Shown: one piece after another, positions 1-53,520 of the stretch | Layout: every line of letters begins with the position of its first letter | How positions within the stretch are numbered: the first letter of the stretch is position 1 | Source of the DNA: a virus | Virus record (IMG/VR): IMGVR_UViG_3300000116_000014 | Coordinates: 12,959-66,478 of that record | DNA: 53,520 nt | Direction: 5' to 3' (one strand) | Program-made: the position numbers and the translations under genes | The notes under the pieces: generated by a model | Databases searched by the model: none | Told to the model about the DNA's origin: nothing | Seen by the model: only the letters and a program-made list of their open reading frames with translations

Positions 1-126
1 GAACTTGTGGGAGCGATCAGGTCGCACATGGCCAGCCTAGACCATGCCGGCCGCATGACTTACATGGCCAGCCTAGTGACCACTGCTAAGGCTAACCCAG
101 CAGAGGCCGCAGCCGCGAACTTCTAA
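1..126 (+). CDS. C-terminal end of an unidentified protein (partial)
   Basis: The first 126 bases form an open frame running in from before the window and ending at TAA 124-126. The 41 visible residues are alanine-rich, contain two copies of the short string MASL, and end in AAAANF. The missing upstream part makes assignment impossible. Its presence shows that the plus-strand early operon begins outside the window. I infer it is genuine from the clean frame, the coding-like composition and the terminator-like or operator-like inverted repeat that follows. Confidence 0.6.
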   Translation, partial: ELVGAIRSHMASLDHAGRMTYMASLVTTAKANPAEAAAANF

Positions 127-160
127 AGCCCCCAAGAAACAGCTCTCTTAATTGAGGGTT

Positions 161-203
161 GTTTTGTTTAGGCGATTAATTCCCCTAGTCACCTAAACAA
201 AAC
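161..203. repeat. 12-bp perfect inverted repeat, operator or terminator
   Basis: GTTTTGTTTAGG at 161-172 is matched exactly by CCTAAACAAAAC at 192-203, with a 19-nt AT-rich spacer. It lies between the upstream partial gene and the ribosome-binding site of the gene at 235. The arms are AT-rich and there is no T-run after the second arm. It therefore fits a protein-binding operator or an mRNA hairpin better than a classical intrinsic terminator. Confidence 0.55.
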
Positions 204-234
204 GACCGTAATTAAACCACTGGAGATTGACCCT

Positions 235-486
235 ATGAAATTCATTAACACTAAAACCACCATCGCCACCATCGACCGCGAACTGGCCGCCTACAAAGAG
301 GGCGCTCAAATCATGAATCATTTTTTGTTGATTGCAAGCGACCGCATCAAAGAGCAAAGCAAAACCATTGCAGAGCTTGAGCGCGAGGTATCAGACCTGA
401 AGCACTCTCTTGAGATGGTCTCAATCGATAGTCAATCGTCCCTAGACATTACAAAACGTGCTCTTGCTCTGGAGGTGGCGTCATGA
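235..486 (+). CDS. Small coiled-coil early protein
   Basis: The product is 83 residues, started by ATG after GGAG with a normal spacing. Residues 30-70 are rich in E, K, L and I with heptad-like spacing (KTIAELEREVSDLKHSLEM), which suggests a coiled coil. No catalytic motif is visible. The stop overlaps the next start (TCATGA), so the two are translationally coupled. It is the first complete gene of the early block. Function unknown; a small dimeric accessory protein is the most that can be inferred. Confidence 0.8.
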   Translation: MKFINTKTTIATIDRELAAYKEGAQIMNHFLLIASDRIKEQSKTIAELEREVSDLKHSLEMVSIDSQSSLDITKRALALEVAS

Positions 487-1007
487 TTTCTATTCGCAAC
501 CAGATGATGGCACTGCTTCCAGATATGAAGCCCATTTCTACTCCGGATCATCCGGTGCAGGGAACCCACTCCAAACCCAGAGGTCGTGCTTATGGCGACT
601 TCTCAGACACCACCATTGACGGGTATAACCAAACCCGAATGGGGTATGAATTTGAGTCCTATTGCATCCCAGAATGGGTGCTAGCAGGCCCATGGAAGCA
701 CCACAGGGTGCAGATAGTCAAAGCCTGCCCTGCCACATGGTCTAGAGTTAATCAGTTTGGCGACAAGGTATACAAGCAACGCGCTTGTACCTTCGGACAG
801 AGTGCCCAGCACAGCCGGTTGGGTGATGATTATAAAGGCATGGAGCTGAGTAACTTATACGCATCCAAATTATTAGTTCAGGATACATTCAAGGAGCTAA
901 TCAAGTTACTTCCCTCTCCAAAGGGTCAACGATTAGATCAAAAGTATAAGAAGAGTTTACAACGAGTCCACTTAGTGTGGGAACCGAAGCAAAAGGAGAA
1001 GTCATAA
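483..1007 (+). CDS. Unknown 174-aa early protein carrying a palindrome insertion
   Basis: ATG follows GGAGG and overlaps the upstream stop. The product is basic, with many aromatic residues in the centre (GYEFESYCIPEWVLAGPWKH) and a lysine-rich C-terminus. I do not recognise a family. Residues 20-24 (PDHPV) are encoded by one copy of the 14-bp palindrome that also occurs between genes elsewhere. The stop overlaps the next ATG as TAATG. Confidence 0.75.
   Translation: MISIRNQMMALLPDMKPISTPDHPVQGTHSKPRGRAYGDFSDTTIDGYNQTRMGYEFESYCIPEWVLAGPWKHHRVQIVKACPATWSRVNQFGDKVYKQRACTFGQSAQHSRLGDDYKGMELSNLYASKLLVQDTFKELIKLLPSPKGQRLDQKYKKSLQRVHLVWEPKQKEKS
542..555. repeat. Dispersed palindrome, copy 1 (intragenic)
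   Basis: TCCGGATCATCCGG, embedded in the 174-aa early gene and read there as PDHP. The flanks (AC before, TG after) match the intergenic copy at 3286. One of seven copies in the window. Confidence 0.85.
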
Positions 1008-1222
1008 TGAGTGATTGTCAAGAGCGGGAAATAGATCAATCCATAAGGGCCGATGTGTATCAGGAGAACGGGTACAAGAATCGTACAGAGTATTTATCGT
1101 CATTGGCTTGGGAACATGAGGTCTCGATAGAGACGGTTCATCAGTACGCATATTTACTGGGGCCATCAGAGGATTTTGATGGGCTGGTGGCGGTATTGAT
1201 GGTGAAGAGGGGTGACGTATGA
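1007..1222 (+). CDS. Unknown small early protein (71 aa)
   Basis: The ATG at 1007 is preferred to an upstream in-frame ATG at 977 because AAGGAG lies 9 nt before it and it overlaps the upstream stop (TAATG). The product is mostly helical and acidic, with no recognised motif. Its last codons GDV-stop contain the ribosome-binding site and start of the next gene, the first case of a stereotyped junction that recurs along this block. Function unknown. Confidence 0.75.
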   Translation: MSDCQEREIDQSIRADVYQENGYKNRTEYLSSLAWEHEVSIETVHQYAYLLGPSEDFDGLVAVLMVKRGDV

Positions 1223-1416
1223 ATCAATATATGAAGTGGAACCATGGGTTCGTTAGCCATGCAATAGCTCAGTATGAGGAGGAGCAGCTGATTAACCTCA
1301 AGAGTATGGAGAGGTATAGGGGTGTGATTGAGGATCCTGATTACAGGTCTGCATCACCCACATTTAAAGAACGGGTGATATTGTCTGACCAAACATATTT
1401 GGAGTGGATTACTTGA
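1219..1416 (+). CDS. Unknown small early protein (65 aa)
   Basis: The start overlaps the previous stop (GTATGA) after a GAGGGG ribosome-binding site. The sequence is charged and helical (AQYEEEQLINLKSMERYRG) without identifiable domains. It is the last gene of the first early block: an intrinsic terminator follows within 30 bases and a 300-base non-coding region comes next. Confidence 0.75.
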   Translation: MNQYMKWNHGFVSHAIAQYEEEQLINLKSMERYRGVIEDPDYRSASPTFKERVILSDQTYLEWIT

Positions 1417-1438
1417 CACCCCAGGAATTACATTGAAA

Positions 1439-1469
1439 AGCCTAGCAGTTAATCTTGCTGGGTTTTTTT
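1439..1469 (+). terminator. Intrinsic terminator of first early block
   Basis: CCTAGCA and TGCTGGG pair (one G-U) around a short loop and are followed by seven T residues. It directly follows the 65-aa gene, so it ends the first plus-strand transcript. Confidence 0.85.
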
Positions 1470-1540
1470 ATGTCTATTGATTTTGTGTGGGTCAAACGAC
1501 AGGGCTTTGTGTGTGTTAGAGCTTTGTCGTTTGCTTATAT

Positions 1541-1722
1541 CTGTATAGGACAGAATGGCACTTGCCGATTTTTGGGGGCCGGTGGATATAAAGTCTTCAG
1601 AAGGGGTAAATGGGGTGTTGGCGTAGTCGTGTAGCCAGTACCTATAGTACCGTGAATCGCCTTGATAGTCAATGGCGGTGCGGGTTTAACTACTAAGTCC
1701 GGATCATCCGGAGGAGAACAAC
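1541..1722 (+). promoter_or_regulatory. Duplicated leader, copy 1, upstream of second early block
   Basis: The gap 1417-1722 holds the terminator and then this leader. Bases 1541-1590 match 6541-6590 at 41 of 50 positions, including the identical block GGCACTTGCCGATT. Weaker similarity (AGTCAAT, TTAAC, TACT) continues to a palindrome copy at 1698 that abuts the Shine-Dalgarno GGAGGAG of the gene at 1723. Short stems are possible (CTGT/ACAG at the start). This points to a conserved 5' leader or promoter region. No consensus sigma-70 promoter was convincing. Confidence 0.6.
1698..1712. repeat. Dispersed palindrome, copy 2 (overlaps RBS)
   Basis: TCCGGATCATCCGGA, a perfect 15-bp palindrome about its central base. 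Its right arm runs directly into GGAGGAG, the ribosome-binding site of the gene at 1723. A bound dimer, or an RNA hairpin with stem TCCGG/CCGGA, would sit over the translation start region. Confidence 0.85.
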
Positions 1723-1917
1723 ATGATAAAACAAGAATTGATTGACGAGGCATTGAGTCGGGTAATTGTTGACGTATTTGTAGGTGACATCACCGCTATT
1801 CAGGAGTTACTTAGACTTACACCCCGAAAAATACTATTAGGTTTCCTAGATGAAGAGAGAGCGGCAGAACTTAAACTCCGTCTGGATAACCCATTCCCTA
1901 CGGAGGACAAGTCATGA
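1723..1917 (+). CDS. Unknown small early protein (64 aa)
   Basis: ATG is preceded by a strong GGAGGAG. It is the first gene of the second early block, behind the leader and palindrome. The product looks alpha-helical (two amphipathic helices, DEALSRVIVDVF and EERAAELKLRL). No family recognised. It overlaps the next start as ATGA. Confidence 0.75.
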   Translation: MIKQELIDEALSRVIVDVFVGDITAIQELLRLTPRKILLGFLDEERAAELKLRLDNPFPTEDKS

Positions 1918-2069
1918 ACAGACAGACAAAAATGGAATTGAAAAGAGAGTTAGCGATACTCGGATGGAGCATCGTCAAGGCAATGTTCTTTTGCTTCTTC
2001 GTCCTCGCCCTATCATGGTCACTGGTAACAGTGGCTGTGACGTTCCAGATAATTCAGATAGGAGGTTAA
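1914..2069 (+). CDS. 51-aa single-pass membrane protein
   Basis: ATG 1914 overlaps the preceding stop (TCATGA) after GGAGG. The basic N-terminus (MNRQTKMELKRE) is followed by a hydrophobic stretch of about 25 residues (residues 19-45, rich in F, L, V, A) and a short polar tail. This predicts an inner-membrane protein with its N-terminus in the cytoplasm. Early phage membrane peptides often affect host division, exclusion or transport, but nothing here identifies which. Confidence 0.7.
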   Translation: MNRQTKMELKRELAILGWSIVKAMFFCFFVLALSWSLVTVAVTFQIIQIGG

Positions 2070-2071
2070 GT

Positions 2072-2293
2072 ATGTGTAATACATGCCCGACTAAATGTAA
2101 TGCCGAAGTGGTGCAGTATGTACCGCTAGGCTATCACCACAAGGAAGTAATCTCTAAGTGTGGTAGCACTGGCCACACTGGAGAAGAACTTAGGTGTGAT
2201 CGATGCGAGAACATCAAGCCTTGGTACATATGTGAGGGCTGCGGCTCTGACATCAGCGAATATGACTGCCCTCGTGGCTGTGGAGAACAATAA
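2072..2293 (+). CDS. Cysteine-rich zinc-ribbon protein (73 aa)
   Basis: The start at 2072 has GGAGG a few bases upstream; longer in-frame extensions lack a ribosome-binding site and cross the membrane-protein gene. The product has cysteines in pairs: CNTC and C9 at the N-terminus, CDRC, CEGC, and two more near the C-terminus (YDCPRGCGEQ). This pattern fits one or two zinc ribbons. A nucleic-acid or protein-binding role is inferred. The stop overlaps the next start (TAATGA). Confidence 0.75.
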   Translation: MCNTCPTKCNAEVVQYVPLGYHHKEVISKCGSTGHTGEELRCDRCENIKPWYICEGCGSDISEYDCPRGCGEQ

Positions 2294-2694
2294 TGATTTC
2301 ATATGCAGATAAGTACAGCCAAGTAATAGTATCTCAAACTCTAGAATCTGAGAGTGCAGAGTATGAGGCAGCAAAACGAAACCCATACGGAGAAATTAAT
2401 CCGAACAAGTTTCTTCAGTCCATCATCAACTGGAAGACTAACATAAGTCATCTCGACTATATCCTCTGGGTATCTCCTATCAATGTAACCGAGGATGGAG
2501 TCGCCTATGAAATAGATTGGGGTACTCACATCCATTCGGTCGTATCTTCAAGTGAGAAATGCTTGGTTGAATATGTCGATGATGAATTGTTCAAGGTGAC
2601 CGCACCTGTTGGGGGTGAAAGACGTTTCGCAATGCGAGGAGGGTTTATTAACAATTCCAACACTCTCGTACCAAGCTGGGGGTCACACTCATGA
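2293..2694 (+). CDS. Unknown early protein (133 aa)
   Basis: Translationally coupled to the zinc-ribbon gene by TAATG. The C-terminal half is beta-rich with repeated aromatic and hydroxyl residues. No domain, signal or membrane segment is recognisable. It ends in an ATGA overlap with the next gene. Function unknown. Confidence 0.7.
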   Translation: MISYADKYSQVIVSQTLESESAEYEAAKRNPYGEINPNKFLQSIINWKTNISHLDYILWVSPINVTEDGVAYEIDWGTHIHSVVSSSEKCLVEYVDDELFKVTAPVGGERRFAMRGGFINNSNTLVPSWGSHS

Positions 2695-3284
2695 GGGAAG
2701 AAACGATCACTATCTATAACTACTCTGAGCTGTCGGATAAGGCTAAGGAAAATGCCTATGAAAACTTCGTGATGAATAATGAGCACCACTTTGCAGAGGA
2801 AGGTATGGATACCCTCATATCTTTTCTTAAATGGTCTGGCATAAGCATAGGTAGATACGAGATAGGTGCCTATCAATATAGCTATATCAGAACGGATATA
2901 CCTGAAGATTGTCAGGAGGAAATACGAACCATGGAGGTCGAGTGTCGCCTACTAGGTCTTGATGAACAGGATACAGAGGACAGACTCTTACAATCGTTTG
3001 ACCAAATGCAGATAGATATAAATCATCTCTCACCAAATCACCCAGATGAGAGTCTAAATCACTGGGGCAGTGGGTGGTGCATGACTGACGATATCATTCA
3101 CTACTGGGATACACACTTGAAAGAAAACCCTCTCGATAACATCGGTGCGCTTCATGCTGTGGTTGATGGAGCACTATCTCAAATGGTAGCCGACTTGGAG
3201 CATCAAGATTCGAGGGAATACTTCGAGGAGGTTATGCAAGATTATCATCAGAATGAGTACCTAGAAGACGGAACCCTACACTAA
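2691..3284 (+). CDS. Conserved phage protein with YxxxELSDKAKExA N-terminus (197 aa)
   Basis: The N-terminus IYNYSELSDKAKENAYENF resembles a family of uncharacterised phage and plasmid proteins that begin with 'ELS(D/E)KAKE(K/N)A', recognised here from memory of the motif only. The rest is acidic, with many histidine and tryptophan residues (WGSGWC at about 125) and a helical C-terminus. No catalytic signature is evident. The gene ends just before a palindrome copy and so is the last gene of its sub-block. Confidence 0.75.
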   Translation: MREETITIYNYSELSDKAKENAYENFVMNNEHHFAEEGMDTLISFLKWSGISIGRYEIGAYQYSYIRTDIPEDCQEEIRTMEVECRLLGLDEQDTEDRLLQSFDQMQIDINHLSPNHPDESLNHWGSGWCMTDDIIHYWDTHLKENPLDNIGALHAVVDGALSQMVADLEHQDSREYFEEVMQDYHQNEYLEDGTLH

Positions 3285-3285
3285 C

Positions 3286-3299
3286 TCCGGATCATCCGG
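3286..3299. repeat. Dispersed palindrome, copy 3 (intergenic)
   Basis: TCCGGATCATCCGG lies two bases after a stop codon and is followed by TGGAGAA, the ribosome-binding site of the gene at 3313. The same layout (palindrome, one base, GGAGAA) is seen at copy 4. Confidence 0.85.
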
Positions 3300-3312
3300 T
3301 GGAGAAATCACT

Positions 3313-3513
3313 ATGGAAAACTTAAGACTAAGAAACGTACAGGTAGGTGGCATTTGCATGGCTGACTACCCAGACTTCGTGGATGCGTATATCTCTTACG
3401 CAGAAGATTCTAATGGGAAAGCCTTGACTGATGAGCAGTTGGAGACCCTGACTAATGAGCATCAGGATTTTGTGCAAGAGTGGGCGCACGATGAAATTAT
3501 GGGGAGAGTGTAA
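3313..3513 (+). CDS. Conserved small phage protein with DYPDFVDAYI motif (66 aa)
   Basis: GGAGAA lies 8 nt before the ATG. The core DYPDFVDAYISYAED followed by an acidic helix (LTDEQLETLTNE) resembles a short protein family common in phages of marine bacteria. This is recognition by motif, and no biochemical role is known to me. The gene follows palindrome copy 3 and overlaps the next start (TAATG). Confidence 0.75.
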   Translation: MENLRLRNVQVGGICMADYPDFVDAYISYAEDSNGKALTDEQLETLTNEHQDFVQEWAHDEIMGRV

Positions 3514-3839
3514 TGAAACTCTATGTGAACGAAAGCCGCACCCAATGGGCTGGTACTCAAGCGGATGCCAAGAAAGAACTTGGTAAGTATGAGGCATTTG
3601 ATGTGCCTGTGGATAAGTCTGGCTTGCTAGCGTTCCTCAATAAGGAGTCAGGATTTAACATAGATCCTGTTGAGGTTGAGCAGCAACCAGTGGTGACCAA
3701 TCAACGTGACACACGCCCTCTTAATGACACTCTAGTGGGACGCTGTAACCTAGTTGAATTAAAGGAACTGTCTACCATGATGAACGTACTTTTGAATCGT
3801 ACATGGAACGACATGGATAAATTAACGGAGGACGTATGA
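3513..3839 (+). CDS. Conserved phage protein MKLYVNESRTQWAGTQ-type (108 aa)
   Basis: The N-terminus KLYVNESRTQWAGTQADA looks like a short conserved phage protein family of unknown function. A beta-strand start, a polar linker around residues 50-75, then a helical C-terminus. The last three residues EDV are encoded by GAGGACGTA, which carries the ribosome-binding site and overlaps the next ATG. Confidence 0.75.
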   Translation: MKLYVNESRTQWAGTQADAKKELGKYEAFDVPVDKSGLLAFLNKESGFNIDPVEVEQQPVVTNQRDTRPLNDTLVGRCNLVELKELSTMMNVLLNRTWNDMDKLTEDV

Positions 3840-4012
3840 AAACTTATACAGTTGTGTGGGAGGTAGAGTTAGATGCTGACAGTCACAGAGAAGCTGCTGA
3901 GGAAGCACGGAGTATGCAGTTAGATGCCTACTCTGAAGCTACGTTTTTCGATGTTACTTGTTTGGATGCTAAAGGTAATGAAATTGAAATAGGAGTTGAT
4001 TTAAATGGGTAA
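3836..4012 (+). CDS. Small beta-alpha protein (58 aa)
   Basis: The start at 3836 overlaps the previous stop after GGAGGAC. The sequence KTYTVVWEVELDADSHREAA is a beta strand followed by a helix rich in A and E, a fold typical of small phage early proteins. A similar strand-helix-strand layout is seen in the 56-aa product at 5458, so the two could be distant paralogues. It overlaps the next gene by 8 nt. Confidence 0.65.
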   Translation: MKTYTVVWEVELDADSHREAAEEARSMQLDAYSEATFFDVTCLDAKGNEIEIGVDLNG

Positions 4013-4343
4013 ATTAAGCAATCAGGAAGTAAGTAGCTACGTTAATAATCTTAAACCGTTCGAGACCAATAGCGGTAGCATATTTTCAGATGGAGGTAGG
4101 GACAAAGGGTTATACGCTGTCTACTCCTACGGGTATCACTTCCCGATGTACGTCTACGACACTGCATCTAAACAATGGTTCGGGAACCACGACAAATACA
4201 GCAACACCACCTCACGCCATCAGAATTGTGCCCAGCCTAGCGCCAAGATACATTGGATGGGAACCCGCGACATGAAGCTGCTCACTGCCGCCGGTTCCCT
4301 AGCTAGAAGGTGTGCCAATAGAATGAAAGGAGAAGCAGCATGA
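4005..4343 (+). CDS. Conserved phage protein with YSYGYHFPMYVYD core (112 aa)
   Basis: The central block (YAVYSYGYHFPMYVYD, then W-x-G-N-x-x-K-Y-S-x-T-T-S-R-H-Q) is a pattern I recognise from many uncharacterised phage and plasmid proteins, where it forms a compact domain rich in aromatic residues. The role is unknown. The start overlaps the previous stop by 8 nt, and an AAAGGAGAA site for the next gene lies in its 3' end. Confidence 0.8.
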   Translation: MGKLSNQEVSSYVNNLKPFETNSGSIFSDGGRDKGLYAVYSYGYHFPMYVYDTASKQWFGNHDKYSNTTSRHQNCAQPSAKIHWMGTRDMKLLTAAGSLARRCANRMKGEAA

Positions 4344-4531
4344 CATCTGATCAACTAAAACTTTTAGCGGCTGTTAACAATGCAGAGTTAGTGCTTAGAA
4401 AAACACGATCAGTCATAGAGGATGCAGAGGCGTCTATTAAATTTTGTAAATTAACTGAGAAGGTTTACCTCAGAAAACTAAGGGCGTCTAAGGCAGCTTT
4501 AAGTAATAACAGGAAGGGAGCTTCAGTATGA
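4340..4531 (+). CDS. Small helical basic protein (63 aa)
   Basis: ATG overlaps the upstream stop (GCATGA) after AAAGGAG. Nearly all residues are in long charged helices (LVLRKTRSVIEDAEASIKF), net basic, and compatible with a coiled-coil hairpin. No recognised family. Coupled by ATGA to the next gene. Confidence 0.7.
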   Translation: MTSDQLKLLAAVNNAELVLRKTRSVIEDAEASIKFCKLTEKVYLRKLRASKAALSNNRKGASV

Positions 4532-4848
4532 TCAAAGTAACCCAGCGTATGTTAAACAAGTCGATCATCGATGCTAACAAAGCGGTGACGTCATTTGTTA
4601 ATGACAATCTGCCCCAAGGGTATGAGGGTCTAACAGATAAGATCACCTACCCTGCCCTAATAGGACGTCCTGATGAATGGACTGATGGCTGGATAGAGTC
4701 TGAGCTAAGGCTTTATAAACGGATACGAGGTGACAAACTTTTGTCAATCAAAAACTTAGGCAAGATAGCTGATGTTGGTGACGTCTTGACCTTTGATTCA
4801 ACTGATGGCGTCAGTGTTTTGATAACTGTAACCAAGGGGGATGTATGA
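4528..4848 (+). CDS. Unknown early protein (106 aa)
   Basis: It starts inside the previous stop after AAGGGAG. Mixed alpha/beta, with WTDGWIESELRLYKRIRG in the middle and a C-terminal beta-rich part ending TKGDV. The final codons hold the GGGGGATGTATGA junction that starts the next gene. No motif points to a function. Confidence 0.7.
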   Translation: MIKVTQRMLNKSIIDANKAVTSFVNDNLPQGYEGLTDKITYPALIGRPDEWTDGWIESELRLYKRIRGDKLLSIKNLGKIADVGDVLTFDSTDGVSVLITVTKGDV

Positions 4849-5246
4849 GTAAATTATATATCGTTTTAGACAGTGAACACCGCATGTGCGATGTAGGCTT
4901 TAACGAAGGCGGGTGCAGCGTGTGGAGTACATACGAGGATGCTTTGCAGTCAGCCCATACAGAACATGCAAGACCCTATGGCCTAACGAATCAAGAAGGA
5001 CTAGATGAAGATTGTCCCTATTATGATTATCAAATTCTAATTGTTGAAAAGATAGGTCACTCAGTCAACCAATGTGAAGTTTACCTGCCAAAAAAAGTAG
5101 ACTTTGATTTTGTTATGGACACCTTTGTATCTGTTCGAGCGCCCGAAGGTACTGACCCTGACGATCTTATTAAAGAGGCCAAGATTAGGTTTCAAGACGT
5201 AGCAAAGAATACTAACTTTGATGTGGTTTTAAAGGAGGATGTATGA
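4845..5246 (+). CDS. Unknown acidic early protein (133 aa)
   Basis: It begins at the GGGGATGTATGA junction. The product is acidic, starting with a beta strand (KLYIVLDSE). It carries DCPYYDYQILIVEKIG in the centre and an EVYLPKK...FVSVRAPEG section that may be a second strand-helix unit. It ends LKEDV, again overlapping the next start. Function unknown. Confidence 0.7.
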   Translation: MSKLYIVLDSEHRMCDVGFNEGGCSVWSTYEDALQSAHTEHARPYGLTNQEGLDEDCPYYDYQILIVEKIGHSVNQCEVYLPKKVDFDFVMDTFVSVRAPEGTDPDDLIKEAKIRFQDVAKNTNFDVVLKEDV

Positions 5247-5449
5247 GTAAAAGATTCTGTACTTACATGAGTGATTCCAATGACTTAACTGATCGTCCGA
5301 TTAGATTTATAGTGGAAGGCCAAAGCCTACCTGACGATTGGTCTGAGTATGTATGGCAGTACGCCAAGGATGGGGACGAAGCAGTTAGCCAACATGTGGA
5401 AAAGCATGATCTCTGGCAAAAAGATCGGGTAGAGAAACACACCTACTAG
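5243..5449 (+). CDS. Unknown small acidic protein (68 aa)
   Basis: ATG within GGAGGATGTATGA. The acidic product has several tryptophans (DDWSEYVWQYAKDGDEAV). The stop TAG is immediately followed by GGAGGATGTATG, so here the junction motif lies just outside the coding frame instead of encoding the C-terminus. No family recognised. Confidence 0.7.
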   Translation: MSKRFCTYMSDSNDLTDRPIRFIVEGQSLPDDWSEYVWQYAKDGDEAVSQHVEKHDLWQKDRVEKHTY

Positions 5450-5457
5450 GAGGATGT

Positions 5458-5628
5458 ATGAAAAAATATAACGTTTACATTACTTATCCAGTTAAACATA
5501 GCTATGAAGTAGAAGCAGAAAATGAAGATGAAGCTAAACAAATGGCTTGTGAAGGCGAAGGCTATATCACAACAGAATATGTGGAGTACAAAACTGAGAT
5601 TGAAATAACCGAAGGAGGAGGCGTATGA
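5458..5628 (+). CDS. Small beta-alpha-beta protein (56 aa)
   Basis: AGGAGGATGT precedes the ATG. KKYNVYITYPVKHSYEVEAENEDEAKQMA is a beta hairpin and helix of the type common in short phage proteins, and the C-terminus has another strand (VEYKTEIEITE). It ends GGGV, encoded by GGAGGAGGCGTATGA, and overlaps the next ATG. Possibly a distant relative of the 58-aa product at 3836. Function unknown. Confidence 0.7.
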   Translation: MKKYNVYITYPVKHSYEVEAENEDEAKQMACEGEGYITTEYVEYKTEIEITEGGGV

Positions 5629-5831
5629 GTAAAGCTGAATCTATATATGAATGGTTCCAAGATCACTTCGATACCTTCGAGTGCTATCCCATGGATTGGA
5701 TTGATTACGCTGACACTGACTTCACTCACACTGATGCAGGTTATGAAGAAGTAGGACGGCTATATAATTGGGACGAATGTTGGGCCATATTGAACGAGCA
5801 TTATCCAAATGTTAAGTGGAGGATGAACTAA
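5625..5831 (+). CDS. Unknown acidic small protein (68 aa)
   Basis: The start lies inside the GGAGGAGGCGTATGA junction. The product is strongly acidic and rich in aromatics (YEWFQDHFDTFECYPMDWIDYADTD has many D, W, F and Y residues). Such acidic, aromatic small proteins can mimic nucleic acid or bind host proteins, but that is inference only. The stop lies directly against the next start. Confidence 0.7.
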   Translation: MSKAESIYEWFQDHFDTFECYPMDWIDYADTDFTHTDAGYEEVGRLYNWDECWAILNEHYPNVKWRMN

Positions 5832-5990
5832 ATGTCTAGTAAAGGTCACTGGTTTCCTTGCGGGAACATAAACATGAAAGGACGTAAGACACAGAAAGCT
5901 CCTTGTGGGTGCTGTAGTGAAATACAGAACCAAAAAGACAAGCTCCTTATAAAAATACATAGAAAAGAAGCTAAGGAGACTTATGACTAA
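5832..5990 (+). CDS. 52-aa cysteine-containing basic protein
   Basis: ATG at 5832 lies about 9 nt after GGAGG, which sits in the end of the previous gene. Cysteines occur as FPCGN and APCGCC, separated by a basic stretch (KGRKTQK), followed by a lysine-rich helix. A minimal zinc knuckle is possible. Function unknown; too small for firm assignment. Confidence 0.6.
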   Translation: MSSKGHWFPCGNINMKGRKTQKAPCGCCSEIQNQKDKLLIKIHRKEAKETYD

Positions 5991-6007
5991 CCAATAACGG
6001 AGGACGT

Positions 6008-6316
6008 ATGGACTATAAGAACAAACCAAAGGTAGCAGTATGTCAGGAGTGTGATTCAGAAGATCTTTCTGCCACAGGGTACTTGTTATGGGATAAAGAT
6101 AAAGGCGACTGGCTTTCTAATCCTAACGATGAGTTGCATGGTGTTTGGTGTTTCGACTGTGATGGCGAATGTATCGTAGACTACATAACAGAAGAGGAAC
6201 TGAAGTTACGTCAGGTAAAAGGAAGGCTCCTCAGTTCTAAGGGTGTCTATAATATAGATCTATACAAAGGAATGGATGCTGGTGCTATCTATAAAAAACT
6301 TCAGGGGGATGTATGA
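6008..6316 (+). CDS. Zinc-ribbon protein, paralogue A (102 aa)
   Basis: The ribosome-binding site is CGGAGGACGT. Two knuckles, VCQECDS near residue 12 and WCFDCDGEC near residue 50, enclose a beta-rich region, a classic four-cysteine ribbon. It is followed by VDYITEEELKLRQVK. The next gene encodes a shorter protein with the same knuckles and the same tail, so the pair is a tandem duplication. Binding of nucleic acid or host protein is likely by fold; the target is unknown. It ends LQGDV at another junction motif. Confidence 0.8.
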   Translation: MDYKNKPKVAVCQECDSEDLSATGYLLWDKDKGDWLSNPNDELHGVWCFDCDGECIVDYITEEELKLRQVKGRLLSSKGVYNIDLYKGMDAGAIYKKLQGDV

Positions 6317-6540
6317 AAACTTATGCCGTCTGTCAGGAGTGTGATTCACTGGAGATTGAAGGATTAGCAACTGTCTTCTGGGATCATGTCGTAGGTGAAT
6401 GGGTGCTACCTCGTGGGGATTATATATATGATTCTGTCTGGTGCCCTCGATGTGAAGGCGAATGTAACGTGGACTATCTAACAGAAGAAGAGCTGAAGGT
6501 ACGTCAGGTAAAGACTAGACTACAAGGTGTCAGTGTATAA
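6313..6540 (+). CDS. Zinc-ribbon protein, paralogue B (75 aa)
   Basis: It shares with its upstream neighbour the blocks VCQECDS, WC-x-x-C-x-GEC, VDYxTEEEL and RQVK, at the same spacing, but lacks the 25-residue C-terminal extension. Starts in the GGGGGATGTATGA junction. It is the last gene of its block: the stop is immediately followed by the second copy of the duplicated leader. Confidence 0.8.
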   Translation: MKTYAVCQECDSLEIEGLATVFWDHVVGEWVLPRGDYIYDSVWCPRCEGECNVDYLTEEELKVRQVKTRLQGVSV

Positions 6541-6736
6541 CTGTATAGCACATACAGGCACTTGCCGATTTCTCGGGGCCGGTACACATAAACAAACTTA
6601 GCGGGTAATACAGAGACATAGGTGTTGAAAACCTATACCTTATTGTGCCCTAAATTTATATTAAAGTCAATCATATCAGTGACTTAACTTATCTACTCCG
6701 GATCATCCGGCGGAGAACTAACTAGGAGTATCCATC
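6541..6736 (+). promoter_or_regulatory. Duplicated leader, copy 2, upstream of third early block
   Basis: Starts at the base after a stop codon. Bases 6541-6590 are 82% identical to 1541-1590. Visible stems include CTGTAT/ATACAG (6541-6557), CCGA/TCGG around a UUUC loop, and ATAGGT/ACCTAT with a 7-nt loop at about 6620-6638. Palindrome copy 4 and the ribosome-binding site of the gene at 6737 follow. No open frame is shared by the two copies, so this is a non-coding leader or promoter element. Confidence 0.6.
6697..6710. repeat. Dispersed palindrome, copy 4 (intergenic)
   Basis: TCCGGATCATCCGG preceded by AC and followed by CGGAGAA, as at copies 2 and 3. It stands 26 bases before the ATG of the gene at 6737, which has a second, better-placed AGGAG of its own. 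Confidence 0.85.
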
Positions 6737-7180
6737 ATGGGATATAGATCAGACGTATTGTGGGTAGCTATTGTGCCATCCATTAAAGAAGCTAATGAAT
6801 GTATAAAAGCATACATGGTGTTGACCAAGTTGGAACAGACACAACCTCCGTACCCTGATGATGTCAAAGGGGTATTCGTAGTGGATACACAAGATGACCC
6901 AGCCTACATTACTTATGTCGGCAGAGAGGTTAAATGGTACGAGTCATCCGAAAGCGTAAACTTCATCAACAATTTTTTTGAATATTATGTGAAGGAATAC
7001 TTTAATGTTAAAGATATGTCATGGGGGTGCAGATTCTTTAGGGTCGGAGAGGAGCATGAAGATGTAGAAGTGGAAGAGTACATATGTGAACGCGAAACGT
7101 ATTCAGAACTTCTTTGGGAGTCGGCTAGTGTAGTCCGTTACATAGAGTCTCCTTTCATAAATAATTATTATCATCAATAG
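6737..7180 (+). CDS. Conserved phage protein of the MGYRSDV type (147 aa)
   Basis: ATG follows AGGAG with a spacer of about 8. The N-terminus MGYRSDVLWVAIVPS resembles a small phage protein family that starts MGYRS(D/E)V and has a ferredoxin-like strand-helix-strand layout; no activity is known to me. The C-terminal half is acidic (EEHEDVEVEEYICERE). First gene of the third block, under the duplicated leader and palindrome. Confidence 0.75.
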   Translation: MGYRSDVLWVAIVPSIKEANECIKAYMVLTKLEQTQPPYPDDVKGVFVVDTQDDPAYITYVGREVKWYESSESVNFINNFFEYYVKEYFNVKDMSWGCRFFRVGEEHEDVEVEEYICERETYSELLWESASVVRYIESPFINNYYHQ

Positions 7181-7253
7181 GAATTATTCCTAGATAAAAC
7201 TGTCTGGGAATGTGTTTAAATCATCATAGATTATATACCTAGGAGGAGGAATC

Positions 7254-7499
7254 ATGACTAAAATCTATGCACCTAAGACCCGCCCTACCCTTGAGGAAGC
7301 TCAAGCCATGGTGGGTGGGTACGTTGCAATGGCAGTCAATCGTCCAGACAAACAGATGCTAGTGGATGAAGATGGGAATTCAAAGGACTTGGATGTGAAC
7401 CACGAGGCATCGTTCATTGCGAACATGAGAATAGTAGGCAACGCTATCGTCCTCACGGGCGATGCGATGTGGATAGATGACGAGGAGGAGGATGTATGA
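7254..7499 (+). CDS. DUF3846-like small protein (81 aa)
   Basis: Very strong ribosome-binding site AGGAGGAGG. The pattern TLEEAQAMVGGYVAM...MLVDEDGNSKDLDVNHEAS...VGNAIVLTGDA resembles the DUF3846 family of phage and plasmid proteins (hydrophobic strand, VDEDG turn, GN-x-V strand). Family function is unknown. The C-terminus EEEDV is encoded by the GAGGAGGATGTATGA junction that starts the next gene. Confidence 0.75.
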   Translation: MTKIYAPKTRPTLEEAQAMVGGYVAMAVNRPDKQMLVDEDGNSKDLDVNHEASFIANMRIVGNAIVLTGDAMWIDDEEEDV

Positions 7500-7804
7500 G
7501 TGAGCCAGCAAAAGAAAATAGGTATACACATCTCACAGAAGAAATCGAGGGAGTCAATCGTACCTACACCCTTGACCTTGAGATTGAGAGGGAAGGAAAA
7601 GAAGTAGTCACTCGATGCAGTGTCGAAGTTAAAGTCCGAGGCACGGTGTACCACACTGACCTAGACGAGATAGACAGACACAATGCCTATCACCCTGATG
7701 AAGACTTCAAGTTATTTTTAAATGACGAGGACGAGGAAGGATTAACTATCCCAAACGGGGATAAGAAAGAGATGTTCAATTGGGCATGGGCTAACGGATA
7801 TTGA
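7496..7804 (+). CDS. Unknown acidic early protein (102 aa)
   Basis: Coupled to the upstream gene by ATGA. Beta-rich N-terminal half (RTYTLDLEIEREGKEVVTR), then an acidic region with YHPDEDFKLF and a C-terminal NWAWANGY. No recognisable family. Separated by only 9 bases from the next gene. Confidence 0.7.
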   Translation: MSEPAKENRYTHLTEEIEGVNRTYTLDLEIEREGKEVVTRCSVEVKVRGTVYHTDLDEIDRHNAYHPDEDFKLFLNDEDEEGLTIPNGDKKEMFNWAWANGY

Positions 7805-7813
7805 GGAGATAGT

Positions 7814-8038
7814 ATGAGTGAAGCAATAGTTAAAGACGCGTGGCGTTTGGTTGATGATAAGGATCAACTCGTTCAAACCGGTGCCGTGTACATTGGACGC
7901 GATGGACTGAAGTTCACCGTAAACGGTGGACAGCCACCACATAAACCCTCAAGCAGTGGCCGAGTATATGGAGACTGGGAAACAGGACACAGTGGGGAAT
8001 ACTTCCCGCATGTATTCGATCTAGTGTGGAAGAAGTAA
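7814..8038 (+). CDS. Conserved small phage protein (74 aa)
   Basis: GGAGATAGT precedes ATG. The sequence is a small beta-barrel-like protein. DGLKFTVNGGQPPHKPSSSG is followed by RVYGDW and EYFPHVFDLVWKK; this arrangement (glycine-proline turn, SSGRV, EYFPxVF-x-L-x-W) occurs in many uncharacterised phage proteins. It is the last gene before a terminator. Confidence 0.75.
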   Translation: MSEAIVKDAWRLVDDKDQLVQTGAVYIGRDGLKFTVNGGQPPHKPSSSGRVYGDWETGHSGEYFPHVFDLVWKK

Positions 8039-8061
8039 TGTAGGATAATTCTATACAACTA

Positions 8062-8083
8062 CCAGCCAAGTGCTGGTTTTTTT
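8062..8083 (+). terminator. Intrinsic terminator
   Basis: CCAGC and GCTGG stem with a 5-nt loop followed by seven T residues. The T-run and following bases (TTTTTTTATGCCTAAA) are identical to those of the terminator at 10540, suggesting the two share ancestry. Confidence 0.85.
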
Positions 8084-8153
8084 ATGCCTAAATCTTATTG
8101 GATATATACCTACACCGAGGGTATAAAAACAATAGTAATTAATTGGAGTGCTT

Positions 8154-8279
8154 ATGATTATCACAATAGCTTGTGTCGCTGGATTCTTCATTGGGTTTAC
8201 TACACACCTTATGCTCACTCGATGGGCTAAGCGCAGGCATCTTGAACTGATTCGCGTCAGCTCTAGTTGGAAGGGGTAG
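8154..8279 (+). CDS. 41-aa single-pass membrane peptide
   Basis: ATG 8154 follows GGAGTGCTT. Hydrophobic N-terminal segment (IITIACVAGFFIGFTTHLML, about 20 residues) followed by a basic tail (RWAKRRHLELIR), so the C-terminus should stay in the cytoplasm. Too short for a family call. First gene of the fourth early block. Confidence 0.6.
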   Translation: MIITIACVAGFFIGFTTHLMLTRWAKRRHLELIRVSSSWKG

Positions 8280-8281
8280 CC

Positions 8282-8416
8282 ATGTCAACAAAGAAGTGCC
8301 CTCGATGTGGAGGTACTCACCTTGGTCTAGTCAGATCACAGCTCTTAAAGTTCTGCACAGACTGCTGGCTGTGGTTTACATGGCCTCTTGATAAACACCA
8401 GAAGGAACTAAAGTAA
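8282..8416 (+). CDS. 44-aa zinc-ribbon peptide
   Basis: Starts two bases after the preceding stop; GGAAGGGG serves as ribosome-binding site. KKCPRCGG near the N-terminus and FCTDCWLW about 20 residues later form a complete CxxC...CxxC ribbon. The stop overlaps the MazG-like start (TAATG), so the two are coupled. Function not deducible. Confidence 0.65.
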   Translation: MSTKKCPRCGGTHLGLVRSQLLKFCTDCWLWFTWPLDKHQKELK

Positions 8417-8712
8417 TGGATAAACTAATTAATAATGTCATCCAGTGGGCAGATGACAAGGGGATCCTAGAAAAGTCTACCCCTTTGCACCAACACGTTA
8501 AGACTCAAGAAGAGGTGAATGAGTTGCTTGAGGCAATCGTTAACTCTGATCGTGAGGAAACCATAGATGCCATTGGTGACATCATCGTCACCCTTATCAT
8601 ACAAGCAGAGCTGAATGGATTGTCCGTCAAGGACTGTCTCCAAAGTGCATATGATGTGATCAAAGGGCGTCAAGGGTCTATGGTCAATGGCTTATTCGTA
8701 AAGGATTCATGA
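8416..8712 (+). CDS. MazG-like nucleotide pyrophosphohydrolase
   Basis: The 98-residue product shows the all-alpha NTP pyrophosphatase pattern: acidic helix QEEVNELLEAI (E32, E33, E36, E39), then EETIDAIGDIIV with E48, D51 and D55, which would bind magnesium and the triphosphate. Family members cleave non-canonical or alarmone nucleotides to monophosphate and pyrophosphate in the cytoplasm. In phages they are thought to adjust host (p)ppGpp or nucleotide pools. Length is normal for the single-domain form. Overlaps both neighbours. Confidence 0.85.
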   Translation: MDKLINNVIQWADDKGILEKSTPLHQHVKTQEEVNELLEAIVNSDREETIDAIGDIIVTLIIQAELNGLSVKDCLQSAYDVIKGRQGSMVNGLFVKDS

Positions 8713-8972
8713 GCTTAATATTTAACCCAAAGGTTACGTTACGTCCTAAAAGGACTATGAAGGAAAAAACCTTGGGTGATTTATCTCATGACGAATGCAA
8801 TCGTCTAGTAGAGCTTCGTGCAATAGCTGTCCCATACTATGAGATCGAGTCCCTAATGGGTAGATCATACAAGATATGGCAGTCAGCACCTGAGAAGTAT
8901 GGGCTGACAGTACGCATTGCAAATAAGCGTGCTGAACTAACACAAGCAGCCCTTAATCCTGACGCTGCTTAG
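8709..8972 (+). CDS. Unknown 87-aa protein, possible HTH
   Basis: It overlaps the MazG-like stop by ATGA. Residues 24-55 (DLSHDECNRLVELRAIAVPYYEIESLMGRS) look like two helices and a turn of a homeodomain-like DNA-binding unit, which is an inference. It ends one base before palindrome copy 5 and is the last gene of the block; a DNA-binding product beside a palindrome makes it one candidate reader of that repeat. Confidence 0.65.
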   Translation: MSLIFNPKVTLRPKRTMKEKTLGDLSHDECNRLVELRAIAVPYYEIESLMGRSYKIWQSAPEKYGLTVRIANKRAELTQAALNPDAA

Positions 8973-8973
8973 C

Positions 8974-8988
8974 TCCGGATGATCCGGA
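8974..8988. repeat. Dispersed palindrome, copy 5 (3' intergenic)
   Basis: TCCGGATGATCCGGA, perfect 15-bp palindrome with G instead of C in the centre, that is, the opposite orientation to copies 1-4. It sits between the stop at 8972 and a terminator, at the 3' end of a transcript, not near a start codon. Confidence 0.85.
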
Positions 8989-8992
8989 CTAT

Positions 8993-9017
8993 AGCCTCGT
9001 TTGATCGGGGCTTTTTT
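8993..9017 (+). terminator. Intrinsic terminator
   Basis: AGCCTCG pairs with CGGGGCT (one G-U) across a 6-nt loop and runs into six T residues. It ends the MazG-containing block. Confidence 0.85.
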
Positions 9018-9040
9018 ATATAAAATTTTTGGAGAAAAAT

Positions 9041-9625
9041 ATGAATGACTTCGCAACCTACTCTCTTATAAATCTACCAAGTAACTGCGCAGATATATCT
9101 GACGTAAATGAATCTCTTTCAAGCATGACTAAGAATCAGCTTATCAATTTGATACTAGGGAATATAGCACCCCGTATATCAGACCTACGAGGCGTGCCTA
9201 TGAATGTAGGTCACTGCACCTATAAAGGTAAAGGTAAGTCATGCTATGTAGTAGGACGTAAACTTTATGGTTTTGTTGGTGGAGGCAATGGCGTCTCCTT
9301 TCATGCTGGTCAGCTAATAGATGCTAATGTACTTATGTACGGGTCAAAGTCATCTAAGTGGGCGTCACACATACTAGAGTGCTTTAATGCAGATCAGCTT
9401 AACGAAATCCGTCTGGTGTTAGGTAGACCCATGAGTAAGAAAGACTACTCCCTAATTTCTAAACACTTGCCTACCTATTCTGGAGAGATTATTAAATATA
9501 CTAGTTCTCGGTGGAACGCATACAATCCATACGGCCTTAAACCCATGACCGACTTTAAGTTTGCCATCGTGAAAGCCTGTCTTGATGGACTTAGCCGAAC
9601 CAAATTATTTAAAGCCGCAGCGTAA
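9041..9625 (+). CDS. Unknown protein (194 aa)
   Basis: ATG at 9041 is chosen because GGAGAA is correctly spaced; the longer frame would need a TTG inside the AT-rich leader. The middle is glycine-rich and beta-like (YKGKGKSCYVVGRKLYGFVGGGNG) and the C-terminus is helical and basic. No family recognised. First gene of the next block, directly after a terminator. Confidence 0.75.
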   Translation: MNDFATYSLINLPSNCADISDVNESLSSMTKNQLINLILGNIAPRISDLRGVPMNVGHCTYKGKGKSCYVVGRKLYGFVGGGNGVSFHAGQLIDANVLMYGSKSSKWASHILECFNADQLNEIRLVLGRPMSKKDYSLISKHLPTYSGEIIKYTSSRWNAYNPYGLKPMTDFKFAIVKACLDGLSRTKLFKAAA

Positions 9626-9634
9626 GGAAAAAAT

Positions 9635-9880
9635 ATGACTGATATATCTAGTAAAGAGTGGCATCTTAAATGCTATGGAGAAACCGAAGAGGCCATGATG
9701 GCAATGAAACCTATGATGAGTGGGAGCCTTGGCTGGGGCATGCTGACTATGAGCATACTCAGTGACTCTCAGGAAGCCATGGAGCGTGGGCAACCTGAAG
9801 TGTCTCGACAGTTTATAAACAAAGCCAAGTGGATCATATCCCGTGAGTGGATGATTGATAAAGAGGAGGAAGACCAATGA
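9635..9880 (+). CDS. Unknown methionine-rich protein (81 aa)
   Basis: Ribosome-binding site AAGGAAA. The product is helical with many methionines (EEAMMAMKPMMSGSLGWGMLTMSIL), giving an amphipathic helix or weak membrane association, and ends with an acidic tail EEEDQ. Coupled to the next gene by ATGA. Function unknown. Confidence 0.7.
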   Translation: MTDISSKEWHLKCYGETEEAMMAMKPMMSGSLGWGMLTMSILSDSQEAMERGQPEVSRQFINKAKWIISREWMIDKEEEDQ

Positions 9881-10155
9881 ACGTAAGTCCTATTGCCGAA
9901 TACTACTTCACCATGGAGCACAGCCTAGTCACTGCAATAATAAACAATGACACCTCTGGCATTAGCGATGAAGAAGATGAAGCTCTTGACAACTTCATTG
10001 AAAGGATTCACGACAAGACTACTAAGGAGCATGGACTGAGTGCATTTGCTGCCATTCTTAAACCAGAAAATGAAACCGAGTTTACTCGATGTGATGTCAC
10101 TGGGTTTCAAGGCAACTGTTACGATGTGACAGCACTCGTGTATCAAACTCACTAG
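9877..10155 (+). CDS. Unknown protein (92 aa)
   Basis: It starts inside the previous stop after GAGGAGGAAGACC. Acidic central region (SDEEDEALDNFIERIHD), with a C-terminal half of mixed strands. No domain recognised. Followed after 9 bases by a GTG-started gene. Confidence 0.7.
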   Translation: MNVSPIAEYYFTMEHSLVTAIINNDTSGISDEEDEALDNFIERIHDKTTKEHGLSAFAAILKPENETEFTRCDVTGFQGNCYDVTALVYQTH

Positions 10156-10164
10156 GAGAATGAA

Positions 10165-10515
10165 GTGCATCTAAATATTACCTATACGTCTATGTGTATG
10201 TGGGAACACATAACAGAGAGCATCCTTATCGAGCATGGCCCCTGTTATGAAGCCTTCAAAAAGAGTGAGGACATTAGAACAATCAGGATCACTGTCGCTC
10301 ACATGGCAAAAGAAGTTCAGCGTGCCTGTGACGATGCCCGTACTGATGAAACTTTCTCTCACCTCACTACCCCTTGGGGTAATGCTGTGGCCCATGACTG
10401 GGAGTTTATTCCAGCTCTAGTAGATTACTTGGTAGATATAAACGATCAAGACTTTAGTACCGAGGATACCTATGACGATACCTATACGTTCTTAGAGTTA
10501 TCCGCCACAAAATAA
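10165..10515 (+). CDS. Unknown acidic protein (116 aa), GTG start
   Basis: The start codon is GTG at 10165, six bases after AGGAG; no ATG with a ribosome-binding site lies near. The sequence is helical and acidic, with an aspartate- and tyrosine-rich tail (DQDFSTEDTYDDTYTF). Ends just before a terminator. Function unknown. Confidence 0.7.
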   Translation: MHLNITYTSMCMWEHITESILIEHGPCYEAFKKSEDIRTIRITVAHMAKEVQRACDDARTDETFSHLTTPWGNAVAHDWEFIPALVDYLVDINDQDFSTEDTYDDTYTFLELSATK

Positions 10516-10539
10516 CCTCTTAACTTAACAACCAAACCG

Positions 10540-10560
10540 CCCCTTCACTGGGGTTTTTTT
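10540..10560 (+). terminator. Intrinsic terminator
   Basis: CCCC/GGGG stem with loop TTCACT, then seven T residues. The downstream bases repeat those after the 8062 terminator. Confidence 0.8.
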
Positions 10561-10579
10561 ATGCCTAAAGGAAATGATA

Positions 10580-10774
10580 ATGAAATATTACGCTTACGAT
10601 AGTAACAGTGACCTTCACCATCTAGGTGAACACAAGTCACCTTACTTCGCCCGTCAAAACGCACAAGAAATTTTCGGTGAGTATAGCTTTAAGTCCACTG
10701 TAGTTCTCAGTGAGACTCAGATCATGACATCAGCGGTGACCGCTCGGATGTTATCCAATGTAACCCCCTCATGA
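10580..10774 (+). CDS. Unknown small protein (64 aa)
   Basis: Two ATGs lie close together (10574 and 10580); the second is better spaced from AAGGA. Starts KYYAYDSNSDLHHLGEHKS, then a helix and a hydroxyl-rich strand. Cytoplasmic, no known family. Begins the block that leads to the AAA+ gene. Confidence 0.65.
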   Translation: MKYYAYDSNSDLHHLGEHKSPYFARQNAQEIFGEYSFKSTVVLSETQIMTSAVTARMLSNVTPS

Positions 10775-10795
10775 AACCTTAACAGGAGTAGATAA

Positions 10796-10993
10796 ATGGA
10801 TATAAACCAAAAGGATGGTTACGTTCTAGTAGATGCCAACAATAACGTGGTCTCTTACTTGAGCCGATCATCTGTCGAAGACCGATCAAAACCACTCGTT
10901 CCATTCAAGGGGATGAGGATAGTCAGCATTGCTAGCAGAGACATCTCTCACCTAGAGGATCTATTCGACCCCAGCCTATGGACACCTGATTAA
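10796..10993 (+). CDS. Unknown small protein (65 aa)
   Basis: AGGAG is 8 bases before ATG. Beta-rich N-terminus (DGYVLVDANNNVVSYL) followed by a short helix and an acidic C-terminus (LEDLFDPSLW). Function not deducible. Confidence 0.65.
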   Translation: MDINQKDGYVLVDANNNVVSYLSRSSVEDRSKPLVPFKGMRIVSIASRDISHLEDLFDPSLWTPD

Positions 10994-11008
10994 TTGTAAG
11001 GAGGATTT

Positions 11009-11314
11009 ATGCAACTAGAAATAACCTATGAACAGTGGAAAGCCACCGTCAGAATCACTGACTACATGGTAGGTCAGCTCCCCTTTAGGGGGGCCACCCC
11101 AGAGGATTCTGATTGTGGTTGTCCATCCAGTGTGGACTTTCTAATAGAAAGAATCGAGAGCACATCAGATCTTTGTGACCCCTCGATGCTGTCGTACTTC
11201 GACAGCTCAGGGTTTACCGATAAAGTCGAGGAGCTATGGATCAAAGAGCTGGAGGATTCTAACCAGCCTGACTTCGATGACTTCGATGACTATGGATACG
11301 ATGTCGCAGTCTGA
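11009..11314 (+). CDS. Unknown acidic protein (101 aa)
   Basis: AAGGAGG precedes the ATG. Contains DCGCPSS near residue 35 and an aspartate-rich C-terminus with two DDFDD-like repeats (DFDDFDDYGYD), which could mimic nucleic acid or bind metal. A gap of 56 bases with AGGAGGAAA leads to the MoxR gene. Family unknown. Confidence 0.7.
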   Translation: MQLEITYEQWKATVRITDYMVGQLPFRGATPEDSDCGCPSSVDFLIERIESTSDLCDPSMLSYFDSSGFTDKVEELWIKELEDSNQPDFDDFDDYGYDVAV

Positions 11315-11370
11315 TTCACATCAACCAATACCTTTAAGTAAATACAACAATTTCCTAGGAGGAAATTATA

Positions 11371-12354
11371 ATGAAGCACTCTGAAGTTTTACAAGCAGTA
11401 CACACATGTATGTCAGCCGATGTACCCTTGTTGATTCATGGCAAGCCCGGAGTTGGTAAGTCAGCCTTGGTTAAGGCAGTCGCCGCTGAGTATAAGATGG
11501 AGCTGCGTGATATTCGCGCTGCCCTGCTCGACCCTGTGGATGTCATGGGTGTACCCGTACCTGATCGAGAGACCCGCGAGACTAACTGGTTCACACCAGA
11601 GCTATGGCCTAGCAAGGGTAAAGGCATACTCTTTCTTGACGAGCTGCCTCAAGCCACTGTGGCGGTGCAAAAAGCACTGAGTCAGCTGGTGCTTGATCGC
11701 ACCATTGGTACATCATACAAGTTACCCAAAGGCTGGAGGATTCTTGCCGCTGGTAACTACACCACTGACAGGGCAGGTGCTGGTGAATTACTCAGCCAGA
11801 TGAAGAACCGATTCATCCACGTTGACTATGAAACTGACATGACGGAATGGATTAACTATGCACTCAAGGCAAACATCATGCCAGAGATCATTGCCTTTAT
11901 TCGCTACCGCCCTGAGCTTCTCCATGATATGGACGTCACAAAGAATGCTTTTCCCACGCCACGCAGTTGGGAATTTGCATCAGACATCCTAAAGGCCAAG
12001 CCTTCTCGAGAGATTGAGTACCAGTTGCTTATCGGAACCATCGGTGAGGGTGCTGCCGCAGAACTTCTGGGGTTCTTAAAGATCTTCCGTACCCTGCCTG
12101 ACCCTGACCATATCTTACTTGACCCAATGAACGCAGAGGTTCCAGAAGATCCGGCCACACTGTACGCATTGACTGGTGCGCTTGCATCAAGAGCAAGTGA
12201 GTCTAACTTCGAGAGAATAGTCCAGTACAGCAAGCGTATTAAGCCAGAGTTCAGCGTACTAATGGTGCGAGACTCAGTAACCAAGTGTCCAGAAGCTACA
12301 AAGACTATCGCCTTTGTTAACTGGGCTTCAGAAAACCACAAGGTAATTATCTAG
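11371..12354 (+). CDS. MoxR-type AAA+ ATPase
   Basis: The 327-residue product carries Walker A GKPGVGKS (24-31), Walker B ILFLDE (86-91), a sensor-1-like AAGN near residue 128 and arginine-containing helices after it, all placed as in MoxR/RavA ATPases. Such enzymes form hexamers that remodel or load metal centres of partner proteins carrying VWA domains. A VWA-like metallopeptidase is encoded three genes downstream, and the intervening 287-aa gene belongs to the same conserved phage cluster. Strong ribosome-binding site AGGAGG. Role in this phage unknown; a protein-remodelling or anti-host function is inferred. Confidence 0.88.
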   Translation: MKHSEVLQAVHTCMSADVPLLIHGKPGVGKSALVKAVAAEYKMELRDIRAALLDPVDVMGVPVPDRETRETNWFTPELWPSKGKGILFLDELPQATVAVQKALSQLVLDRTIGTSYKLPKGWRILAAGNYTTDRAGAGELLSQMKNRFIHVDYETDMTEWINYALKANIMPEIIAFIRYRPELLHDMDVTKNAFPTPRSWEFASDILKAKPSREIEYQLLIGTIGEGAAAELLGFLKIFRTLPDPDHILLDPMNAEVPEDPATLYALTGALASRASESNFERIVQYSKRIKPEFSVLMVRDSVTKCPEATKTIAFVNWASENHKVII

Positions 12355-12363
12355 GAGATAAAT

Positions 12364-13227
12364 ATGTCTATAAGAAATCAAGCTATGCTAGTGAACCTCA
12401 CAGTTCACGGATGGAATCCATCGAAAGAAGATATCTCTGTAACTGATGAGGCACACATTCTACATGGTGCTTCCAGTAGGGCTGGTCGGTACATCAAGAG
12501 ATTGATTGCTGCCAAATACACTAACCCAATCTCAGCAGCAGAGAGACGCATTCGAGTTTATGTTCAACAACATACAGTCCCTTGGGACGACTTCGGATTC
12601 CGAGCCTTGCGCTCTGACCAGTTCTTTAAATTCAGAGAGGGGTACGATAAGGCTGTCAGTGATTACGACAAAACTGTTAAGACATTCGTTAATGAGTACC
12701 AGCGGATTATCTCTGATCAAAAGAATGAACTAGGAAGTATGTTCAAAGAGAGTGACTATCCTGATGCAGGAATAGTCCAGTCTAAGTACGGAGCCGACTT
12801 AACTATCAGACCGATTCAAGAGTCTGAGAACTTTATTGTCCAAGCAACTGATGAAGAATCTGCTTACATCAAGGATAAGATGGAGAAGGATGTCCTATCC
12901 TCTATGCAGTCTGCACTGGCTGACCCTTGGGAGCGCCTGTATGAGACCATAAGCGATGTGGCTAGACGACTGGCCCTATCCCCTGACGTAAAGGAAGGAG
13001 TCTTTACTAAGAAAACCACTATGAAACTAGAGAAGCTATTGGATCAGCTACCTCTACTTAACATCTCTGGTGATCCTCACCTAGATGAACTCAATGAACA
13101 AGCCAAGAAGTTGCTCGTTAATCCAGCTGAACTAAGAGTCTTCCCTGATACTAGGGCTGAAGCTAAGAACACAGCGGATGATATTCTAAAGAAGATGTCT
13201 GGTTATCTTGGAGAATCTGCTGCCTAG
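12364..13227 (+). CDS. Conserved partner of phage MoxR/VWA cluster (287 aa; DUF3150-like?)
   Basis: The N-terminus (NQAMLVNLTVHGWNPSKEDI...), the HTVPWDDFGFR segment and the DYPDAG segment match a pattern I associate with phage proteins located between a MoxR ATPase and a VWA protein. The DUF3150 label is tentative. Mostly helical, acidic C-terminus. It has no catalytic motif and may be an adaptor for the ATPase. Nine bases separate it from the MoxR stop, with GGAGATAAAT as ribosome-binding site. Confidence 0.75.
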   Translation: MSIRNQAMLVNLTVHGWNPSKEDISVTDEAHILHGASSRAGRYIKRLIAAKYTNPISAAERRIRVYVQQHTVPWDDFGFRALRSDQFFKFREGYDKAVSDYDKTVKTFVNEYQRIISDQKNELGSMFKESDYPDAGIVQSKYGADLTIRPIQESENFIVQATDEESAYIKDKMEKDVLSSMQSALADPWERLYETISDVARRLALSPDVKEGVFTKKTTMKLEKLLDQLPLLNISGDPHLDELNEQAKKLLVNPAELRVFPDTRAEAKNTADDILKKMSGYLGESAA

Positions 13228-13235
13228 GAGGCACT

Positions 13236-13544
13236 ATGAAATACACTACACATGACGTTGATACCAACGGTTCATTTTTGCAGGGGCAAATCACATGCCC
13301 CTTTTCTTTGCTCGTTACTTTGTTCGGGGAGCCTCATGAGGGTGACACTCAGGTAAGTGATGCCTTCTGGCCTCTCAAGTTTGACGATGGTGTCACTGCC
13401 ACTATCTACAACTGGAAGAACGGCAGGAATTGGTGTGGTGGCCCCGAGGTGGAGCACATCACTAAGTGGAACATCGGCGGGTTTAATATAGCCGCAGTAG
13501 ACCATGTAAAAAACATACTTATATCTCAGGAGATAGCCGCATGA
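13236..13544 (+). CDS. Unknown protein inside the MoxR/VWA cluster (102 aa)
   Basis: Ribosome-binding site AGGAGGCACT. Compact alpha/beta protein containing FGEPHEGDTQVSDAFWPLKF and YNWKNGRNWCGGPEVEHI. This looks like a small single-domain phage protein predicted to bind a ligand or partner, but no family name can be given. Overlaps the VWA gene by ATGA, so it is co-translated with it. Confidence 0.7.
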   Translation: MKYTTHDVDTNGSFLQGQITCPFSLLVTLFGEPHEGDTQVSDAFWPLKFDDGVTATIYNWKNGRNWCGGPEVEHITKWNIGGFNIAAVDHVKNILISQEIAA

Positions 13545-14692
13545 CACCAAATGAAAAAGTAGTAAAAGCCAGAGTGGCTTTGGTACTAGACCATCCGTTC
13601 TTCGGGAGCTTGGCTCTTAAACTTACAGTCAAAGAAGATCCTGAGTGCAAGACCGCTTGGGTCGATGGTACTCATCTGGGTTATAACCCAGAGTTTGTGG
13701 ACAAGTTACCATCTGACGAACTGAAGGGGCTTATAGCCCACGAGGTGATGCACTGTGGCCTCAATCACATAGCGAGGAAGGGAGACAGAGATGGTCATCG
13801 ATGGAACCTAGCCTGTGACTATGCCATTAATCCTATCTTACTTGACTATGGAATGGCTCTGCCTGATGGCGCTCTTAATGATCCTCAGTATTACGACATG
13901 GATGCTGACACTATCTACACTAAGCTACCAGAAAATGGTGGCGGTGGCGGTGGTGGTGGCGGTGGTGATGGCGATGAAGAAGAGGATGTCGGAGGGTGTG
14001 GCGTCATGCGAGAACCCACAAATGAAGATGGGCAATCTCTATCAGATGCTGAACTAAAAGAAATGGATCATGACTGGGAGGTGGCAACAGCTCAGGCTGC
14101 ACAGCAAGCCAAGGCAATGGGTAAGTTACCCGCTAATCTAGGTGAGATGGTCGGTGAGATGCTCCGCCCTGTAGCTAACTGGAAGTATATCCTTCAGCGT
14201 TTCATTACCCAGTGGGTCAAAGATGAATACACATGGAGGCGTCCTGATCGTAGGTTCATCCATGATGACATCTACTGTCCATCGCTAGGTAACGAGTCCA
14301 TGGGTGAGATTGTCATCGGTTGGGATACGTCTGGTTCGACTGACGAATTCAAGATACGTTTCGCATCGGAAATAAATTACATCCTCAGCCAGTTCAGCAC
14401 CACTGTTCACATTGTGTACTGTGATAGCCAAGTTCAAAAGGTACAGACACTAAACACCCCTGATGATCTTCCATTTAAAATGGAGTGCCCTCGAGGTGGA
14501 GGTACTGCCTTCCAGCCTGTGTTTGATTGGGTTGATAACCGTATACAGGAAACAGGTGTTGAACCTGCATGTTTGATTTACCTGACAGATTTGTATGGGC
14601 GCACGCCTATACAGCCAGACTATCCTGTCTTGTGGGCTTGCACCAATGAACAGGTAGCAGACTTTGGCGAAACAATTAACATTAGTATGTAG
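13541..14692 (+). CDS. VWA-like metallopeptidase-domain protein
   Basis: The 383 residues combine an N-terminal zinc-peptidase-like domain with HEVMH at 67-71 and a further H76, and a C-terminal VWA domain with the MIDAS motif DTSGST (262-267). The two are joined by a linker with ten consecutive glycines and an acidic run (about 133-149). This two-domain layout is that of predicted metallopeptidase/VWA proteins encoded beside MoxR ATPases. The HExxH suggests zinc-dependent cleavage, but activity is unproven. Overlaps the gene before by ATGA. Confidence 0.85.
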   Translation: MTPNEKVVKARVALVLDHPFFGSLALKLTVKEDPECKTAWVDGTHLGYNPEFVDKLPSDELKGLIAHEVMHCGLNHIARKGDRDGHRWNLACDYAINPILLDYGMALPDGALNDPQYYDMDADTIYTKLPENGGGGGGGGGGDGDEEEDVGGCGVMREPTNEDGQSLSDAELKEMDHDWEVATAQAAQQAKAMGKLPANLGEMVGEMLRPVANWKYILQRFITQWVKDEYTWRRPDRRFIHDDIYCPSLGNESMGEIVIGWDTSGSTDEFKIRFASEINYILSQFSTTVHIVYCDSQVQKVQTLNTPDDLPFKMECPRGGGTAFQPVFDWVDNRIQETGVEPACLIYLTDLYGRTPIQPDYPVLWACTNEQVADFGETINISM

Positions 14693-14701
14693 GAGAGCAC
14701 T

Positions 14702-15826
14702 ATGAGTATTAAAAAACCAAAAATGAAATTAATTAACAGGTATTCGCGTGAGTTAGTAGAGAAACTTCATGATCGAAGTATGCATTTGAGTTTGCTTTCC
14801 CCTCTAATAAAACATTTTTATAAACTGATAGGTGAAGTACACCACTTTGCTGTTGACTTTAATGAAGTAGAGAGGAATCACTCAAAGGCTTATCATTTTG
14901 CATGTTCAAAGTATCTGTTTGGGTTCAAAGATAAGAAAGCTTTAATGAATATGATTCACCCTATCACAAGAATAGATAAACAAATCCAAGATGATAGACG
15001 CTATCGACAAAGAGAGACAGATGATTTGGTTAGAAAAGATGTGATCGGAAGCGATCAGACTGCATACCAACGCTACAAAAAGATAGCGAGTGCCAAGTGG
15101 AAAATTAACTTCGGGCATACTCATGAACATAGTCAGGTATATCGTAGACTTATCGAGAATGTATCACCATCACAGTTTGAATTTGAATGTGGTGCGTTCC
15201 ATAATAAGATCATTTACATGACTGGGTTGTGGTCAGTAGTTAAAGAACATGATATTAAGAAGGTAGACAACAAAGTCACAGTGTATGCCAAGCTCATAAG
15301 CGAAGACGAGCATGGCCTCAAGGTGTTCAAAGCCAAATGGATTCGGCCCATTAATAAGCACCCCAAGTATGTTAACGAGTCAGGTTATATCTTTTCGCAT
15401 AACGGAAACAACATCACCGCAGCCAAGAATGTAAAAGCAGAGCAGCGCATTGAGACAGTAGCCCAGAAAATGATGACCGAAAAGTATGGTGAAACTGCGA
15501 TGACAAGAATCAATGACCTTGCTGGCAAGCCTGTGCCTTACTACCTGTACCCCACTATTATAGATTATATTTTCAAAGAAACTCAGTCGGGTTCAAGCAC
15601 GCTCGATGTCATTTCACACTTCAGATTCACAGTGTTCATGACTTCAGTAATGAACCAGATTAAAGTAACCAAAGAAGCTTCTGAGGCTGAGGTTGCGGCG
15701 GCTGAGGCTGAGGTTGCGGCTGAGATTGAAGTTGAAGTTGATAAAGCTGTAAAGGAATCTATAGAGGCAGCTGGCCTTACAGATTTAATAGATAAGATCA
15801 ACGCTAGCAAGGATAAGGCTGCATGA
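14702..15826 (+). CDS. Unknown 374-aa protein with acidic EA-repeat tail
   Basis: GGAGAGCACT precedes ATG. The first 320 residues are basic and helical, with many histidines (HTHEHSQVYRRL). Residues about 325-350 are a low-complexity A/E/V stretch encoded by short direct DNA repeats (GCTGAGGTTGCGG, 15686-15720). No family is recognised. Last but one gene of the plus-strand early region; overlaps the next by ATGA. Confidence 0.75.
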   Translation: MSIKKPKMKLINRYSRELVEKLHDRSMHLSLLSPLIKHFYKLIGEVHHFAVDFNEVERNHSKAYHFACSKYLFGFKDKKALMNMIHPITRIDKQIQDDRRYRQRETDDLVRKDVIGSDQTAYQRYKKIASAKWKINFGHTHEHSQVYRRLIENVSPSQFEFECGAFHNKIIYMTGLWSVVKEHDIKKVDNKVTVYAKLISEDEHGLKVFKAKWIRPINKHPKYVNESGYIFSHNGNNITAAKNVKAEQRIETVAQKMMTEKYGETAMTRINDLAGKPVPYYLYPTIIDYIFKETQSGSSTLDVISHFRFTVFMTSVMNQIKVTKEASEAEVAAAEAEVAAEIEVEVDKAVKESIEAAGLTDLIDKINASKDKAA

Positions 15827-16038
15827 AAACACGCATACATATCAACCAACACATCATTAAAAGCAACGGCAAGAGTGGTGCAAGGGAGCCAGTGATTACG
15901 GTAAAGAATTACAAGGAGAACCGGTATGCCCATGAGGTTGTAATCAATGGGCCGTGCCGTGTCATATACAGCCCTGACAAGCCGCTAAGTTGTGGCGCAA
16001 AGGTATGGATAGAGACTGACTCTGACTGTGTAAGCTAG
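15823..16038 (+). CDS. Small basic beta protein (71 aa)
   Basis: Coupled by ATGA to the previous gene. KTRIHINQHIIKSNGKSGAR, PVITVKNYK and CRVIYSPDKPLSCGAKVWIET make a beta-rich small basic protein, the kind found in many phages with unknown role. Its stop overlaps by 4 bases the stop of the convergent Q-like gene, with no room for a separate terminator. Confidence 0.75.
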   Translation: MKTRIHINQHIIKSNGKSGAREPVITVKNYKENRYAHEVVINGPCRVIYSPDKPLSCGAKVWIETDSDCVS

Positions 16039-16481
16039 CCAATAGGACGTCCTACCCCTCGGTCTTCATCGAGGCGGTATTGTACATTAGGGTTGATCGT
16101 TTGTTGAGCAATCGCTGTTAGAAAACCAGACAGCCATAACCTAGCCCTATCTAATATCGTGAAGTAATTTCTACGGCTAACACCCAGTACCTTACACTTC
16201 TCAACTGCACTACCTTTCTCGCAGTAATGAAGTGCTAACGCATTGCTGAGTGTGTGATCAATCTGAGCTAACTTAATGATGGATTTGTTCACGGCTTCTG
16301 CTCGATAGTCTCGCTTATTAAGTGGTGGTGTCGATGATCTAAAGCTGCTTCCCGATGTGATGTCTCCATCAGCTAGCCTTCCAAGCACTGTATTAGAAGG
16401 GAACCCTAGTCCAGAGTCTTTATCTCTAGCGACCCATTCGGCCCAGTGGTTTAGTAAAGTGTCTACTTCTTTATCGGTCAT
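16035..16481 (-). CDS. Q-type antiterminator / late transcription regulator
   Basis: Region 60-120 (LSNALALHYCEKGSAVEKCKVLGVSRRNYFTILDRARLWLSGFL) has the sigma-4-like helix-turn-helix pattern seen in phage Q and related late regulators (A-x-x-L-G-V-S-R...Y...L-x-x-A-x-x-W-L). The N-terminus HWAEWVAR...GLGFPSNT also recalls that family. It is the last gene of the leftward replication operon, the position Q occupies in lambda-like phages, and would turn on the long late operon. DNA target not identified. Confidence 0.75.
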   Translation of the reverse strand: MTDKEVDTLLNHWAEWVARDKDSGLGFPSNTVLGRLADGDITSGSSFRSSTPPLNKRDYRAEAVNKSIIKLAQIDHTLSNALALHYCEKGSAVEKCKVLGVSRRNYFTILDRARLWLSGFLTAIAQQTINPNVQYRLDEDRGVGRPIG

Positions 16482-16785
16482 TCTGATTCCCCTTTACACT
16501 AATTAATCCCTGCTCAACCCAGTAAGCAATCGTCCTTACCATTGCTCTGCGAGTAAAGAACAACTCATCCTCATACCTCATCTTGTGCTGGTCGAGATGA
16601 ACGTGGCAGGAGAAACATGCAAAGGCAGCAGAGAAATCATCTGCCTTACCACCCATGATGCCACCCTCTGTCTGTATGTGAGCCAGTACAGTGGTCTCTC
16701 TGTTGTGATTACAAACCTTTGGGATTTGGAACGTGCAGATCTGATCCTTAGCTGACTTGCGAAGTGCGTTAGATTTAATGCCCAT
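16471..16785 (-). CDS. DUF1364-type HNH-like nuclease
   Basis: KSNALRKSAKDQICTFQIPKVC, the block TTVLAHIQTEGG, and DDFSAAFACFSCHVHLD match the DUF1364 pattern (paired cysteines, AH, CxxCH). This family is found in nin-region-like positions and is predicted to be an HNH-type zinc nuclease. ATG 16785 is preferred because GAGG is 9 bases upstream and it just overlaps ninB. Likely processes recombination intermediates; not proven. Confidence 0.8.
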   Translation of the reverse strand: MGIKSNALRKSAKDQICTFQIPKVCNHNRETTVLAHIQTEGGIMGGKADDFSAAFACFSCHVHLDQHKMRYEDELFFTRRAMVRTIAYWVEQGLISVKGNQNDR

Positions 16786-17188
16786 GTCTTTGATCCTCGG
16801 GGTGAGGTAGATATAAATTAAGGGTGTCCATGCAGAACCGCTCAACGTCTTGCATGTACTGAGCAAATACCGATGGCTCTAGTGTTTTGGTACTCACCCT
16901 AATGGTGAACTCATGGCCACCAATGGAACCTGTGGTCTCCAATCCGTATGCGTCTTTGAACTTATCTCTAAAGGCTTCATGTGATTCAAGTTTGGTGTAC
17001 CCTGTTTCAGCAGATACAAGCGTCATCCAATCCCAATAAAGCCTGTTCTGTTTGTTTGATCTAGCCTTCTTGAACGGCTGAATAGATATTTGCCACAAAG
17101 GTTTGTCCTCATTTAGTTCAAGCCCATTGATATAGTCGAGGGCAGATGAGACAACTGACTGCGTGCGCAGAATAAAGTCACGCTTCAT
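16775..17188 (-). CDS. ninB: NinB-type recombination mediator
   Basis: The segment DKPLWQISIQPFKKARSNKQNRLYWDWM is diagnostic of NinB (lambda Orf), a dimeric protein that helps load recombinases onto SSB-coated DNA. The 137-residue length fits the family (about 140). ATG 17188 overlaps the stop of the nuclease gene before it (TAATG). It belongs to a small cluster of recombination nucleases at the end of the replication operon. Confidence 0.88.
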   Translation of the reverse strand: MKRDFILRTQSVVSSALDYINGLELNEDKPLWQISIQPFKKARSNKQNRLYWDWMTLVSAETGYTKLESHEAFRDKFKDAYGLETTGSIGGHEFTIRVSTKTLEPSVFAQYMQDVERFCMDTLNLYLPHPEDQRHGH

Positions 17189-17595
17189 TACATTTTTTCT
17201 CTGACTAACGTGCAAAACATTTCTGGACTCATGGTGAGGCTGTATTCGTATGTGTTCTCCCATATCGACTCCTGTTTGCCGATTAGATGGCTACCTGCCA
17301 CGACAACCATCCAAGGTCGCCTAGCCTGCTTCCAAAAAAGAACTGGGTGGCGTGATGCTTTGATCGCTTCGTCAACAGTCTGATCCCACCAACCTCGGAT
17401 CAGAGATGGTGTAGCTTCTTTATAATTCTTTACTTCAATCGCCCAATCAGGGAGGCCCAATATGTCCATCCCCCCGTCATGGCATTGATCGAGAAGGTTG
17501 CGCTTGAACACATAACCATCTCCTAGTAGATCCCTTAGTAAGGTAACCACCTCACGCTCACCACGTTTACCTTTCTCTCTGGACATTTTGCTCAT
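17188..17595 (-). CDS. PD-(D/E)XK nuclease, Holliday-junction-resolvase-like
   Basis: KGKRGEREVVTLLRDLLG near residue 8 supplies the first acidic residue. GGMDILGLPDWAIEVKNYKE (about 42-60) supplies the D and E-x-K of the PD-(D/E)XK core, as in phage Holliday-junction resolvases and VRR-like nucleases. The product should cleave branched DNA in replication or packaging. GGGAG precedes ATG by 6 bases. Confidence 0.8.
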   Translation of the reverse strand: MSKMSREKGKRGEREVVTLLRDLLGDGYVFKRNLLDQCHDGGMDILGLPDWAIEVKNYKEATPSLIRGWWDQTVDEAIKASRHPVLFWKQARRPWMVVVAGSHLIGKQESIWENTYEYSLTMSPEMFCTLVREKM

Positions 17596-17761
17596 GTGCT
17601 TCTCCCATTACCTCGGCAAGGTCTCTTTTAAATCGGTATTCTTTTTGCTGCTCACGGATTCTAAGCTGGTTATCCTTGTACCATTTAGCGCGGTAAGCTT
17701 TGCGTTCTTCCTTGTGACGTTCTGCCCAGCTCTTGCCCCATCGTTCGTATTGATCTGTCAT
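17567..17761 (-). CDS. Small basic helical protein (64 aa)
   Basis: ATG overlaps the stop of the upstream nuclease (ATGA); the 3' end overlaps the resolvase gene by 29 bases. The sequence is one long, charged helix (ERWGKSWAERHKEERKAYRAKWYKDN). It is rich in R, K, E and W and reminiscent of the small basic proteins found between phage nuclease genes. It may bind DNA. Confidence 0.6.
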   Translation of the reverse strand: MTDQYERWGKSWAERHKEERKAYRAKWYKDNQLRIREQQKEYRFKRDLAEVMGEAHEQNVQRER

Positions 17762-18183
17762 GCCACCCTCTTAAATAAATCCATTGGTATATGTACTACA
17801 GGCTCTGAGTCCTGATTGTCTCTTACGTTCTTAGTCCTTCCACCCCAACGGATAGGTAGGTCGTCACCATCGGAGTGAAGATACCAAAAGTCTCCGTCTT
17901 GCATTGATGCCACCACGATAAATGGTAGGCCAGTTCTGTTGTGGTACTGGATACCCCTGTCCATCTTGGCGTAAGAAATAATCAGTGTTGGGTAAGTGTT
18001 AAAGGAATGATTACGACACTTGATCTCACACCAACCTGACGGTTTGTTGTTGCGTTCAAACATATAGTCAAGTTGATAGGAGATCGGTAGCTTACGAGCA
18101 TTACATTTCCATGCCGACATCAACCGCTCAACGCAGTCATACTCTCGGTTTAGATCTGCCTTAGTCTCGTAAAGAGGTCTCAT
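17758..18183 (-). CDS. Putative PD-(D/E)XK-fold phage nuclease (141 aa)
   Basis: QLDYMFERNNKPSGWCEIKCR gives a D...E-x-K arrangement like VRR-NUC or DUF4143-type phage endonucleases, flanked by a helix and the strand FIVVASMQDGDFWYL. ATG 18183 fits the TGGGGGCGC site and overlaps the upstream stop (ATGA); an upstream GTG is less likely. A second nuclease next to the resolvase suggests a processing pair. Confidence 0.65.
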   Translation of the reverse strand: MRPLYETKADLNREYDCVERLMSAWKCNARKLPISYQLDYMFERNNKPSGWCEIKCRNHSFNTYPTLIISYAKMDRGIQYHNRTGLPFIVVASMQDGDFWYLHSDGDDLPIRWGGRTKNVRDNQDSEPVVHIPMDLFKRVA

Positions 18184-18416
18184 TTTTTTATGCGCCCCCA
18201 CGAATCACCAATCTGTTTAGGCTCAACAAAAATGCTAACGTACTCAGACTCATCTGGCTCAGTCCCAACCACTCGGTCATTCTCTTTTGCGTACACGACC
18301 TTGAGCTGACCGAACGCTTCAGTGAGTGAGTCATAAGCCTTAGTAAACTCAGGCATTAACTCTCTGTTATCAGCACGGACTTCATCCGGAGTTATTTTAT
18401 TGCCAGCATGATTCAT
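18180..18416 (-). CDS. Unknown small acidic protein (78 aa)
   Basis: Coupled at both ends by ATGA-type overlaps. Helical N-terminal half (DEVRADNRELMPEFTKAYDSL), then acidic and beta-like (PDESEYVSIFVEPKQIG). No family. Lies between the primase-helicase and nuclease genes and so is presumably a replication accessory. Confidence 0.65.
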   Translation of the reverse strand: MNHAGNKITPDEVRADNRELMPEFTKAYDSLTEAFGQLKVVYAKENDRVVGTEPDESEYVSIFVEPKQIGDSWGRIKK

Positions 18417-18634
18417 CTTGGCGCACCATTTTCTTTTTCATACGCTGCCCATGTTCTGTCAGCAGATACAAAAGATTTATTAGCCAGCTCAAGTTTTTTC
18501 TCTGCGATATAGAATTCTTTTCTAGCCACTCGAGTTAACTCAAAGGTGCGATGCCATTCGGTAACCAGCTTATCCAACTCTGGGTTAGAGTCAGCGTGAT
18601 AACCTTTCTTATTCATTCTTAAAATATTCATCAT
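18413..18634 (-). CDS. Small coiled-coil protein (73 aa)
   Basis: Starts within the primase stop (TAATG). The ribosome-binding site is weak, so translation probably depends on coupling. Residues 30-65 form a charged helix (RVARKEFYIAEKKLELANKSF) suited to coiled-coil pairing. Function unknown. Confidence 0.6.
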   Translation of the reverse strand: MMNILRMNKKGYHADSNPELDKLVTEWHRTFELTRVARKEFYIAEKKLELANKSFVSADRTWAAYEKENGAPR

Positions 18635-20379
18635 TAAAATGTCGCCGGAATGGGTGAGTTGTAATAGCTGGTAGGTATCTCTTGGTTAGCTTGATCGAGC
18701 TGCGAGTAGTCACCCGTTACATGGTTGTACGCAAGTTCAGCAACACCCACCTTTCCGATCTCTTTGAATCGTACCTTTTGCACATGAACCTGAGTCACCC
18801 TAGAAGAGGAATCATTTATGTCACGCCAAACCGTAATAGAGTTGTCAGCCTTGTTACGCCAGTGAGCTGCACCAGCAACGTCATAGGGTGTAGGCACTGG
18901 GTAGTCACCGTTCTTATCCTTCTGTAGTTTAGTAGGGTGAGCCACGATCCAAAGGTGAACACGATTGTTTCGAGCGAATGTTCTCAGTTCAGTGAGAGCT
19001 ATAGATATGTATTCAGTTTCACTCACCCCATCTGTACGAGAGTGTTCAATTTCATTCCACGGATCAATCACGATGCCTTGAACGCCTCTACGTTTAACCT
19101 GCACTCGCATTAGTCTTAGGACTTCAGCCAGTGTGGGACGCTCAGGCATAACAAAGGAGAAGTGATCGTCAACCCATGATCGAGCTGATGTATATTCATC
19201 TCGGTTCATTCTAAGTGGGTGTTGGGTAGCAATAGACTTACCCGTTTTCTTTTCGATGAGGCCAGCAATATGACGAGCAACTGGTTGGTTCTCAGGAGAG
19301 CAGATACAGAAACGCCACTGATGCTGGTTAGCTAACCGCACTAGCATAGCGTCTAGAAAGTTTGACTTACCGTGAGATGGAACGCCTGTCACCAGAGTCC
19401 ACTCCCCTTGCCTAACTGTGTAGAACTGATCAACATCTTTCCACCCTGTCGAGATCCCTAATTCGTATCCTGCCTCGTAGATGTAATCAAGTTGATCAAC
19501 TACATCTGATACCTCAAAGATACCAGTAACGGGATAGTCAAGAGCCGCTTCTATACAATCATGTATAGTGTGTGAACCATGGGTTTTTAAGGTATCGTTC
19601 GCATCCTTGCAGTCCGTTGGCCATATCACTCGGGCGCATCTTTCTACACCTAGTCTGCGGCTCAGTTCATCCTCAAGCCTTTTGCCCGGAGCATCAGTAT
19701 CAACAGCAATAACGAAGCGCTTAACACTATCTAGTCTCGGGTCTGCCAAGAAATCAAACTTACTTGAGTAAGACTTTGACTCCATTGATGGAGCACCATC
19801 AGGTACTGAAATACAGTTACGGTATCCGGCTTCTTCGAGCGACAGCTTATCCATTTCTCCTTCAACTATAATCGTGAGGGATTTATTTAGATCGTCTAGA
19901 CCATAGAGCAAACGCTCTGCACCTTTGCTTAGCTTGAAGTTCTTCTTACCGTCTCTGTATTTGATGTTGACTAGCTCACCATCCCGATAGTATGGGAACT
20001 CAATGGCACCTGTTTCAGCTCCAATCTGAGGCATCCACGACTGCCCATATGCGATCTTATTTCTAATAAGGACAGCCTCAGAGATACCCCTCTTTAAGAA
20101 CCACTCTACTACCTGTTCAGGAAGATCAGACTTAGGTCTTTCGACAGGCGCAACGTAAACCTTTGGTCGCTCAACAAAGTCAGGCTTCTTATCGTTACCT
20201 AATCCTCCAGCCTCACCACAGTTGTGACAGAACCATGTCCCCTTGTCGAGGTTCACATTGAGTGGTTTATGATGGGCGTTCTTATTACTTCTTGTGTGAC
20301 GACAGCTGGGGCAGAATGCTTTGACCTCACCAGATTTATTTTGAGGTACGTCTATACTAAAATCAGCGTATGTATTCAT
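18634..20379 (-). CDS. Bifunctional primase-helicase (T7 gp4-like)
   Basis: The 581-residue product has an N-terminal zinc ribbon (C23, C26, C51, C54). A Toprim-type primase core follows with EGEMDKLS (173-180) and DTDAPG (227-232). The C-terminal RecA-like helicase carries Walker A GVPSHGKS (332-339), a WIVAHPTK-type motif near 475 and a VxVQKVRFKE-type end. It unwinds the fork as a hexamer and lays down primers. AGGAG is 7 bases before ATG; the stop overlaps the next gene. Confidence 0.92.
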   Translation of the reverse strand: MNTYADFSIDVPQNKSGEVKAFCPSCRHTRSNKNAHHKPLNVNLDKGTWFCHNCGEAGGLGNDKKPDFVERPKVYVAPVERPKSDLPEQVVEWFLKRGISEAVLIRNKIAYGQSWMPQIGAETGAIEFPYYRDGELVNIKYRDGKKNFKLSKGAERLLYGLDDLNKSLTIIVEGEMDKLSLEEAGYRNCISVPDGAPSMESKSYSSKFDFLADPRLDSVKRFVIAVDTDAPGKRLEDELSRRLGVERCARVIWPTDCKDANDTLKTHGSHTIHDCIEAALDYPVTGIFEVSDVVDQLDYIYEAGYELGISTGWKDVDQFYTVRQGEWTLVTGVPSHGKSNFLDAMLVRLANQHQWRFCICSPENQPVARHIAGLIEKKTGKSIATQHPLRMNRDEYTSARSWVDDHFSFVMPERPTLAEVLRLMRVQVKRRGVQGIVIDPWNEIEHSRTDGVSETEYISIALTELRTFARNNRVHLWIVAHPTKLQKDKNGDYPVPTPYDVAGAAHWRNKADNSITVWRDINDSSSRVTQVHVQKVRFKEIGKVGVAELAYNHVTGDYSQLDQANQEIPTSYYNSPIPATF

Positions 20380-21098
20380 AGGACTACTCCTGATGGATTT
20401 CCTTTGGTCTTACGCAACCGATTTCCAGTTGGTAATTCGGAACCCATCTTTGTTTTTAATGCTGTGTATTTATCTCGCAGCTTCGATGGACTTAAGATAT
20501 TGCTTTGCCAGAACTTATCTTCGTTTGCCCATTTAAAAACCTCACAGATCTCTCGAGGTGTGCGCTCATCATTGGATCTCATTAGCCTTACATCGTTTGA
20601 CCAGACCGCATAGTTGGGTTGCCGCGCTCTAGAATCAATGCGTTTGATACATCCATAGATGTACTCTGCTACTTTTAGATCGGCGCTTGTGCCCCACTTC
20701 CAACCGTTCTTTTCACGCTTAGAAACAACAGCACCTTCGGGCGGTTGAGGTATGGGTTCTTCTACTAGCACAGGCTCGGAAGCTCTAATAGGTTTGACAG
20801 GTTCAGCAATCTCAACTACGTCATCATTAGTTGGTAGCCTCGCATTGAACTCATACCCATCACGCGAACAAGTTGAGTGTTGAGATTTAACTAACCACCC
20901 CATTGCCTCAGCCAAATTGAGATGCTTAACCACTGACGTCCGAGACATTGAAGTCTCCATCACGATTGTTTGTGATCGCAAAGTGCAGTTAACACTGGTG
21001 GCATCAAGATGATTGGAGATCGTAAGCAATACGAGTCGCGTTAAGGGCTGAAGATCGGATTGAACTATCCCCTTGCGCCATTGTTTTATTTTTGTCAT
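20376..21098 (-). CDS. Replication initiator-like winged-helix protein (240 aa)
   Basis: N-terminal winged helix (LTRLVLLTISNHLD...VMETSMSRTSVVKHLNLAEAMGWL) resembles lambda O and DnaD-type initiators. A proline-rich linker (about 105-130) leads to a C-terminal helical domain (EICEVFKWANEDKFWQSNILSPSKLRDKYTAL) of the type that loads helicase. ATG 21098 is preferred to an upstream TTG. Overlaps the primase-helicase gene by ATGA, matching an initiator-helicase pair. The origin may lie inside this gene, as in lambda; no iterons were evident. Confidence 0.8.
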   Translation of the reverse strand: MTKIKQWRKGIVQSDLQPLTRLVLLTISNHLDATSVNCTLRSQTIVMETSMSRTSVVKHLNLAEAMGWLVKSQHSTCSRDGYEFNARLPTNDDVVEIAEPVKPIRASEPVLVEEPIPQPPEGAVVSKREKNGWKWGTSADLKVAEYIYGCIKRIDSRARQPNYAVWSNDVRLMRSNDERTPREICEVFKWANEDKFWQSNILSPSKLRDKYTALKTKMGSELPTGNRLRKTKGNPSGVVL

Positions 21099-21108
21099 GA
21101 CCAATCAC

Positions 21109-21330
21109 CTATTGCTGAATGGTTATGTATCGCTCGGGGTACAAGATTTCAATCTCATTGATCTCTTTCTTAAAGAAGATGCTCAGTTTTTCTGCGAGAT
21201 CAGGAGAAGTTTTTTCACCTCGCTCAATGCGCGAGAGGTGGCCGTTGTCTACGCCAACCTGAGCACAGACATACTGGAGGGAGAAGCCTTTAAGTTTGCG
21301 AATGTTTCTGAGAGGAGATGATTCATTCAT
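21109..21330 (-). CDS. XRE-family regulator (73 aa), Cro-like
   Basis: A single helix-turn-helix domain: NIRKLKGFSLQYVCAQVGVDNGHLSRIERGEKTSPDLAEKLSIFF, the XRE pattern, with no protease or dimerisation domain. First gene of the leftward replication operon, divergent from the plus-strand genes at 21548. Likely binds the TTTCGYATTA sites in the gap. By analogy it is the lytic switch protein, although it could equally be the lysogeny repressor. Confidence 0.8.
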   Translation of the reverse strand: MNESSPLRNIRKLKGFSLQYVCAQVGVDNGHLSRIERGEKTSPDLAEKLSIFFKKEINEIEILYPERYITIQQ

Positions 21331-21547
21331 AGTGGTGTTCCTAGATTATTATTGAGTTAATGCGAAATATAGTCTGGGTGTGTCGCAGAGTTATGTCAAC
21401 ATAAAACTTTCGTATTTAAGAAAGTATCTAGGGAGGAAATGTAAATGACAGAATAAAATTTCGTATTAGTGATTGAAAAAAATCAAACCATAAGTTACAT
21501 TTGTGCGGTACACGCATAATGCTGTACCCAATTAAAGGAGAAATAAA
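21331..21547. promoter_or_regulatory. Divergent immunity/operator region
   Basis: Leftward: TTGACA lies at 21395-21400 (minus strand) with an imperfect -10 near 21370-21380, driving the XRE/replication operon. Rightward: TTGAAA at 21473 and TACATT at 21496 (17-base spacer) precede AAAGGAG and the gene at 21548. Half-site TTTCGYATTA occurs at 21459 and, on the minus strand, starting at 21367; a close variant with a matching second half forms the inverted repeat ACTTTC/GAAAGT at 21406-21425. This is the layout of a phage switch region. Confidence 0.65.
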
Positions 21548-21820
21548 ATGATCAAGCAATCGTTTCGCGTCATTGACATTGCAAGTAAATTACAAATAAA
21601 AAAGAAGGGTTGGATGAAAGATGCAGGATCAAACTGGCCTTGGCACATTACGTTTTGGGATCACCAAAGTGAATGCCGTCCTGAGTATTTAAGAACTAAG
21701 GATACGTTTGAAGGTGATAACCAACTCAAAATACTCAGCTCAGACTATAGTTATGTAGGCGTAACTAAGCTGAGTTTGAAAAACACAGTAGATGAGGACA
21801 TGAAGGATGAGCTTATTTAA
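21548..21820 (+). CDS. Unknown 90-aa protein after the switch region
   Basis: AAAGGAG is 8 bases before ATG. The product is hydrophilic, with many W, H and K residues (KKKGWMKDAGSNWPWHITFW) and a beta-rich C-terminus. No HTH. First gene of the rightward transcript from the switch region; may be an immunity or anti-repressor component. Function unknown. Confidence 0.65.
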   Translation: MIKQSFRVIDIASKLQIKKKGWMKDAGSNWPWHITFWDHQSECRPEYLRTKDTFEGDNQLKILSSDYSYVGVTKLSLKNTVDEDMKDELI

Positions 21821-21936
21821 ACGCTATTCAATAAACAACGAAGTTGGACGCAATGGTGAAACCAACTTTGGACATAATTTAAATTTAATTAATATGATGG
21901 ATCGAATTAGGTCAATCATGTGGGAGATTTTTAAAT

Positions 21937-22269
21937 ATGCAACTTATTCTAGGCCCACTAGCCAAGAGAATGCGGATGCAACTTGGTCTAAAGCAAGCGG
22001 ATGTGGCTAAAGAAATTGGCACCACCGCAGGAAATCTATGTAGATTTGAGAAAGGAAATCAGGGTTTAAGCGATCCATTATTGGAGAAGTTAACGAAGAA
22101 ACTTAACACAACACCAGAGCAGTTAATTTTAATGAACCTAACAACCACGCCAAGTGAGTTACTGGAGTACGCTGTGTTGTTATCTAAACTAAATGCTAAT
22201 CAGATGTTGGGTGTTAAGGCTGTCATAGACTCTATGGTCTCTGATGTTAACGATGATGGGAGGGGTTGA
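21937..22269 (+). CDS. XRE-family regulator (110 aa), repressor-like
   Basis: Helix-turn-helix at residues 10-55 (MRMQLGLKQADVAKEIGTTAGNLCRFEKGNQGLSDPLLEKLTKKL), then a 50-residue C-terminal helical region that could support dimers. GGGAGAT precedes ATG. With the divergent 73-aa regulator it forms a two-protein switch; the longer one is the better CI-like candidate, although it lacks a peptidase domain and so could not self-cleave. Which protein keeps lysogeny cannot be decided from sequence. Confidence 0.8.
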   Translation: MQLILGPLAKRMRMQLGLKQADVAKEIGTTAGNLCRFEKGNQGLSDPLLEKLTKKLNTTPEQLILMNLTTTPSELLEYAVLLSKLNANQMLGVKAVIDSMVSDVNDDGRG

Positions 22270-22328
22270 TCACTGCTTTAAATTAGGCCGCAGTAATAAT
22301 CTGGTGCGGGTTTAAGGAGTCATAATGA

Positions 22329-22478
22329 ATGGAGCAACATCAACTTACGTCTATTGATCTAGGCGAGGACGGAGAAGGCAAAATAAGGAGAGAGATTTTA
22401 TTGAAATTAATTAATCTCCCTCCTCCTAAAAAACGAAAAGTATTAACGCTACTGGAGGAGCTAGTACGGAACAAGTAA
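22329..22478 (+). CDS. Small protein (49 aa)
   Basis: ATG 22329 lies 9 bases after AAGGAG. Another ATG four bases earlier opens only a 10-codon frame. The product is charged with a central basic KKRK, flanked by hydrophobic helices (LLKLINL and VLTLLEELV). Located between the XRE gene and a terminator. Too short for family assignment; could be an anti-repressor or regulator. Confidence 0.5.
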   Translation: MEQHQLTSIDLGEDGEGKIRREILLKLINLPPPKKRKVLTLLEELVRNK

Positions 22479-22481
22479 TAA

Positions 22482-22541
22482 CCTGAGCTAACTCTCAGGT
22501 ATCAACCTCAAGAATCAAGACGCCCTCGTGGCGTTTTTTTT
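22482..22541 (+). terminator. Inverted repeat plus intrinsic terminator after the repressor block
   Basis: ACCTGAG/CTCAGGT with a 6-base loop (about 22482-22501) is followed by the stem ACGCC/GGCGT (22520-22534) and eight T residues. The second is a clear intrinsic terminator; the first may be a second hairpin or a protein site. Ends transcription of the repressor block before the ERF promoter. Confidence 0.8.
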
Positions 22542-22578
22542 CGACTATAAGAAAGTAAGAAATCAAATAATGACACTG

Positions 22579-22640
22579 TTGACGAAATTTTATTTCGGTG
22601 GTAGTCTTAACTTATTGACAAAGATTTCGCTATTACGAAA
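22579..22640 (+). promoter_or_regulatory. Promoter with operators for the recombination operon
   Basis: TTGACG (22579-22584), a 17-base spacer and TAGTCT (22602-22607) fit a sigma-70 promoter. The spacer contains the inverted repeat CGAAA-TTTTA-TTTCG (22583-22597). Downstream is TTTCG-CTATTA-CGAAA (22625-22640), like the sites in the 21.4-kb switch region, plus a second TTGACA at 22616. The phage XRE proteins probably repress this promoter. Confidence 0.65.
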
Positions 22641-22659
22641 CACAACTAGGAGAATACTG

Positions 22660-23307
22660 ATGGAAACATCTGAAACTATTGGCAAGATAAGTCTTGCTCT
22701 CTCACAGGCGCAAGCTGAAATGATTAACGTCTATAAAGGCTCGGCTGCTTACAACTACAACTACGCTGATCTCGGTGTGATTCTGGACATGCTGCGCCAG
22801 ACACTACCCAAGTATGAGATCGCTCTTATTCAAACGCCCAGTAACGATGGAGCGAATGCGTGTGTTACGACCATGCTCTCGCACAGTTCAGGGGAGTGGA
22901 TAAAAGATTCGGTCTCTTGTCAGATAGAGATGGCCAAGGGCAACTCAGCAATACAGTGTCTGGGTAGCTCAATAACCTATTTGCGTAGGTACTCATGCAG
23001 TGCGATAGCGGGACTAACCCAGACCGATTCCGATGCCTCTATCCGTACTCCGGATGATCCGGAGGGGGTGGAAGCTCAGCCTATAGAACTGGTTCGTATG
23101 GCGTCAAAAGTAGAGATCAAATCTGTGACAGACATGGCAGCGAAGGCTGATGTAGACATCGCAAACGTAACCAAGAGTCTTAATCTTAAATCCATCAGCG
23201 ACATGACTTCCGAACAAGCTGAGCGTGCATGTCGGAAGCTCCACAAAACTATACTCGCAGCTGAGAAGGTTGTGCCTGCTGAAGATGAGTTGGCGGTGGC
23301 GTCATGA
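22660..23307 (+). CDS. erf: ERF-family single-strand annealing recombinase
   Basis: The 215-residue product contains LSQAQAEMINVYKGSAAYNYNYADLG and a core with G-SS-x-TY-x-RRYS-x-x-x-x-x-G (about 110-130), typical of ERF/Sak-type annealases that pair complementary single strands. ATG 22660 has AGGAG at 8-base spacing; the longer upstream frame overlaps the promoter. The segment TPDDPEG is encoded by a copy of the dispersed palindrome. Overlaps the exonuclease gene by ATGA, giving an exonuclease-annealase pair. Confidence 0.85.
   Translation: METSETIGKISLALSQAQAEMINVYKGSAAYNYNYADLGVILDMLRQTLPKYEIALIQTPSNDGANACVTTMLSHSSGEWIKDSVSCQIEMAKGNSAIQCLGSSITYLRRYSCSAIAGLTQTDSDASIRTPDDPEGVEAQPIELVRMASKVEIKSVTDMAAKADVDIANVTKSLNLKSISDMTSEQAERACRKLHKTILAAEKVVPAEDELAVAS
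23049..23063. repeat. Dispersed palindrome, copy 6 (inside ERF gene)
   Basis: TCCGGATGATCCGGA preceded by AC and followed by GG, G-centred as in copy 5. Codes for part of a disordered-looking linker of the ERF protein (PDDP), about residues 131-135. Confidence 0.85.
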
Positions 23308-24197
23308 ACGCTGTAGTCCAGCTGGAGCAGAACACAGATGAGTGGATGAACCACCGCCGCTTACACTGTAACGCAAGTTCAGCAGGAATCATAATGGGTG
23401 TACAGGCTTTCAAGCCCAACACATGGGACTCGTTGCTCGATTGGTATCGCGGTAATGGCATTCCATTTGTTGGCAATGTCGCTACGGAGTGGGGTCACAC
23501 CCACGAGGACGAAGCGCGTATAGCGGCAGAGAAGGTCAACGATGAGTTCTACGCCCCTGTTGTTGTTACCCGTGAGCATAACGGCCTCCCCTTGTCAGCG
23601 TCTCTGGACGGCAAATCTGTGGAGTTTGATGGCAGTACAGGTCATGTCTCTGAAATCAAGTGCCCCTACCAAGGTAAGCAATCAAAGACTTGGATCACAG
23701 TAGAGAATGGCGATTGTCCACAGGGTTACTACTGGCAGATTCAGCAGCAGATGTTTGTGTCTGATGCGAAAGAAGCCAAGTTGTTTATCTACGATGCGCG
23801 TGACAAGTCGCACCTTCAAATAACAATTCCTCGTAACGAAGATGACATTAATCTTCTCATGGAAAAGTGGGCTGAGTTTTGGGCGCTGCTTGATGCAGGA
23901 GAAATGAAGGGTGATGGCGTACTACGCCGTGAAGACCCTGAGTTTACCTCTGTCGCAAACGAATGGACTGAAGCTAACACATTGCTTGCTGAAGCCAAAG
24001 AGCGCGTAGACGCAGCGAGAGCCACTCTCATCGACCTGTCCGGTGACAGAGACTGCGAGGGTGGTGGTGTTCGCGTCACTCAGGCCGAACGCAAAGGAAA
24101 TATTAACTATAAAAAGGTTCCCTCACTAGAGGGTGTAGACCTTGAACTTTACCGGAGCAAAAGCAGCTCGTACTTCAGAGTTGCCGCGACAAAGTAA
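23304..24197 (+). CDS. YqaJ-type exonuclease (lambda exo-like)
   Basis: The 297-residue product has W-x-x-x-R (14-18), E68, D102 and E-I-K (117-119) as the PD-(D/E)XK core of YqaJ/lambda exonucleases, followed by Q-x-Q-x-Q-M (about 145-150). It degrades one strand of double-stranded DNA to give 3' tails for the ERF annealase, whose gene overlaps it. The C-terminal third (helical with RVDAARATLIDL) is usual for the family. Confidence 0.88.
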   Translation: MNAVVQLEQNTDEWMNHRRLHCNASSAGIIMGVQAFKPNTWDSLLDWYRGNGIPFVGNVATEWGHTHEDEARIAAEKVNDEFYAPVVVTREHNGLPLSASLDGKSVEFDGSTGHVSEIKCPYQGKQSKTWITVENGDCPQGYYWQIQQQMFVSDAKEAKLFIYDARDKSHLQITIPRNEDDINLLMEKWAEFWALLDAGEMKGDGVLRREDPEFTSVANEWTEANTLLAEAKERVDAARATLIDLSGDRDCEGGGVRVTQAERKGNINYKKVPSLEGVDLELYRSKSSSYFRVAATK

Positions 24198-24210
24198 TGT
24201 CCGTTCTGGC

Positions 24211-24360
24211 GCGGCCCCATAGTTGGGGGATAGGCCAGCGTTGCGGATCAGCTGTGAGTGCCGCGCATAGAAAAACCACAGCACGATGAGCGAGGTTCAG
24301 TCCTATCAGACTATTCCGACTTTGTGATCATTGGGACTTGCTGGCCTAACCAGCTATTAA
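24211..24360 (+). ncRNA. Structured-RNA candidate upstream of ssb
   Basis: The 183-base gap has no open frame. AGGCCAGC (24232-24239) pairs exactly with GCTGGCCT (24340-24347). Inside it GCTGTG (24251-24256) pairs with CACAGC (24277-24282), and AGTCC (24299-24303) with GGACT (24334-24338), giving a closed three-way junction. A separate CCCC/GGGG hairpin lies at 24215-24228. AGGAGAAAACC and the ssb ATG follow. The nested pairings are hard to explain by chance and fit a leader RNA or an independent small RNA. Confidence 0.5.
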
Positions 24361-24380
24361 ATTAATCTTAGGAGAAAACC

Positions 24381-24857
24381 ATGTCAGGTTTAAATGAAGT
24401 AAATCTTATTGGAAATGTAGGACAACAACCACAGGTTGTTAACACCGCGAACGGCAGCACCATTTTAAAAATGTCACTAGCTACCTCTGACAAGTGGAAG
24501 GATAAACAGTCAGGTGAAACAAAAGAAAAAACTGAATGGCATCGCATCAGCGTGTTCGGAAAGACAGCTGAGAATCTTGCTCAGTATATAAATTCAGGGG
24601 ATAAACTTTTCGTTCGCGGGAAAATTCAAACGTCTAAATATCAGGACAAAAGCAGCGGCGAAGATCGTTACTCCACAGACATTATTGTGGATGGATTCTC
24701 TGGCGCAATCCAAATGTTGGGAAGCAAATCGGCAGGTGGAGGTGGGCAGCAACGTGCGCCACAGCAGAAGCAACGTGCTCCGCAGCAACGTGCGCCACAG
24801 CAACAGCAGCAGCCACCCGCTGATGACGGATTTGATGACGACATTCCTTTTAATTAG
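24381..24857 (+). CDS. ssb: Single-stranded DNA-binding protein
   Basis: The 158-residue product starts with the OB-fold pattern of bacterial SSB (NEVNLIGNVGQQPQV...KMSLATSDKW...TEWHRISVFGKTAENLAQYINSG). It ends in DDDIPFN, the conserved acidic tip that recruits partner proteins. The linker has repeated QQRAP units encoded by direct repeats. Placed right after ERF and YqaJ genes, matching a role in recombination and replication. Confidence 0.95.
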   Translation: MSGLNEVNLIGNVGQQPQVVNTANGSTILKMSLATSDKWKDKQSGETKEKTEWHRISVFGKTAENLAQYINSGDKLFVRGKIQTSKYQDKSSGEDRYSTDIIVDGFSGAIQMLGSKSAGGGGQQRAPQQKQRAPQQRAPQQQQQPPADDGFDDDIPFN

Positions 24858-24863
24858 GAGGCT

Positions 24864-25310
24864 ATGACAACCTCGATAAAAACATGCTTTAGAGCACCTA
24901 ACACTACCCGCCACATGAGTGGCGGTGTAACTACTAACAATCTAGGACTTTTTATGCGCAAATATAAATCTACACCACTGAATGTCGAGGCATTTATTCT
25001 GACCCTTGAGGGCGTCAGCTTGAATGCAACGGCTTCACGAATCGGTTTGTCGTCAGGACGCGTTCGCTATGCACTGCACAGTGAGTGTCAAATCCGATGT
25101 CCAAAACTTTATCAAAGTTTAATCAAACACAAGTTGACGCCCAGCTTAGCTGAGCTACGGCGGCACTCCTCTGCATTTATTGATGGTTCAGACATCGGCC
25201 AGTTTGCTCACGCTCCGAAGTCGTTGCGCCCCATCCGACAAACAACTATTACTGTTGCGGCAAAGGAACCATCAATATTCGAGAGAATGTTTAAGTCGGT
25301 GTTCGGATAG
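24864..25310 (+). CDS. Unknown HTH-like protein (148 aa)
   Basis: Ribosome-binding site AGGAGGCT. Residues 40-75 (NVEAFILTLEGVSLNATASRIGLSSGRVRYALHSEC) resemble a homeodomain-like helix-turn-helix. The rest is basic with no clear domain. A transcription or DNA-binding role is inferred. It ends one base before the SleB-type hydrolase gene. Confidence 0.65.
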   Translation: MTTSIKTCFRAPNTTRHMSGGVTTNNLGLFMRKYKSTPLNVEAFILTLEGVSLNATASRIGLSSGRVRYALHSECQIRCPKLYQSLIKHKLTPSLAELRRHSSAFIDGSDIGQFAHAPKSLRPIRQTTITVAAKEPSIFERMFKSVFG

Positions 25311-25730
25311 ATGTTTGAGTCAGCCCTGCTCTGCCTTGCTCTCGGACTCTATCACGAGGCGAGGTCTGAGCCGCTGGTTGGACAGCTTAGTGTTGGGTTT
25401 GTCGTGATGAATCGAGTTGATGACTCTCGTTATCCCGACTCAATTTGCGAGGTAGTAAAGCAAGGGCGCACTCATCCCAACAATCCTAAAGTGATGCTTC
25501 GCCATCAGTGTCAGTTCAGCTTTTGGTGTGACGGATTGAATGACACCCCCAAAAATTTACCGGCTTGGAACAACTCAATTATCCTCGCCTCACAAATTCT
25601 GGGTGGTCAGTACAAAAATACAAGCGAAGGGGCCACCCACTATCACGCAAATTATGTATCCCCCACTTGGGCTGACGAATCAAAAATGATAGCGCAAGTG
25701 GGCACTCATATTTTCTACAGACTGGAGTAA
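25311..25730 (+). CDS. SleB-type cell-wall hydrolase
   Basis: The pattern CLALGLYHEARSEPLVGQLSV (E16 as the catalytic acid), FVVMNRVDDSRYPDSICEVVKQG, HQCQFSFWCDG, GATHYHANYVSP-x-W and HIFYRL is that of the SleB/hydrolase_2 family of peptidoglycan-cutting transglycosylases. No signal peptide is present. The gene lies in the recombination operon, far from the late lysis cassette, where a second hydrolase of the M15 type is found. Confidence 0.85.
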   Translation: MFESALLCLALGLYHEARSEPLVGQLSVGFVVMNRVDDSRYPDSICEVVKQGRTHPNNPKVMLRHQCQFSFWCDGLNDTPKNLPAWNNSIILASQILGGQYKNTSEGATHYHANYVSPTWADESKMIAQVGTHIFYRLE

Positions 25731-25735
25731 TTTGT

Positions 25736-26002
25736 ATGGCTTATTTCTGGACAGATGAAGAAATTTCTTTTGTTGCAAGCAACTATAACATTATGACCGT
25801 TCGTTCTATCTGCGAGAAGATTAACAGACCTGAAAGTTCTGTGCGCATGTTAGCTAGCAAACTCGGCGTCACTGATCGACATGGTGCAACCCAGCGAAGG
25901 CTTGTTCAAGAAGAAGCTAGACCGCCAACATATAACCCCTTCATCACTGGGAAAATTGCTCCCCCTACATCAACAAGACTATGGGTTCGAGCATATGGGT
26001 AA
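25736..26002 (+). CDS. Small Myb/GcrA-like HTH protein A (88 aa)
   Basis: WTDEEISFVASNYNIMTVRSICEKINRPESSVRMLASKLGV (residues 5-45) is a SANT/Myb-type DNA-binding helix bundle with a tryptophan-led start, followed by a short tail. The next gene encodes a related domain, so these are probably duplicated regulators. Weak ribosome-binding site. DNA target unknown. Confidence 0.7.
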   Translation: MAYFWTDEEISFVASNYNIMTVRSICEKINRPESSVRMLASKLGVTDRHGATQRRLVQEEARPPTYNPFITGKIAPPTSTRLWVRAYG

Positions 26003-26282
26003 GCGATATTCTGAATTAGATAATCAGTTTATCCGACTCAACTATCAAGCCCTAACCTACTTTGAAATCGGATTGCTAATTGATCGTGACCCTCGAAGCG
26101 TTCGTGAGAGAGCGCGACTCATGGGGCTAAGAAAAATAAACAGACGAGAGTGGACACGCGATGAGTGCCTCACTTTTTTAACCAACATCACGCTTGCTGA
26201 TAGAGAACTAGCGTCAATGCTAGGCCGCAATAGGCAAAGTGTCTCTGCCAAACGAGCTTGGTTTCGCAGGAAAATAAATTAG
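25995..26282 (+). CDS. Small Myb-like HTH protein B (95 aa)
   Basis: ATG 25995 overlaps the end of protein A. Longer upstream starts lack support and would overlap protein A throughout. RYSELDNQFIRLNYQALTYFEIGLLIDRDPRSVRERARLMGL and EWTRDECLTFLTNITLADRELASMLGRNRQSVSAKRAWF give two tandem Myb-like units of the same kind as protein A. No good Shine-Dalgarno, so coupled translation is likely. Confidence 0.65.
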   Translation: MGKRYSELDNQFIRLNYQALTYFEIGLLIDRDPRSVRERARLMGLRKINRREWTRDECLTFLTNITLADRELASMLGRNRQSVSAKRAWFRRKIN

Positions 26283-26291
26283 GAAATAATT

Positions 26292-26453
26292 ATGTCTGAG
26301 AGCGAAGAGCTAAAGGATGCACTCTTAAAAAAAGTTGAGTCACTAAGAATGAAGGCTTCTATTCTTGAAGAGATTGTAAATGAAACAAATTTCAATATTC
26401 TTGATCAAGATGATCGAGATATTATCGTCATGCTTTTAGCCATGGTGGATTAA
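26292..26453 (+). CDS. Small acidic helical protein (53 aa)
   Basis: AGGAAATAATT precedes ATG at a plausible distance. The protein is one or two acidic helices (SEELKDALLKKVESLRMKA, then ILEEIVN and DDRDIIVMLLAM). Likely a small adaptor; function unknown. Confidence 0.55.
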   Translation: MSESEELKDALLKKVESLRMKASILEEIVNETNFNILDQDDRDIIVMLLAMVD

Positions 26454-26455
26454 AT

Positions 26456-26620
26456 ATGTGGCCACTGCTAACTATCTTTTGTTTCGGAACATCCCTTGTG
26501 CTAGATCTGATGGGACAGGACATCAATCTAGTAATCACGGGGATTATCTGCGGGTGGATTTCATTAGCCACCACTTCAATCATTAGCCATTTGTATGAGG
26601 ACGATGAAGATGACCAGTGA
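26456..26620 (+). CDS. Two-TM small membrane protein (54 aa)
   Basis: It starts two bases after the preceding stop; no clear Shine-Dalgarno. Two hydrophobic segments (LLTIFCFGTSLVLDLM and LVITGIICGWISLATTSIIS) separated by a short polar loop, followed by an acidic tail (EDDEDDQ). This topology is compatible with a small holin or pore peptide, and the SleB-type hydrolase is five genes upstream, but it is not a proven holin. Confidence 0.5.
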   Translation: MWPLLTIFCFGTSLVLDLMGQDINLVITGIICGWISLATTSIISHLYEDDEDDQ

Positions 26621-26825
26621 TCACACGATATACGATGGGCCAGACACGAAGGCTCGACAACGAGAGGAACTGAAACGCAAGACAGAAGAGTTTTTGAGCG
26701 AGGGAGGAAACATAACACAAGTGGACATGGGCAAGATCAATGACAACAGAGTCCTTACTCCAAGCGAGATTAACGCTAGAAGTTTTGCTCATGCAATGGA
26801 GAAAAAGAATGTTAGATCAAAATGA
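26610..26825 (+). CDS. Conserved small phage protein DHTIYDGPDTKARQ-type (71 aa)
   Basis: DHTIYDGPDTKARQREELKRKTEEFLSEGGNITQVDMGK near the N-terminus matches a small family I recall from many phage genomes, in which a basic helix is followed by a G-x-x-x-Q-V-x-x-G turn; the function is not known to me. ATG 26610 has GAGG 9 bases upstream. The 3' end overlaps the next gene. Confidence 0.65.
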   Translation: MTSDHTIYDGPDTKARQREELKRKTEEFLSEGGNITQVDMGKINDNRVLTPSEINARSFAHAMEKKNVRSK

Positions 26826-26991
26826 AAAGGCTCAGGAAAATTTTAGGCGTAACTATGACTCTGTATTTTCTCCAAAAAGATTTAAAGACCGAGTTGACTT
26901 AGGTCTGTCCCCATCTACCGATGTGAGTTGGGTTGATATGAGAGATAAACCAAAGGAGATTGAAGATGAGCAAGCTGATGAGCGTGGATGA
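26809..26991 (+). CDS. Unknown small protein (60 aa)
   Basis: ATG 26809 has GGAGAAA upstream, unlike the longer frame's start. Basic N-terminal half (KAQENFRRNYDSVFSPKRFKDRVDLG) and acidic C-terminus (KEIEDEQADE). Its end overlaps the excisionase start. Unknown. Confidence 0.6.
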   Translation: MLDQNEKAQENFRRNYDSVFSPKRFKDRVDLGLSPSTDVSWVDMRDKPKEIEDEQADERG

Positions 26992-27208
26992 ATATCTAAG
27001 GACAGCATTCACAGCTGACTCTATTCCTACCAAACGAACAGCGCTGGATTGGATAAGAAGAGGTGATCTTCTGGCGCACAAGATCGGCAGAAAGTATTAT
27101 GTTGATATAAGCAATGGTGATCCACTACTCACTACCTCAAATGATTCACTACTGAATAAAATCTTAGGAGATTTAGGAGATGAAGAAACGTCAATCAAAC
27201 GCAAGTAA
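26966..27208 (+). CDS. Excisionase / AlpA-like DNA-binding protein
   Basis: The 80-residue protein has MSVDEYLRTAF...TKRTALDWIRRGDLLAHKIGRKYYVDI, the winged HTH pattern (helix, W-x-x-x-G, K-x-G-R-x-Y-Y-V) of excisionase-like AlpA/MerR-type proteins. AAGGAG precedes ATG. It overlaps the integrase gene, which fits a recombination-directionality factor that bends attP arms. Could also be only a transcription regulator. Confidence 0.7.
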   Translation: MSKLMSVDEYLRTAFTADSIPTKRTALDWIRRGDLLAHKIGRKYYVDISNGDPLLTTSNDSLLNKILGDLGDEETSIKRK

Positions 27209-28373
27209 AGGCTTGCCTATGTACTTGTCTATGAATACAAGCAAGGGTATCACGAACTACAGGTATCGCAATAGACAAGCTAAGGTAGATAAATCCCTCG
27301 GTACTAACAGAGCTGCTGCAATACGCGCAGCAAACCAAGCCAACTCAATACTGTTCACACGCACTGACTTAACAGAGTCGATCATCGGCACTCGCATGAA
27401 GTTGAGCGATCTGTGCGACAAATTTCTTAATGTTGTCGAGAAAAATGTAGACAACTTCTCTGACTCGTTAATAGCTGAACGCAAAACCATGATGAACAAG
27501 GTGAAGAAGTATATGCCTGATCTTCCATTGGAACAGTTCACGCTGCTTAAAATCAATGAGCTGTTTGATTTAGTATATGACCCCGAAGAAGATGATGAAG
27601 ACTCTGGTACACCCCACGCTAGGAACGCTACTCGGAAGAACCTAAAGATGATGATGCAGTATGCGCTCACGAAAGGTTACATCACCGGTAATTCTAATCC
27701 TGTTGATCTGACCAAGCCGGTCAAAACTAAACGTGTGATAAAGCGTCATACTTATGCAGGTTGGATGGCCATCTATGACCACCCTGAATGCCCTCAATGG
27801 TTACGTTGTGCCATGAACGTTGGACTTACCACGCTCCAGCGCAGAGCTGACATACTATCTATACCGATGCCTAAACCTAGTGACACTTACATCGAAGTAA
27901 TACAGCAGAAGACAGAGAAGTATTCCGATATGGGCTACCTGAAGATTGAGATCACGCCTGAGCTTAAGGCTATTGTTAATCAGTGTAGAGATAATATAGT
28001 AAGTCCGTTTCTTATTCACAGAAAGCCAATGATCCGTAACGCAGGACGAGAAGATGGGGTTCACTATACAAAGGTGTACCCGAAGTATTTGTCTGACGAG
28101 TTCAAGAGGATCAGAGACTTAGCTAACCCCTACCCTGATCTAGCTATGAATGAACAGCCCGGATTTCATCAGGGTCGTGCGCTAGGAATCTATCTTATTC
28201 AAAAGCAAACCAAAGAATATCCACAGCAGTTGGCTGGCCATGCGAATCCAGAGATGACGGAGAACTACGCAAGAGATCACGAAGATATTGTGTGGCAGGA
28301 GGCAACGCCTACGCTAGACGTATTGAATCGAGCTTCGATTGAAGCCCTTAACCCAAGCAAGAAGACTGCTTAA
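27180..28373 (+). CDS. int: Tyrosine recombinase (phage integrase)
   Basis: The 397-residue product has an N-terminal SAM-like region (about 70-175) and the catalytic residues R221/R222 (LTTLQRRADIL), a lysine near 244 (QQKTEK), H330-x-x-R333 (HQGRALG), H354 (AGHANPEMTENY) and nucleophile Y363. It makes site-specific crossovers between attP and attB. attP, in a tRNA-Val 3' segment, is 590 bases downstream; the excisionase overlaps upstream. Confidence 0.93.
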   Translation: MKKRQSNASKGLPMYLSMNTSKGITNYRYRNRQAKVDKSLGTNRAAAIRAANQANSILFTRTDLTESIIGTRMKLSDLCDKFLNVVEKNVDNFSDSLIAERKTMMNKVKKYMPDLPLEQFTLLKINELFDLVYDPEEDDEDSGTPHARNATRKNLKMMMQYALTKGYITGNSNPVDLTKPVKTKRVIKRHTYAGWMAIYDHPECPQWLRCAMNVGLTTLQRRADILSIPMPKPSDTYIEVIQQKTEKYSDMGYLKIEITPELKAIVNQCRDNIVSPFLIHRKPMIRNAGREDGVHYTKVYPKYLSDEFKRIRDLANPYPDLAMNEQPGFHQGRALGIYLIQKQTKEYPQQLAGHANPEMTENYARDHEDIVWQEATPTLDVLNRASIEALNPSKKTA

Positions 28374-28417
28374 CTATAGACTAAATAGTAGTTCATATAA
28401 ACTAAGAATTAGTCCAG

Positions 28418-28861
28418 TTGTATAGCGTGCATTGTAAACTGTATGATGCATTAAACATACCTAATGTACACTGGAGTATACATTTTAACCGAGATGATAA
28501 TTGTATGGAACATTTTGAAACCCCACAGCTACATAAGAGTAGGAATGACTTTAAATTGCACTGGCTACCAGTAAAATATGGATGGATATTTGATGATGGT
28601 GACTGCGGCGCTACGGCTTTTCTTTGTAAAAGTGGGATGGTTGAGATGCACCAGCTATCAGGACAGTGGTCTGACCTTCCTTCTGATGCACTGTCTTGGC
28701 TAGCAGATAAATTGATTGCATTCGATGATCAGATTGAGGAGTACTGGGAGGTTATTATGGATGATGAAACACCAGAGGATTTCTGCATTCACTACGATCT
28801 CGGTGAGGTCTTAACGCCCTTCGATGATCAGAAAGACAATCCCAAAGTAATACAAAAGTAA
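28418..28861 (+). CDS. Possible moron protein between integrase and attP
   Basis: The frame is 148 codons, opening with TTG and lacking a good Shine-Dalgarno. GTG 28427 or a later internal ATG are alternatives. The product is acidic with many W, D and H residues (YGWIFDDGDCGATAFLCKSG) and no recognised motif. Genes between integrase and attP often encode lysogenic-conversion functions, but nothing here proves it. Coding potential is suggested by length and codon pattern only. Confidence 0.4.
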   Translation: MYSVHCKLYDALNIPNVHWSIHFNRDDNCMEHFETPQLHKSRNDFKLHWLPVKYGWIFDDGDCGATAFLCKSGMVEMHQLSGQWSDLPSDALSWLADKLIAFDDQIEEYWEVIMDDETPEDFCIHYDLGEVLTPFDDQKDNPKVIQK

Positions 28862-28877
28862 TCCCAAGGAATTATCG

Positions 28878-28909
28878 TTGTCCCAACCTTGTCCCAACCT
28901 TGTCCCAAC
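28878..28909. repeat. Three tandem arm-type sites on the left of attP
   Basis: TTGTCCCAAC occurs at 28878-28887, 28889-28898 and 28900-28909, with an 11-base period. A fourth identical copy is on the other side of the attP core (29127). Direct repeats flanking the crossover site are the hallmark of integrase arm-type binding sites. Confidence 0.75.
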
Positions 28910-28921
28910 TTTATTTAGGCC

Positions 28922-28945
28922 AAAAAAAAGACACCGCTAAGTGTC
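28922..28945 (-). terminator. Intrinsic terminator for leftward late transcription
   Basis: GACAC (28930-28934) and GTGTC (28941-28945) pair with loop CGCTAA. On the minus strand the stem runs into eight T residues (A-run at 28922-28929). It is also weakly active-looking on the plus strand (TGATTTT). It stops leftward reading of the late operon after attP. Confidence 0.75.
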
Positions 28946-28962
28946 TGATTTTAATAAGTAAT

Positions 28963-29006
28963 TGGTGGGTGATGACGGTCTCGAACCGCCGACCCTCTGC
29001 GTGTAA
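28963..29006. other. attP core: 44-bp segment of tRNA-Val(UAC) 3' end
   Basis: The reverse complement of this segment ends in the CCA of a tRNA and contains the T-arm GGTTCGAGACC, the acceptor ATCACCCA and the anticodon-stem half ACGCAGAGGG. These are the bases of a gammaproteobacterial tRNA-Val(UAC) from the anticodon loop to CCA. The 5' half is absent, so it is not a functional tRNA gene. This is the usual attP arrangement, which restores the host tRNA on integration. Lying in the middle of the window, it shows the DNA is in unintegrated form. Confidence 0.85.
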
Positions 29007-29051
29007 AAAAGAGTCCCACTTTTAGCTAAGTCATTGATAACATTAATTAAT

Positions 29052-29189
29052 GTCCTGATAATCACCATATTCTGCGTGGTAATCAGGACGTTTCACTACG
29101 TTATAAAACAATAACTTACAGTACAGTTGTCCCAACTTTCTAAGGGCTTCCTGAACTGCCAGCGCATCATACCCATAGTGATAATGCGC
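29052..29189. repeat. Hairpins to the right of attP
   Basis: GTCCTGAT (29052-29059) pairs exactly with ATCAGGAC (29082-29089). GCGCAT (29162-29167) pairs with ATGCGC (29184-29189), extended by AT/AT with a mismatch between. One more arm-type TTGTCCCAAC is at 29127-29136. No open frame is present between 28862 and 29204. They may be protein sites of the attP complex or the late mRNA 3' end. Confidence 0.5.
29127..29136. repeat. Arm-type site on the right of attP
   Basis: TTGTCCCAAC followed by TTT, identical to the third left copy (28900). Completes the two-armed attP structure. Confidence 0.7.
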
Positions 29190-29204
29190 GTCAAGCAGAT
29201 CTTA

Positions 29205-29444
29205 TTATTTTCTAAACCTAGCTGTCTTATCTGCAATCTTTTTAGGCTGCTTAACAACCTGCTTACCTGCTTTAGTACCTGCCCTCTTTGCTGCTGTGGT
29301 AGCTGCATACTCTGCTTTAGTCAGACCAGCTATGGCAGCTTTAGGTAGATAGCGCTCACCTGTCTTGGCACTAGGTTTCCCGCTTTTCGTACCCCACTCT
29401 TGCTTAGTCCATTTATTTAAAGACTTCTGTGGCTTCTTAATCAC
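29205..29444 (-). CDS. DUF5872-like small basic phage protein (79 aa), GTG start
   Basis: The segment KKPQKSLNKWTKQEWGTKSGKPSAKTGERYLPKAAI...EYAATTAAKRAGTKAGKQVV matches the DUF5872-type short basic proteins, common in phages of marine bacteria. GTG 29444 is chosen because GGGGGAGG lies 5 bases before it; the longer frame has no such site. It overlaps the upstream gene by 8 bases. Very basic and probably nucleic-acid-binding. Last gene of the late operon. Confidence 0.75.
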   Translation of the reverse strand: MIKKPQKSLNKWTKQEWGTKSGKPSAKTGERYLPKAAIAGLTKAEYAATTAAKRAGTKAGKQVVKQPKKIADKTARFRK

Positions 29445-29622
29445 GATAACCTCCCCCTGCTTTCTTGTACTCGCTGGCCAGAAGCTGAGCCTTACGCGCT
29501 GACCACTGCCCAGCTTTACCACCTTTAGTTCCTGCTTTGATTTTATTAAACAATCTTTTACGCAGAGCAGGTTTCGTATAGTTGCCAGCTTCATTTACTT
29601 TTGATTTTGATTTGGCTTTCAT
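29437..29622 (-). CDS. Conserved small basic phage protein KAGTKGGKAGQWSARK-type (61 aa)
   Basis: NEAGNYTKPALRKRLFNKI followed by KAGTKGGKAGQWSARKAQLL and KKAGGGYRD is a motif set I recall from many marine phages as a small conserved protein of unknown function. ATG 29622 follows GAGAGAGTA. It is one of three adjacent short basic proteins after the giant gene. Confidence 0.75.
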   Translation of the reverse strand: MKAKSKSKVNEAGNYTKPALRKRLFNKIKAGTKGGKAGQWSARKAQLLASEYKKAGGGYRD

Positions 29623-29629
29623 TACTCTC

Positions 29630-29908
29630 TCACCACTTGACCAAATTAGACCAATAGCTACCTGACATTTTCCCCGATTTGATACCCTTGGCATGCCTTG
29701 CTTTGAAGGACTTGCGCTTTGCTTTCATTGCGTCACTCTCCCCCGCCTTCGGCTTACCTGCTGTGCTTGCCCCCTGCTCCCCAAACCTGATCATCTTTAT
29801 TTCAGATCCTTCTTTAGCTAGCACGACATGGCTTTTCGTTGGGTGATTAGGCGTCCTCTTGGGTTTGTTGTATCCTTCAAACCTCTCCCCTCTGTACTCT
29901 ATACTCAT
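29630..29908 (-). CDS. DUF6321-like small basic phage protein (92 aa)
   Basis: The C-terminus KRKSFKARHAKGIKSGKMSGSYWSNLVKW has the R-K-x-F-x-x-R-H...K-G-K-M-S-x-x-Y-W-x-N-x-V-K-W pattern of a small conserved phage family (DUF6321-type, recognised from memory). ATG 29908 lies after the giant gene's stop; an upstream ATG at 29950 would overlap it. The N-terminus is beta-like, the middle disordered. Confidence 0.7.
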   Translation of the reverse strand: MSIEYRGERFEGYNKPKRTPNHPTKSHVVLAKEGSEIKMIRFGEQGASTAGKPKAGESDAMKAKRKSFKARHAKGIKSGKMSGSYWSNLVKW

Positions 29909-29924
29909 ATAAAATTCTCTATGA

Positions 29925-32900
29925 TTATTCTTTACCGAACGTATACTCATTTATTAAATACAAATGCTTCTTGGGTAAGACCACACCTTCAATCGCTGAC
30001 GCTTTCATGATGACCTTGGACTTCAGGCTGGCAAGAAGTGTCTTCGATGTGATCAACTCTGACTGAACGAGATACTTCATAGCTGGATCTTTAATATCAT
30101 TAATGCGCTCCATAATATAATTGTTCCACCTAGTCACAGCCGCCAATGCGTCCTGTACATCTGACTGATCTCCACCTGAAATTGCGGTATAAACATCACC
30201 AAGCACGTTTCGTCTGACCGCTTTCTGTTGTTCAGATTTATTCTTCCCAGCAAATGCCCGACTGTATGTAGAGCTTACGACTTCTGGAGTAAATCCTAGG
30301 GCTTGAATAACTATATCACTCGTGTCGAGTGAATCGATAACCTCCAAATCATTGCGTGTCTTGACACCATTCTTTGAGTAATCAACAGCTTTGTAAGCGT
30401 CCCGTACAACCTTGGGTAATGCAGACTTCAGATTATTAGTGGGGTTTCCTTCATACACATCCTGAGCAAAGTTGAAAGTAGATCCACCGATGCCACCGAA
30501 CACTGGGCCAGCCACTGATAATAAAAGTTCCTTGTAATATTCTTTGCCTGAAGACATCGGACGATCTGGCATCATGATTAACAGGTTCGTGTTCTGTCCT
30601 GTTCTTGATGCTATGTCTACGCCTAACGCATTACCGAGTCCTTTGCTGAGTAGAGCACTCATGAATTGCTGCTCATCATCATCGAACATGCCTCTAACAA
30701 GGTCGTCCAACCATTGAGTAAACTCAACTTCACTTGAGACAACCTCCTCTTCATCATCAGCAAATAAGTTGTACGCTACGCCGCCCATCCACACAGCTAC
30801 GGCTATTGGTAGTACACCTGTTGCCCCAGCTGCTAACATCTGGAATGTGACAAGACCGGCAAGGGCTTTCATTGCTTCTCTACGTTTCTCTGGAGACAAA
30901 GACTTGTCTCTACCTAAAGCCTCACGAGCGAGCTGAGAGTACATGTAGATAACGTGCTGACCATAGATTTTAAAGGTCGTCATCGACTTGATAATGTTGT
31001 TCTCTCGCATAGCCCTTGGACGGTTCTCAGATTCATACAAGAACTGAGTTTCTCCAATCAACTCACGCACCTCGTCATAAATCTTTAGCTCATTCTCGCT
31101 CATCTCTTCAGAGCTTTTGAACGTAGATCCTTTGAACAGCTCAGGGTGCTTGTCTTTGATCAGTCTGTATGTGGCTAATCCAGTGACCTCTCGGTTACTC
31201 ATCTCAGCCCCGTGGAACATATAAGCACCTGTGCGCATTAGCTTCTGCATTTTCGTGCCGAATACGCTAGGCGTTCTCTGATCAGAGTGAGCTTCTTCAG
31301 TGATCGAGCCAACTCGAGTGATGTCTATATCTCCTCGGTCTATTAACACCTTGATAAAGTTCTGCTCATCAGCTGTGACATTCTTATTGCCATCTCGCGC
31401 GAACGACTTGTACGCATCACGCAAAGACAACTCACTCTTGCCAAGATGCCAGTCAGTCATTGTCTTGAGGAACACTGCTGATGTTTTAGCTAGGCCATAC
31501 CGCGCACCGACAATCGGAATTGCTATCGTTGGAACCTGAGTCAAGTTGACAAACGCTGCGGCAGGAGACCAACCAAGGTAATGGAAGAAAGCCAACCGTC
31601 CTGCGTTCGATGCCCATGCTGCGCCTGTTGGATTCATAGTCAACTCGAATCTCTTCGTCATCTCAGCATGTGTTGCTGAAGCAATATCAGCATACTGTTG
31701 CGTAACTTGCGAAGCCTCACCCGTGGCAAACTTGCGATTCTCTAGACCGATGTCGTTCAATTCAGATTGGATTCGATCAGCATACTTAATCTTAGAGATC
31801 TGCTGTGCCGACTGAAGCATCATGTTCTGAACTGACCTTCTCATGTCAGATGACGCACCCTTGGTGCCAAGCCGCTGACGTCTACGCTGCATGATGGAGC
31901 TAGAAGGTAACGTGTTCAGCATCAAATTGTTTATATCAGTCTTGAGCTGTTCAGTTGATGCTCGGATAGACGATCTAGCATTTTCATCCATCATATCATC
32001 ACGAAGAACATCATCCCGATTCTCATCAAGCGCAGTAAATAGATTGTCTCTGAACGAGAAGAGGTCACCTGACTGAGCTGTCTTGCCCATGTCAGCCATG
32101 TACGTCATGCGTGCATTATCTTCACCCCACTTGGACTTGTGCCACTTCAACGCACGCTCAGCTTCTGTGCGGCTCTCGAACTGCTCTCGAACAAACTCCC
32201 TCTTGCCATTAATTTCTGCAAAAGCAATGACAACATGATTGCCAAATCTAGATAGAGGGAAGTATGGGCCGCGCTTAATTAACTCACCCATCCGATTCTT
32301 CAAAGCTTTCTTAGCCGACTCACGATGAACAGGGTTTTCAATCTGCCTATCAATACGAGCAAGTAACTCACTCTGCTCCATCTCATACTGCTCTCGTAAC
32401 ATAACTCGGGTGTCATCATAAACGAGCTTGGCATTAGCGGTGAGCTTGTTCCACTCCCTTCTCAATCGGGCATGCTCGGACTGCATAAAGGCTAAGCTTT
32501 CTTCTAAATTAGAAATGTTTGCCATGTCCACTTTAGTCTTCTTGGGTTTTGCCTTTAGCTTATCAAGCCTATTCTGGTCAAGACGAACAAACTCATGAAC
32601 TTTATTCGCCATTGATTCGTCAGGGTGTATGCCAGCAATCGTAGAATCACGCATGAGACTAGCCAAAGAGTTAGCTTCCTTGGTACTTAACTTGTCCCAA
32701 ATCTTCTCCTCTTTTTCAAACCCATGAAGCGCTCGTTCTTTATCAACTCTGAACTCACCTAGTAAATTGTTAATGGTCTTTAACGGGTTACCATCTTTCC
32801 AGTCAAACGCCGCCTTATAGGTGCGGAAGATCTGAGTATTAGTTAACCAATACTGGAGGAAGTTACGGTTCTTGTTCTGATTAATAACCTTAGAAGCCGA

Positions 32901-35900
32901 ATCAACTGTTGATTTACGGAAGTTCTCAGCTGCTAAGCCACCAAGAATCTTACCTACATTTTCTTCCGAGTCAGCAAATACCTCCATCTGCTTAGGAGCA
33001 TCGAGCTTGCTCACTTTGGAATAGAGAATCTGACCCGCAGTTTGTGGTGCTGTGTTTGCATTAGCATTGTCAGTGTAAACGTGGCGCTTGGCATCTAATA
33101 CTAAGTCTCTTAAATTACCATTCGATGCAATGTAATTGTTAGAGAACGTGCGCTTCATCCACATACGGATAGCGTCATACACACGAGTCATCAATGAACG
33201 AGACTCCAATCCTTCAGCCATCACTGCGATGATCTCCTCAGCTTCCTGCTCACGGCTAAGCTGACCTTCCCTATTCATAACTACTTCAGCCGCAGCAACC
33301 ACTTCAGGATCGCCATTCGCTTTCATGTCCTGCACTTCGTCTAGGATTGAGTTGAACTCATCTCCTAACATAGATTGAATGCCATAGTGGCCAACAACCT
33401 CATGACTAAAGACAGTACGCGCCTCTGACTTAGAGTGAATGTTGTCAGCAACGAGGTACGAAGTCATGCTGTTAGGAATGAATAGACCTCTTGCTGTTGG
33501 GTCGATGTCTGCGTTAAGCCCTGCGGTTGGAATATCAGAAACAGATTGAACCACTTCAACTGAGTGCCCAAGCTTACTCATGTTTGCTAATACAGAATTA
33601 CCTACCCACTTCTGAACATCTTTAACAGACTTACTTGAAAGACCTCTAGCCTTTTCACTGACTGACTGACGAGAGTAGACCACACCTCTGTCGTTGAGGT
33701 CAGTAGCTATTGCCTTAGCATGCGCTGTCTGCCAGACGTAGAAGAACGTTTCATTATTCCTGCTCTTAGGTGTAATGAAAGCACTTTCATTTCCCTTTTT
33801 GTCTAAGGGAAGTATCCTTCTTAGAGTGGCCTCAATAGACGCCTTATTAGCAGGAGTGGCTGTAAGGCTTAAATACTTTTTACCCTTGGCAGTCTCAGCT
33901 GTAATAGGATTAGCGCCATGCCGCTTCAGCTCTTCTATGTAGGTGTCACCAGCCTCTGGTTTAATAGCTGGCTTGACCTCAACTGAACCGAGGTCGCCTC
34001 CTCTGGCCTTAACTGCTTCTATTTGCTGTGGCGTCAACCCACCTGAACCATCACCTTCAAGGTCATAAACAGTTCCATCGTCATCCGCTACTCTGTTACC
34101 ATCTCCGTCTTTAGTCCCTTCCCACTCAAACGAATCAAAGATACTTGGCTCACCGCTCGAACTCAACAGTGTGTTAAGTTTGCGTTTAACCACTAATGAT
34201 TTGTGCTCATCACCTATGCCACCTTCCAGATTAACCACATGAACGACTGAAGCAGACTGGGTATTCTTTCTTGAGACTCGACCAATTAACTGAACCACTT
34301 TATCACCAGACCAGTTCTTGGTGACCATGATAAGTGAACGAGGAGTATCTCCTACAACGTCATCCAAGTTGATTCCAGTACCACCAGAAGCAGCAGTTAT
34401 TAAAGCAACGGGAGCCTTTCCTTCTTGGAATTCTGCTACGTTTTCTTTACGCTCATCTGTGGTGTCTCCCGTAAGCTCCGTATAGTTTATTCCCTCAGAA
34501 TCCAAGCGCTCTTTCATCAAGCCGATGAACCCCATAATTTTCTTATCATCTAAGCCTTTAATAGTTAAATCGTTACTGACAGTCTCCGCTGCTACAATAA
34601 CTTGTTTACCGTTAGCAAGATCTTCTTTAAGCTGTTCTACTGTTGCGTCTAGCTTGAGGTGCTCTTCCCACCTTACGAACTCATTGATCCTTTGGCCCTT
34701 CATCGTACTAGGATTGCCTTTAGCAGCCATCTCTGACGACCACCATCTATCCATCTCACTTTGCTCGATCCTTGATTCTTCTGTCATCTGAACATTAATG
34801 TCATTGGTTGTGCCAAAGAAAGGGTAGTACCGCTTGAGCATACGTCCTGACTTAATGACAAAATCTCTCATCTCAGCTACTTTTTCCAAAGCCCTCTTAG
34901 GAGAAACACCCTTCTTTAGCACCACCTCTTTTGGCCCTTCTATATATAGGCCAGATTTAGTCTTCACCTTCTTACCAGTGGCCAGCTTATGACCTAACCG
35001 ATCAAGCGCTTTCTCATATGTCTCACCTGTTATTTGCGCCCACATGTTAGCACCAGATGAAGCACGATCCATTGGTGTAGCTGTAACGTAAACTACTTTT
35101 TCTTTCCTTAGCCCACGACTTGCCTTAGCTTGAATGGTGTCGTAGTTCTTTAGGTTATGAGCCTCATCAAATAAAACCATACCCCAGTCTTGGTCGAACT
35201 CAGAATTTACTGCGTTCCCTTTCTTGCCGTCCTTAAAACTATTGTATGTTCCCGTCTTAAACTGGTTCATGTCGATGCCCATAATCGCAGCATCTTCAGC
35301 AAAGTTCTTTTTGAGAATCTCGGGCTTCTCAGAAATTATTAGAACCTTCTTACCTGTAGACTTTTTGTATTGATCAGCTATGGCTAGAATTTGTCGGGTC
35401 TTACCAAAGCCCGTACCATCCGCTAACAAGAACCCTTTGTAGTTTTTTTCCATCATAGATGACAACGCTAGATCAACACCCATACGTTGCCCTGCATCTA
35501 ACGAATCAGCATAGACAGATGAGTGATCATTTATAGTTGCACGATCTGGAATAATATCAGGTCTTACTTCGACAGCTGGCAGTCTACCCTTAGCAAGATT
35601 TGTCTCTGTTGCTATTCTTTGTGTAGGTATTCCTACCAAGGTTCTAGATGGATCTCCCAAGTTTCTAGATGGCTTGGACTCAGCTACGATGACCTTCCTT
35701 TGTTCATCTAATTGTTCTATTTGAACAGCTTCTATGGCCTCAGCTTGAGCAGCTTGAGCAGCTTCAGCAGCCACACGGATCTTAGTTTGAGCAGCTACGT
35801 TAGCCAGTAATGCTTCCATAGAAGCATCGAGGCCATCTTCTGATGCTGGCACATTGAACTTGATGTCATCAATCTTTCCATTTACTTGGAGAGAAGTTTC

Positions 35901-38900
35901 CACATCAGCCTCAGTAAACTGCTTACCGAAACTCTGCAACGTCCTGCGAACATCTGCCTTGGTGTAGTGCTCATAGAAGCCCACCTTACGGAGTGCCTTC
36001 ATGACGTATGAAACAATCGCATCCCAAGCTTTACCAAACTTAGATTGATCTGCCTCTTCAGCTACTCGTGCAAAAACTTCTTCAGCAATAGAAGACTCTA
36101 TGCTCTCGTCAGTAGCTCCCTGATTTTTCCAACCATCAATGTAAGGCTTATATCTGGTACGAACATTATCAAAAATGAGAGTCATTTCTTTGTTCTGACC
36201 TTCTGCCTTAGACACCCTGTTTAATATATCCATCTTCTCTTCAAGAGTAGTAAAGACAGACAAGCCATAGTGGGCAAGGATTTCGTGGCGCAGAACAGAC
36301 TCAAGTTCAGCCGTGTTATTAATTCCAGCAGCGTTTAGCGTCACTACTTTATTCTTTAGGCTACCGACAGCTGCACCGTCAGGCACAGGTGTGTTGATTA
36401 TGTTGTACTTAATATCAGGTATGCCGTTGTACTTAGCTTCAAAATTATTTATGACTGATTGCACAGACGCAACAGACATACCATTCGTATTTCTTAGCTG
36501 ACTTCTAGATACAAATTTCCGCCCAAGAATATCTGCGACATCAAATATGTCATCTATATCAGAATTAGTAATACCACTGGCGGGTTTAGATTTTTTGACT
36601 ACAACGCCTAATTCAACTAACGCCTTTTCTATCTTTGGGATAAGCGCCTTCGCGGCTTTGCGATCCGCAGCATTAAGCGTAGTATCTTTTGAATTAGACT
36701 TCGCATCTTTTAAACCTAATTGCAGCTGATCTATCTGATCTTGATCTGCGGTTGCGTCAGCAGGGTCTATCTCAATCTCTGGATCAGTGTTATCCGCATA
36801 GCCATTCAAGTCTCCCCAGTCTTGTTCATCATCAATCGTGAGATCTTCATCAGCAGTAAGGGTTGTTTCACCCAAAAATTCTTTAATAGGATCTGTGTTG
36901 CTAACAGTAAATGTTTCAGATTCAGCTTCAGCTTCAGCTTCAGTTTCATCGACTGTCTTTGCTTTTGTGGGTAGAGGCGGAAGGTCTGGGTCTGAGGCTA
37001 TGACCTCTAACTGCTGCATTATATCTTCAGTAGTTAGACCATCATCAGCCTTAGTCTTTTTACCCTGTCTTACAGGTGCTCTACCAGCTTCCTCAATGGC
37101 AGCGTCTTCCTCCTGTTCTTCTTGTATTGCAGCGTCACTTCTTAAATCGTTTTCACGTTCCAACTTAACCTTCGCCTGAAACAAAGCTTTGGTTGGATTA
37201 ATAACGTGGACAGCTCCATCAACCTCACCATCACGGAAGTAAAGAGCTTGGTTCTTAAGCTTCCCCCGTACTGATTGTGAGTTAGCCTTGGAAACTTTAA
37301 TACCAACAAGCAGCCCCGTATCTCCATCACTTAATACGTCTTCCTTTCCTTTTGCTTTCTTATGGCTACTTAAGAATTCATTGATAGCCGATGTGTCCCC
37401 CATCAAAGTCACAGACCCATCATCATTCTCTATCGAATCAAACTTGCTTACTGAATTGAACATGATGGATACTGCTTCAAGCCTATCCTTACCCTCTTCT
37501 AGCTCGAACTTACCTTTCTGTTCCCCACTTGCAAGCAATGCGTTAACAGTGTTGATGCGTAGGTTTGCAAATTCAGTTGCGGCTATTAAGGTGTCTGATT
37601 TTCCATCAGAATCAACATCAAGTAGTTCGCTTATGTTTTCCTCAGTGAGAGCCTCCATGCTATCCCCTTTGATGTAATCAAATAGGGGATCACTCTTGCG
37701 TGTAAGCATAAAGAGTTGGGGTTGGTTAGGGTATTTCTCGCTAGGAGTTTGGGCTAGGACGTAAGGTAATCCGCTATTCTCAATATTCTCTTGAAGGTTA
37801 TTTCTAGGCTCAGTAACAGCAACGTCTGTAGAAGCAGCTTCCTCGGACTTACCTACTGTGTCCATCCTGCTAACAGAAGTGACTACAAAGAAGTCATCAG
37901 ATACCTGTGATTTCTGAACGTCATAAGCACTGTTAGATCCGATTGTTTTTAATGCGTTCTCAGCAGACGTCTTATTGTCGTATGCCATCGGTTCATCTGT
38001 GCGCATTTTCTTTGAAGGGATCAAAGCGTCAAGAACAAATGACTTCTGCTCTCCAAACAAACCAAGGGTAGCTGTAGGACGATAGAGTCCCAATCCCTTT
38101 CGTTCAAGATCCTTAGCCTCTTCCACAGCCGCATCCTGCGTTGCAAAGACTTGAGCATAAACATCATCAGTGCCCTTCTCCCCCACATAAAGAGCAAGCT
38201 TTAAACCATCACCCCTTACTACAAACTGGAGAACCCTATCATCGTTAACTAGATCTGATGGATCATTGTTTGATGTTGATCCTACATCCTTTAAATCGAA
38301 CGCTACTTCCGCAGCTGCTTTAGCCACAACCTCAGTTGTATCTTGCACCGGATCATCCGGACTTGAATCAACAACTTCATTTGTACTAACTGGGTCTTCA
38401 ACTTCGTTAACATCTGTATTACCTTCAAATAAATCATTAGCTTGTGGGTTTTGTACTGGGTCTGCCTGAGTGGTTAAGCTTACGCCACCATCGAGGCTGA
38501 ACCCGTCAACCTCTCGGTCAACTTGGTCTTTAGTTTCACCTGCATCAAGGTCTCGATCTGCTTTGGTAGCAAGGTCTTCTTCGGTTTGAGTGGATAGTTC
38601 AAGGGCTGGCGCAGCTACTTCATCATCTGTAGTTTCTGCTACCACTGGCGCAGCTACTTCATCATCTGTAGTTTCTGCTACTACTGGTTCAGCTACTTCA
38701 TCATCTGTAGTTTCTGCTACTACTGGCGTAGCTACTTCATTACCTGTGAGTTCTGCAACGAGTGCAGGGTTGGTGTGCCAGTTTTGCCATTCGCGCTTCT
38801 GGTCTTTTAGTTCTTCAATCCTAGCTCTAACCGCTTCAGGATCTTTTACATTAACCCCTTCAGCCTTAGCTAACTCTGGATTATTTGATGCACCTGTAAC

Positions 38901-41900
38901 TGCTGTCAACGTGCGCTGTATTTCAGCTTGCTTCTGTACAGCTTTACGCGCTAAATTCTCAGCCTCTTTCATAGCTGAGTCATCAAACCCAAACAGATCC
39001 CCACTCTCTTGAGCAGTATCTCTGGTCATACTGTTGACTGCTTTTACAATATTGACAGACACAGTAATAGACTTGCCTTCTTGTAAGGCTTTGAGTCCAA
39101 CAGCTTGAAGTGTTTCGTTATTAGGTGCGGCTTGGGATACCTGAGTTGCAGCTATGTCACTGATTTGGTCGGCACGATGGGCGGCAACGAGCGCAGGGCT
39201 TCCTTCACTCGCAATCGTGTATGCTCTTCTCCCTGTTTGCCTTGCCAAAATTCCTTGACGGTCTGCTTCTTCTTCACTGATTTGGGTGCCTTGGATGAAC
39301 TCGACATAATCTTTTACCGTCCCTTGACCTTCTCTTATATTTAATAAAACATCCAGCATAGATGCTTGGTCTACCCCGAATCCTTCTGACTCTAGGTGAT
39401 ACTGTGCAGGTATGGTTGTTTCATTGCTTCGCTTGGCTAGGTCAAGACGATGCCTCCCACTGATAACTTCCTTGCGTCCATCTTCACGCAACCAGATCTG
39501 AATAGGTGCAACACCCACCCGATCAAACGTGCCACCAAGAGGGTCAACAACTCCTTCATTGTCTGCCCCATCTTTAAATTGAGGTACATCTTCACTTATA
39601 GTTATGTCAGATATTAGCACTTCAACTACTTGCTGTCCTCCAGCCTGAAACTCTTCCGTTGGCTCCTCAATAACAGCTTCATCAATCTCTTCTAGTACAG
39701 CTTTATTACCTTTGGTTTTCTTACCAGCAGCAGATTTCTTAGCACTCGCGTCAGTGGTTTTATCTGCCTTTGGTACTGTCTTCTTTGGTGGTGTTGGATC
39801 AGGGTCTGGCTCTGGCTCTGGCTCTGGTTGGGTAGCCTCAACTGGCTCTTCAACCGGTTGAGGACTAGGCTTTTTTGCCGTTAAGCTTGGAGCCTTTCCC
39901 TTTTGATAGATTGTTTCTTCCCATACCTCGTAGACTAAAGGCACTACGTTATCGTTAAGTCCTTCAACGTACTCATCGTACATCGCTAACTTAGTAGGCG
40001 TTGGACTTGAAAACAAACCCATAGCTCGTCCTAACGACTGGATATAATAGTCAGCTGAAGCCTTACCTAACTCCGCATTTATCTTTCTGTATTGTCTTCT
40101 GACAGTATTATTAATGGCAGAGGTCTTGGTTAAGGTCTCAATGTATTCAGTATCTTTAGTAAGGATCTTATTGACAGCTTTACGATTTAACTTCTTATCA
40201 TCAGGCGTACCATTAGCACGCAAACTATTCATGTTGTCGCGTACAACACCCTGAAGATCAACCGCAATACCATCCTCTTCTATAGGCTGTAACCTACCGA
40301 ACAAGTCTGTAGATGCAAAAGGATTAGTCTCTTGATTGGCAAATACATCGTATAGGTTGTCACCAGTGGCTTCATCCTGTACATCCACACTTGAATCTGG
40401 ATCTACAGACCCAGCCTCCATCTCCCCATACTCTTCTAACTGAGCTTCAGTCACAGCGTCTTCTGCTTCTAACGCTTGCTGCCATCGAGGCACTTCATTT
40501 AATGGGGTAGGTGCTAGAGCATCGAATTTCTCTTCCATCATCCTGATGCTTTCTTCTTTACGGAAAGCTTGATCAGACCCTACTTCCATTTTCATTAAAG
40601 ACTTTAGCTCACGAATGATTGCGTCTTTGTATACGCGCTGCTCATCAAATCTGTCACTGTCTTTATCTGGCTGGACTTTAGACCACTCAAGTATCCGCTT
40701 TGTTATAGCTGGGTTTGATGCAGGAGCTGTGGGTGCAGAAGTCTCTATCCCAAGATCAACCGGTGTTGATGGTAGTATCTCGTCTAAGTTATTTATCTCA
40801 TCTTGAATACTAGCGATACGATCAGTAGCAGCCTTACGCGCTTCAGGGGCAAGCTTACGATTCTTTGACTGAGCTAATGCTATATCTAAAGCTATCTGCA
40901 AATCAGCTCTGTAGTTAGCCTTTTCAGTAGACTCTTCAACAGGACTTAAAGCACGCGCATTCGCAGCGGCTGCTTGAGGACTAGAACCTACTTGTTCTTC
41001 AACCCTAGCCTTTACAGCTTCGTCACTAGCATCCTCTGGCATTGGCGCTGTAGAAGAATCTTCTAAACGGTCTGGTGCTTTTGGATCTACAGCCTCAGTA
41101 TCTCCTACTAAATCCAGTCCTTCTTCTGCTACTGACTCAGTTGGCCCATCTTTTAATGCCTGAAGAGTTTCATCCAACTCTGATTGTTCTTTTGCTGCCC
41201 GTCTTTCCTGTTGGAATAGATACTCTTGCTGGTCTCCATATCCGGGCATGTCTTTTTCTTTAGTGATGCCAGTCATTTTAGACCCAATGCCACCAACAGC
41301 AGACATCGATCCACCAGAACTAGCACCAAACAAAGTACCAGTTAAGGCTTCATTGGCCACGTTATCCATGGGCTGAACTGACCTATCAGCATTTTTATTC
41401 ACAGCTTGGTTAGTTAGATAAGCTTGACCACCTGATTCAACAAGCTCCTGAGTACCCTCAATGGCTGCACCCTTTAAGGCTCTCTTGGTAATTCCACCGC
41501 TTACCCTACCTAAGACGTTGTTCAAGAACATTGGGCCAAGAATACCCATACTCACTGCACCTAGGCTGAATCCATCAGCAAAGCCATCGTCACTAGCTGC
41601 TTCAGCAACAAAAACTCGAGCTTGTTCTGCTATCTCTTCATGAGTAGCCTCAGTCCCCTCAGCTTTGTATGTATCAGCAATCTTCCAGTAAGCGGCCTGA
41701 TAAGCTGGGTGTTTGTTTAGCTCCTCTGTTGAAGCATTATAAGCCTTATTGTAAGCCTCTTGCTTTGAACCACCACCAATACCTATTCCACCCATACCAG
41801 CCATAGCAGCAGCTTGCGGTACCTTCCCAGCAGGAAGATTCAATGCAGCTTTTCTCGCCACACTAGGCATGACTAGACCACCTGCTGCTCGACCAGCTTT

Positions 41901-42458
41901 GCTAATTCCCTTCGCAACCAAACCACCCCCAAGCATATAGGGTACGGACGATGCGACTCCTGCAACTGTGTTTAACAATCCACCAACAAGTGTTGAACCC
42001 TCAGTAAATTTAGGCATGCCATCAGGCCCAAGTTCAACCCCTGTGTTCTGCATCTGAGTTCTATTTGACTCAGACATTTGAGAATACTGTTCGTCAGCTT
42101 GTTCTTTCAGATAGTTAGCAATGGTTCCTGCTGTTTCTGATTCTTCTCCAGTAGCCCACTTGGTTAAACCACTGATTCCTTCAGCCATGCTAGAGCCAAC
42201 ATTGAGCAAACTAGCTTGTGATACGTCAACCGCATCCAGCCCAAATTGCCCCCAGTCAGTACCATTATCTTCCTGCTGTGGCTGTGCCTGCTGAGCTTGA
42301 ACTGGTTCGCCAGTGTCATTAAAAATAGGCATGAACTGGTCAAATGATATTTGCTGTAGTTCTTTATCTTGGTCGTAAACCATCCGACCTAGATCCATGG
42401 CAGAAACATTCTGATACTGAGGGTTCTGACGCATCTGTGATAAATACAATGAAGACAT
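29925..42458 (-). CDS. Giant multidomain virion (polyvalent, PLxRFG-type) protein, 4,177 aa
   Basis: Numbered from ATG 42458 (preferred to TTG 42470). The order of modules is: glycine-rich hydrophobic stretch (about 160-200); proline/glutamate-rich linker (about 870-895); ParB/Srx-like domain with GRHRLD near 1001; HEILAHYG near 2058; SF2 helicase with Walker A GTGFGKT (2348), DEAH (2431) and motif VI QLIGRVSR (2723); a second HEVVGHYG near 3019; PLSRFG near 3401; hydrophobic segment near 3865-3895; then a long helical end. This layout matches phage polyvalent proteins thought to be ejected with the DNA. It follows four internal-virion-type genes, the place T7 gp16 occupies. Actual activities untested. 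Confidence 0.85.
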   Translation of the reverse strand: MSSLYLSQMRQNPQYQNVSAMDLGRMVYDQDKELQQISFDQFMPIFNDTGEPVQAQQAQPQQEDNGTDWGQFGLDAVDVSQASLLNVGSSMAEGISGLTKWATGEESETAGTIANYLKEQADEQYSQMSESNRTQMQNTGVELGPDGMPKFTEGSTLVGGLLNTVAGVASSVPYMLGGGLVAKGISKAGRAAGGLVMPSVARKAALNLPAGKVPQAAAMAGMGGIGIGGGSKQEAYNKAYNASTEELNKHPAYQAAYWKIADTYKAEGTEATHEEIAEQARVFVAEAASDDGFADGFSLGAVSMGILGPMFLNNVLGRVSGGITKRALKGAAIEGTQELVESGGQAYLTNQAVNKNADRSVQPMDNVANEALTGTLFGASSGGSMSAVGGIGSKMTGITKEKDMPGYGDQQEYLFQQERRAAKEQSELDETLQALKDGPTESVAEEGLDLVGDTEAVDPKAPDRLEDSSTAPMPEDASDEAVKARVEEQVGSSPQAAAANARALSPVEESTEKANYRADLQIALDIALAQSKNRKLAPEARKAATDRIASIQDEINNLDEILPSTPVDLGIETSAPTAPASNPAITKRILEWSKVQPDKDSDRFDEQRVYKDAIIRELKSLMKMEVGSDQAFRKEESIRMMEEKFDALAPTPLNEVPRWQQALEAEDAVTEAQLEEYGEMEAGSVDPDSSVDVQDEATGDNLYDVFANQETNPFASTDLFGRLQPIEEDGIAVDLQGVVRDNMNSLRANGTPDDKKLNRKAVNKILTKDTEYIETLTKTSAINNTVRRQYRKINAELGKASADYYIQSLGRAMGLFSSPTPTKLAMYDEYVEGLNDNVVPLVYEVWEETIYQKGKAPSLTAKKPSPQPVEEPVEATQPEPEPEPDPDPTPPKKTVPKADKTTDASAKKSAAGKKTKGNKAVLEEIDEAVIEEPTEEFQAGGQQVVEVLISDITISEDVPQFKDGADNEGVVDPLGGTFDRVGVAPIQIWLREDGRKEVISGRHRLDLAKRSNETTIPAQYHLESEGFGVDQASMLDVLLNIREGQGTVKDYVEFIQGTQISEEEADRQGILARQTGRRAYTIASEGSPALVAAHRADQISDIAATQVSQAAPNNETLQAVGLKALQEGKSITVSVNIVKAVNSMTRDTAQESGDLFGFDDSAMKEAENLARKAVQKQAEIQRTLTAVTGASNNPELAKAEGVNVKDPEAVRARIEELKDQKREWQNWHTNPALVAELTGNEVATPVVAETTDDEVAEPVVAETTDDEVAAPVVAETTDDEVAAPALELSTQTEEDLATKADRDLDAGETKDQVDREVDGFSLDGGVSLTTQADPVQNPQANDLFEGNTDVNEVEDPVSTNEVVDSSPDDPVQDTTEVVAKAAAEVAFDLKDVGSTSNNDPSDLVNDDRVLQFVVRGDGLKLALYVGEKGTDDVYAQVFATQDAAVEEAKDLERKGLGLYRPTATLGLFGEQKSFVLDALIPSKKMRTDEPMAYDNKTSAENALKTIGSNSAYDVQKSQVSDDFFVVTSVSRMDTVGKSEEAASTDVAVTEPRNNLQENIENSGLPYVLAQTPSEKYPNQPQLFMLTRKSDPLFDYIKGDSMEALTEENISELLDVDSDGKSDTLIAATEFANLRINTVNALLASGEQKGKFELEEGKDRLEAVSIMFNSVSKFDSIENDDGSVTLMGDTSAINEFLSSHKKAKGKEDVLSDGDTGLLVGIKVSKANSQSVRGKLKNQALYFRDGEVDGAVHVINPTKALFQAKVKLERENDLRSDAAIQEEQEEDAAIEEAGRAPVRQGKKTKADDGLTTEDIMQQLEVIASDPDLPPLPTKAKTVDETEAEAEAESETFTVSNTDPIKEFLGETTLTADEDLTIDDEQDWGDLNGYADNTDPEIEIDPADATADQDQIDQLQLGLKDAKSNSKDTTLNAADRKAAKALIPKIEKALVELGVVVKKSKPASGITNSDIDDIFDVADILGRKFVSRSQLRNTNGMSVASVQSVINNFEAKYNGIPDIKYNIINTPVPDGAAVGSLKNKVVTLNAAGINNTAELESVLRHEILAHYGLSVFTTLEEKMDILNRVSKAEGQNKEMTLIFDNVRTRYKPYIDGWKNQGATDESIESSIAEEVFARVAEEADQSKFGKAWDAIVSYVMKALRKVGFYEHYTKADVRRTLQSFGKQFTEADVETSLQVNGKIDDIKFNVPASEDGLDASMEALLANVAAQTKIRVAAEAAQAAQAEAIEAVQIEQLDEQRKVIVAESKPSRNLGDPSRTLVGIPTQRIATETNLAKGRLPAVEVRPDIIPDRATINDHSSVYADSLDAGQRMGVDLALSSMMEKNYKGFLLADGTGFGKTRQILAIADQYKKSTGKKVLIISEKPEILKKNFAEDAAIMGIDMNQFKTGTYNSFKDGKKGNAVNSEFDQDWGMVLFDEAHNLKNYDTIQAKASRGLRKEKVVYVTATPMDRASSGANMWAQITGETYEKALDRLGHKLATGKKVKTKSGLYIEGPKEVVLKKGVSPKRALEKVAEMRDFVIKSGRMLKRYYPFFGTTNDINVQMTEESRIEQSEMDRWWSSEMAAKGNPSTMKGQRINEFVRWEEHLKLDATVEQLKEDLANGKQVIVAAETVSNDLTIKGLDDKKIMGFIGLMKERLDSEGINYTELTGDTTDERKENVAEFQEGKAPVALITAASGGTGINLDDVVGDTPRSLIMVTKNWSGDKVVQLIGRVSRKNTQSASVVHVVNLEGGIGDEHKSLVVKRKLNTLLSSSGEPSIFDSFEWEGTKDGDGNRVADDDGTVYDLEGDGSGGLTPQQIEAVKARGGDLGSVEVKPAIKPEAGDTYIEELKRHGANPITAETAKGKKYLSLTATPANKASIEATLRRILPLDKKGNESAFITPKSRNNETFFYVWQTAHAKAIATDLNDRGVVYSRQSVSEKARGLSSKSVKDVQKWVGNSVLANMSKLGHSVEVVQSVSDIPTAGLNADIDPTARGLFIPNSMTSYLVADNIHSKSEARTVFSHEVVGHYGIQSMLGDEFNSILDEVQDMKANGDPEVVAAAEVVMNREGQLSREQEAEEIIAVMAEGLESRSLMTRVYDAIRMWMKRTFSNNYIASNGNLRDLVLDAKRHVYTDNANANTAPQTAGQILYSKVSKLDAPKQMEVFADSEENVGKILGGLAAENFRKSTVDSASKVINQNKNRNFLQYWLTNTQIFRTYKAAFDWKDGNPLKTINNLLGEFRVDKERALHGFEKEEKIWDKLSTKEANSLASLMRDSTIAGIHPDESMANKVHEFVRLDQNRLDKLKAKPKKTKVDMANISNLEESLAFMQSEHARLRREWNKLTANAKLVYDDTRVMLREQYEMEQSELLARIDRQIENPVHRESAKKALKNRMGELIKRGPYFPLSRFGNHVVIAFAEINGKREFVREQFESRTEAERALKWHKSKWGEDNARMTYMADMGKTAQSGDLFSFRDNLFTALDENRDDVLRDDMMDENARSSIRASTEQLKTDINNLMLNTLPSSSIMQRRRQRLGTKGASSDMRRSVQNMMLQSAQQISKIKYADRIQSELNDIGLENRKFATGEASQVTQQYADIASATHAEMTKRFELTMNPTGAAWASNAGRLAFFHYLGWSPAAAFVNLTQVPTIAIPIVGARYGLAKTSAVFLKTMTDWHLGKSELSLRDAYKSFARDGNKNVTADEQNFIKVLIDRGDIDITRVGSITEEAHSDQRTPSVFGTKMQKLMRTGAYMFHGAEMSNREVTGLATYRLIKDKHPELFKGSTFKSSEEMSENELKIYDEVRELIGETQFLYESENRPRAMRENNIIKSMTTFKIYGQHVIYMYSQLAREALGRDKSLSPEKRREAMKALAGLVTFQMLAAGATGVLPIAVAVWMGGVAYNLFADDEEEVVSSEVEFTQWLDDLVRGMFDDDEQQFMSALLSKGLGNALGVDIASRTGQNTNLLIMMPDRPMSSGKEYYKELLLSVAGPVFGGIGGSTFNFAQDVYEGNPTNNLKSALPKVVRDAYKAVDYSKNGVKTRNDLEVIDSLDTSDIVIQALGFTPEVVSSTYSRAFAGKNKSEQQKAVRRNVLGDVYTAISGGDQSDVQDALAAVTRWNNYIMERINDIKDPAMKYLVQSELITSKTLLASLKSKVIMKASAIEGVVLPKKHLYLINEYTFGKE
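38347..38361. repeat. Dispersed palindrome, copy 7 (inside giant gene)
   Basis: ACCGGATCATCCGGA matches the 15-bp palindrome at 14 positions. Read as SSPDDPVQ in the giant protein, in a disordered acidic region. G-centred in the coding sense. Confidence 0.8.
38611..38766 (-). repeat. 39-bp tandem repeat in giant gene
   Basis: Three nearly identical 39-bp units start at 38611, 38650 and 38689, with a fourth diverged unit at 38728. They encode VAETTDDEVA(A/E)PV (13 residues), an acidic flexible linker. Length variation by slippage is expected here. Confidence 0.85.
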
Positions 42459-42472
42459 AATTTGTTCCAACC

Positions 42473-44827
42473 TTAGTTAAGGAATTTGTTGACTGAAGCC
42501 TCAAATCTTTTGATCACAGCAGCAGGGGCTTTTCTGGTATTTAGTGATTTATAAATGTCACGAATGACTGACATCCTTAGAGATGGCATGTCATCAACAA
42601 ACTCCTTTAATGTTCCTTGATCTGCATAAGCATTTATCTGTTCAGATAATCCTATGACTGCGGTCTGATCTAATTGATCAAACATGCTGGGGCCAAAACC
42701 CCAAGCCATTTTCCATCTATCTAAGATGTTAGGCTTCTGGGATGGCGTCATATTCTGTGGGCCATTGACTTCCATCCAATACTCAAAGACATCTTCCCAC
42801 TGCTTAGCCGTCTTTTGATTTCTTGGTAATGACTGTATTCGCGTTAGCATCTGCTCAACGCTGTTGATATGATTAGGGTCACGGGCCGCTTCCCTCCTGA
42901 CCAAAGCCATCATGTCAGGGTCACTTATGGCTGCTCTCATATCAGTAATCTCAGCTTCAATCGCACCAGCTCTGTTGTAATCAATTTCATCATTAGTAGA
43001 TGCTTGATTATCAGCAGCTGTGCTAGCCTGATTATTGGCTTGCCACTCTTCATACTTGTAATGTCTAGGGTCATCTATAGCTAAGCCATTGTTAGAGATT
43101 AAAGTTTTTAATCGATCTCCTGCACCCTGTTCATAAGCACCTGTTTGTTCTCGTGTCATGTCTAGATGTAGGGCCGTGTTGTCAGCAATACGCTGGTTTT
43201 CTGGATCAGAAGAAAGCCACTCTTTTAAGGTTCCGTTCTTAGCCATAGTGACAATAGCGTTCGCATTTTCAGTAACCATATCTATTGCGTCCATGTTTGA
43301 TGGGCGTTGGGTAGGTAAGATCTGAAGACCGTTTGGAGAGGCGTTAACCACAGCTGCGTTAGAGTTAGTAGGGAAAGCTTCAAACATTCTGAATTGATCT
43401 GGATTAACTTTAGGTGGTGGAGTAATCTCTTCATTAGTAAGTCCAAGACCTCTCATTTCGGGACTAGAAGATGACTGTCCTTGGTATCCTGATGCCTGCT
43501 CTCGAGCTGATTGTGCTTGTTGAGCAACTACCGCATTTAAATCAGGAGCTGCTTCTGGACGCACAGGACTATCTGTATTTGTAGTTACATTTTGATTTGT
43601 AGTTACATTTTGATTTGTAGTTACAGTTTCAGTTGCAGTGTCGGCGCTATTAGAATCAGTCTGATTAGCTACTAGACTATTGACCGCATCATTAACGGAG
43701 CCACCTGTAGCCTGTGCCTGCATACCTTCAATGCCAGAGAGTGACTGGTAATCCTCACCGTTATACTTAATGTAAATATTATCTATTGCACTGAAGTATT
43801 TCTGGGCTTTAGCCATGTTAGCTTGGTAAGCATTAAATGCCTGTATATTGACCGGTTGTGAAACACCACCTGATATGACAGTCTTAGGCGCGTCTTTTTC
43901 TTTAAACAGCCCCTCGATTATGGCCGCTTCACTAGATGAAGACTTGGGGTAGAATTGTGAAATAGCGCTCTGAGCCATAGTCATGTGCTTAGTGCCTAAG
44001 CTCGTATAGGTAGAAATCATGTTCGTATCAACAGAACTCATAGGGGTTTCCACACCTTGAGTCTTCATCAGTTGCCTGATGTTTTTCATTAACGGTTCCA
44101 TCCCGTCAGTGAGCATCATCGTACCCTTAAGATTTGACAATAACCCATCAACATTTTGACCTACGACATTGTCTCCATCACCAGCAGTTCCGGCTCCCTG
44201 TGTCATCGCTGCAAGGTATGTCTTTACGTTTCCTTCAGCGTCCTCATACATAACTTCAAGATCACCGCCAACAACTCCGCCTCCCATAGCGTAAGCCCCG
44301 CCGATTAACTTCTTGTTGAGAATCTTGTTTCCTTTAATCTTCTCTGGTGTATTGGTATAAACTCCTTCGATTCCCTTTCTCTTATCAGGTACTCTTCCCA
44401 TTGTTTCAAACGGGACTTCGCTGTTGTTCTTATTTAGCCTGCCTCCCCATACAAGGTTTACAGCGTTGGTGAACTCAGGGGATTGAAGGTTGTACTTCTG
44501 GTTTAAAATGTCTTGTTGAGCTTCTTTAACTTTAGGATCTAAGTGATGGTATAGGTCATAATTCAAATCAGTTTGCAGAACATCCAAGAAGTCTTGCGAA
44601 GGAAGTTGTCCAGCATCGATTTGCCCCGCAATACCTTTTATCGCTTCTTCAACTCTTCTCTTCTTTTGATCCTGCTCAAAAACAGTTTGTTGATTATCAA
44701 ATGTCTTTTGTGCATTGTCGGCAGTCTGTTGATTAAGCTTTTGTGTCTTTTGACGATTGTAATAATCGTCCATCATCTTGAAGCCGCCTGTAAAACCGCT
44801 AGCCAAACCTTGTCCAGTTAAACTCAT
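42473..44827 (-). CDS. Internal virion protein (T7 gp15-like position), 784 aa
   Basis: Mostly helical, Q/N/S-rich, with a basic coiled N-terminus (DDYYNRQKTQKLNQQTADNAQ) and a TTNQNV repeat region near residue 400. Near residue 440 is GYQGQSSSSP, also present in the 189-aa protein at 45216. It precedes the giant protein gene, as internal core protein gp15 precedes gp16 in T7-like phages. GAGGAAG precedes ATG. Probably part of the ejected core; no enzyme motif. Confidence 0.7.
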   Translation of the reverse strand: MSLTGQGLASGFTGGFKMMDDYYNRQKTQKLNQQTADNAQKTFDNQQTVFEQDQKKRRVEEAIKGIAGQIDAGQLPSQDFLDVLQTDLNYDLYHHLDPKVKEAQQDILNQKYNLQSPEFTNAVNLVWGGRLNKNNSEVPFETMGRVPDKRKGIEGVYTNTPEKIKGNKILNKKLIGGAYAMGGGVVGGDLEVMYEDAEGNVKTYLAAMTQGAGTAGDGDNVVGQNVDGLLSNLKGTMMLTDGMEPLMKNIRQLMKTQGVETPMSSVDTNMISTYTSLGTKHMTMAQSAISQFYPKSSSSEAAIIEGLFKEKDAPKTVISGGVSQPVNIQAFNAYQANMAKAQKYFSAIDNIYIKYNGEDYQSLSGIEGMQAQATGGSVNDAVNSLVANQTDSNSADTATETVTTNQNVTTNQNVTTNTDSPVRPEAAPDLNAVVAQQAQSAREQASGYQGQSSSSPEMRGLGLTNEEITPPPKVNPDQFRMFEAFPTNSNAAVVNASPNGLQILPTQRPSNMDAIDMVTENANAIVTMAKNGTLKEWLSSDPENQRIADNTALHLDMTREQTGAYEQGAGDRLKTLISNNGLAIDDPRHYKYEEWQANNQASTAADNQASTNDEIDYNRAGAIEAEITDMRAAISDPDMMALVRREAARDPNHINSVEQMLTRIQSLPRNQKTAKQWEDVFEYWMEVNGPQNMTPSQKPNILDRWKMAWGFGPSMFDQLDQTAVIGLSEQINAYADQGTLKEFVDDMPSLRMSVIRDIYKSLNTRKAPAAVIKRFEASVNKFLN

Positions 44828-44839
44828 GGGTACTTCCTC

Positions 44840-45211
44840 TTAAAACATTTCGCCAATTAACAAACCAATACCAGCACCAATCAATGCTCCCCATGGGCCT
44901 GCTGCTGCGCCTGCTGTAGCTAGGGTTGAACCAGTTGCGGCTGCGCCAGCACCTGCAAGTCCAGTTGCACCAGCCATAGTGCCTCCAGTTCCAAGCGCAC
45001 CAGCTATCGCCTGACCTCCCATTTGTGACATGCCATACTGCGCACCTAAACCAGCAGTCGTTCCTATCATTGACTTCTTCTGAGCTGACGCGGCCTGTTC
45101 TAGTTGTGTTTGCATCATTTCTCTTGACTGCTCTAGCCCAGCAGCCTTAGAGAAACCAGCCTTTGCACTACTAGCCATTCCTCGTCCTGTACCAATCAAT
45201 CCATAAGCCAT
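44840..45211 (-). CDS. Glycine-zipper membrane-active virion protein (123 aa)
   Basis: The C-terminal half is A/G/T-rich with glycine-zipper spacing (GGQAIAGALGTGGTMAGATG, then GPWGALIGAGIGLLIGEMF), compatible with membrane insertion. The N-terminus has a charged helix. In T7-like phages a gp14-type protein with similar properties makes the first channel for DNA entry. Assignment by position and composition. Confidence 0.65.
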   Translation of the reverse strand: MAYGLIGTGRGMASSAKAGFSKAAGLEQSREMMQTQLEQAASAQKKSMIGTTAGLGAQYGMSQMGGQAIAGALGTGGTMAGATGLAGAGAAATGSTLATAGAAAGPWGALIGAGIGLLIGEMF

Positions 45212-45215
45212 AGTC

Positions 45216-45785
45216 TTAACCTTTTTGACGCATCGTATTGATGCCGCCAGTCATAATTTTGTCTTGTCGCTCATCGGCTGTAGCGTACAAGTTGTTCTTC
45301 GCATCCACTGATGCAATCGCTTGATCTAAACTGGCCATCCGATTTCGGCTGGCTGCCTGATCTTCGTTAGGAGATATTCCATAACGAGAGAGTTGACGAT
45401 CAGCGATTCCGCGCATGGTGGTAAATGATTGATTCACCGCTTCTGGAATTCTTTCTGCTTCGCCTTCCATCATTCCACCATTTTTGTAGATAGCAGCAAG
45501 ACGATCCTCATAGGGCTGGAAACGCTTCTTGTAGTCTTCCCATTGCTCTCGAGTAATCGCGGCATTGATTGCAGAAGCTCCACCTTTGCTACTAGCATCT
45601 ATTGAATTAGGGTCTGATGTGTTGCTTGATAATCCACCAGTGTTATAAGAACGTCCCTGACCAGCACCATTACCGTCATAAGCGATTGTGTTACTTACAC
45701 CGCCAGTCCCATAATTCCCTAAGTCGGGACTAGATGATGACTGCCCTTGGTATCCCGATGTATATGCGTCCTCGTATGTTTTCAT
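45216..45785 (-). CDS. Internal virion-type protein with GYQGQSSSSP motif (189 aa)
   Basis: The N-terminus SGYQGQSSSSPDL is shared with the 784-aa protein. Residues 15-75 are disordered and rich in G, N, S and D, and a helical C-terminal half follows (REQWEDYKKRFQPYEDRLAAIY). AAGGAG is 9 bases before ATG, which overlaps the upstream stop. Neighbours suggest a structural role. Confidence 0.65.
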   Translation of the reverse strand: MKTYEDAYTSGYQGQSSSSPDLGNYGTGGVSNTIAYDGNGAGQGRSYNTGGLSSNTSDPNSIDASSKGGASAINAAITREQWEDYKKRFQPYEDRLAAIYKNGGMMEGEAERIPEAVNQSFTTMRGIADRQLSRYGISPNEDQAASRNRMASLDQAIASVDAKNNLYATADERQDKIMTGGINTMRQKG

Positions 45786-46447
45786 GAAGGTTTACTCCTT
45801 GGTTCCATATAACCCCTAAGACCAGCACCACCAATTGTGCCAACGCTTTCTAGTGTGCCTTGGTAGTCGTTGTATATTCCTTTGGCTCTTTGCTCAGCCG
45901 TATCAACACTGCTAGCTGCAATGTCAGCAAGACCCTTAACCGAATCTGATGCTTGACCTTGGCCGATGTTAACGATGCCTTCCATCCGAGCAATCTTCTC
46001 TGTTCCTAGACCTCGGTTGGCCTGATTAACTGCCGAAGAAAGAACCTTAGATCCTTTCGACATGAGGGCTGAGTTTGCTCCCATGAACTTGCCAGAGTTA
46101 GGATTGATTCCACCTTGGAACATAGCTTGGTTACCAGCGTCCACCTGACTGCCTGCACCAGCAACTATGGCGTTACCTGTGAGTCCACCAATGCGGTCAT
46201 ATGCTGCATCAGAAGTCATGTTGTCTACCTTGGCCATGTACTGATCTTCCAAGGGTCGATAGATGTCCTTGTAGCGATTCCATTTCTCTAAGGAAACCCT
46301 AGCAAATTCTTTCTCTTCTTCTGTCTCAGGGACTTCATAATCGCCGCCTCCTTTGCAAAGATCGACTGGGCCTTCGTGCTCATAATATTCATCTTCAAGC
46401 ACTTCGCCTGTAGTCATGCAGGTTACGACTCTAGTGTGGATCTTCAC
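45782..46447 (-). CDS. Internal virion-type protein, GTG start (221 aa)
   Basis: GTG 46447 is preferred because AAGGAGATACCCC directly precedes it; the ATG 46474 lies inside the preceding gene with no site. WNRYKDIYRPLEDQYMAKVDN resembles the REQWEDYKKRFQPYEDRLAAI segment of the next gene's product. The two may be paralogues with an N-terminal amphipathic helix. Middle glycine/asparagine-rich. Likely core or tail-tube component. Confidence 0.65.
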   Translation of the reverse strand: MKIHTRVVTCMTTGEVLEDEYYEHEGPVDLCKGGGDYEVPETEEEKEFARVSLEKWNRYKDIYRPLEDQYMAKVDNMTSDAAYDRIGGLTGNAIVAGAGSQVDAGNQAMFQGGINPNSGKFMGANSALMSKGSKVLSSAVNQANRGLGTEKIARMEGIVNIGQGQASDSVKGLADIAASSVDTAEQRAKGIYNDYQGTLESVGTIGGAGLRGYMEPRSKPS

Positions 46448-46868
46448 GGGGTATCTCCTTAGTGAGAACGACATACTGTTGTTTAAAATTAGCCTCCCTA
46501 CCTAACAATCTACCCCATCCTTTTCGTCCGTAAACCTCTAGGTGAGAACAGTTTTGCAGTTTGGCTAACCGGTATAATGATTTCTCCATTAGCCGTCCCC
46601 ATTTGTGGAATTTTGAACCTCCAATGGAATGGACTAATAGTATTTTTCGCTGTGGGTAATTTCTAAATTGCGTGGTGTAGGCTGCAATGATTTCGTTGCC
46701 GTCACCTACACACCAGAGTTGCATCTGGTCATTCATGATTAGCTCTAATATATCTGTCGAGAGATATTCACCAATAGAGTATTCAAGGGCTGAGTCTATG
46801 TAGCCCTGTACTTTAGGCCAGATGTCTTCAACCATTTCTTTTGGTGTGTATAGTATTTCGTAATCCAC
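46431..46868 (-). CDS. GNAT-like virion protein (T7 gp13-like), GTG start
   Basis: GTG 46868 overlaps the phoH stop (TAGTG), with GAGGG 7 bases upstream. LWCVGDGNEIIAAYTTQF, then LLVHSIGGSKFHKW and CSHLEVYGRKGWGRLLG, follow the strand order of GNAT acetyltransferases. Similar proteins encode the scaffold-like gp13 internal virion proteins of T7-like phages. Acetyl-CoA binding residues are not convincing, so enzyme activity is doubtful. Confidence 0.65.
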   Translation of the reverse strand: MDYEILYTPKEMVEDIWPKVQGYIDSALEYSIGEYLSTDILELIMNDQMQLWCVGDGNEIIAAYTTQFRNYPQRKILLVHSIGGSKFHKWGRLMEKSLYRLAKLQNCSHLEVYGRKGWGRLLGREANFKQQYVVLTKEIPREDPH

Positions 46869-47593
46869 TAAAGACCCTCTTTATAGAACGTCTCCACAAA
46901 CATGCGACAAACACTACTTCGCTGAATGTCATCTAACTCAAAGTCCACAATGGTCACAGGTAACATGTATTTTTTGGCTAAATGGATTAACTTACCTAAG
47001 CCTGAAGTCTCTTTAATATCTGATTGGGCAAGGTCACCCATCAATATAAGCTTGCAGTTCTCTCCGACTCGAGTACATACCGCCTTGATTTCCTCAACGG
47101 TCATCTGCTGAGCTTCATCTATTAGAAAGAAAGCCCCTTCATCTTCACCACCAAAACTTCTGCCTCGGATAGTTTCAAGAGGTTGCAACTCGATGAGTCC
47201 GTTGTTAAGGCTAGTCTCAAACCTTCCTGCCCCCATACGTTGCTTGAGAACATCGATCATCGGCATAAGCCAGTTCAACATCTTGTCATCCTTATCACCC
47301 TTGAAGAAGCCCAGAGAGCGCCCTGTAGGTATGTTGGCCCTGCATAGAATGATCTTGTGGATTCGAGATTGCATGAACATATCTGCGGCATAGGAGCAAG
47401 CAAGATAAGTCTTACCCGATCCTGCTGCGCCACTTGCAATGATGACAGGAAGGTCGGGGTTCTTTAGCGCTTTAATGTAGGTATCTTGATTGGGTGTCTT
47501 AGCAATAATCGGTGGTTTGTGACGTTCATCACTCCATTTAATGGCTGCTAATTCTCTTGCTTCCTTAACATTCTTGGTTCGCTTAGATGACAT
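46868..47593 (-). CDS. phoH: PhoH-family ATPase
   Basis: ATG 47593 has AAGGAG 5 bases upstream. The 241-residue protein has Walker A GAAGSGKT (55-62), Walker B FLIDEAQQM (about 156-164) and the PhoH signature segments RANIPTGRSLGFFKGDKDDKM and LMGDLAQSDI. PhoH proteins are P-loop helicase-like ATPases frequent in marine phages; their exact role in infection is unsettled. Its place inside the virion operon is common in such phages. Confidence 0.9.
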   Translation of the reverse strand: MSSKRTKNVKEARELAAIKWSDERHKPPIIAKTPNQDTYIKALKNPDLPVIIASGAAGSGKTYLACSYAADMFMQSRIHKIILCRANIPTGRSLGFFKGDKDDKMLNWLMPMIDVLKQRMGAGRFETSLNNGLIELQPLETIRGRSFGGEDEGAFFLIDEAQQMTVEEIKAVCTRVGENCKLILMGDLAQSDIKETSGLGKLIHLAKKYMLPVTIVDFELDDIQRSSVCRMFVETFYKEGL

Positions 47594-47665
47594 TTGACTC
47601 CTTGATAAGCCAGTTGTGGTCAACCTTAAACGTATCGAAGTGTTACAAATATATCAGTGTTATTT

Positions 47666-48298
47666 TTAAATCCGAGTGCCTAATTCCCAACCATTCAGAT
47701 CGGCTAGACGAATATATCTCCGGAGTAGTTCAATATCACTTCCCGCTAGAAGCTGTCCTTCTAACTCACGGATGACCATCCAATCTGTCTTAGCTAATAA
47801 CTCACTTTGTGGGGTCATTGCAGACCGCCATATAGGAACAAACTCAATTTGAATGTCAGGCCATTGAGCCGATAACTTAGACTGCACTTCATGACGGAAA
47901 CGCTGGGCTTCCTCGCTAGTAATTCCTAAACCAAAATCCTCAGCGAAGTCTGGAGTTATGTACACGCAATTCAATAACTGCGTCCCGTCCTGTGGAAAAT
48001 TATCATAGACGACACGATCATAAGAAGACCGATCATCCTCTTCAGAAAGTATTGCGTAATCTACACTATCAGTCTTACCAAGCTCAAAGCGCATAAACTC
48101 AGTAAATGAGTTAGACCTGACTCCTTTTGATGGAACATTTACTAAGCAGGTACTATGTCCTGCCTCACAGAAACCTAGAGCGACTGCATGACTTAGTAAA
48201 GATTTGCCACAACCAGAGCGGAAACCAGCAACAGCTACCTCTCTAGCAGAGTCTTCTAACTTAAATGGTGCGGTATTGTTATCAATCAGCGGTAACAC
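47666..48298 (-). CDS. P-loop ATPase, ParA/MinD-like (210 aa), GTG start
   Basis: GTG 48298 follows GGAGG by six bases. VAVAGFRSGCGKSLLSHAVALGFCEAGHSTCLVNVPSKG (about 21-60) is a P-loop followed by a helix and strand, as in SIMIBI-class ATPases (ParA, MinD). YDRVVYDNFPQDG may be a Walker B-like strand. The first glycine of the Walker A is displaced. Odd for a late operon, where packaging ATPases are expected elsewhere; role unknown. Confidence 0.65.
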   Translation of the reverse strand: MLPLIDNNTAPFKLEDSAREVAVAGFRSGCGKSLLSHAVALGFCEAGHSTCLVNVPSKGVRSNSFTEFMRFELGKTDSVDYAILSEEDDRSSYDRVVYDNFPQDGTQLLNCVYITPDFAEDFGLGITSEEAQRFRHEVQSKLSAQWPDIQIEFVPIWRSAMTPQSELLAKTDWMVIRELEGQLLAGSDIELLRRYIRLADLNGWELGTRI

Positions 48299-48833
48299 GA
48301 GCACCTCCTATGTGGTGGTATGCAGCATACACAACGACCCCCTCCTGAAAACACATTCTTATTCCACTAGCATGCTCAGGGATAGATCCTATGTTAGTTA
48401 GAGCGATGACACGATTAATTTCATCCACAGGGATTGACCCGCCTAAGTTGATAAAAATGTTATTAGTCACTGAAGATTGATCATAGAAAATGGATGTTCC
48501 AATGTCTCTTTTAACTGCACCTACAGGGCGGTATGCAGCAGGAATATCACAACCATAGCCATAGTAATAAACTTCTGTGCCTATAGTGTTATTCTCTGTA
48601 TCCAACTGTAGCCTGTAATTACTAATGAGGGTTGCTCCTGCAACCTTAACACTTCTGTCGCATACGCCATTGATATATATAGAATATATATTTATGCCCA
48701 TCCTTGAGGAACATAAGCAAGATAAGTTCCTTATGCGATCAATAAAAATCGGTTCGATTGCATCTCTGATTCTTTGAGGCAACCCCTCTTTCAGATAAGA
48801 CACTACCCCTTGTGGTGATGCACTAATAGTCAT
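48282..48833 (-). CDS. Unknown structural-operon protein (183 aa)
   Basis: Overlaps the P-loop gene by 17 bases. Beta-rich and hydrophobic in the middle (YSIYINGVCDRSVKV, VYYYGYGCDIPAAYRP), with GVVVYAAYHHIGGARV at the end. No family recognised; by context a virion or tail accessory. Confidence 0.65.
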   Translation of the reverse strand: MTISASPQGVVSYLKEGLPQRIRDAIEPIFIDRIRNLSCLCSSRMGINIYSIYINGVCDRSVKVAGATLISNYRLQLDTENNTIGTEVYYYGYGCDIPAAYRPVGAVKRDIGTSIFYDQSSVTNNIFINLGGSIPVDEINRVIALTNIGSIPEHASGIRMCFQEGVVVYAAYHHIGGARVTAD

Positions 48834-50484
48834 TTTCAGCGGTATCCCTTATACGAAGTCCTTTAGTACCTATAGAGCAGTGAGCGGTAGCGATGCCAGT
48901 TACAGACACTTGTGCCACCATGCCCGGACTACTACTGTCATTGAAAGCTACTGTGCCTGATGGTGTCATAGTGAAAGACATCGTGTGAGTTAGTGCCATG
49001 TGATAGTTCCAAGTGGTGTGTCCATCTGTGCCTTGCTCTGTTCGATACTGGTATGTCAACGAATAATTATATCCGCCATTTGAACCTGTTATTGTTCTTG
49101 TTTTGTTTGAATCATCACCACTATTAAACGATGTTATTGCGAAAGACTTAGAGCTTATTGTTGCACCGCCTAATTTTTGTTTAATGTATAAATTGACAGT
49201 ACAATGAGTTTGAGTCGTTACATAGTTGGAGTTGATTAATCCCCCTAACCTTGTCATGGCTACCGTTCCAGAAAAACTAGGAGACACGTTTTGTCGCCTA
49301 TAGCGCCATAAATTTGATGCGGGAGATTTTAAAATGTTGGCAGGGCCGGCAGTTAGGTAATAGTTATAAGGCTTAATGTCACCTTGCACTGTCACTGTAC
49401 CCGTACCTGATGAGGTAGTGTCCATAACAACTGAGGTGTTATAGGCATAATGATTACCACCAAACTCAGTCTGTAAACCAACCGCCCCTGCTAGAATCAA
49501 TACACCTTCAATGGTGCCACCACGAATTACAGGCGAGAAAATCTCGATTCCTGCTGAGATTGTACCACCCTGAATAACAGGTGCTCTAAGCACTGCACCC
49601 GCCTCAATCATTTCACCAGTTACAGTTATTGCCGATACCTGAGCTGCTGATAGAGTGCCTGTCACATGAACAAAATCGACCTGTAGATCATGAATCTTGG
49701 CCATGTCAATTGACGCATCGGCAATCATAGCTGCCTGAATATAAGTTCCTGCTGCAAACCATCTTCCATCGGGGTGATTTGCCACCTGCCATGCTTTAGT
49801 TTTGTTTAGGTATTGTGTGCTATCCGACCCAATGGCAAGACCATCTCCATAAACTGTTATAAATGGGGTTTTACCAGCTACAGTACCATCGTCTAGTACC
49901 AAAACATCAGCGGGTATATGGTCATTTAACTCTGAGATTAGAGTGCTTACTTTCTTGTCAGTTATTCCCGCAGTACCAGAAGTTTGATTGAAGCTTCCCT
50001 TTTGATTCTTAGTATTAACAAACCTTACCCAGTAAAAAAAACTAGAGTTAGGTTCTACAGGATCGCTGTACATATTATGTGAGGAGGTGGCTATCTTTAC
50101 CGCAGAAGCAATGTCATTTGTGTCATAACGCCATACCTCAGTATGAGCATACCCTTGGTAAGTTGCCTTATCCCACACAAGAAGAAGGTTAGTGAACGCA
50201 CCACTAACAACTAAATTGGTTGGAGTAGTTGGAAAATCAACTACGTCACTCACTTTGCCAAAGGATATTCCAGAAGATGATCCACCAGAAGCTAGTGATG
50301 CTGTACTTACAGTAAGTATTCCAGCTTGCGCTAAGTCCCTAGCAGTAAGTGCTCGATCCAATCCATCTCCACGCTTACCTTCAAGAACTTCCACGCATTC
50401 CTTTACGGATTCATTAAATAATCTCTGAGACTCTTCATCACTAAGGTCTGAAGAAATGGATGGAGTATCTACGCGGTTGGTCAT
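48823..50484 (-). CDS. Tail-fibre or receptor-binding protein (553 aa)
   Basis: Residues about 95-180 resemble a fibronectin-III-like domain (PTNLVVSGAFTNLLLVWD). The next part is DUF1983/tail-tip-like (AAMIDASIDMAKIHDLQVDFVHVTGTLSA then repeats GTISAGIEIFSP, GTIEGVLI), as in host-specificity proteins. The C-terminal third is a beta-rich, serine- and threonine-rich region with GTVAMTRLGG-type strands typical of fibre tips. Starts in the stop of the gene before it (TAATGA). Confidence 0.75.
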   Translation of the reverse strand: MTNRVDTPSISSDLSDEESQRLFNESVKECVEVLEGKRGDGLDRALTARDLAQAGILTVSTASLASGGSSSGISFGKVSDVVDFPTTPTNLVVSGAFTNLLLVWDKATYQGYAHTEVWRYDTNDIASAVKIATSSHNMYSDPVEPNSSFFYWVRFVNTKNQKGSFNQTSGTAGITDKKVSTLISELNDHIPADVLVLDDGTVAGKTPFITVYGDGLAIGSDSTQYLNKTKAWQVANHPDGRWFAAGTYIQAAMIADASIDMAKIHDLQVDFVHVTGTLSAAQVSAITVTGEMIEAGAVLRAPVIQGGTISAGIEIFSPVIRGGTIEGVLILAGAVGLQTEFGGNHYAYNTSVVMDTTSSGTGTVTVQGDIKPYNYYLTAGPANILKSPASNLWRYRRQNVSPSFSGTVAMTRLGGLINSNYVTTQTHCTVNLYIKQKLGGATISSKSFAITSFNSGDDSNKTRTITGSNGGYNYSLTYQYRTEQGTDGHTTWNYHMALTHTMSFTMTPSGTVAFNDSSSPGMVAQVSVTGIATAHCSIGTKGLRIRDTAENDY

Positions 50485-52130
50485 TAAATAATCTCACTCA
50501 TACTTGAAGCAATATAAATGCTGTTGATAATATCTGATCCAACAACCTTGACTTCATATTGGTTAGATCTATATCCCGAAGGAAGTCTGAATGCTCTTTC
50601 ATTCAACACAGGCTGAGTATGAACTAAACCACTTTCGGCATAGACGGAAATGGTAATGTTTGAGTAGGACTCTGCCTCTACTCTGGCCGCAGCCATATTC
50701 ATAGGACGACCAACCTTGTACTGCTTAGATTGCCATTCATAGGTACTGTCTGTACCAGCATTAAACTGTTTGATCTGGCTCACGTTATCAATGAAGTACA
50801 AAGCGTCATCTTCAGGATTGGCGTAACCGCCTGTCAAGGTGGTCACATCGGTTAAATCAGAAAGGAGAAGACTCTTAGGATTGAAAATAAATCCTTTTTG
50901 AACCCCACTCACAGTATAAAATCCGACATAGCTACCTTCGTGCATATAGCCATGGATCGTCTCAGGCTTCATAGCCTGCCACTGAGCGCGGCTATAAACC
51001 TTTTCTGTAGCCAATGTCGCTATGTTTCCTGCGGCTGATATAAGGCCATCTGGAGAGGCGTACATCACACTGTGACCCATGCCAACAACAGATCGCTTAG
51101 AGACACATGACTGATTCTCTCTCATCCTAGCTAAAGTCATGTTGCTTGGATGTGCGCCTTGGGCCACATAAGGATAAGCTTTAGTTGTAATAATTAAACT
51201 GCTACCCACGGCCTTGATACCTACAATAGGATAGTCTGTGGACATTCTGTATTTAGTAGGCCATGCGTGGGGCATGAAAGGCTCACAGAACATTACTTCA
51301 TTGTCTTTAAATCCTGCCAAAATACCATTGGATAATGAAGTCAATCCAATCATTCCCTCTGGCGGTGCAACCCAATCTGTAGAAGGCAACACACCACCAA
51401 CTTGCAGAGCGGTCTTAGAATCTGAATAAGTTGCTTCAGATAGCTGTACAACATCGACATACATATAAAAAGTTCCAGCCGCAGAGGTGACTGTCCGATA
51501 GATATTTTTATGTGTCACATTGTAAGAATCGTTTTCTGCCGTAACCATTGCAGAAATATTGACTGTCTGGCTGGTAGGGTAAAGATCAAATACAGCACTA
51601 GGCGGTGATGGTGGCCCTTCTTCGCCATCAGCTGTAACAAAAGTGTAAACATAAGAACGTGATTCTTTGACTTCATCGTCAGTGTTAGCTGGGGCAGATC
51701 CTACTACAGCCGATGTTAGTGCTGTCGCTGGAGCAGGTAGACCTAACCGATAAGATACTGATGGGTAACGTGTACCACCGCCAATAGCCACTGAATTCTT
51801 AGTGACACGAGGTCTCATGTTGTCTACTGAGTCACCGGTGAAGTAAACGCGGTTGTATATATTTCCTGCTATGGGGGATCTCACCACATCAACGTCTTCG
51901 TCCCAGCGCAGCCACTGGTCAACACCATCAACTGTATCGTACTTATAAAGACTATTTTCTGTACCCGCTGATTCTACTGTACTGGTAATGTCAGCCAGAC
52001 CACGGATAGGCACTAGATCTCCCGAATCTAAGCGGCAGTTTGTCGCTGTTACCGCTGATCCTTCAGGCAGTAATCTGGCTGAAAGTTTGGGAGCCATCCC
52101 TCTGAATACGTCTATCTTTATAAGGGCCAT
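50484..52130 (-). CDS. Phage structural/tail protein (548 aa)
   Basis: The N-terminus IDVFRGMAPKLSARLLPEGSAVTATNCRLDSGDLVPIRG recalls a conserved phage structural protein of podovirus-like phages. Later segments have a repeated beta-hairpin pattern (SVSYRLGLPAPATA, YVYTFVTADGEEGPPSPPSA) consistent with a beta-propeller or Ig-like tail protein. No signal peptide or enzyme motif. Exact tail role not certain. Confidence 0.65.
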   Translation of the reverse strand: MALIKIDVFRGMAPKLSARLLPEGSAVTATNCRLDSGDLVPIRGLADITSTVESAGTENSLYKYDTVDGVDQWLRWDEDVDVVRSPIAGNIYNRVYFTGDSVDNMRPRVTKNSVAIGGGTRYPSVSYRLGLPAPATALTSAVVGSAPANTDDEVKESRSYVYTFVTADGEEGPPSPPSAVFDLYPTSQTVNISAMVTAENDSYNVTHKNIYRTVTSAAGTFYMYVDVVQLSEATYSDSKTALQVGGVLPSTDWVAPPEGMIGLTSLSNGILAGFKDNEVMFCEPFMPHAWPTKYRMSTDYPIVGIKAVGSSLIITTKAYPYVAQGAHPSNMTLARMRENQSCVSKRSVVGMGHSVMYASPDGLISAAGNIATLATEKVYSRAQWQAMKPETIHGYMHEGSYVGFYTVSGVQKGFIFNPKSLLLSDLTDVTTLTGGYANPEDDALYFIDNVSQIKQFNAGTDSTYEWQSKQYKVGRPMNMAAARVEAESYSNITISVYAESGLVHTQPVLNERAFRLPSGYRSNQYEVKVVGSDIINSIYIASSMSEII

Positions 52131-52148
52131 GATCTAATCTCTAACAAA

Positions 52149-52583
52149 CTATTTTAATGAGGGGACTTTAGAAGACAAAAGCTTATCCAGCATGCCTCTC
52201 ATCCCGTAAATCACAACGATCATTCCAATCAGTATGTACTGATACCACTGAGGCATTTTTTCTATTACTTCAAATCCACGAAGCGCATACACATCCATAC
52301 TAGGAATAAACGCTAAGACCATCGGCGTCATAAATACGATAAGAATAATTTCATCCTTATAGGACTTCTCCATGTTATTCATGGCCACAAGATCAAGGTT
52401 AAAGTTCTGGGCCTGACCCTCTTCAGCCATGCGTACCTGACCTTTGGCAATGGCCAACTTAGACTCAGCCTCTGCCTCAATGACCTTCATCTGACCCTTG
52501 AGCTTAACGCCAGCTAGCTCCTGCTTGCCTTTGAAGTAACCACCTACACTACTAGTAACTGCACCAATGATTGAACCCCACAT
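52149..52583 (-). CDS. Holin-like membrane protein (144 aa)
   Basis: ATG 52583 follows AGGAGG. Charged N-terminal helical part (KLKGQMKVIEAEAESKLAIAKG), then two hydrophobic helices (IILIVFMTPMVLAFI and YILIGMIVVIYGMRG) with a short polar tail. This resembles the 3TM-holin type of phages and gene transfer agents. Next to the M15 endolysin gene, which supports a holin role. Confidence 0.75.
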   Translation of the reverse strand: MWGSIIGAVTSSVGGYFKGKQELAGVKLKGQMKVIEAEAESKLAIAKGQVRMAEEGQAQNFNLDLVAMNNMEKSYKDEIILIVFMTPMVLAFIPSMDVYALRGFEVIEKMPQWYQYILIGMIVVIYGMRGMLDKLLSSKVPSLK

Positions 52584-52591
52584 AGAACCTC

Positions 52592-52957
52592 CTAATAACT
52601 CCAAACGGTAGGACGAGGGAAACCATCTTCCGCTGTTAAATCGTCCAAGTGGATAAACCTTGAACCGCCTTTCTGAGCAACACCGATACCGGTCATGCCA
52701 TACTTGAGAGCGATCTCAATCAGACGGTGAGCTTTGTCACCTCTGACGGCTATATCGATAGCATGTCCTGAAGCATGTGCTCCGGGCTTTTTCTTTCTTG
52801 CTTCGATAGGGTGTGTTGGATGGCGGTAGGCTGAGGTCACTGTAAAAGGAAAGTCACAGACCTCTCGGATGGCATTGACCTTTTCCATAAAGGCTTCATC
52901 CATTTCACATTCACCTGAGTGGGAGCACTTGAGTTCGTCTTCAGAAAAGTAATTCAT
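52592..52957 (-). CDS. M15-type peptidoglycan endopeptidase (endolysin)
   Basis: The 121-residue protein contains SAYRHPTHP (42-50), HASGHAIDIAV (61-71) with the zinc-binding H61/D68 pair, and FIHLDD (101-106) with the third ligand H103, the layout of M15 peptidases such as phage endolysins. It cleaves the stem peptide of peptidoglycan. No signal peptide, so a holin is needed. Very weak Shine-Dalgarno. Confidence 0.88.
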   Translation of the reverse strand: MNYFSEDELKCSHSGECEMDEAFMEKVNAIREVCDFPFTVTSAYRHPTHPIEARKKKPGAHASGHAIDIAVRGDKAHRLIEIALKYGMTGIGVAQKGGSRFIHLDDLTAEDGFPRPTVWSY

Positions 52958-52962
52958 ATTAG

Positions 52963-53235
52963 TTAACCGTTATAGTTTGCAAAGAAATAACCCACAGCGC
53001 AGGTTACGATAATAAATCCTATCCGCTCTAACACTCTGGCAACGCCACCAGCTTTTATTACAGCCGTGTTTAATTGATCTAAGCGGTTGCTATGGACATC
53101 TAACCTTTTATCTTGGGTTGCTTGATGAAGATTGAGGTGGTCGATCTTTGTCTCCACTGCGACTAACTGAGAAAGAGCATCCACCAGCTTGTCTAACTTA
53201 GCTTCTATCCGATCAAATCTTTTATCGGTGTCCAT
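52963..53235 (-). CDS. Coiled-coil protein with C-terminal TM (90 aa)
   Basis: ATG 53235 has AAGGA 7 bases upstream; ATG 53271 is an alternative coupled start. Heptad-rich helix (DRIEAKLDKLVDALSQLVAVE, then LDVHSNRLDQLNTA) and a C-terminal membrane segment (GFIIVTCAVGYFFANY). Such proteins occur in phage lysis cassettes, probably as holin or spanin-like partners. Just upstream of the endolysin gene. Confidence 0.7.
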   Translation of the reverse strand: MDTDKRFDRIEAKLDKLVDALSQLVAVETKIDHLNLHQATQDKRLDVHSNRLDQLNTAVIKAGGVARVLERIGFIIVTCAVGYFFANYNG

Positions 53236-53267
53236 TAATACTTCCTTTTTCTTTGCTTTAACAACAC

Positions 53268-53495
53268 TCATAAGTGACCCTGTTTGATATAAATCGCAAC
53301 CCCGAACAACGCGCCCATGATTACTATCATTATTAGTCCCACAGTAATTCCGACTGTGAGATTATCTTGAAGTCTTTTAGCTTTTAGTGCTTTCTGTTTG
53401 GCGGCTGCTTGTTCGGCTTCTTTTAAATCTCTTGTGTACTGGGCTTTGAATGCCAAAAAGTCCACCCAACCATGCAGCCTCTGTTTATTAAGCAT
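53268..53495 (-). CDS. Coiled-coil protein with C-terminal TM, possibly truncated by window edge
   Basis: Acidic/basic helix (TRDLKEAEQAAAKQKALKAKR) and one membrane segment (TVGITVGLIMIVIMGALFGV) before a short basic end. The frame stays open from ATG 53495 to the window edge, so the true start may lie outside. It overlaps the next gene by ATGA and is part of the lysis cassette. Precise role unknown. Confidence 0.6.
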   Translation of the reverse strand: MLNKQRLHGWVDFLAFKAQYTRDLKEAEQAAAKQKALKAKRLQDNLTVGITVGLIMIVIMGALFGVAIYIKQGHL

Positions 53496-53520
53496 AAATT
53501 TAAGTTCTTCTTCTTGCCTA

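Follow-up and report, generated by a model that had tools for sequence, protein, structure and literature searches.

The virus genome studied here carries eight copies of a short palindrome that together span 39 kb, and its relatives carry palindromes of other spellings at matching sites. We read these copies, with somewhat more confidence than doubt, as dispersed operator-like DNA sites for a symmetric, probably dimeric, phage regulator in a temperate-podovirus-like lineage, a reading drawn from sequence comparison. The window, that is, the whole stretch of 53,520 nucleotides that was analyzed, corresponds to positions 12959 to 66478 of a 66,478-base IMG/VR virus record, labelled G000.

A palindrome dispersed over the phage genome

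A 13-bp core, CCGGATSATCCGG, is identical at positions 543, 1699, 3287, 6698, 8975, 23050 and 38348 of the window. An earlier note on this DNA had reported a 15-bp palindrome at seven places; all seven coordinates were right and the core is shared by all seven copies, but the full 15-mer is exact only at 1698, 8974 and 23049, the other four copies having one outermost base off. When up to 3 mismatches were allowed, the window held 8 matches compared to a mean of 0.70 in shuffled sequences, and 8 was reached in none of 100 shuffles, which makes chance a poor explanation, as the note had also held. An extra match at 12141, with 3 mismatches, is weak. Across the whole record, the largest family of palindromes with 6-bp arms has 8 members, compared to a maximum of 2 in order-1 resamples (n = 30). 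The eighth copy, at G000:12329, lies outside the window, 630 bases upstream of its position 1 and about 100 bases 5' of the ATG of the first gene in a plus-strand early operon.

The settings of the seven window copies (Table 1) bear out the earlier description, in which three copies stood right before a ribosome-binding site, one stood at a transcript end, and three lay in coding sequence that reads PDHP or PDDP. The three coding copies (542, 23049 and 38347) share one codon register. Five of the eight copies in G000 are noncoding and three are coding, whereas noncoding DNA makes up only about 7% of window positions 1 to 16038 by a hand-made gene list. The copies at 1698 and 6697 are not independent, because both end copies of one leader of about 190 bp.

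TABLE 1 Palindrome copies and associated features (window coordinates)
Feature	Position	Strand	Context
Palindrome TCCGGATCATCCGGT	542..556	+	Within ORF 483-1007, read TPDHPV
Leader block 1	1537..1726	+	Ends with the 1698 palindrome; homologous blocks in G003, L046, L054, L055
Palindrome TCCGGATCATCCGGA	1698..1712	+	Abuts GGAGAA, then ATG 1723; end of leader block 1
Palindrome TCCGGATCATCCGGT	3286..3300	+	Between stop 3284 and ATG 3313; GGAGAA directly behind
Leader block 2	6536..6738	+	Ends with the 6697 palindrome
Palindrome TCCGGATCATCCGGC	6697..6711	+	GGAGAA directly behind; end of leader block 2
87-aa HTH-like protein	8709..8972	+	Weak candidate binder; relatives in G003, L046, L033
Palindrome TCCGGATGATCCGGA	8974..8988	+	After stop codon of the 87-aa gene, ahead of terminator-like hairpin
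Terminator-like hairpin with T run	8993..9012	+	Just 3' of the 8974 copy
Gap beside Cro-like gene	21331..21547		TTTCGTATT-type repeats; palindrome copy absent
Palindrome TCCGGATGATCCGGA	23049..23063	+	Within Erf-like gene 22528-23307, read TPDDPE
Palindrome copy	38347..38361	-	Within 4181-aa gene, read SPDDPV

Protein family matches in G000 included an internal virion protein (phrog_511), a primase/helicase, Erf-like and RecE-like proteins, and an integrase, the last of which suggests integration into a chromosome. The 4181-aa protein has helicase and LPD39 domains. The virion protein matched 170 records, 106 of which were Vibrio phages, with identities of 32 to 36% among the best 20 of the 170. 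A near-identity search of GenBank phages with window positions 1 to 25000 and part of the 4181-aa gene gave no match, and no close GenBank relative of this podovirus-like lineage was found.

Respelling of the palindrome in related phages

Relatives were collected by TerL scans, which yielded 11 loci and then 18 (the 11 included); the closest syntenic relative of G000 is IMGVR_UViG_3300027771_000011 (G003). An initial set of 11 relatives, distinct in origin from the TerL loci and with G003 among its members, had no exact core. The search of related phages proposed in the earlier note failed for the literal word but recovered respelled palindromes at matching sites. In viral_contigs, the exact word followed by a Shine-Dalgarno (SD) sequence gave 4 single matches, about the number expected by chance by our estimate, without DNA similarity to G000. 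Three spellings were distinguished. The first, TCCGGATSATCCGGA, occurs in G000, L037 and L038; the second, mixed, is TCCGG(C/T)TSAGCCGGA in G003 and L044; and the third, TCGGGTTSAACCCGA, occurs in L046, L047, L052 and L054 to L057. Half-sites agree closely within the records of uniform spelling: CCGGAT is present in 16/16 half-sites of G000 and TCGGGTT makes up 15/16 of those of L046, with close agreement in each of the TCGGG records; G003 and L044 have mixed half-sites that agree less. L046 has 8 palindromes, or 9 if a degenerate one is counted, in about 7 kb.

A palindrome stands at the head of the early operon in 11/11 records that reach this point (G000 and 10 of the 18 TerL loci; the remaining 8 end short of it), although the one in L044, ACCGGTCTAGCCGGA, is poor. 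The first-gene products of the two main lineages have no significant similarity, and the head sites are matched by position. Among distant relatives (11 partial stretches of 10 records), no dispersed palindrome family was present in 10; one distant relative (L059) has a clustered triple of palindromes. In genome_contigs, where an earlier search had given no relative, a single one with a TerL identity of 45% was found in a Paracoccus-labelled MAG, and a scan of this MAG relative for the dyad found no repeated perfect palindrome.

Both arms are respelled at three sets of matching sites: after the 87-aa gene, at the leader end, and in the ortholog of gene 483-1007. The site after the 87-aa gene is TCCGGATGATCCGGA in G000, TCCGGCTCAGCCGGA in G003 and TCGGGTTGAACCCGA in L046. 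The counterpart of the 542 copy in L044 is TCCGGTTGAGCCGGT, read as APVEPV instead of TPDHPV; the two orthologs are 84% identical and the residues flanking the site are mostly kept, and the amino acids follow the DNA word (PDHP to PVEP). One in-gene site of L046, in a gene without detected similarity, has the same codon register as the coding copies of G000. A common peptide is nevertheless not the cause of the in-gene sites, because the in-gene site of L046 at 7163 uses another register.

At four G000 sites, the closest relative lacks the word or has a degraded or respelled one, with no indel at the site. Besides the respelled copy after the 87-aa gene, these comprise the 6697 copy, whose counterpart in G003 is the degenerate TCTGGCTAGACCGGA; the 23049 copy, where the Erf-like gene reads RTPDDPEG in G000 and RTDDDPEG in G003, from which the word is absent; and the 38347 copy, where G003 keeps part of the word. 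The alignment of the giant gene has gaps some 30 bases from this last site. The G003 copies TCCGGTTCAGCCGGA, ahead of an SD sequence, and TCTGGCTGAGCCGGA, ahead of a terminator-like stretch, have no counterpart in G000, and the G003 record stops short of the part in which the first four G000 copies lie.

These comparisons bear on two explanations that involve movement of DNA. The earlier note had suggested a small mobile palindromic repeat spread by insertion and a comparison of occupied and empty orthologous sites. The high identity of the copies would fit such a repeat, as would sites that are occupied in one relative and not in the other, but the comparison found that G003 differs from G000 at 23049 and 38347 with no indel and that the matching sites at 8974 and 542 are respelled rather than empty, which leaves insertion the least probable of the explanations considered. 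We regard as scarcely more credible the possibility that the palindromes are linkers through which early-gene cassettes are shuffled by short homology via the phage Erf/RecE system. It would account for sites that fall between small early genes in a phage encoding Erf-like and RecE-like proteins, and gene order indeed varies among the lineages. On the other side, neither end of a block that is nearly identical between G000 and G003 (about 8396 to 8870) falls on a palindrome, and no rearrangement accompanies the differences from G003 at the in-gene sites 23049 and 38347. The pattern of spellings instead suggests that a regulator may have changed its target specificity over time.

Double-stranded DNA or RNA as the target

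The nature of the target was assessed with 53 hand-picked sites from 12 records (41 unique sites after merging those with the same word and 8-base flanks), a set that leaves out the degenerate L046 site, with two mismatches, and the weak match at 12141. The central base is C or G in 51/53 sites. Watson-Crick pairs were counted in all 53 sites at positions 2/14, 4/12 and 5/11, in 44 at 3/13, in 48 at 6/10 and in 51 at 7/9. The outermost position is paired in 35/41 unique sites, with T at the left edge in 40/41 and A at the right edge in 36/41. The pairing at 7/9 favors DNA, because a hairpin cannot pair across one base. The head sites of L046 and L057 differ in the central base alone over about 25 bases on each side, and the head site shared by L052 and L055 is the exact reverse complement of that shared by L054 and L056. 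Both a C/G swap and a reversal in place are natural in double-stranded DNA, since its two strands are equivalent.

The main competing explanation, which we consider unlikely but the strongest of the alternatives, is an RNA hairpin with a UCA or UGA triloop, recognized by a phage RNA-binding protein or ribonuclease at ribosome-binding sites, at 3' ends and within genes, and giving posttranscriptional control of many early genes. Its arms covary, and a stem of 5 to 7 bp with a triloop was stable in 8/8 folded stretches; three G000 copies abut ribosome-binding sites, and one abuts a terminator-like hairpin. The sense-strand centre is C in 37 sites, G in 14, and A or T in 2. The preponderance of C over G fits an RNA and, together with the bias at the left edge, counts against DNA, as strand-equivalent sites should be even. 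Arguing against a hairpin are the dyad that continues to 7/9, a centre restricted almost wholly to C or G, with swaps at matching sites, the site reversed in place, SD sequences that lie mostly out of the stem, and a head site that may be upstream of its own promoter, albeit on a weak match. The 16 non-Watson-Crick pairs at positions 2 to 7 point both ways, with 10 G-U pairs that suit an RNA and 6 mismatches that are not wobble pairs, and do not decide between the two. Taken over these sites, the patterns would favor a double-stranded DNA target over an RNA hairpin.

The specific proposal in the earlier note that a hairpin hides the SD sequence does not hold as a general rule. In minimum-energy folds, GGAG adjoins the stem and the SD is mostly outside it; only in two folds (1690 to 1735 and 6689 to 6745) were 2 to 3 GGAG bases weakly paired. 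At the L046 sites 6138, 5538 and 3600, the SD is roughly 9 nucleotides past the palindrome, and elsewhere the palindrome lies within genes or ahead of terminators. Folding of the mRNA leaders, which the note had called for, thus recovered a stable hairpin at the sites but little contact with the SD. The fold z-scores of the leaders were −0.61, −1.16 and 0.08, and we therefore make no riboswitch claim. Rfam gave no match at the palindrome sites, and a search of viral_contigs with the leader pattern matched G003 only.

Among the explanations offered in the earlier note, an unknown dimeric regulator is the best supported, the support coming from arms that are both respelled in each lineage, a dyad symmetry that continues across the centre, the C/G swaps and the one reversal. 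We infer a double-stranded target, a phage-encoded binder and an effect of repression or roadblock. A symmetric protein, most likely encoded by the phage, would bind one dyad in three settings: where the long early operon begins, at gene boundaries within it, and in the interior of a few genes. The bound protein would impede initiation at the start of the operon and elongation farther along, and the operon would thereby be silenced or tuned. Support for a promoter at the head site is weak: a search of 600 bases of G000 gave 3 matches of 9/12, against 0.9 (standard deviation, 0.9) expected, only one of them on the early strand, and L046 gave no match on that strand. Over window positions 1 to 16500, 24 σ70-like promoters were found against 31.8 expected.

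Candidate binders and comparison with known systems

Operators of λ-like CI and Cro proteins are symmetric sites of dimeric repressors. The record has two XRE-type HTH genes that, by their position, we take to be Cro-like (21109 to 21330, minus strand) and CI-like (21937 to 22269, plus strand), and the XRE proteins had been put forward earlier as possible binders. This looks wrong: the gap by the Cro-like gene holds other repeats, of the TTTCGTATT type, and no palindrome, and these repeats are probably the CI/Cro operators, a word different from the palindrome. With a CI/Cro-like pair already encoded in the record, there is no requirement for a further master repressor.

The leading candidate binder, though a weak one, is the 87-aa HTH-like protein. 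Its structural model has four helices (mean pLDDT, 79), and the predicted fold gave a best Foldseek E value of 1.6 and a best VIA-align Z score of 6.0, with many LuxR/NarL-type HTH proteins among the rows; Z scores of up to 6.0 to these and other HTH proteins may reflect only a common arrangement of helices. A palindrome is at or overlaps the end of the gene of this family in 3/4 readable records (G000, G003 and L046). The exception is L033, where no palindrome follows the gene and no palindrome family was found in 7,555 bases. A search for further relatives of the protein found only those in G003 and L033. Also counting against this candidate, the G000 and G003 proteins are 92% identical and have the same putative recognition region, yet their sites differ at position 6, although the gene sits in the stretch that is nearly identical between these two records. 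The first-gene product was also considered as a binder and set aside, having a poor model (mean pLDDT, 52.6) and no significant similarity across the two lineages.

Several known systems resemble the palindromes in part. Cluster A mycobacteriophages such as L5 and Bxb1 have 20 to 30 dispersed repressor sites, some at promoters and most elsewhere, and these stoperators occupy short spaces between genes and have motifs that are specific to the lineage and change with the repressor, according to the accessible parts of the sources (PMC6550527, PMC9283540). The likeness is in the many copies dispersed over a phage genome (8 over 39 kb here). As there described, however, stoperators are 13 bp long, asymmetric and for the most part oriented one way, and a monomer binds them, whereas the G000 sites are 15-bp dyads, fewer (8) and in some cases inside genes. 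SPBRE of the Bacillus prophage SPβ is likewise a 15-bp element that recurs at several positions in the genome of a temperate phage, and one master repressor, MrpR, was later shown to bind it (PMC10516654); in the text available it is described as intergenic, in promoter regions, unlike the G000 copies, which occupy ribosome-binding sites, the end of a gene ahead of a terminator-like hairpin, and coding sequence. The SAS and ESAS of Cluster K phages are short conserved repeats found where translation of some of the genes begins, with an ESAS consensus that varies between subclusters and a function given as unknown in the accessible sections (PMC3203893). There SAS is a 13-bp asymmetric element and ESAS consists of two imperfect 17-bp repeats separated by a spacer, unlike the dyads of G000, which also lie within coding sequence and ahead of a terminator-like hairpin.

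A further possibility, which we hold to be improbable, is that the dyad loads a ParB/KorB-like clamp or partition protein that spreads on DNA, for long-range silencing or prophage maintenance. Operators of KorB are odd dyads with a C/G centre, and the dispersed odd-length dyads seen here, with C or G at the centre, resemble them. Against this, a Pfam scan of 39 window ORFs and the first early gene found no ParB-like domain, and the integrase suggests integration into the chromosome. KorB of plasmid RK2 is, in the excerpts available, a global regulator capable of long-range action (PMC11790492); it is a plasmid protein of the ParB family, of which none was found among the ORFs scanned in G000. 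In what these sources make available, neither the stoperators nor SPBRE/MrpR, SAS/ESAS or KorB fits in all defining features. In the literature, as far as the texts were accessible, the four core spellings turned up only in 2 papers, which from their titles and the first lines of their abstracts concern other topics, and a search for palindromes upstream of SD sequences gave no match.

A wider proposition, about which we are doubtful, is that of a phage-wide posttranscriptional hairpin regulon in which the specificity of the RNA binder changes with the copies or, alternatively, of a symmetric DNA "stoperator" code that is rewritten site by site, with sites reversing, as immunity types diverge. 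Matching sites combined with lineage-wide respelling amount to recognition-site evolution at the scale of a genome. They bear on how a regulator can acquire a new target word and its many dispersed sites keep pace, with three spellings among close relatives and with the mixed half-sites of G003 and L044 as intermediate forms. Regulation of this kind would add a podovirus-like lineage to a mechanism described, in the accessible portions of the literature, in Mycobacterium and Bacillus phages.

Duplicated leader block and two palindromes of L046

A leader block of ~190 bp is present twice in the window, with a copy of the palindrome at the end of each. Homologs of this block occur in G003 (IMGVR_UViG_3300027771_000011, the closest syntenic relative) and in L046, L054, and L055, relative loci carrying the TCGGG-type spelling of the palindrome, and an AGTCAAT core is common to them. 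When the leader folds were compared with those of shuffles, no clear advantage of the native sequence was seen. In L046, the HTH-like gene takes its stop codon from one palindrome. Read in the late (plus) direction, the palindrome at the head of the early operon is itself scored as a terminator-like hairpin that has a T-rich tail.

Coordinates of the features (window unless a locus is named)
Feature	Position	Strand
Leader block 1	1537-1726	
Leader block 2	6536-6738	
MazG-like gene and most of 87-aa gene	8396-8870	
MoxR-like ATPase and DUF2201/VWA genes	11371-14692	
RF03044 match	24200-24286	+
SSB gene	24381	
Polyvalent protein gene	29925-42470	-
Repeats at 39-bp spacing	near 38612-38730	
Stop codon palindrome, L046	1733-1747	
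Head-site palindrome, L046	8344-8362	
Repeated words, L013	about 11069-11265	

Other repeats, genes, and RNA

In relative locus L013, which is not part of the window, GACCTGTTCGCGTGCTGGACAGGT-type words recur in the gap separating the late from the early operon. Repeats were also observed inside the gene for the 4,181-aa polyvalent protein, which has similarity to SNF2/ResIII helicase, LPD39, and DarB-like proteins. Locus L050 carries relatives of the MoxR-like ATPase and DUF2201/VWA genes, and a dyad-family scan of L050 found no member of the palindrome family. Immediately 5' of the SSB gene is a subthreshold Rfam match to Proteo-phage-1 RNA (34 bits, below the gathering score of 42; E 0.02).

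Stretch shared with G003

The stretch spanning the MazG-like gene and most of the HTH-like 87-aa gene is almost identical to G003 within more diverged flanks, a sequence pattern that suggests recent exchange.

Follow-up and report, generated by a model that had tools for sequence, protein, structure and literature searches.

Why does one short non-coding stretch stand twice in the early region of a phage, ahead of two different genes, and on which strand would it be read? The locus lies in a stretch of 53,520 nucleotides, here called the window, that comprises bases 12,959-66,478 of the 66,478-base virus record IMGVR_UViG_3300000116_000014. The original prediction for this DNA, made from its letters alone, described a duplicated leader in front of two rightward operons, proposed as a promoter-leader unit copied together with a module or as a riboregulator. 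Here we re-examine the repeat, compare it with a related phage and weigh the readings that its sequence, predicted structure and surroundings allow.

The phage and its duplicated element

The record belongs to a podovirus-like phage whose internal virion protein has its best relatives in Aeromonas, Vibrio and Stx phages (32-36% identity), and whose gene content includes a primase/helicase, an O-like replication protein and an Erf-like annealing protein. Two HTH regulators (Table 1) possibly constitute a lysogeny switch. Positions 29925-42470 are taken up by one 4181-codon gene, whose product has helicase domains of the SNF2/ResIII type and a large polyvalent protein domain (LPD39), and two 27-nt tandem units at 24746-24808, 93% identical and 36 apart, encode a glutamine-rich stretch.

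Recounting confirmed the reported agreement of bases 1541-1590 with 6541-6590 at 41 of 50 positions, for which the chance expectation is about 2e-7 (binomial, all pairs, both strands of the window). The agreement extends without gaps to 1536-1592 and 6536-6592, with 47 of 57 positions identical and a spacing of exactly 5000 bases. The fully identical block reported within it is present, but is one base longer than noted (GGCACTTGCCGATTT, 1557-1571 and 6557-6571). Only two copies occur in the 66,478-base record. The weaker similarity ascribed to about 110 further bases is a matter of which copies are compared: over the roughly 105 bases after the block, copies 1 and 2 resemble one another barely above chance (14 of 1000 shuffles were as similar), whereas neither copy's similarity to the third copy described below was reached in any of 1000 shuffles.

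In plus-strand order, the element opens with a 43-nt block; after a diverged linker come an inverted repeat and a second conserved stretch ending in AGTCAAT, followed by a palindrome and a start codon. As originally described, the palindrome (TCCGGATCATCCGG, at 1698 and 6697) and an ATG (1723 and 6737) follow both copies, and both stand at the end of a gene block, with an intrinsic-terminator-like site at 1435-1468 to the left of copy 1 and copy 2 beginning at the stop codon (6538-6540) of the gene before it. A long inverted repeat (1493-1533, 17 pairs, loop of 7) adjoins copy 1 on its left and has no counterpart at copy 2. Directly before copy 2 lie two adjacent related genes with CxxC pairs (6008-6316 and 6313-6540), apparently a tandem duplication, with a 62-nt stretch that is 87% identical.

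Table 1. Coordinates of the repeat copies and associated features (window positions unless indicated; H1, hairpin; promoters, hairpins and RNA ends are predictions)
Feature	Position	Strand	Description
Copy 1, near-invariant block	1536..1592	-	plus-strand letters CTGTATAG...GGCACTTGCCGATTT...GGGGCCGG; 47/57 identical to copy 2; predicted 3' part of leftward RNA
Copy 1, covariance-model match	1536-1643	-	
Copy 1, H1	1619..1637	-	TGGC/GCCA leftward, loop 11; predicted 5' end of RNA
Copy 1, promoter	1644..1672	-	TTGACT-N17-TACTAT; predicted sigma70-like
Copy 1, palindrome	1698..1712		TCCGGATCATCCGGA; directly before ribosome-binding site of gene 1723
Copy 2, near-invariant block	6536..6592	-	6538-6581 almost unchanged in relative
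Copy 2, covariance-model match	6536-6640	-	
Copy 2, H1	6617..6637	-	TATAGGT/ACCTATG leftward, loop 7; predicted 5' end of RNA
Copy 2, promoter	6642..6670	-	TTGACT-N17-CACAAT; predicted sigma70-like
Copy 2, palindrome	6697..6711		TCCGGATCATCCGGC; before gene 6737
TCCGGATSATCCGG sites	542, 1698, 3286, 6697, 8974, 23049, 38347; L005 12329		
HTH regulators	21109-21330; 21937-22269	-; +	orthologues in relative, 74% and 55% identity

A third copy in a related phage

Scanning viral_contigs with three patterns taken from the block yielded, among the 13 matches of one of these patterns, one true homologue, on the 73.6 kb contig IMGVR_UViG_3300027771_000011 (L031). In the other 12 the similarity was limited to the searched core, and the pattern matches in L004 and L089 were chance matches. 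Over most of its length the relative is colinear with the window's record, and within the 33.8 kb of the window that aligned the identity is about 77%. The gene before its copy is the orthologue of the one before copy 2, which makes this copy the orthologue of copy 2; the contig stops before the region of copy 1, and the relative's copy count refers to the place of copy 2 alone. In bases 6538-6581 the two phages are nearly the same; for the preceding gene identity is 69%, and 58% at third positions. All comparisons below rest on three copies, two of which are orthologues and nearly identical in the block.

The proposal that the element was copied together with a module does not agree with its surroundings. 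The genes that flank copies 1 and 2, before and after, are unrelated, which indicates that the element was copied by itself, as a unit of its own. At copy 2 the two phages have kept the upstream gene and differ in the downstream one, which places the element at a point where genes have been exchanged. On the 5.5 kb viral contig L011 (441-1760), relatives of window genes 3313, 3513 and 2691 are arranged in a different order, which shows that these small genes get shuffled.

Further searches added no copy. The covariance-model search suggested in the original prediction, run over the window and 68 of 89 loci (852,840 bases), recovered the three copies but no further homologue at E up to 5, and an exact-match search of genome_contigs with two core patterns found nothing. 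Among 41 loci reached through a MazG-like protein (555,468 bases) the repeat was present only in the contig already known; it was absent from 19 loci reached through a neighbouring small protein, including L011, a relative by way of a 197-residue protein. The search for protein relatives of the gene following copy 1 led only to an unrelated phage (L003), and blastn of copy 2 returned short scattered matches in four phage records and one plasmid record. The Rfam scan, likewise suggested, matched no family, either at gathering scores in the window or, for the three copies, at E values up to 5. A text search of the literature found no paper with the 14-base core, and searches on phage antisense and small RNAs found no such element.

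A leftward promoter-like site and a conserved hairpin

On the minus strand, and there only, all three copies contain a sigma70-like promoter sequence: read on that strand, the conserved AGTCAAT includes the -35 box TTGACT, followed after 17 bases by TACTAT, CACAAT or, in the third copy, CATAAT. No other promoter-like site of 9/12 or better is common to the three copies on either strand, and shuffling the columns of the diverged part yielded such a shared site in 2 of 2000 trials. The scores themselves (9, 9 and 10 of 12) are moderate and denote a match to the consensus, not activity; across 11.5 kb, sites scoring at least 9 number 21, against 23.2 in shuffled sequence. Between copies 1 and 3 we read one inserted and one deleted base in the spacer, the length of which is still 17; MAFFT aligned the spacer region without gaps. 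No rightward promoter-like site of at least 8/12 was found within 200 bases before any copy, although a distant promoter is possible. The rightward promoter-leader unit first envisaged is thus not borne out, since the copies have no rightward promoter-like site in common and all three have the leftward one.

Just downstream of this site, in the leftward sense, unguided RNAalifold found a hairpin, H1, formed by the arms of the inverted repeat (on the plus strand TTGGC/GCCAG in copy 1, ATAGGT/ACCTAT in copy 2 and CTAGG/CCTAG in copy 3), with a loop of 11 in copy 1 and of 7-9 in the others. Of its six pairs, three have undergone double changes, two are invariant, and the remaining one deviates solely through a mismatch in copy 1; in a pair-shuffle control, 43 of 500 shuffles covaried at least as strongly. 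The consensus fold of the 34-column segment was equalled in none of 1000 shuffles leftward and in one of 1000 rightward, and the stems of the single sequences were matched in length by none of 3000 shuffled triples leftward and by two rightward, all promoter and structure tests having been made after the pattern was seen. Neither strand of the whole copies has an unusual folding energy. These results support a hairpin kept by compensatory changes across the three copies, and with it the idea of an RNA element at this place, for which Rfam holds no match. Among the stems originally listed, ATAGGT/ACCTAT is the one that covaries; CTGTAT/ATACAG is broken in copy 1 (three of five counted pairs), and CCGA/TCGG contains a mismatched pair there.

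Because H1 forms on the plus strand too, and because the terminator scan found no leftward intrinsic terminator beside the block, the main rival reading is a structured leader or intercistronic element of the rightward early mRNA, in which H1 and the block would work in cis, much as nut or put sites do, on either the downstream gene or the elongating RNA polymerase. We consider this possible but doubtful. It accords with the similar distance at which copies 1 and 2 precede a rightward start codon, with the significant consensus energy of H1 on the plus strand, and with copy 1, which folds better there: leftward, two of its six pairs are broken, and rightward it forms a 10-pair helix with three G-U pairs, its wobble pairs favouring that strand. 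The copies, however, have no rightward promoter in common, the wobble pairs of copies 2 and 3 favour the leftward strand, RNAalifold of the whole element on the plus strand gives a positive covariation term, and the genes downstream are unrelated.

Coding potential, conserved block and palindrome

Reading both strands, we found no frame with a start codon common to all three copies, in agreement with the original prediction. Short ATG frames do cover the block, leftward in copies 2 and 3 and rightward in copy 1, and a tiny protein gene might be read from the leftward 19-codon frame of copy 2 or from the rightward 23-codon frame of copy 1 (ATG at 1555). The latter cannot start in copy 2, the leftward ATGs have no Shine-Dalgarno sequence ahead of them, and third positions of the block are as fixed as the others. 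The lack of a common start and the fixed third positions make coding unlikely, and we hold a protein gene here to be very improbable.

The block yields no significant consensus fold, and its conservation is letter by letter. Together with the separate palindrome beside it, this would suit a control site at the level of DNA, with binding sites for phage proteins, a divergent promoter region and the inverted repeat as operator, and no functional RNA. Such a site seems unlikely to us, as the arms of the inverted repeat differ within one phage (TTGGC versus ATAGG) and its loop varies from 11 to 7-9, which would not be expected of the operator of a single protein.

The palindrome itself, TCCGGATSATCCGG, spans 14-15 bp; the 66.5 kb record has eight occurrences of it, one with an altered first base. 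It is found ahead of ribosome-binding sites, ahead of a terminator (8974) and, in frame, within three genes; as it occurs apart from the repeat too, it is a separate feature. It may be a protein-binding site. In the relative the related palindromes are TCCGGCTCAGCCGG or close variants, which means that both arms have changed together; two of them again lie directly before terminators. The two HTH regulators were considered for a link to the palindrome; both have orthologues in the relative with similar recognition regions, and so do not explain the change. Four matches of the palindrome in other viral contigs have no further DNA similarity to the window.

A candidate leftward small RNA

Taking promoter, hairpin and block together, we tentatively favour, with somewhat less than even confidence, a non-coding RNA gene of about 100 nt, present in two copies in the early region and transcribed leftward against the early operons. 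The direction is probably opposite to that originally predicted. Transcription would start just past the sigma70-type promoter, at the foot of H1, and run leftward, so that the RNA would begin with the hairpin and end near the left edge of the conserved block, giving a 5' hairpin and a conserved 3' domain. An antisense or small regulatory RNA acting by base pairing appears the likeliest form. Over its own copy, each RNA would be perfectly complementary to the rightward mRNA; through the shared block, either could also pair with the mRNA of the other copy and so tune expression across the operon junctions. A target in the host is equally conceivable. Elsewhere in the phage, perfect complementarity to the RNA extends to at most 12 bases, which we judge to be near chance. 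A more specific proposal, which we think rather improbable, is that the near-invariant domain of 43 nt has a host RNA or protein as its target in trans, for instance as a decoy or mimic that blocks a defence system or a regulator, with the variable 5' hairpin serving only to protect the RNA; the element would then represent a new duplicated small-RNA family.

Comparison with known systems

The lambda nut and HK022 put sites are antitermination sites, present as two structured copies before early operons. The element here likewise has two structured copies ahead of early operons; unlike nut and put, both copies here lie on one strand and lack a common rightward promoter, and the stretch of 200 bases searched before each copy holds no site that would place it downstream of its own operon's promoter.

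The sar antisense RNA of phage P22 belongs to the immunity I region (PMC2629481), and our candidate resembles it as a small RNA from an intercistronic region of a temperate podovirus, antisense to an operon, with no known sequence relation; here there are two copies, and the RNA would run away from the downstream ribosome-binding site. PeSL (promoter early stem-loops) of T4-type phages, promoter-terminator units repeated where small genes are exchanged (cited in PMC4503421), are likewise regulatory cassettes at junctions of small-gene exchange, but the promoter here points leftward, away from the downstream gene, and the unit contains no terminator. The start-associated sequences of cluster K mycobacteriophages (PMC3203893) are comparable to the palindrome only: like it they stand just before ribosome-binding sites and vary in their letters between related phages, whereas the palindrome is symmetric and also occurs before terminators and inside genes. 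Racr RNA anti-CRISPRs (PMC10651486) are intergenic phage RNA genes with a hairpin, downstream of a predicted promoter, as our candidate would be; an exact-match search of two core patterns in genome_contigs found no mimicked host repeat.

Measured against antisense and small RNAs in general, all three copies carry a promoter-like site of their own directed against the operon, as a consensus match; no frame with a start is common to them, and conserved structure is supported for H1, with no significant fold in the block. With no Rfam match and no homologue found beyond the three copies, we regard the element as a candidate new family within a known kind of RNA, the phage antisense or small RNAs.

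Implications

If the RNA is made, it would constitute a small-RNA family without an Rfam entry, present in two copies in one phage and strictly conserved in its relative. The case supplies predicted 5' ends and natural compensatory changes that are directly testable, and it illustrates that what looks like a duplicated leader can turn out to be a gene on the opposite strand.

Follow-up and report, generated by a model that had tools for sequence, protein, structure and literature searches.

A giant cysteine-free phage protein with a predicted SWI2/SNF2-type ATPase, a ParB/Noc-like module and no detected DarB-type methyltransferase

What could a phage gain from a single chain of 4,177 residues that joins a ParB-like module, an SF2 ATPase, two zincin-like domains and a PLxRFG domain, and where would such a protein act? 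We addressed this question for a gene found in a stretch of 53,520 nucleotides (hereafter the window, that is the whole DNA analysed), which belongs to a 66,478-bp IMG/VR virus record.

The reading frame and its modules

The frame lies on the minus strand and runs from an ATG at 42458 to a stop at 29925 without any internal stop, the plus strand of 29925-42458 containing many stops. A first-pass annotation, made from the sequence alone, had described one intact frame with a series of motifs; all of them were found, and the strand was the only element that it had omitted. The features of the gene are as follows.

29925..42458, minus strand: gene of the giant polyvalent protein (4,177 aa, about 458 kDa, 0 cysteines)
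41286..42080, minus strand: residues 127-391, N4 virion-RNA-polymerase-like ejection/membrane domain (profile against the solved N4 vRNAP)
38319..40838, minus strand: residues ~541-1380, recently recombined tract of ~840 residues (divergence from the sister at 4-fold sites)
38709..39668, minus strand: residues 931-1250, ParB/Noc-like module, predicted NTP-binding N-domain followed by a helix-turn-helix (AlphaFold and Foldseek)
38606..38756, minus strand: 39-bp tandem repeat in 3.9 copies, encoding the acidic linker that ends the ParB module
36489..38318, minus strand: residues 1381-1990, fast-evolving middle region (46% identity to the sister)
35910..36440, minus strand: residues 2007-2183, zincin-like domain 1, HEILAH at residue 2058 (24-row alignment)
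34059..35588, minus strand: residues 2291-2800, SF2 ATPase, probably of SWI2/SNF2 type, with GTGFGKT (residue 2348), DEAH (residue 2431), TATP and QLIGRVSR (residue 2723) (Pfam, PHROG, SsoRad54)
33579..34058, minus strand: residues 2801-2960, small domain after the ATPase, present only in the window giant and its sister among the surveyed proteins
33072..33575, minus strand: residues 2962-3129, zincin-like domain 2, HEVVGH at residue 3019 (24-row alignment)
32289..32702, minus strand: residues 3253-3390, LPD39 (Pfam PF18858, 39.8 bits against a cut-off of 27)
30114..32270, minus strand: residues 3397-4115, PLxRFG ('tail-700') C-terminal domain, PLSRFG at residue 3401 (NF032893)

A sister phage, represented by a 73,555-bp contig (G001, locus L010), carries an orthologue of 4,641 aa with the same motifs. 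The two proteins are under purifying selection, with a pN/pS of 0.35 overall and 0.18 in the PLxRFG region, and in-frame TGY codons are absent from the window gene (0, against 86 and 249 in the two other frames of the same DNA). Altogether, these data indicate that the frame is not due to chance.

The N-terminal domain matches the N4 virion RNA polymerase (vRNAP), both by profile (chains 9pnr/11gp/11go, residues 226-445, E 5e-14) and through PHROG 2206, virion RNA polymerase (E 1.5e-7). In N4 vRNAP this domain has been described as likely membrane-spanning (PMC12633501). It is common to 48 of the 94 giants surveyed below. No single-subunit RNA polymerase domain was detected in the window giant with Pfam or PHROGs.

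Searches with one or two sequences of the ParB region returned nothing useful from Pfam, PHROGs or the PDB, and a larger alignment was needed. Relatives numbered 26 in IMG/VR, and the 19-member alignment that was built displays an invariant GRHR motif; its profile has Noc as best match (E 0.015). The AlphaFold model (pLDDT 74) resembles Noc 7nfu in Foldseek (E 8e-5, probability 1.00), and Noc, ParB and KorB are all retrieved at probability 1.00, with modest TM-scores (0.38/0.51). The model thus predicts an NTP-binding domain followed by a DNA-binding helix-turn-helix, which bears out and refines the ParB-like domain noticed at first. While the predicted fold is that of the Noc/ParB/KorB CTPase family, the module differs from it in several respects: it sits inside a giant phage protein, GRHR replaces GERR, Leu occupies the Glu position of the ENxxR-like motif in both window and sister, and no ParB dimerisation domain was identified. 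The ParB of P1 DdrB was considered as its nearest relative and rejected, the similarity being weak and non-significant.

The SF2 domain exceeds the cut-offs of Pfam Helicase_C, SNF2-rel_dom and ResIII and matches PHROG 62 (DNA helicase, E 1.5e-28) and SsoRad54 (1z63, E 5e-7). The SF2 assignment of the first-pass annotation holds; from the latter match, we consider that what it called a helicase is probably rather a double-stranded DNA translocase of SWI2/SNF2 type. Its motifs are intact in the window giant, in the sister and also in relatives; the catalytic decay in relatives that the first-pass annotation had named as evidence against its own reading was thus looked for and not found. A tblastn search of phage records with the ATPase gave no match, and none was obtained in a scan of bacterial genomes.

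The two HExxxH motifs are the sites of paralogous zincins. Both domains belong to one HMM family, present in about 74 of the 94 surveyed proteins, and H52, E53 and H57 are invariant in the 24 rows; such an HExxxH variant has been described for polyvalent proteins (PMC5512222). The PLxRFG domain is assigned by NCBIfam NF032893 (E 3e-107, 359.7 bits against a cut-off of 100) and by PHROG 10089, DarB-like (E 2e-61). Its predicted model has no solved relative in the PDB and resembles other viral polyvalent proteins as well as the 'internal virion protein D' of Roseobacter phages. Kinship with the C-terminus of N4 vRNAP was rejected in the absence of sequence support and of a PDB fold match. Finally, residues 1381-1990 matched nothing in Pfam, PHROGs or phages.

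A late operon with cysteine-free products

The late operon comprises, in order, terminase, portal and major head protein (L002) and, over the record ends, the internal virion protein, the tail fibre and the giant as last gene. A 499-aa Ala/Ser-rich reading frame crosses the record ends (L002:1-1247 joined to window 53268-53520), an indication that the genome is complete and circularly permuted. The phage also encodes an integrase, an Erf annealing protein and a RecE-like exonuclease, which indicate a temperate phage, and relatives of its portal include Vibrio, Roseobacter and Pelagibacter phages, from which the host is likely a marine proteobacterium. A PhoH-like ATPase gene (window 46868-47623) also belongs to the late operon, where it separates the tail fibre region from the ejection genes. 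When the late region was compared with phage records by Megablast, no match was returned.

Three genes upstream of the giant (window 42473-45785) form a candidate ejectosome operon.

42473..44827, minus strand: 784-aa cysteine-free protein directly upstream of the giant, candidate ejection-channel partner (position of T7 gp15 and N4 gp51)
44840..45211, minus strand: 123-aa protein from the same operon, likewise without cysteine
45216..45785, minus strand: 189-aa protein without cysteine, resembling PHROG 21132 'DNA ejection'

Their order resembles T7 gp14-15-16 and N4 gp52-51-50, and cysteine-free upstream genes precede the giants in seven phages, namely that of the window, the sister and five named phages. 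The lack of cysteine in the window giant itself is shared by 61 of the 94 surveyed giants, which altogether contain 59 cysteines in 305,764 residues. Within the same phage, the sampled late genes reach a cysteine content of 0.70% and the sampled early ones 1.31%. Among the controls, cysteine is absent from N4 vRNAP, gp51 and gp52 and from T7 gp15 and gp16, and T7 gp14 contains a single one, whereas most other N4 and T7 proteins contain 0.3-2.7%, N4 gp56 and gp57 (0) being exceptions. In P1 DarB, whose phage has a contractile tail, 9 of 2,255 residues are cysteines. It has been proposed that N4-like vRNAPs must be devoid of cysteine to cross the tail and the oxidising periplasm (PMC3715699; PMC3915230). 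It should be stressed that this property supports passage through oxidising surroundings and not any particular function, since some capsid proteins such as N4 gp56 also lack cysteine.

In the same class, the giant JC1 gp69 (4,515 aa) has been identified by 51 unique peptides in virions purified on CsCl (PMC9144972). Together with the absence of cysteine, the cysteine-free upstream operon and the vRNAP-like N-terminus, this provides good, though indirect, support for the giant being delivered with the genome. The first-pass annotation had placed the gene where T7-like phages encode ejection proteins, and these data agree with it, as does the likeness of the C-terminal model to an internal virion protein. 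As far as our tools show, it is new that a cysteine-free operon generally marks these giants: within the part of the literature covered, we found no paper reporting cysteine depletion in DarB-like giants. The near-absence of cysteine over thousands of residues and in adjacent genes offers a cheap marker for podophage proteins ejected across the periplasm.

A known class of giants and the missing methyltransferase

The protein is very large, combines disparate domains and lies near phage virion genes, like the polyvalent proteins of Iyer et al. (2017); delivery with the DNA at infection, another mark of that group, has indirect support here. The class of polyvalent/DarB-like giants is already known (PMC5512222), and this is where the initial interpretation, correct in its domain calls, fell short, as it recognised neither the class nor the missing methyltransferase. 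DarB-like/PLxRFG giants of podophages include Bcep22/JC1 gp69 (by published description for JC1 gp69), PBC5, POI1126, PEp14, Parlo and Lastavirus. They share the late-operon position and the C-terminal PLxRFG domain (25-28% identity for the named ones aligned), near-zero cysteine, one or more zincins in most of them, often the N-terminal domain and, in some, the SF2 ATPase. The window giant is distinguished from them by its ParB/Noc module combined with two HExxxH zincins.

Another difference concerns methylation. We surveyed 94 proteins: the window giant, its sister, those of 12 named phages and 80 IMG/VR loci found via the PLxRFG module. F116 entered the survey by its longest ORF, a methyltransferase protein, its PLxRFG-type module being a separate gene. 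An HMM seeded with P1 DarB detects the methyltransferase in 41 of these proteins (42 with P1 DarB itself), a DarB-type ATPase HMM matches 21 (22 with P1 DarB) and a window-type ATPase HMM matches 11, including the window giant, the sister and the truncated L059; these counts hinge on the thresholds chosen, and many loci reach no further than 10 kb upstream. The methyltransferase accompanies all 21 DarB-type ATPases and, apart from window and sister, all eight untruncated window-type ATPases. In contrast, neither the window giant nor its sister has an NPP[YF] motif or a match to the methyltransferase HMM. A search for N6_Mtase in both phage records found none, in conditions where 14 of 14 control genomes were positive. 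On these grounds a hidden methyltransferase was rejected, although residues 1381-1990 could harbour a very divergent enzyme. Judging from the sequences, the window giant and its sister thus appear to be the only surveyed giants with an untruncated ATPase that lack a DarB-type methyltransferase, within a survey that covers a fraction of at least 574 relatives and a sister record that may be incomplete. A methyltransferase-free ATPase giant appears to be new as far as search tools show.

DarB proper displays an LPD36-methyltransferase-SNF2 arrangement, whereas the SWI2/SNF2-type ATPase of the window giant has no adjacent adenine methyltransferase NPP[YF] motif. The two ATPases are distantly related (window residues 2675-2760 against DarB 1465-1545, 33% identity, E 4e-4); no relation was detected outside this domain, and no PLxRFG module was found in DarB, which likewise belongs to the class of injected proteins. 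N4 vRNAP (gp50) has in common with the window giant a homologous N-terminus, zero cysteines, a zincin domain and the last position in the ejection operon. However, its cargo is an RNA polymerase where the window giant carries an ATPase and a ParB module, and the C-termini have no detectable relation.

Differences between the window giant and its sister concern whole modules: the latter has about 144 extra residues ahead of the ParB module and a 290-residue insert, placed after the positions equivalent to window residues 877 and 2984, respectively. The 290-residue insert is an additional HExxH zincin that resembles part of N4 vRNAP (PHROG 2206, E 2e-11), and the 144-aa insert is a module without assignment. 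At 4-fold-degenerate sites, 0.17 of positions differ between the two phages inside residues ~541-1380 against 0.55 outside (Fisher p 2e-33, merely indicative as the limits were picked after viewing the profile). This low divergence reveals a recent recombination tract, within which the ParB module lies. Giant ORFs of other phages also carry the module, at 31-72% identity, and the three examined all have an LPD38 end; no structural genes common to these phages and the window were detected in the stretches compared. The LPD38 giants (L104-L128) share the ParB module, at up to about 70% identity, but are otherwise unrelated by BLAST, except for a zincin in one, and their C-terminal module is different. 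In L107 and the related L104-L113, which are giants of another phage lineage, the ParB module is about 70% identical to that of the window; L107 also carries, downstream, a methyltransferase-like domain (PF05175), and its C-terminus is LPD38. Another ParB-carrying giant (L120:2160-12323) contains a GHKL ATPase domain of the HSP90/gyrase-B type (PF13589, E 5e-7). As far as our tools show, the Noc/ParB-type module with its predicted helix-turn-helix and its exchange between lineages are new.

Possible functions of the giant

The suggestion of the first-pass annotation that an ATPase delivered with the genome aids entry or counters host defence is plausible. We propose, with somewhat better than an even chance in our judgement, that the giant is packaged in the virion and ejected, and that its SNF2-type ATPase and ParB/Noc module protect the entering DNA in cis without methylation. 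It would be the counterpart of T7 gp16 or N4 vRNAP in the cysteine-free ejection operon of a temperate podophage. The protein would travel unfolded through the tail and then the periplasm, its vRNAP-like N-terminal domain would settle at the inner membrane and the string of catalytic modules would face the cytoplasm; in phage DEV, gp71 has been placed as a gp16 equivalent spanning the inner membrane (PMC10925440). The ATPase could then move along the incoming double-stranded DNA of the phage and, helped by the DNA-binding ParB/Noc-like module, fend off defence complexes that sit on DNA, such as type I-like restriction, while the zincins would probably cleave the chain into separate units after delivery. 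Such a protein would represent a methylation-independent version of the DarB strategy, which is reasonable as P1 Dar acts in cis and perhaps shields the entering DNA physically (PMC12707154). On the other hand, the ATPase is only distantly related to that of DarB (best domain iE 7e-5 with --max), which counts against this proposal. Protection by P1 also depends on several co-packaged Dar proteins, and this counts against it as well.

The main rival explanation, which we regard as rather unlikely and for which we know of no precedent, is that the giant, lodged in the membrane, draws in the 66-kb genome by translocating on double-stranded DNA at the expense of ATP once the ejection channel has formed, thereby replacing the role of transcription in N4 and T7. 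An operon position and an N-terminal domain like those of vRNAP, itself a proposed pulling motor (PMC10925440), are in line with this idea, SNF2-type ATPases track on double-stranded DNA (PMC5512222) and, the methyltransferase being absent, modification cannot be the purpose. Nevertheless, the ATPase exists in a minority of the giants of the same family and is thus not generally required for entry. It is also unlikely that the target is the host or a rival element and not the phage genome, with the ParB-type module as an NTPase, nuclease or repressor and the zincins as effector proteases. Such roles of ParB and peptidase domains have been proposed by Iyer et al. (PMC5512222) and module swapping between unrelated phages would fit an arms race, yet a ParB module with a ParB-type DNA-binding helix-turn-helix beside a DNA translocase points to DNA.

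One could also assume that the giant has a purely structural or ejection role, and that its enzymatic domains are relics or cargo that can be dispensed with. The N- and C-terminal domains are indeed widely shared and the middle variable, but the motifs are intact under purifying selection in both phages and present in relatives, which makes this quite improbable. Least credible of all, to our mind, is a non-virion protein acting late in the producing cell, in assembly, packaging or lysis: its gene does belong to the late operon, but the zero cysteines, the vRNAP-like N-terminus and the homologue found in virions argue in the other direction.

Returning to delivery with the genome, there is a small chance that the giant, once ejected, is an ATP-driven DNA translocase anchored in the membrane and that, together with its Noc/ParB-type clamp, it imports the entering genome or shields it, without DNA modification. 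If this were true, podophages would have a further source of energy for genome entry besides transcription and head pressure. More generally, these giants swap whole modules between unrelated phages, and that of the window separates the methyltransferase from the DNA translocase, which are coupled in the other surveyed giants. It therefore offers a natural opportunity to learn whether translocation by itself is enough to protect or import phage DNA.
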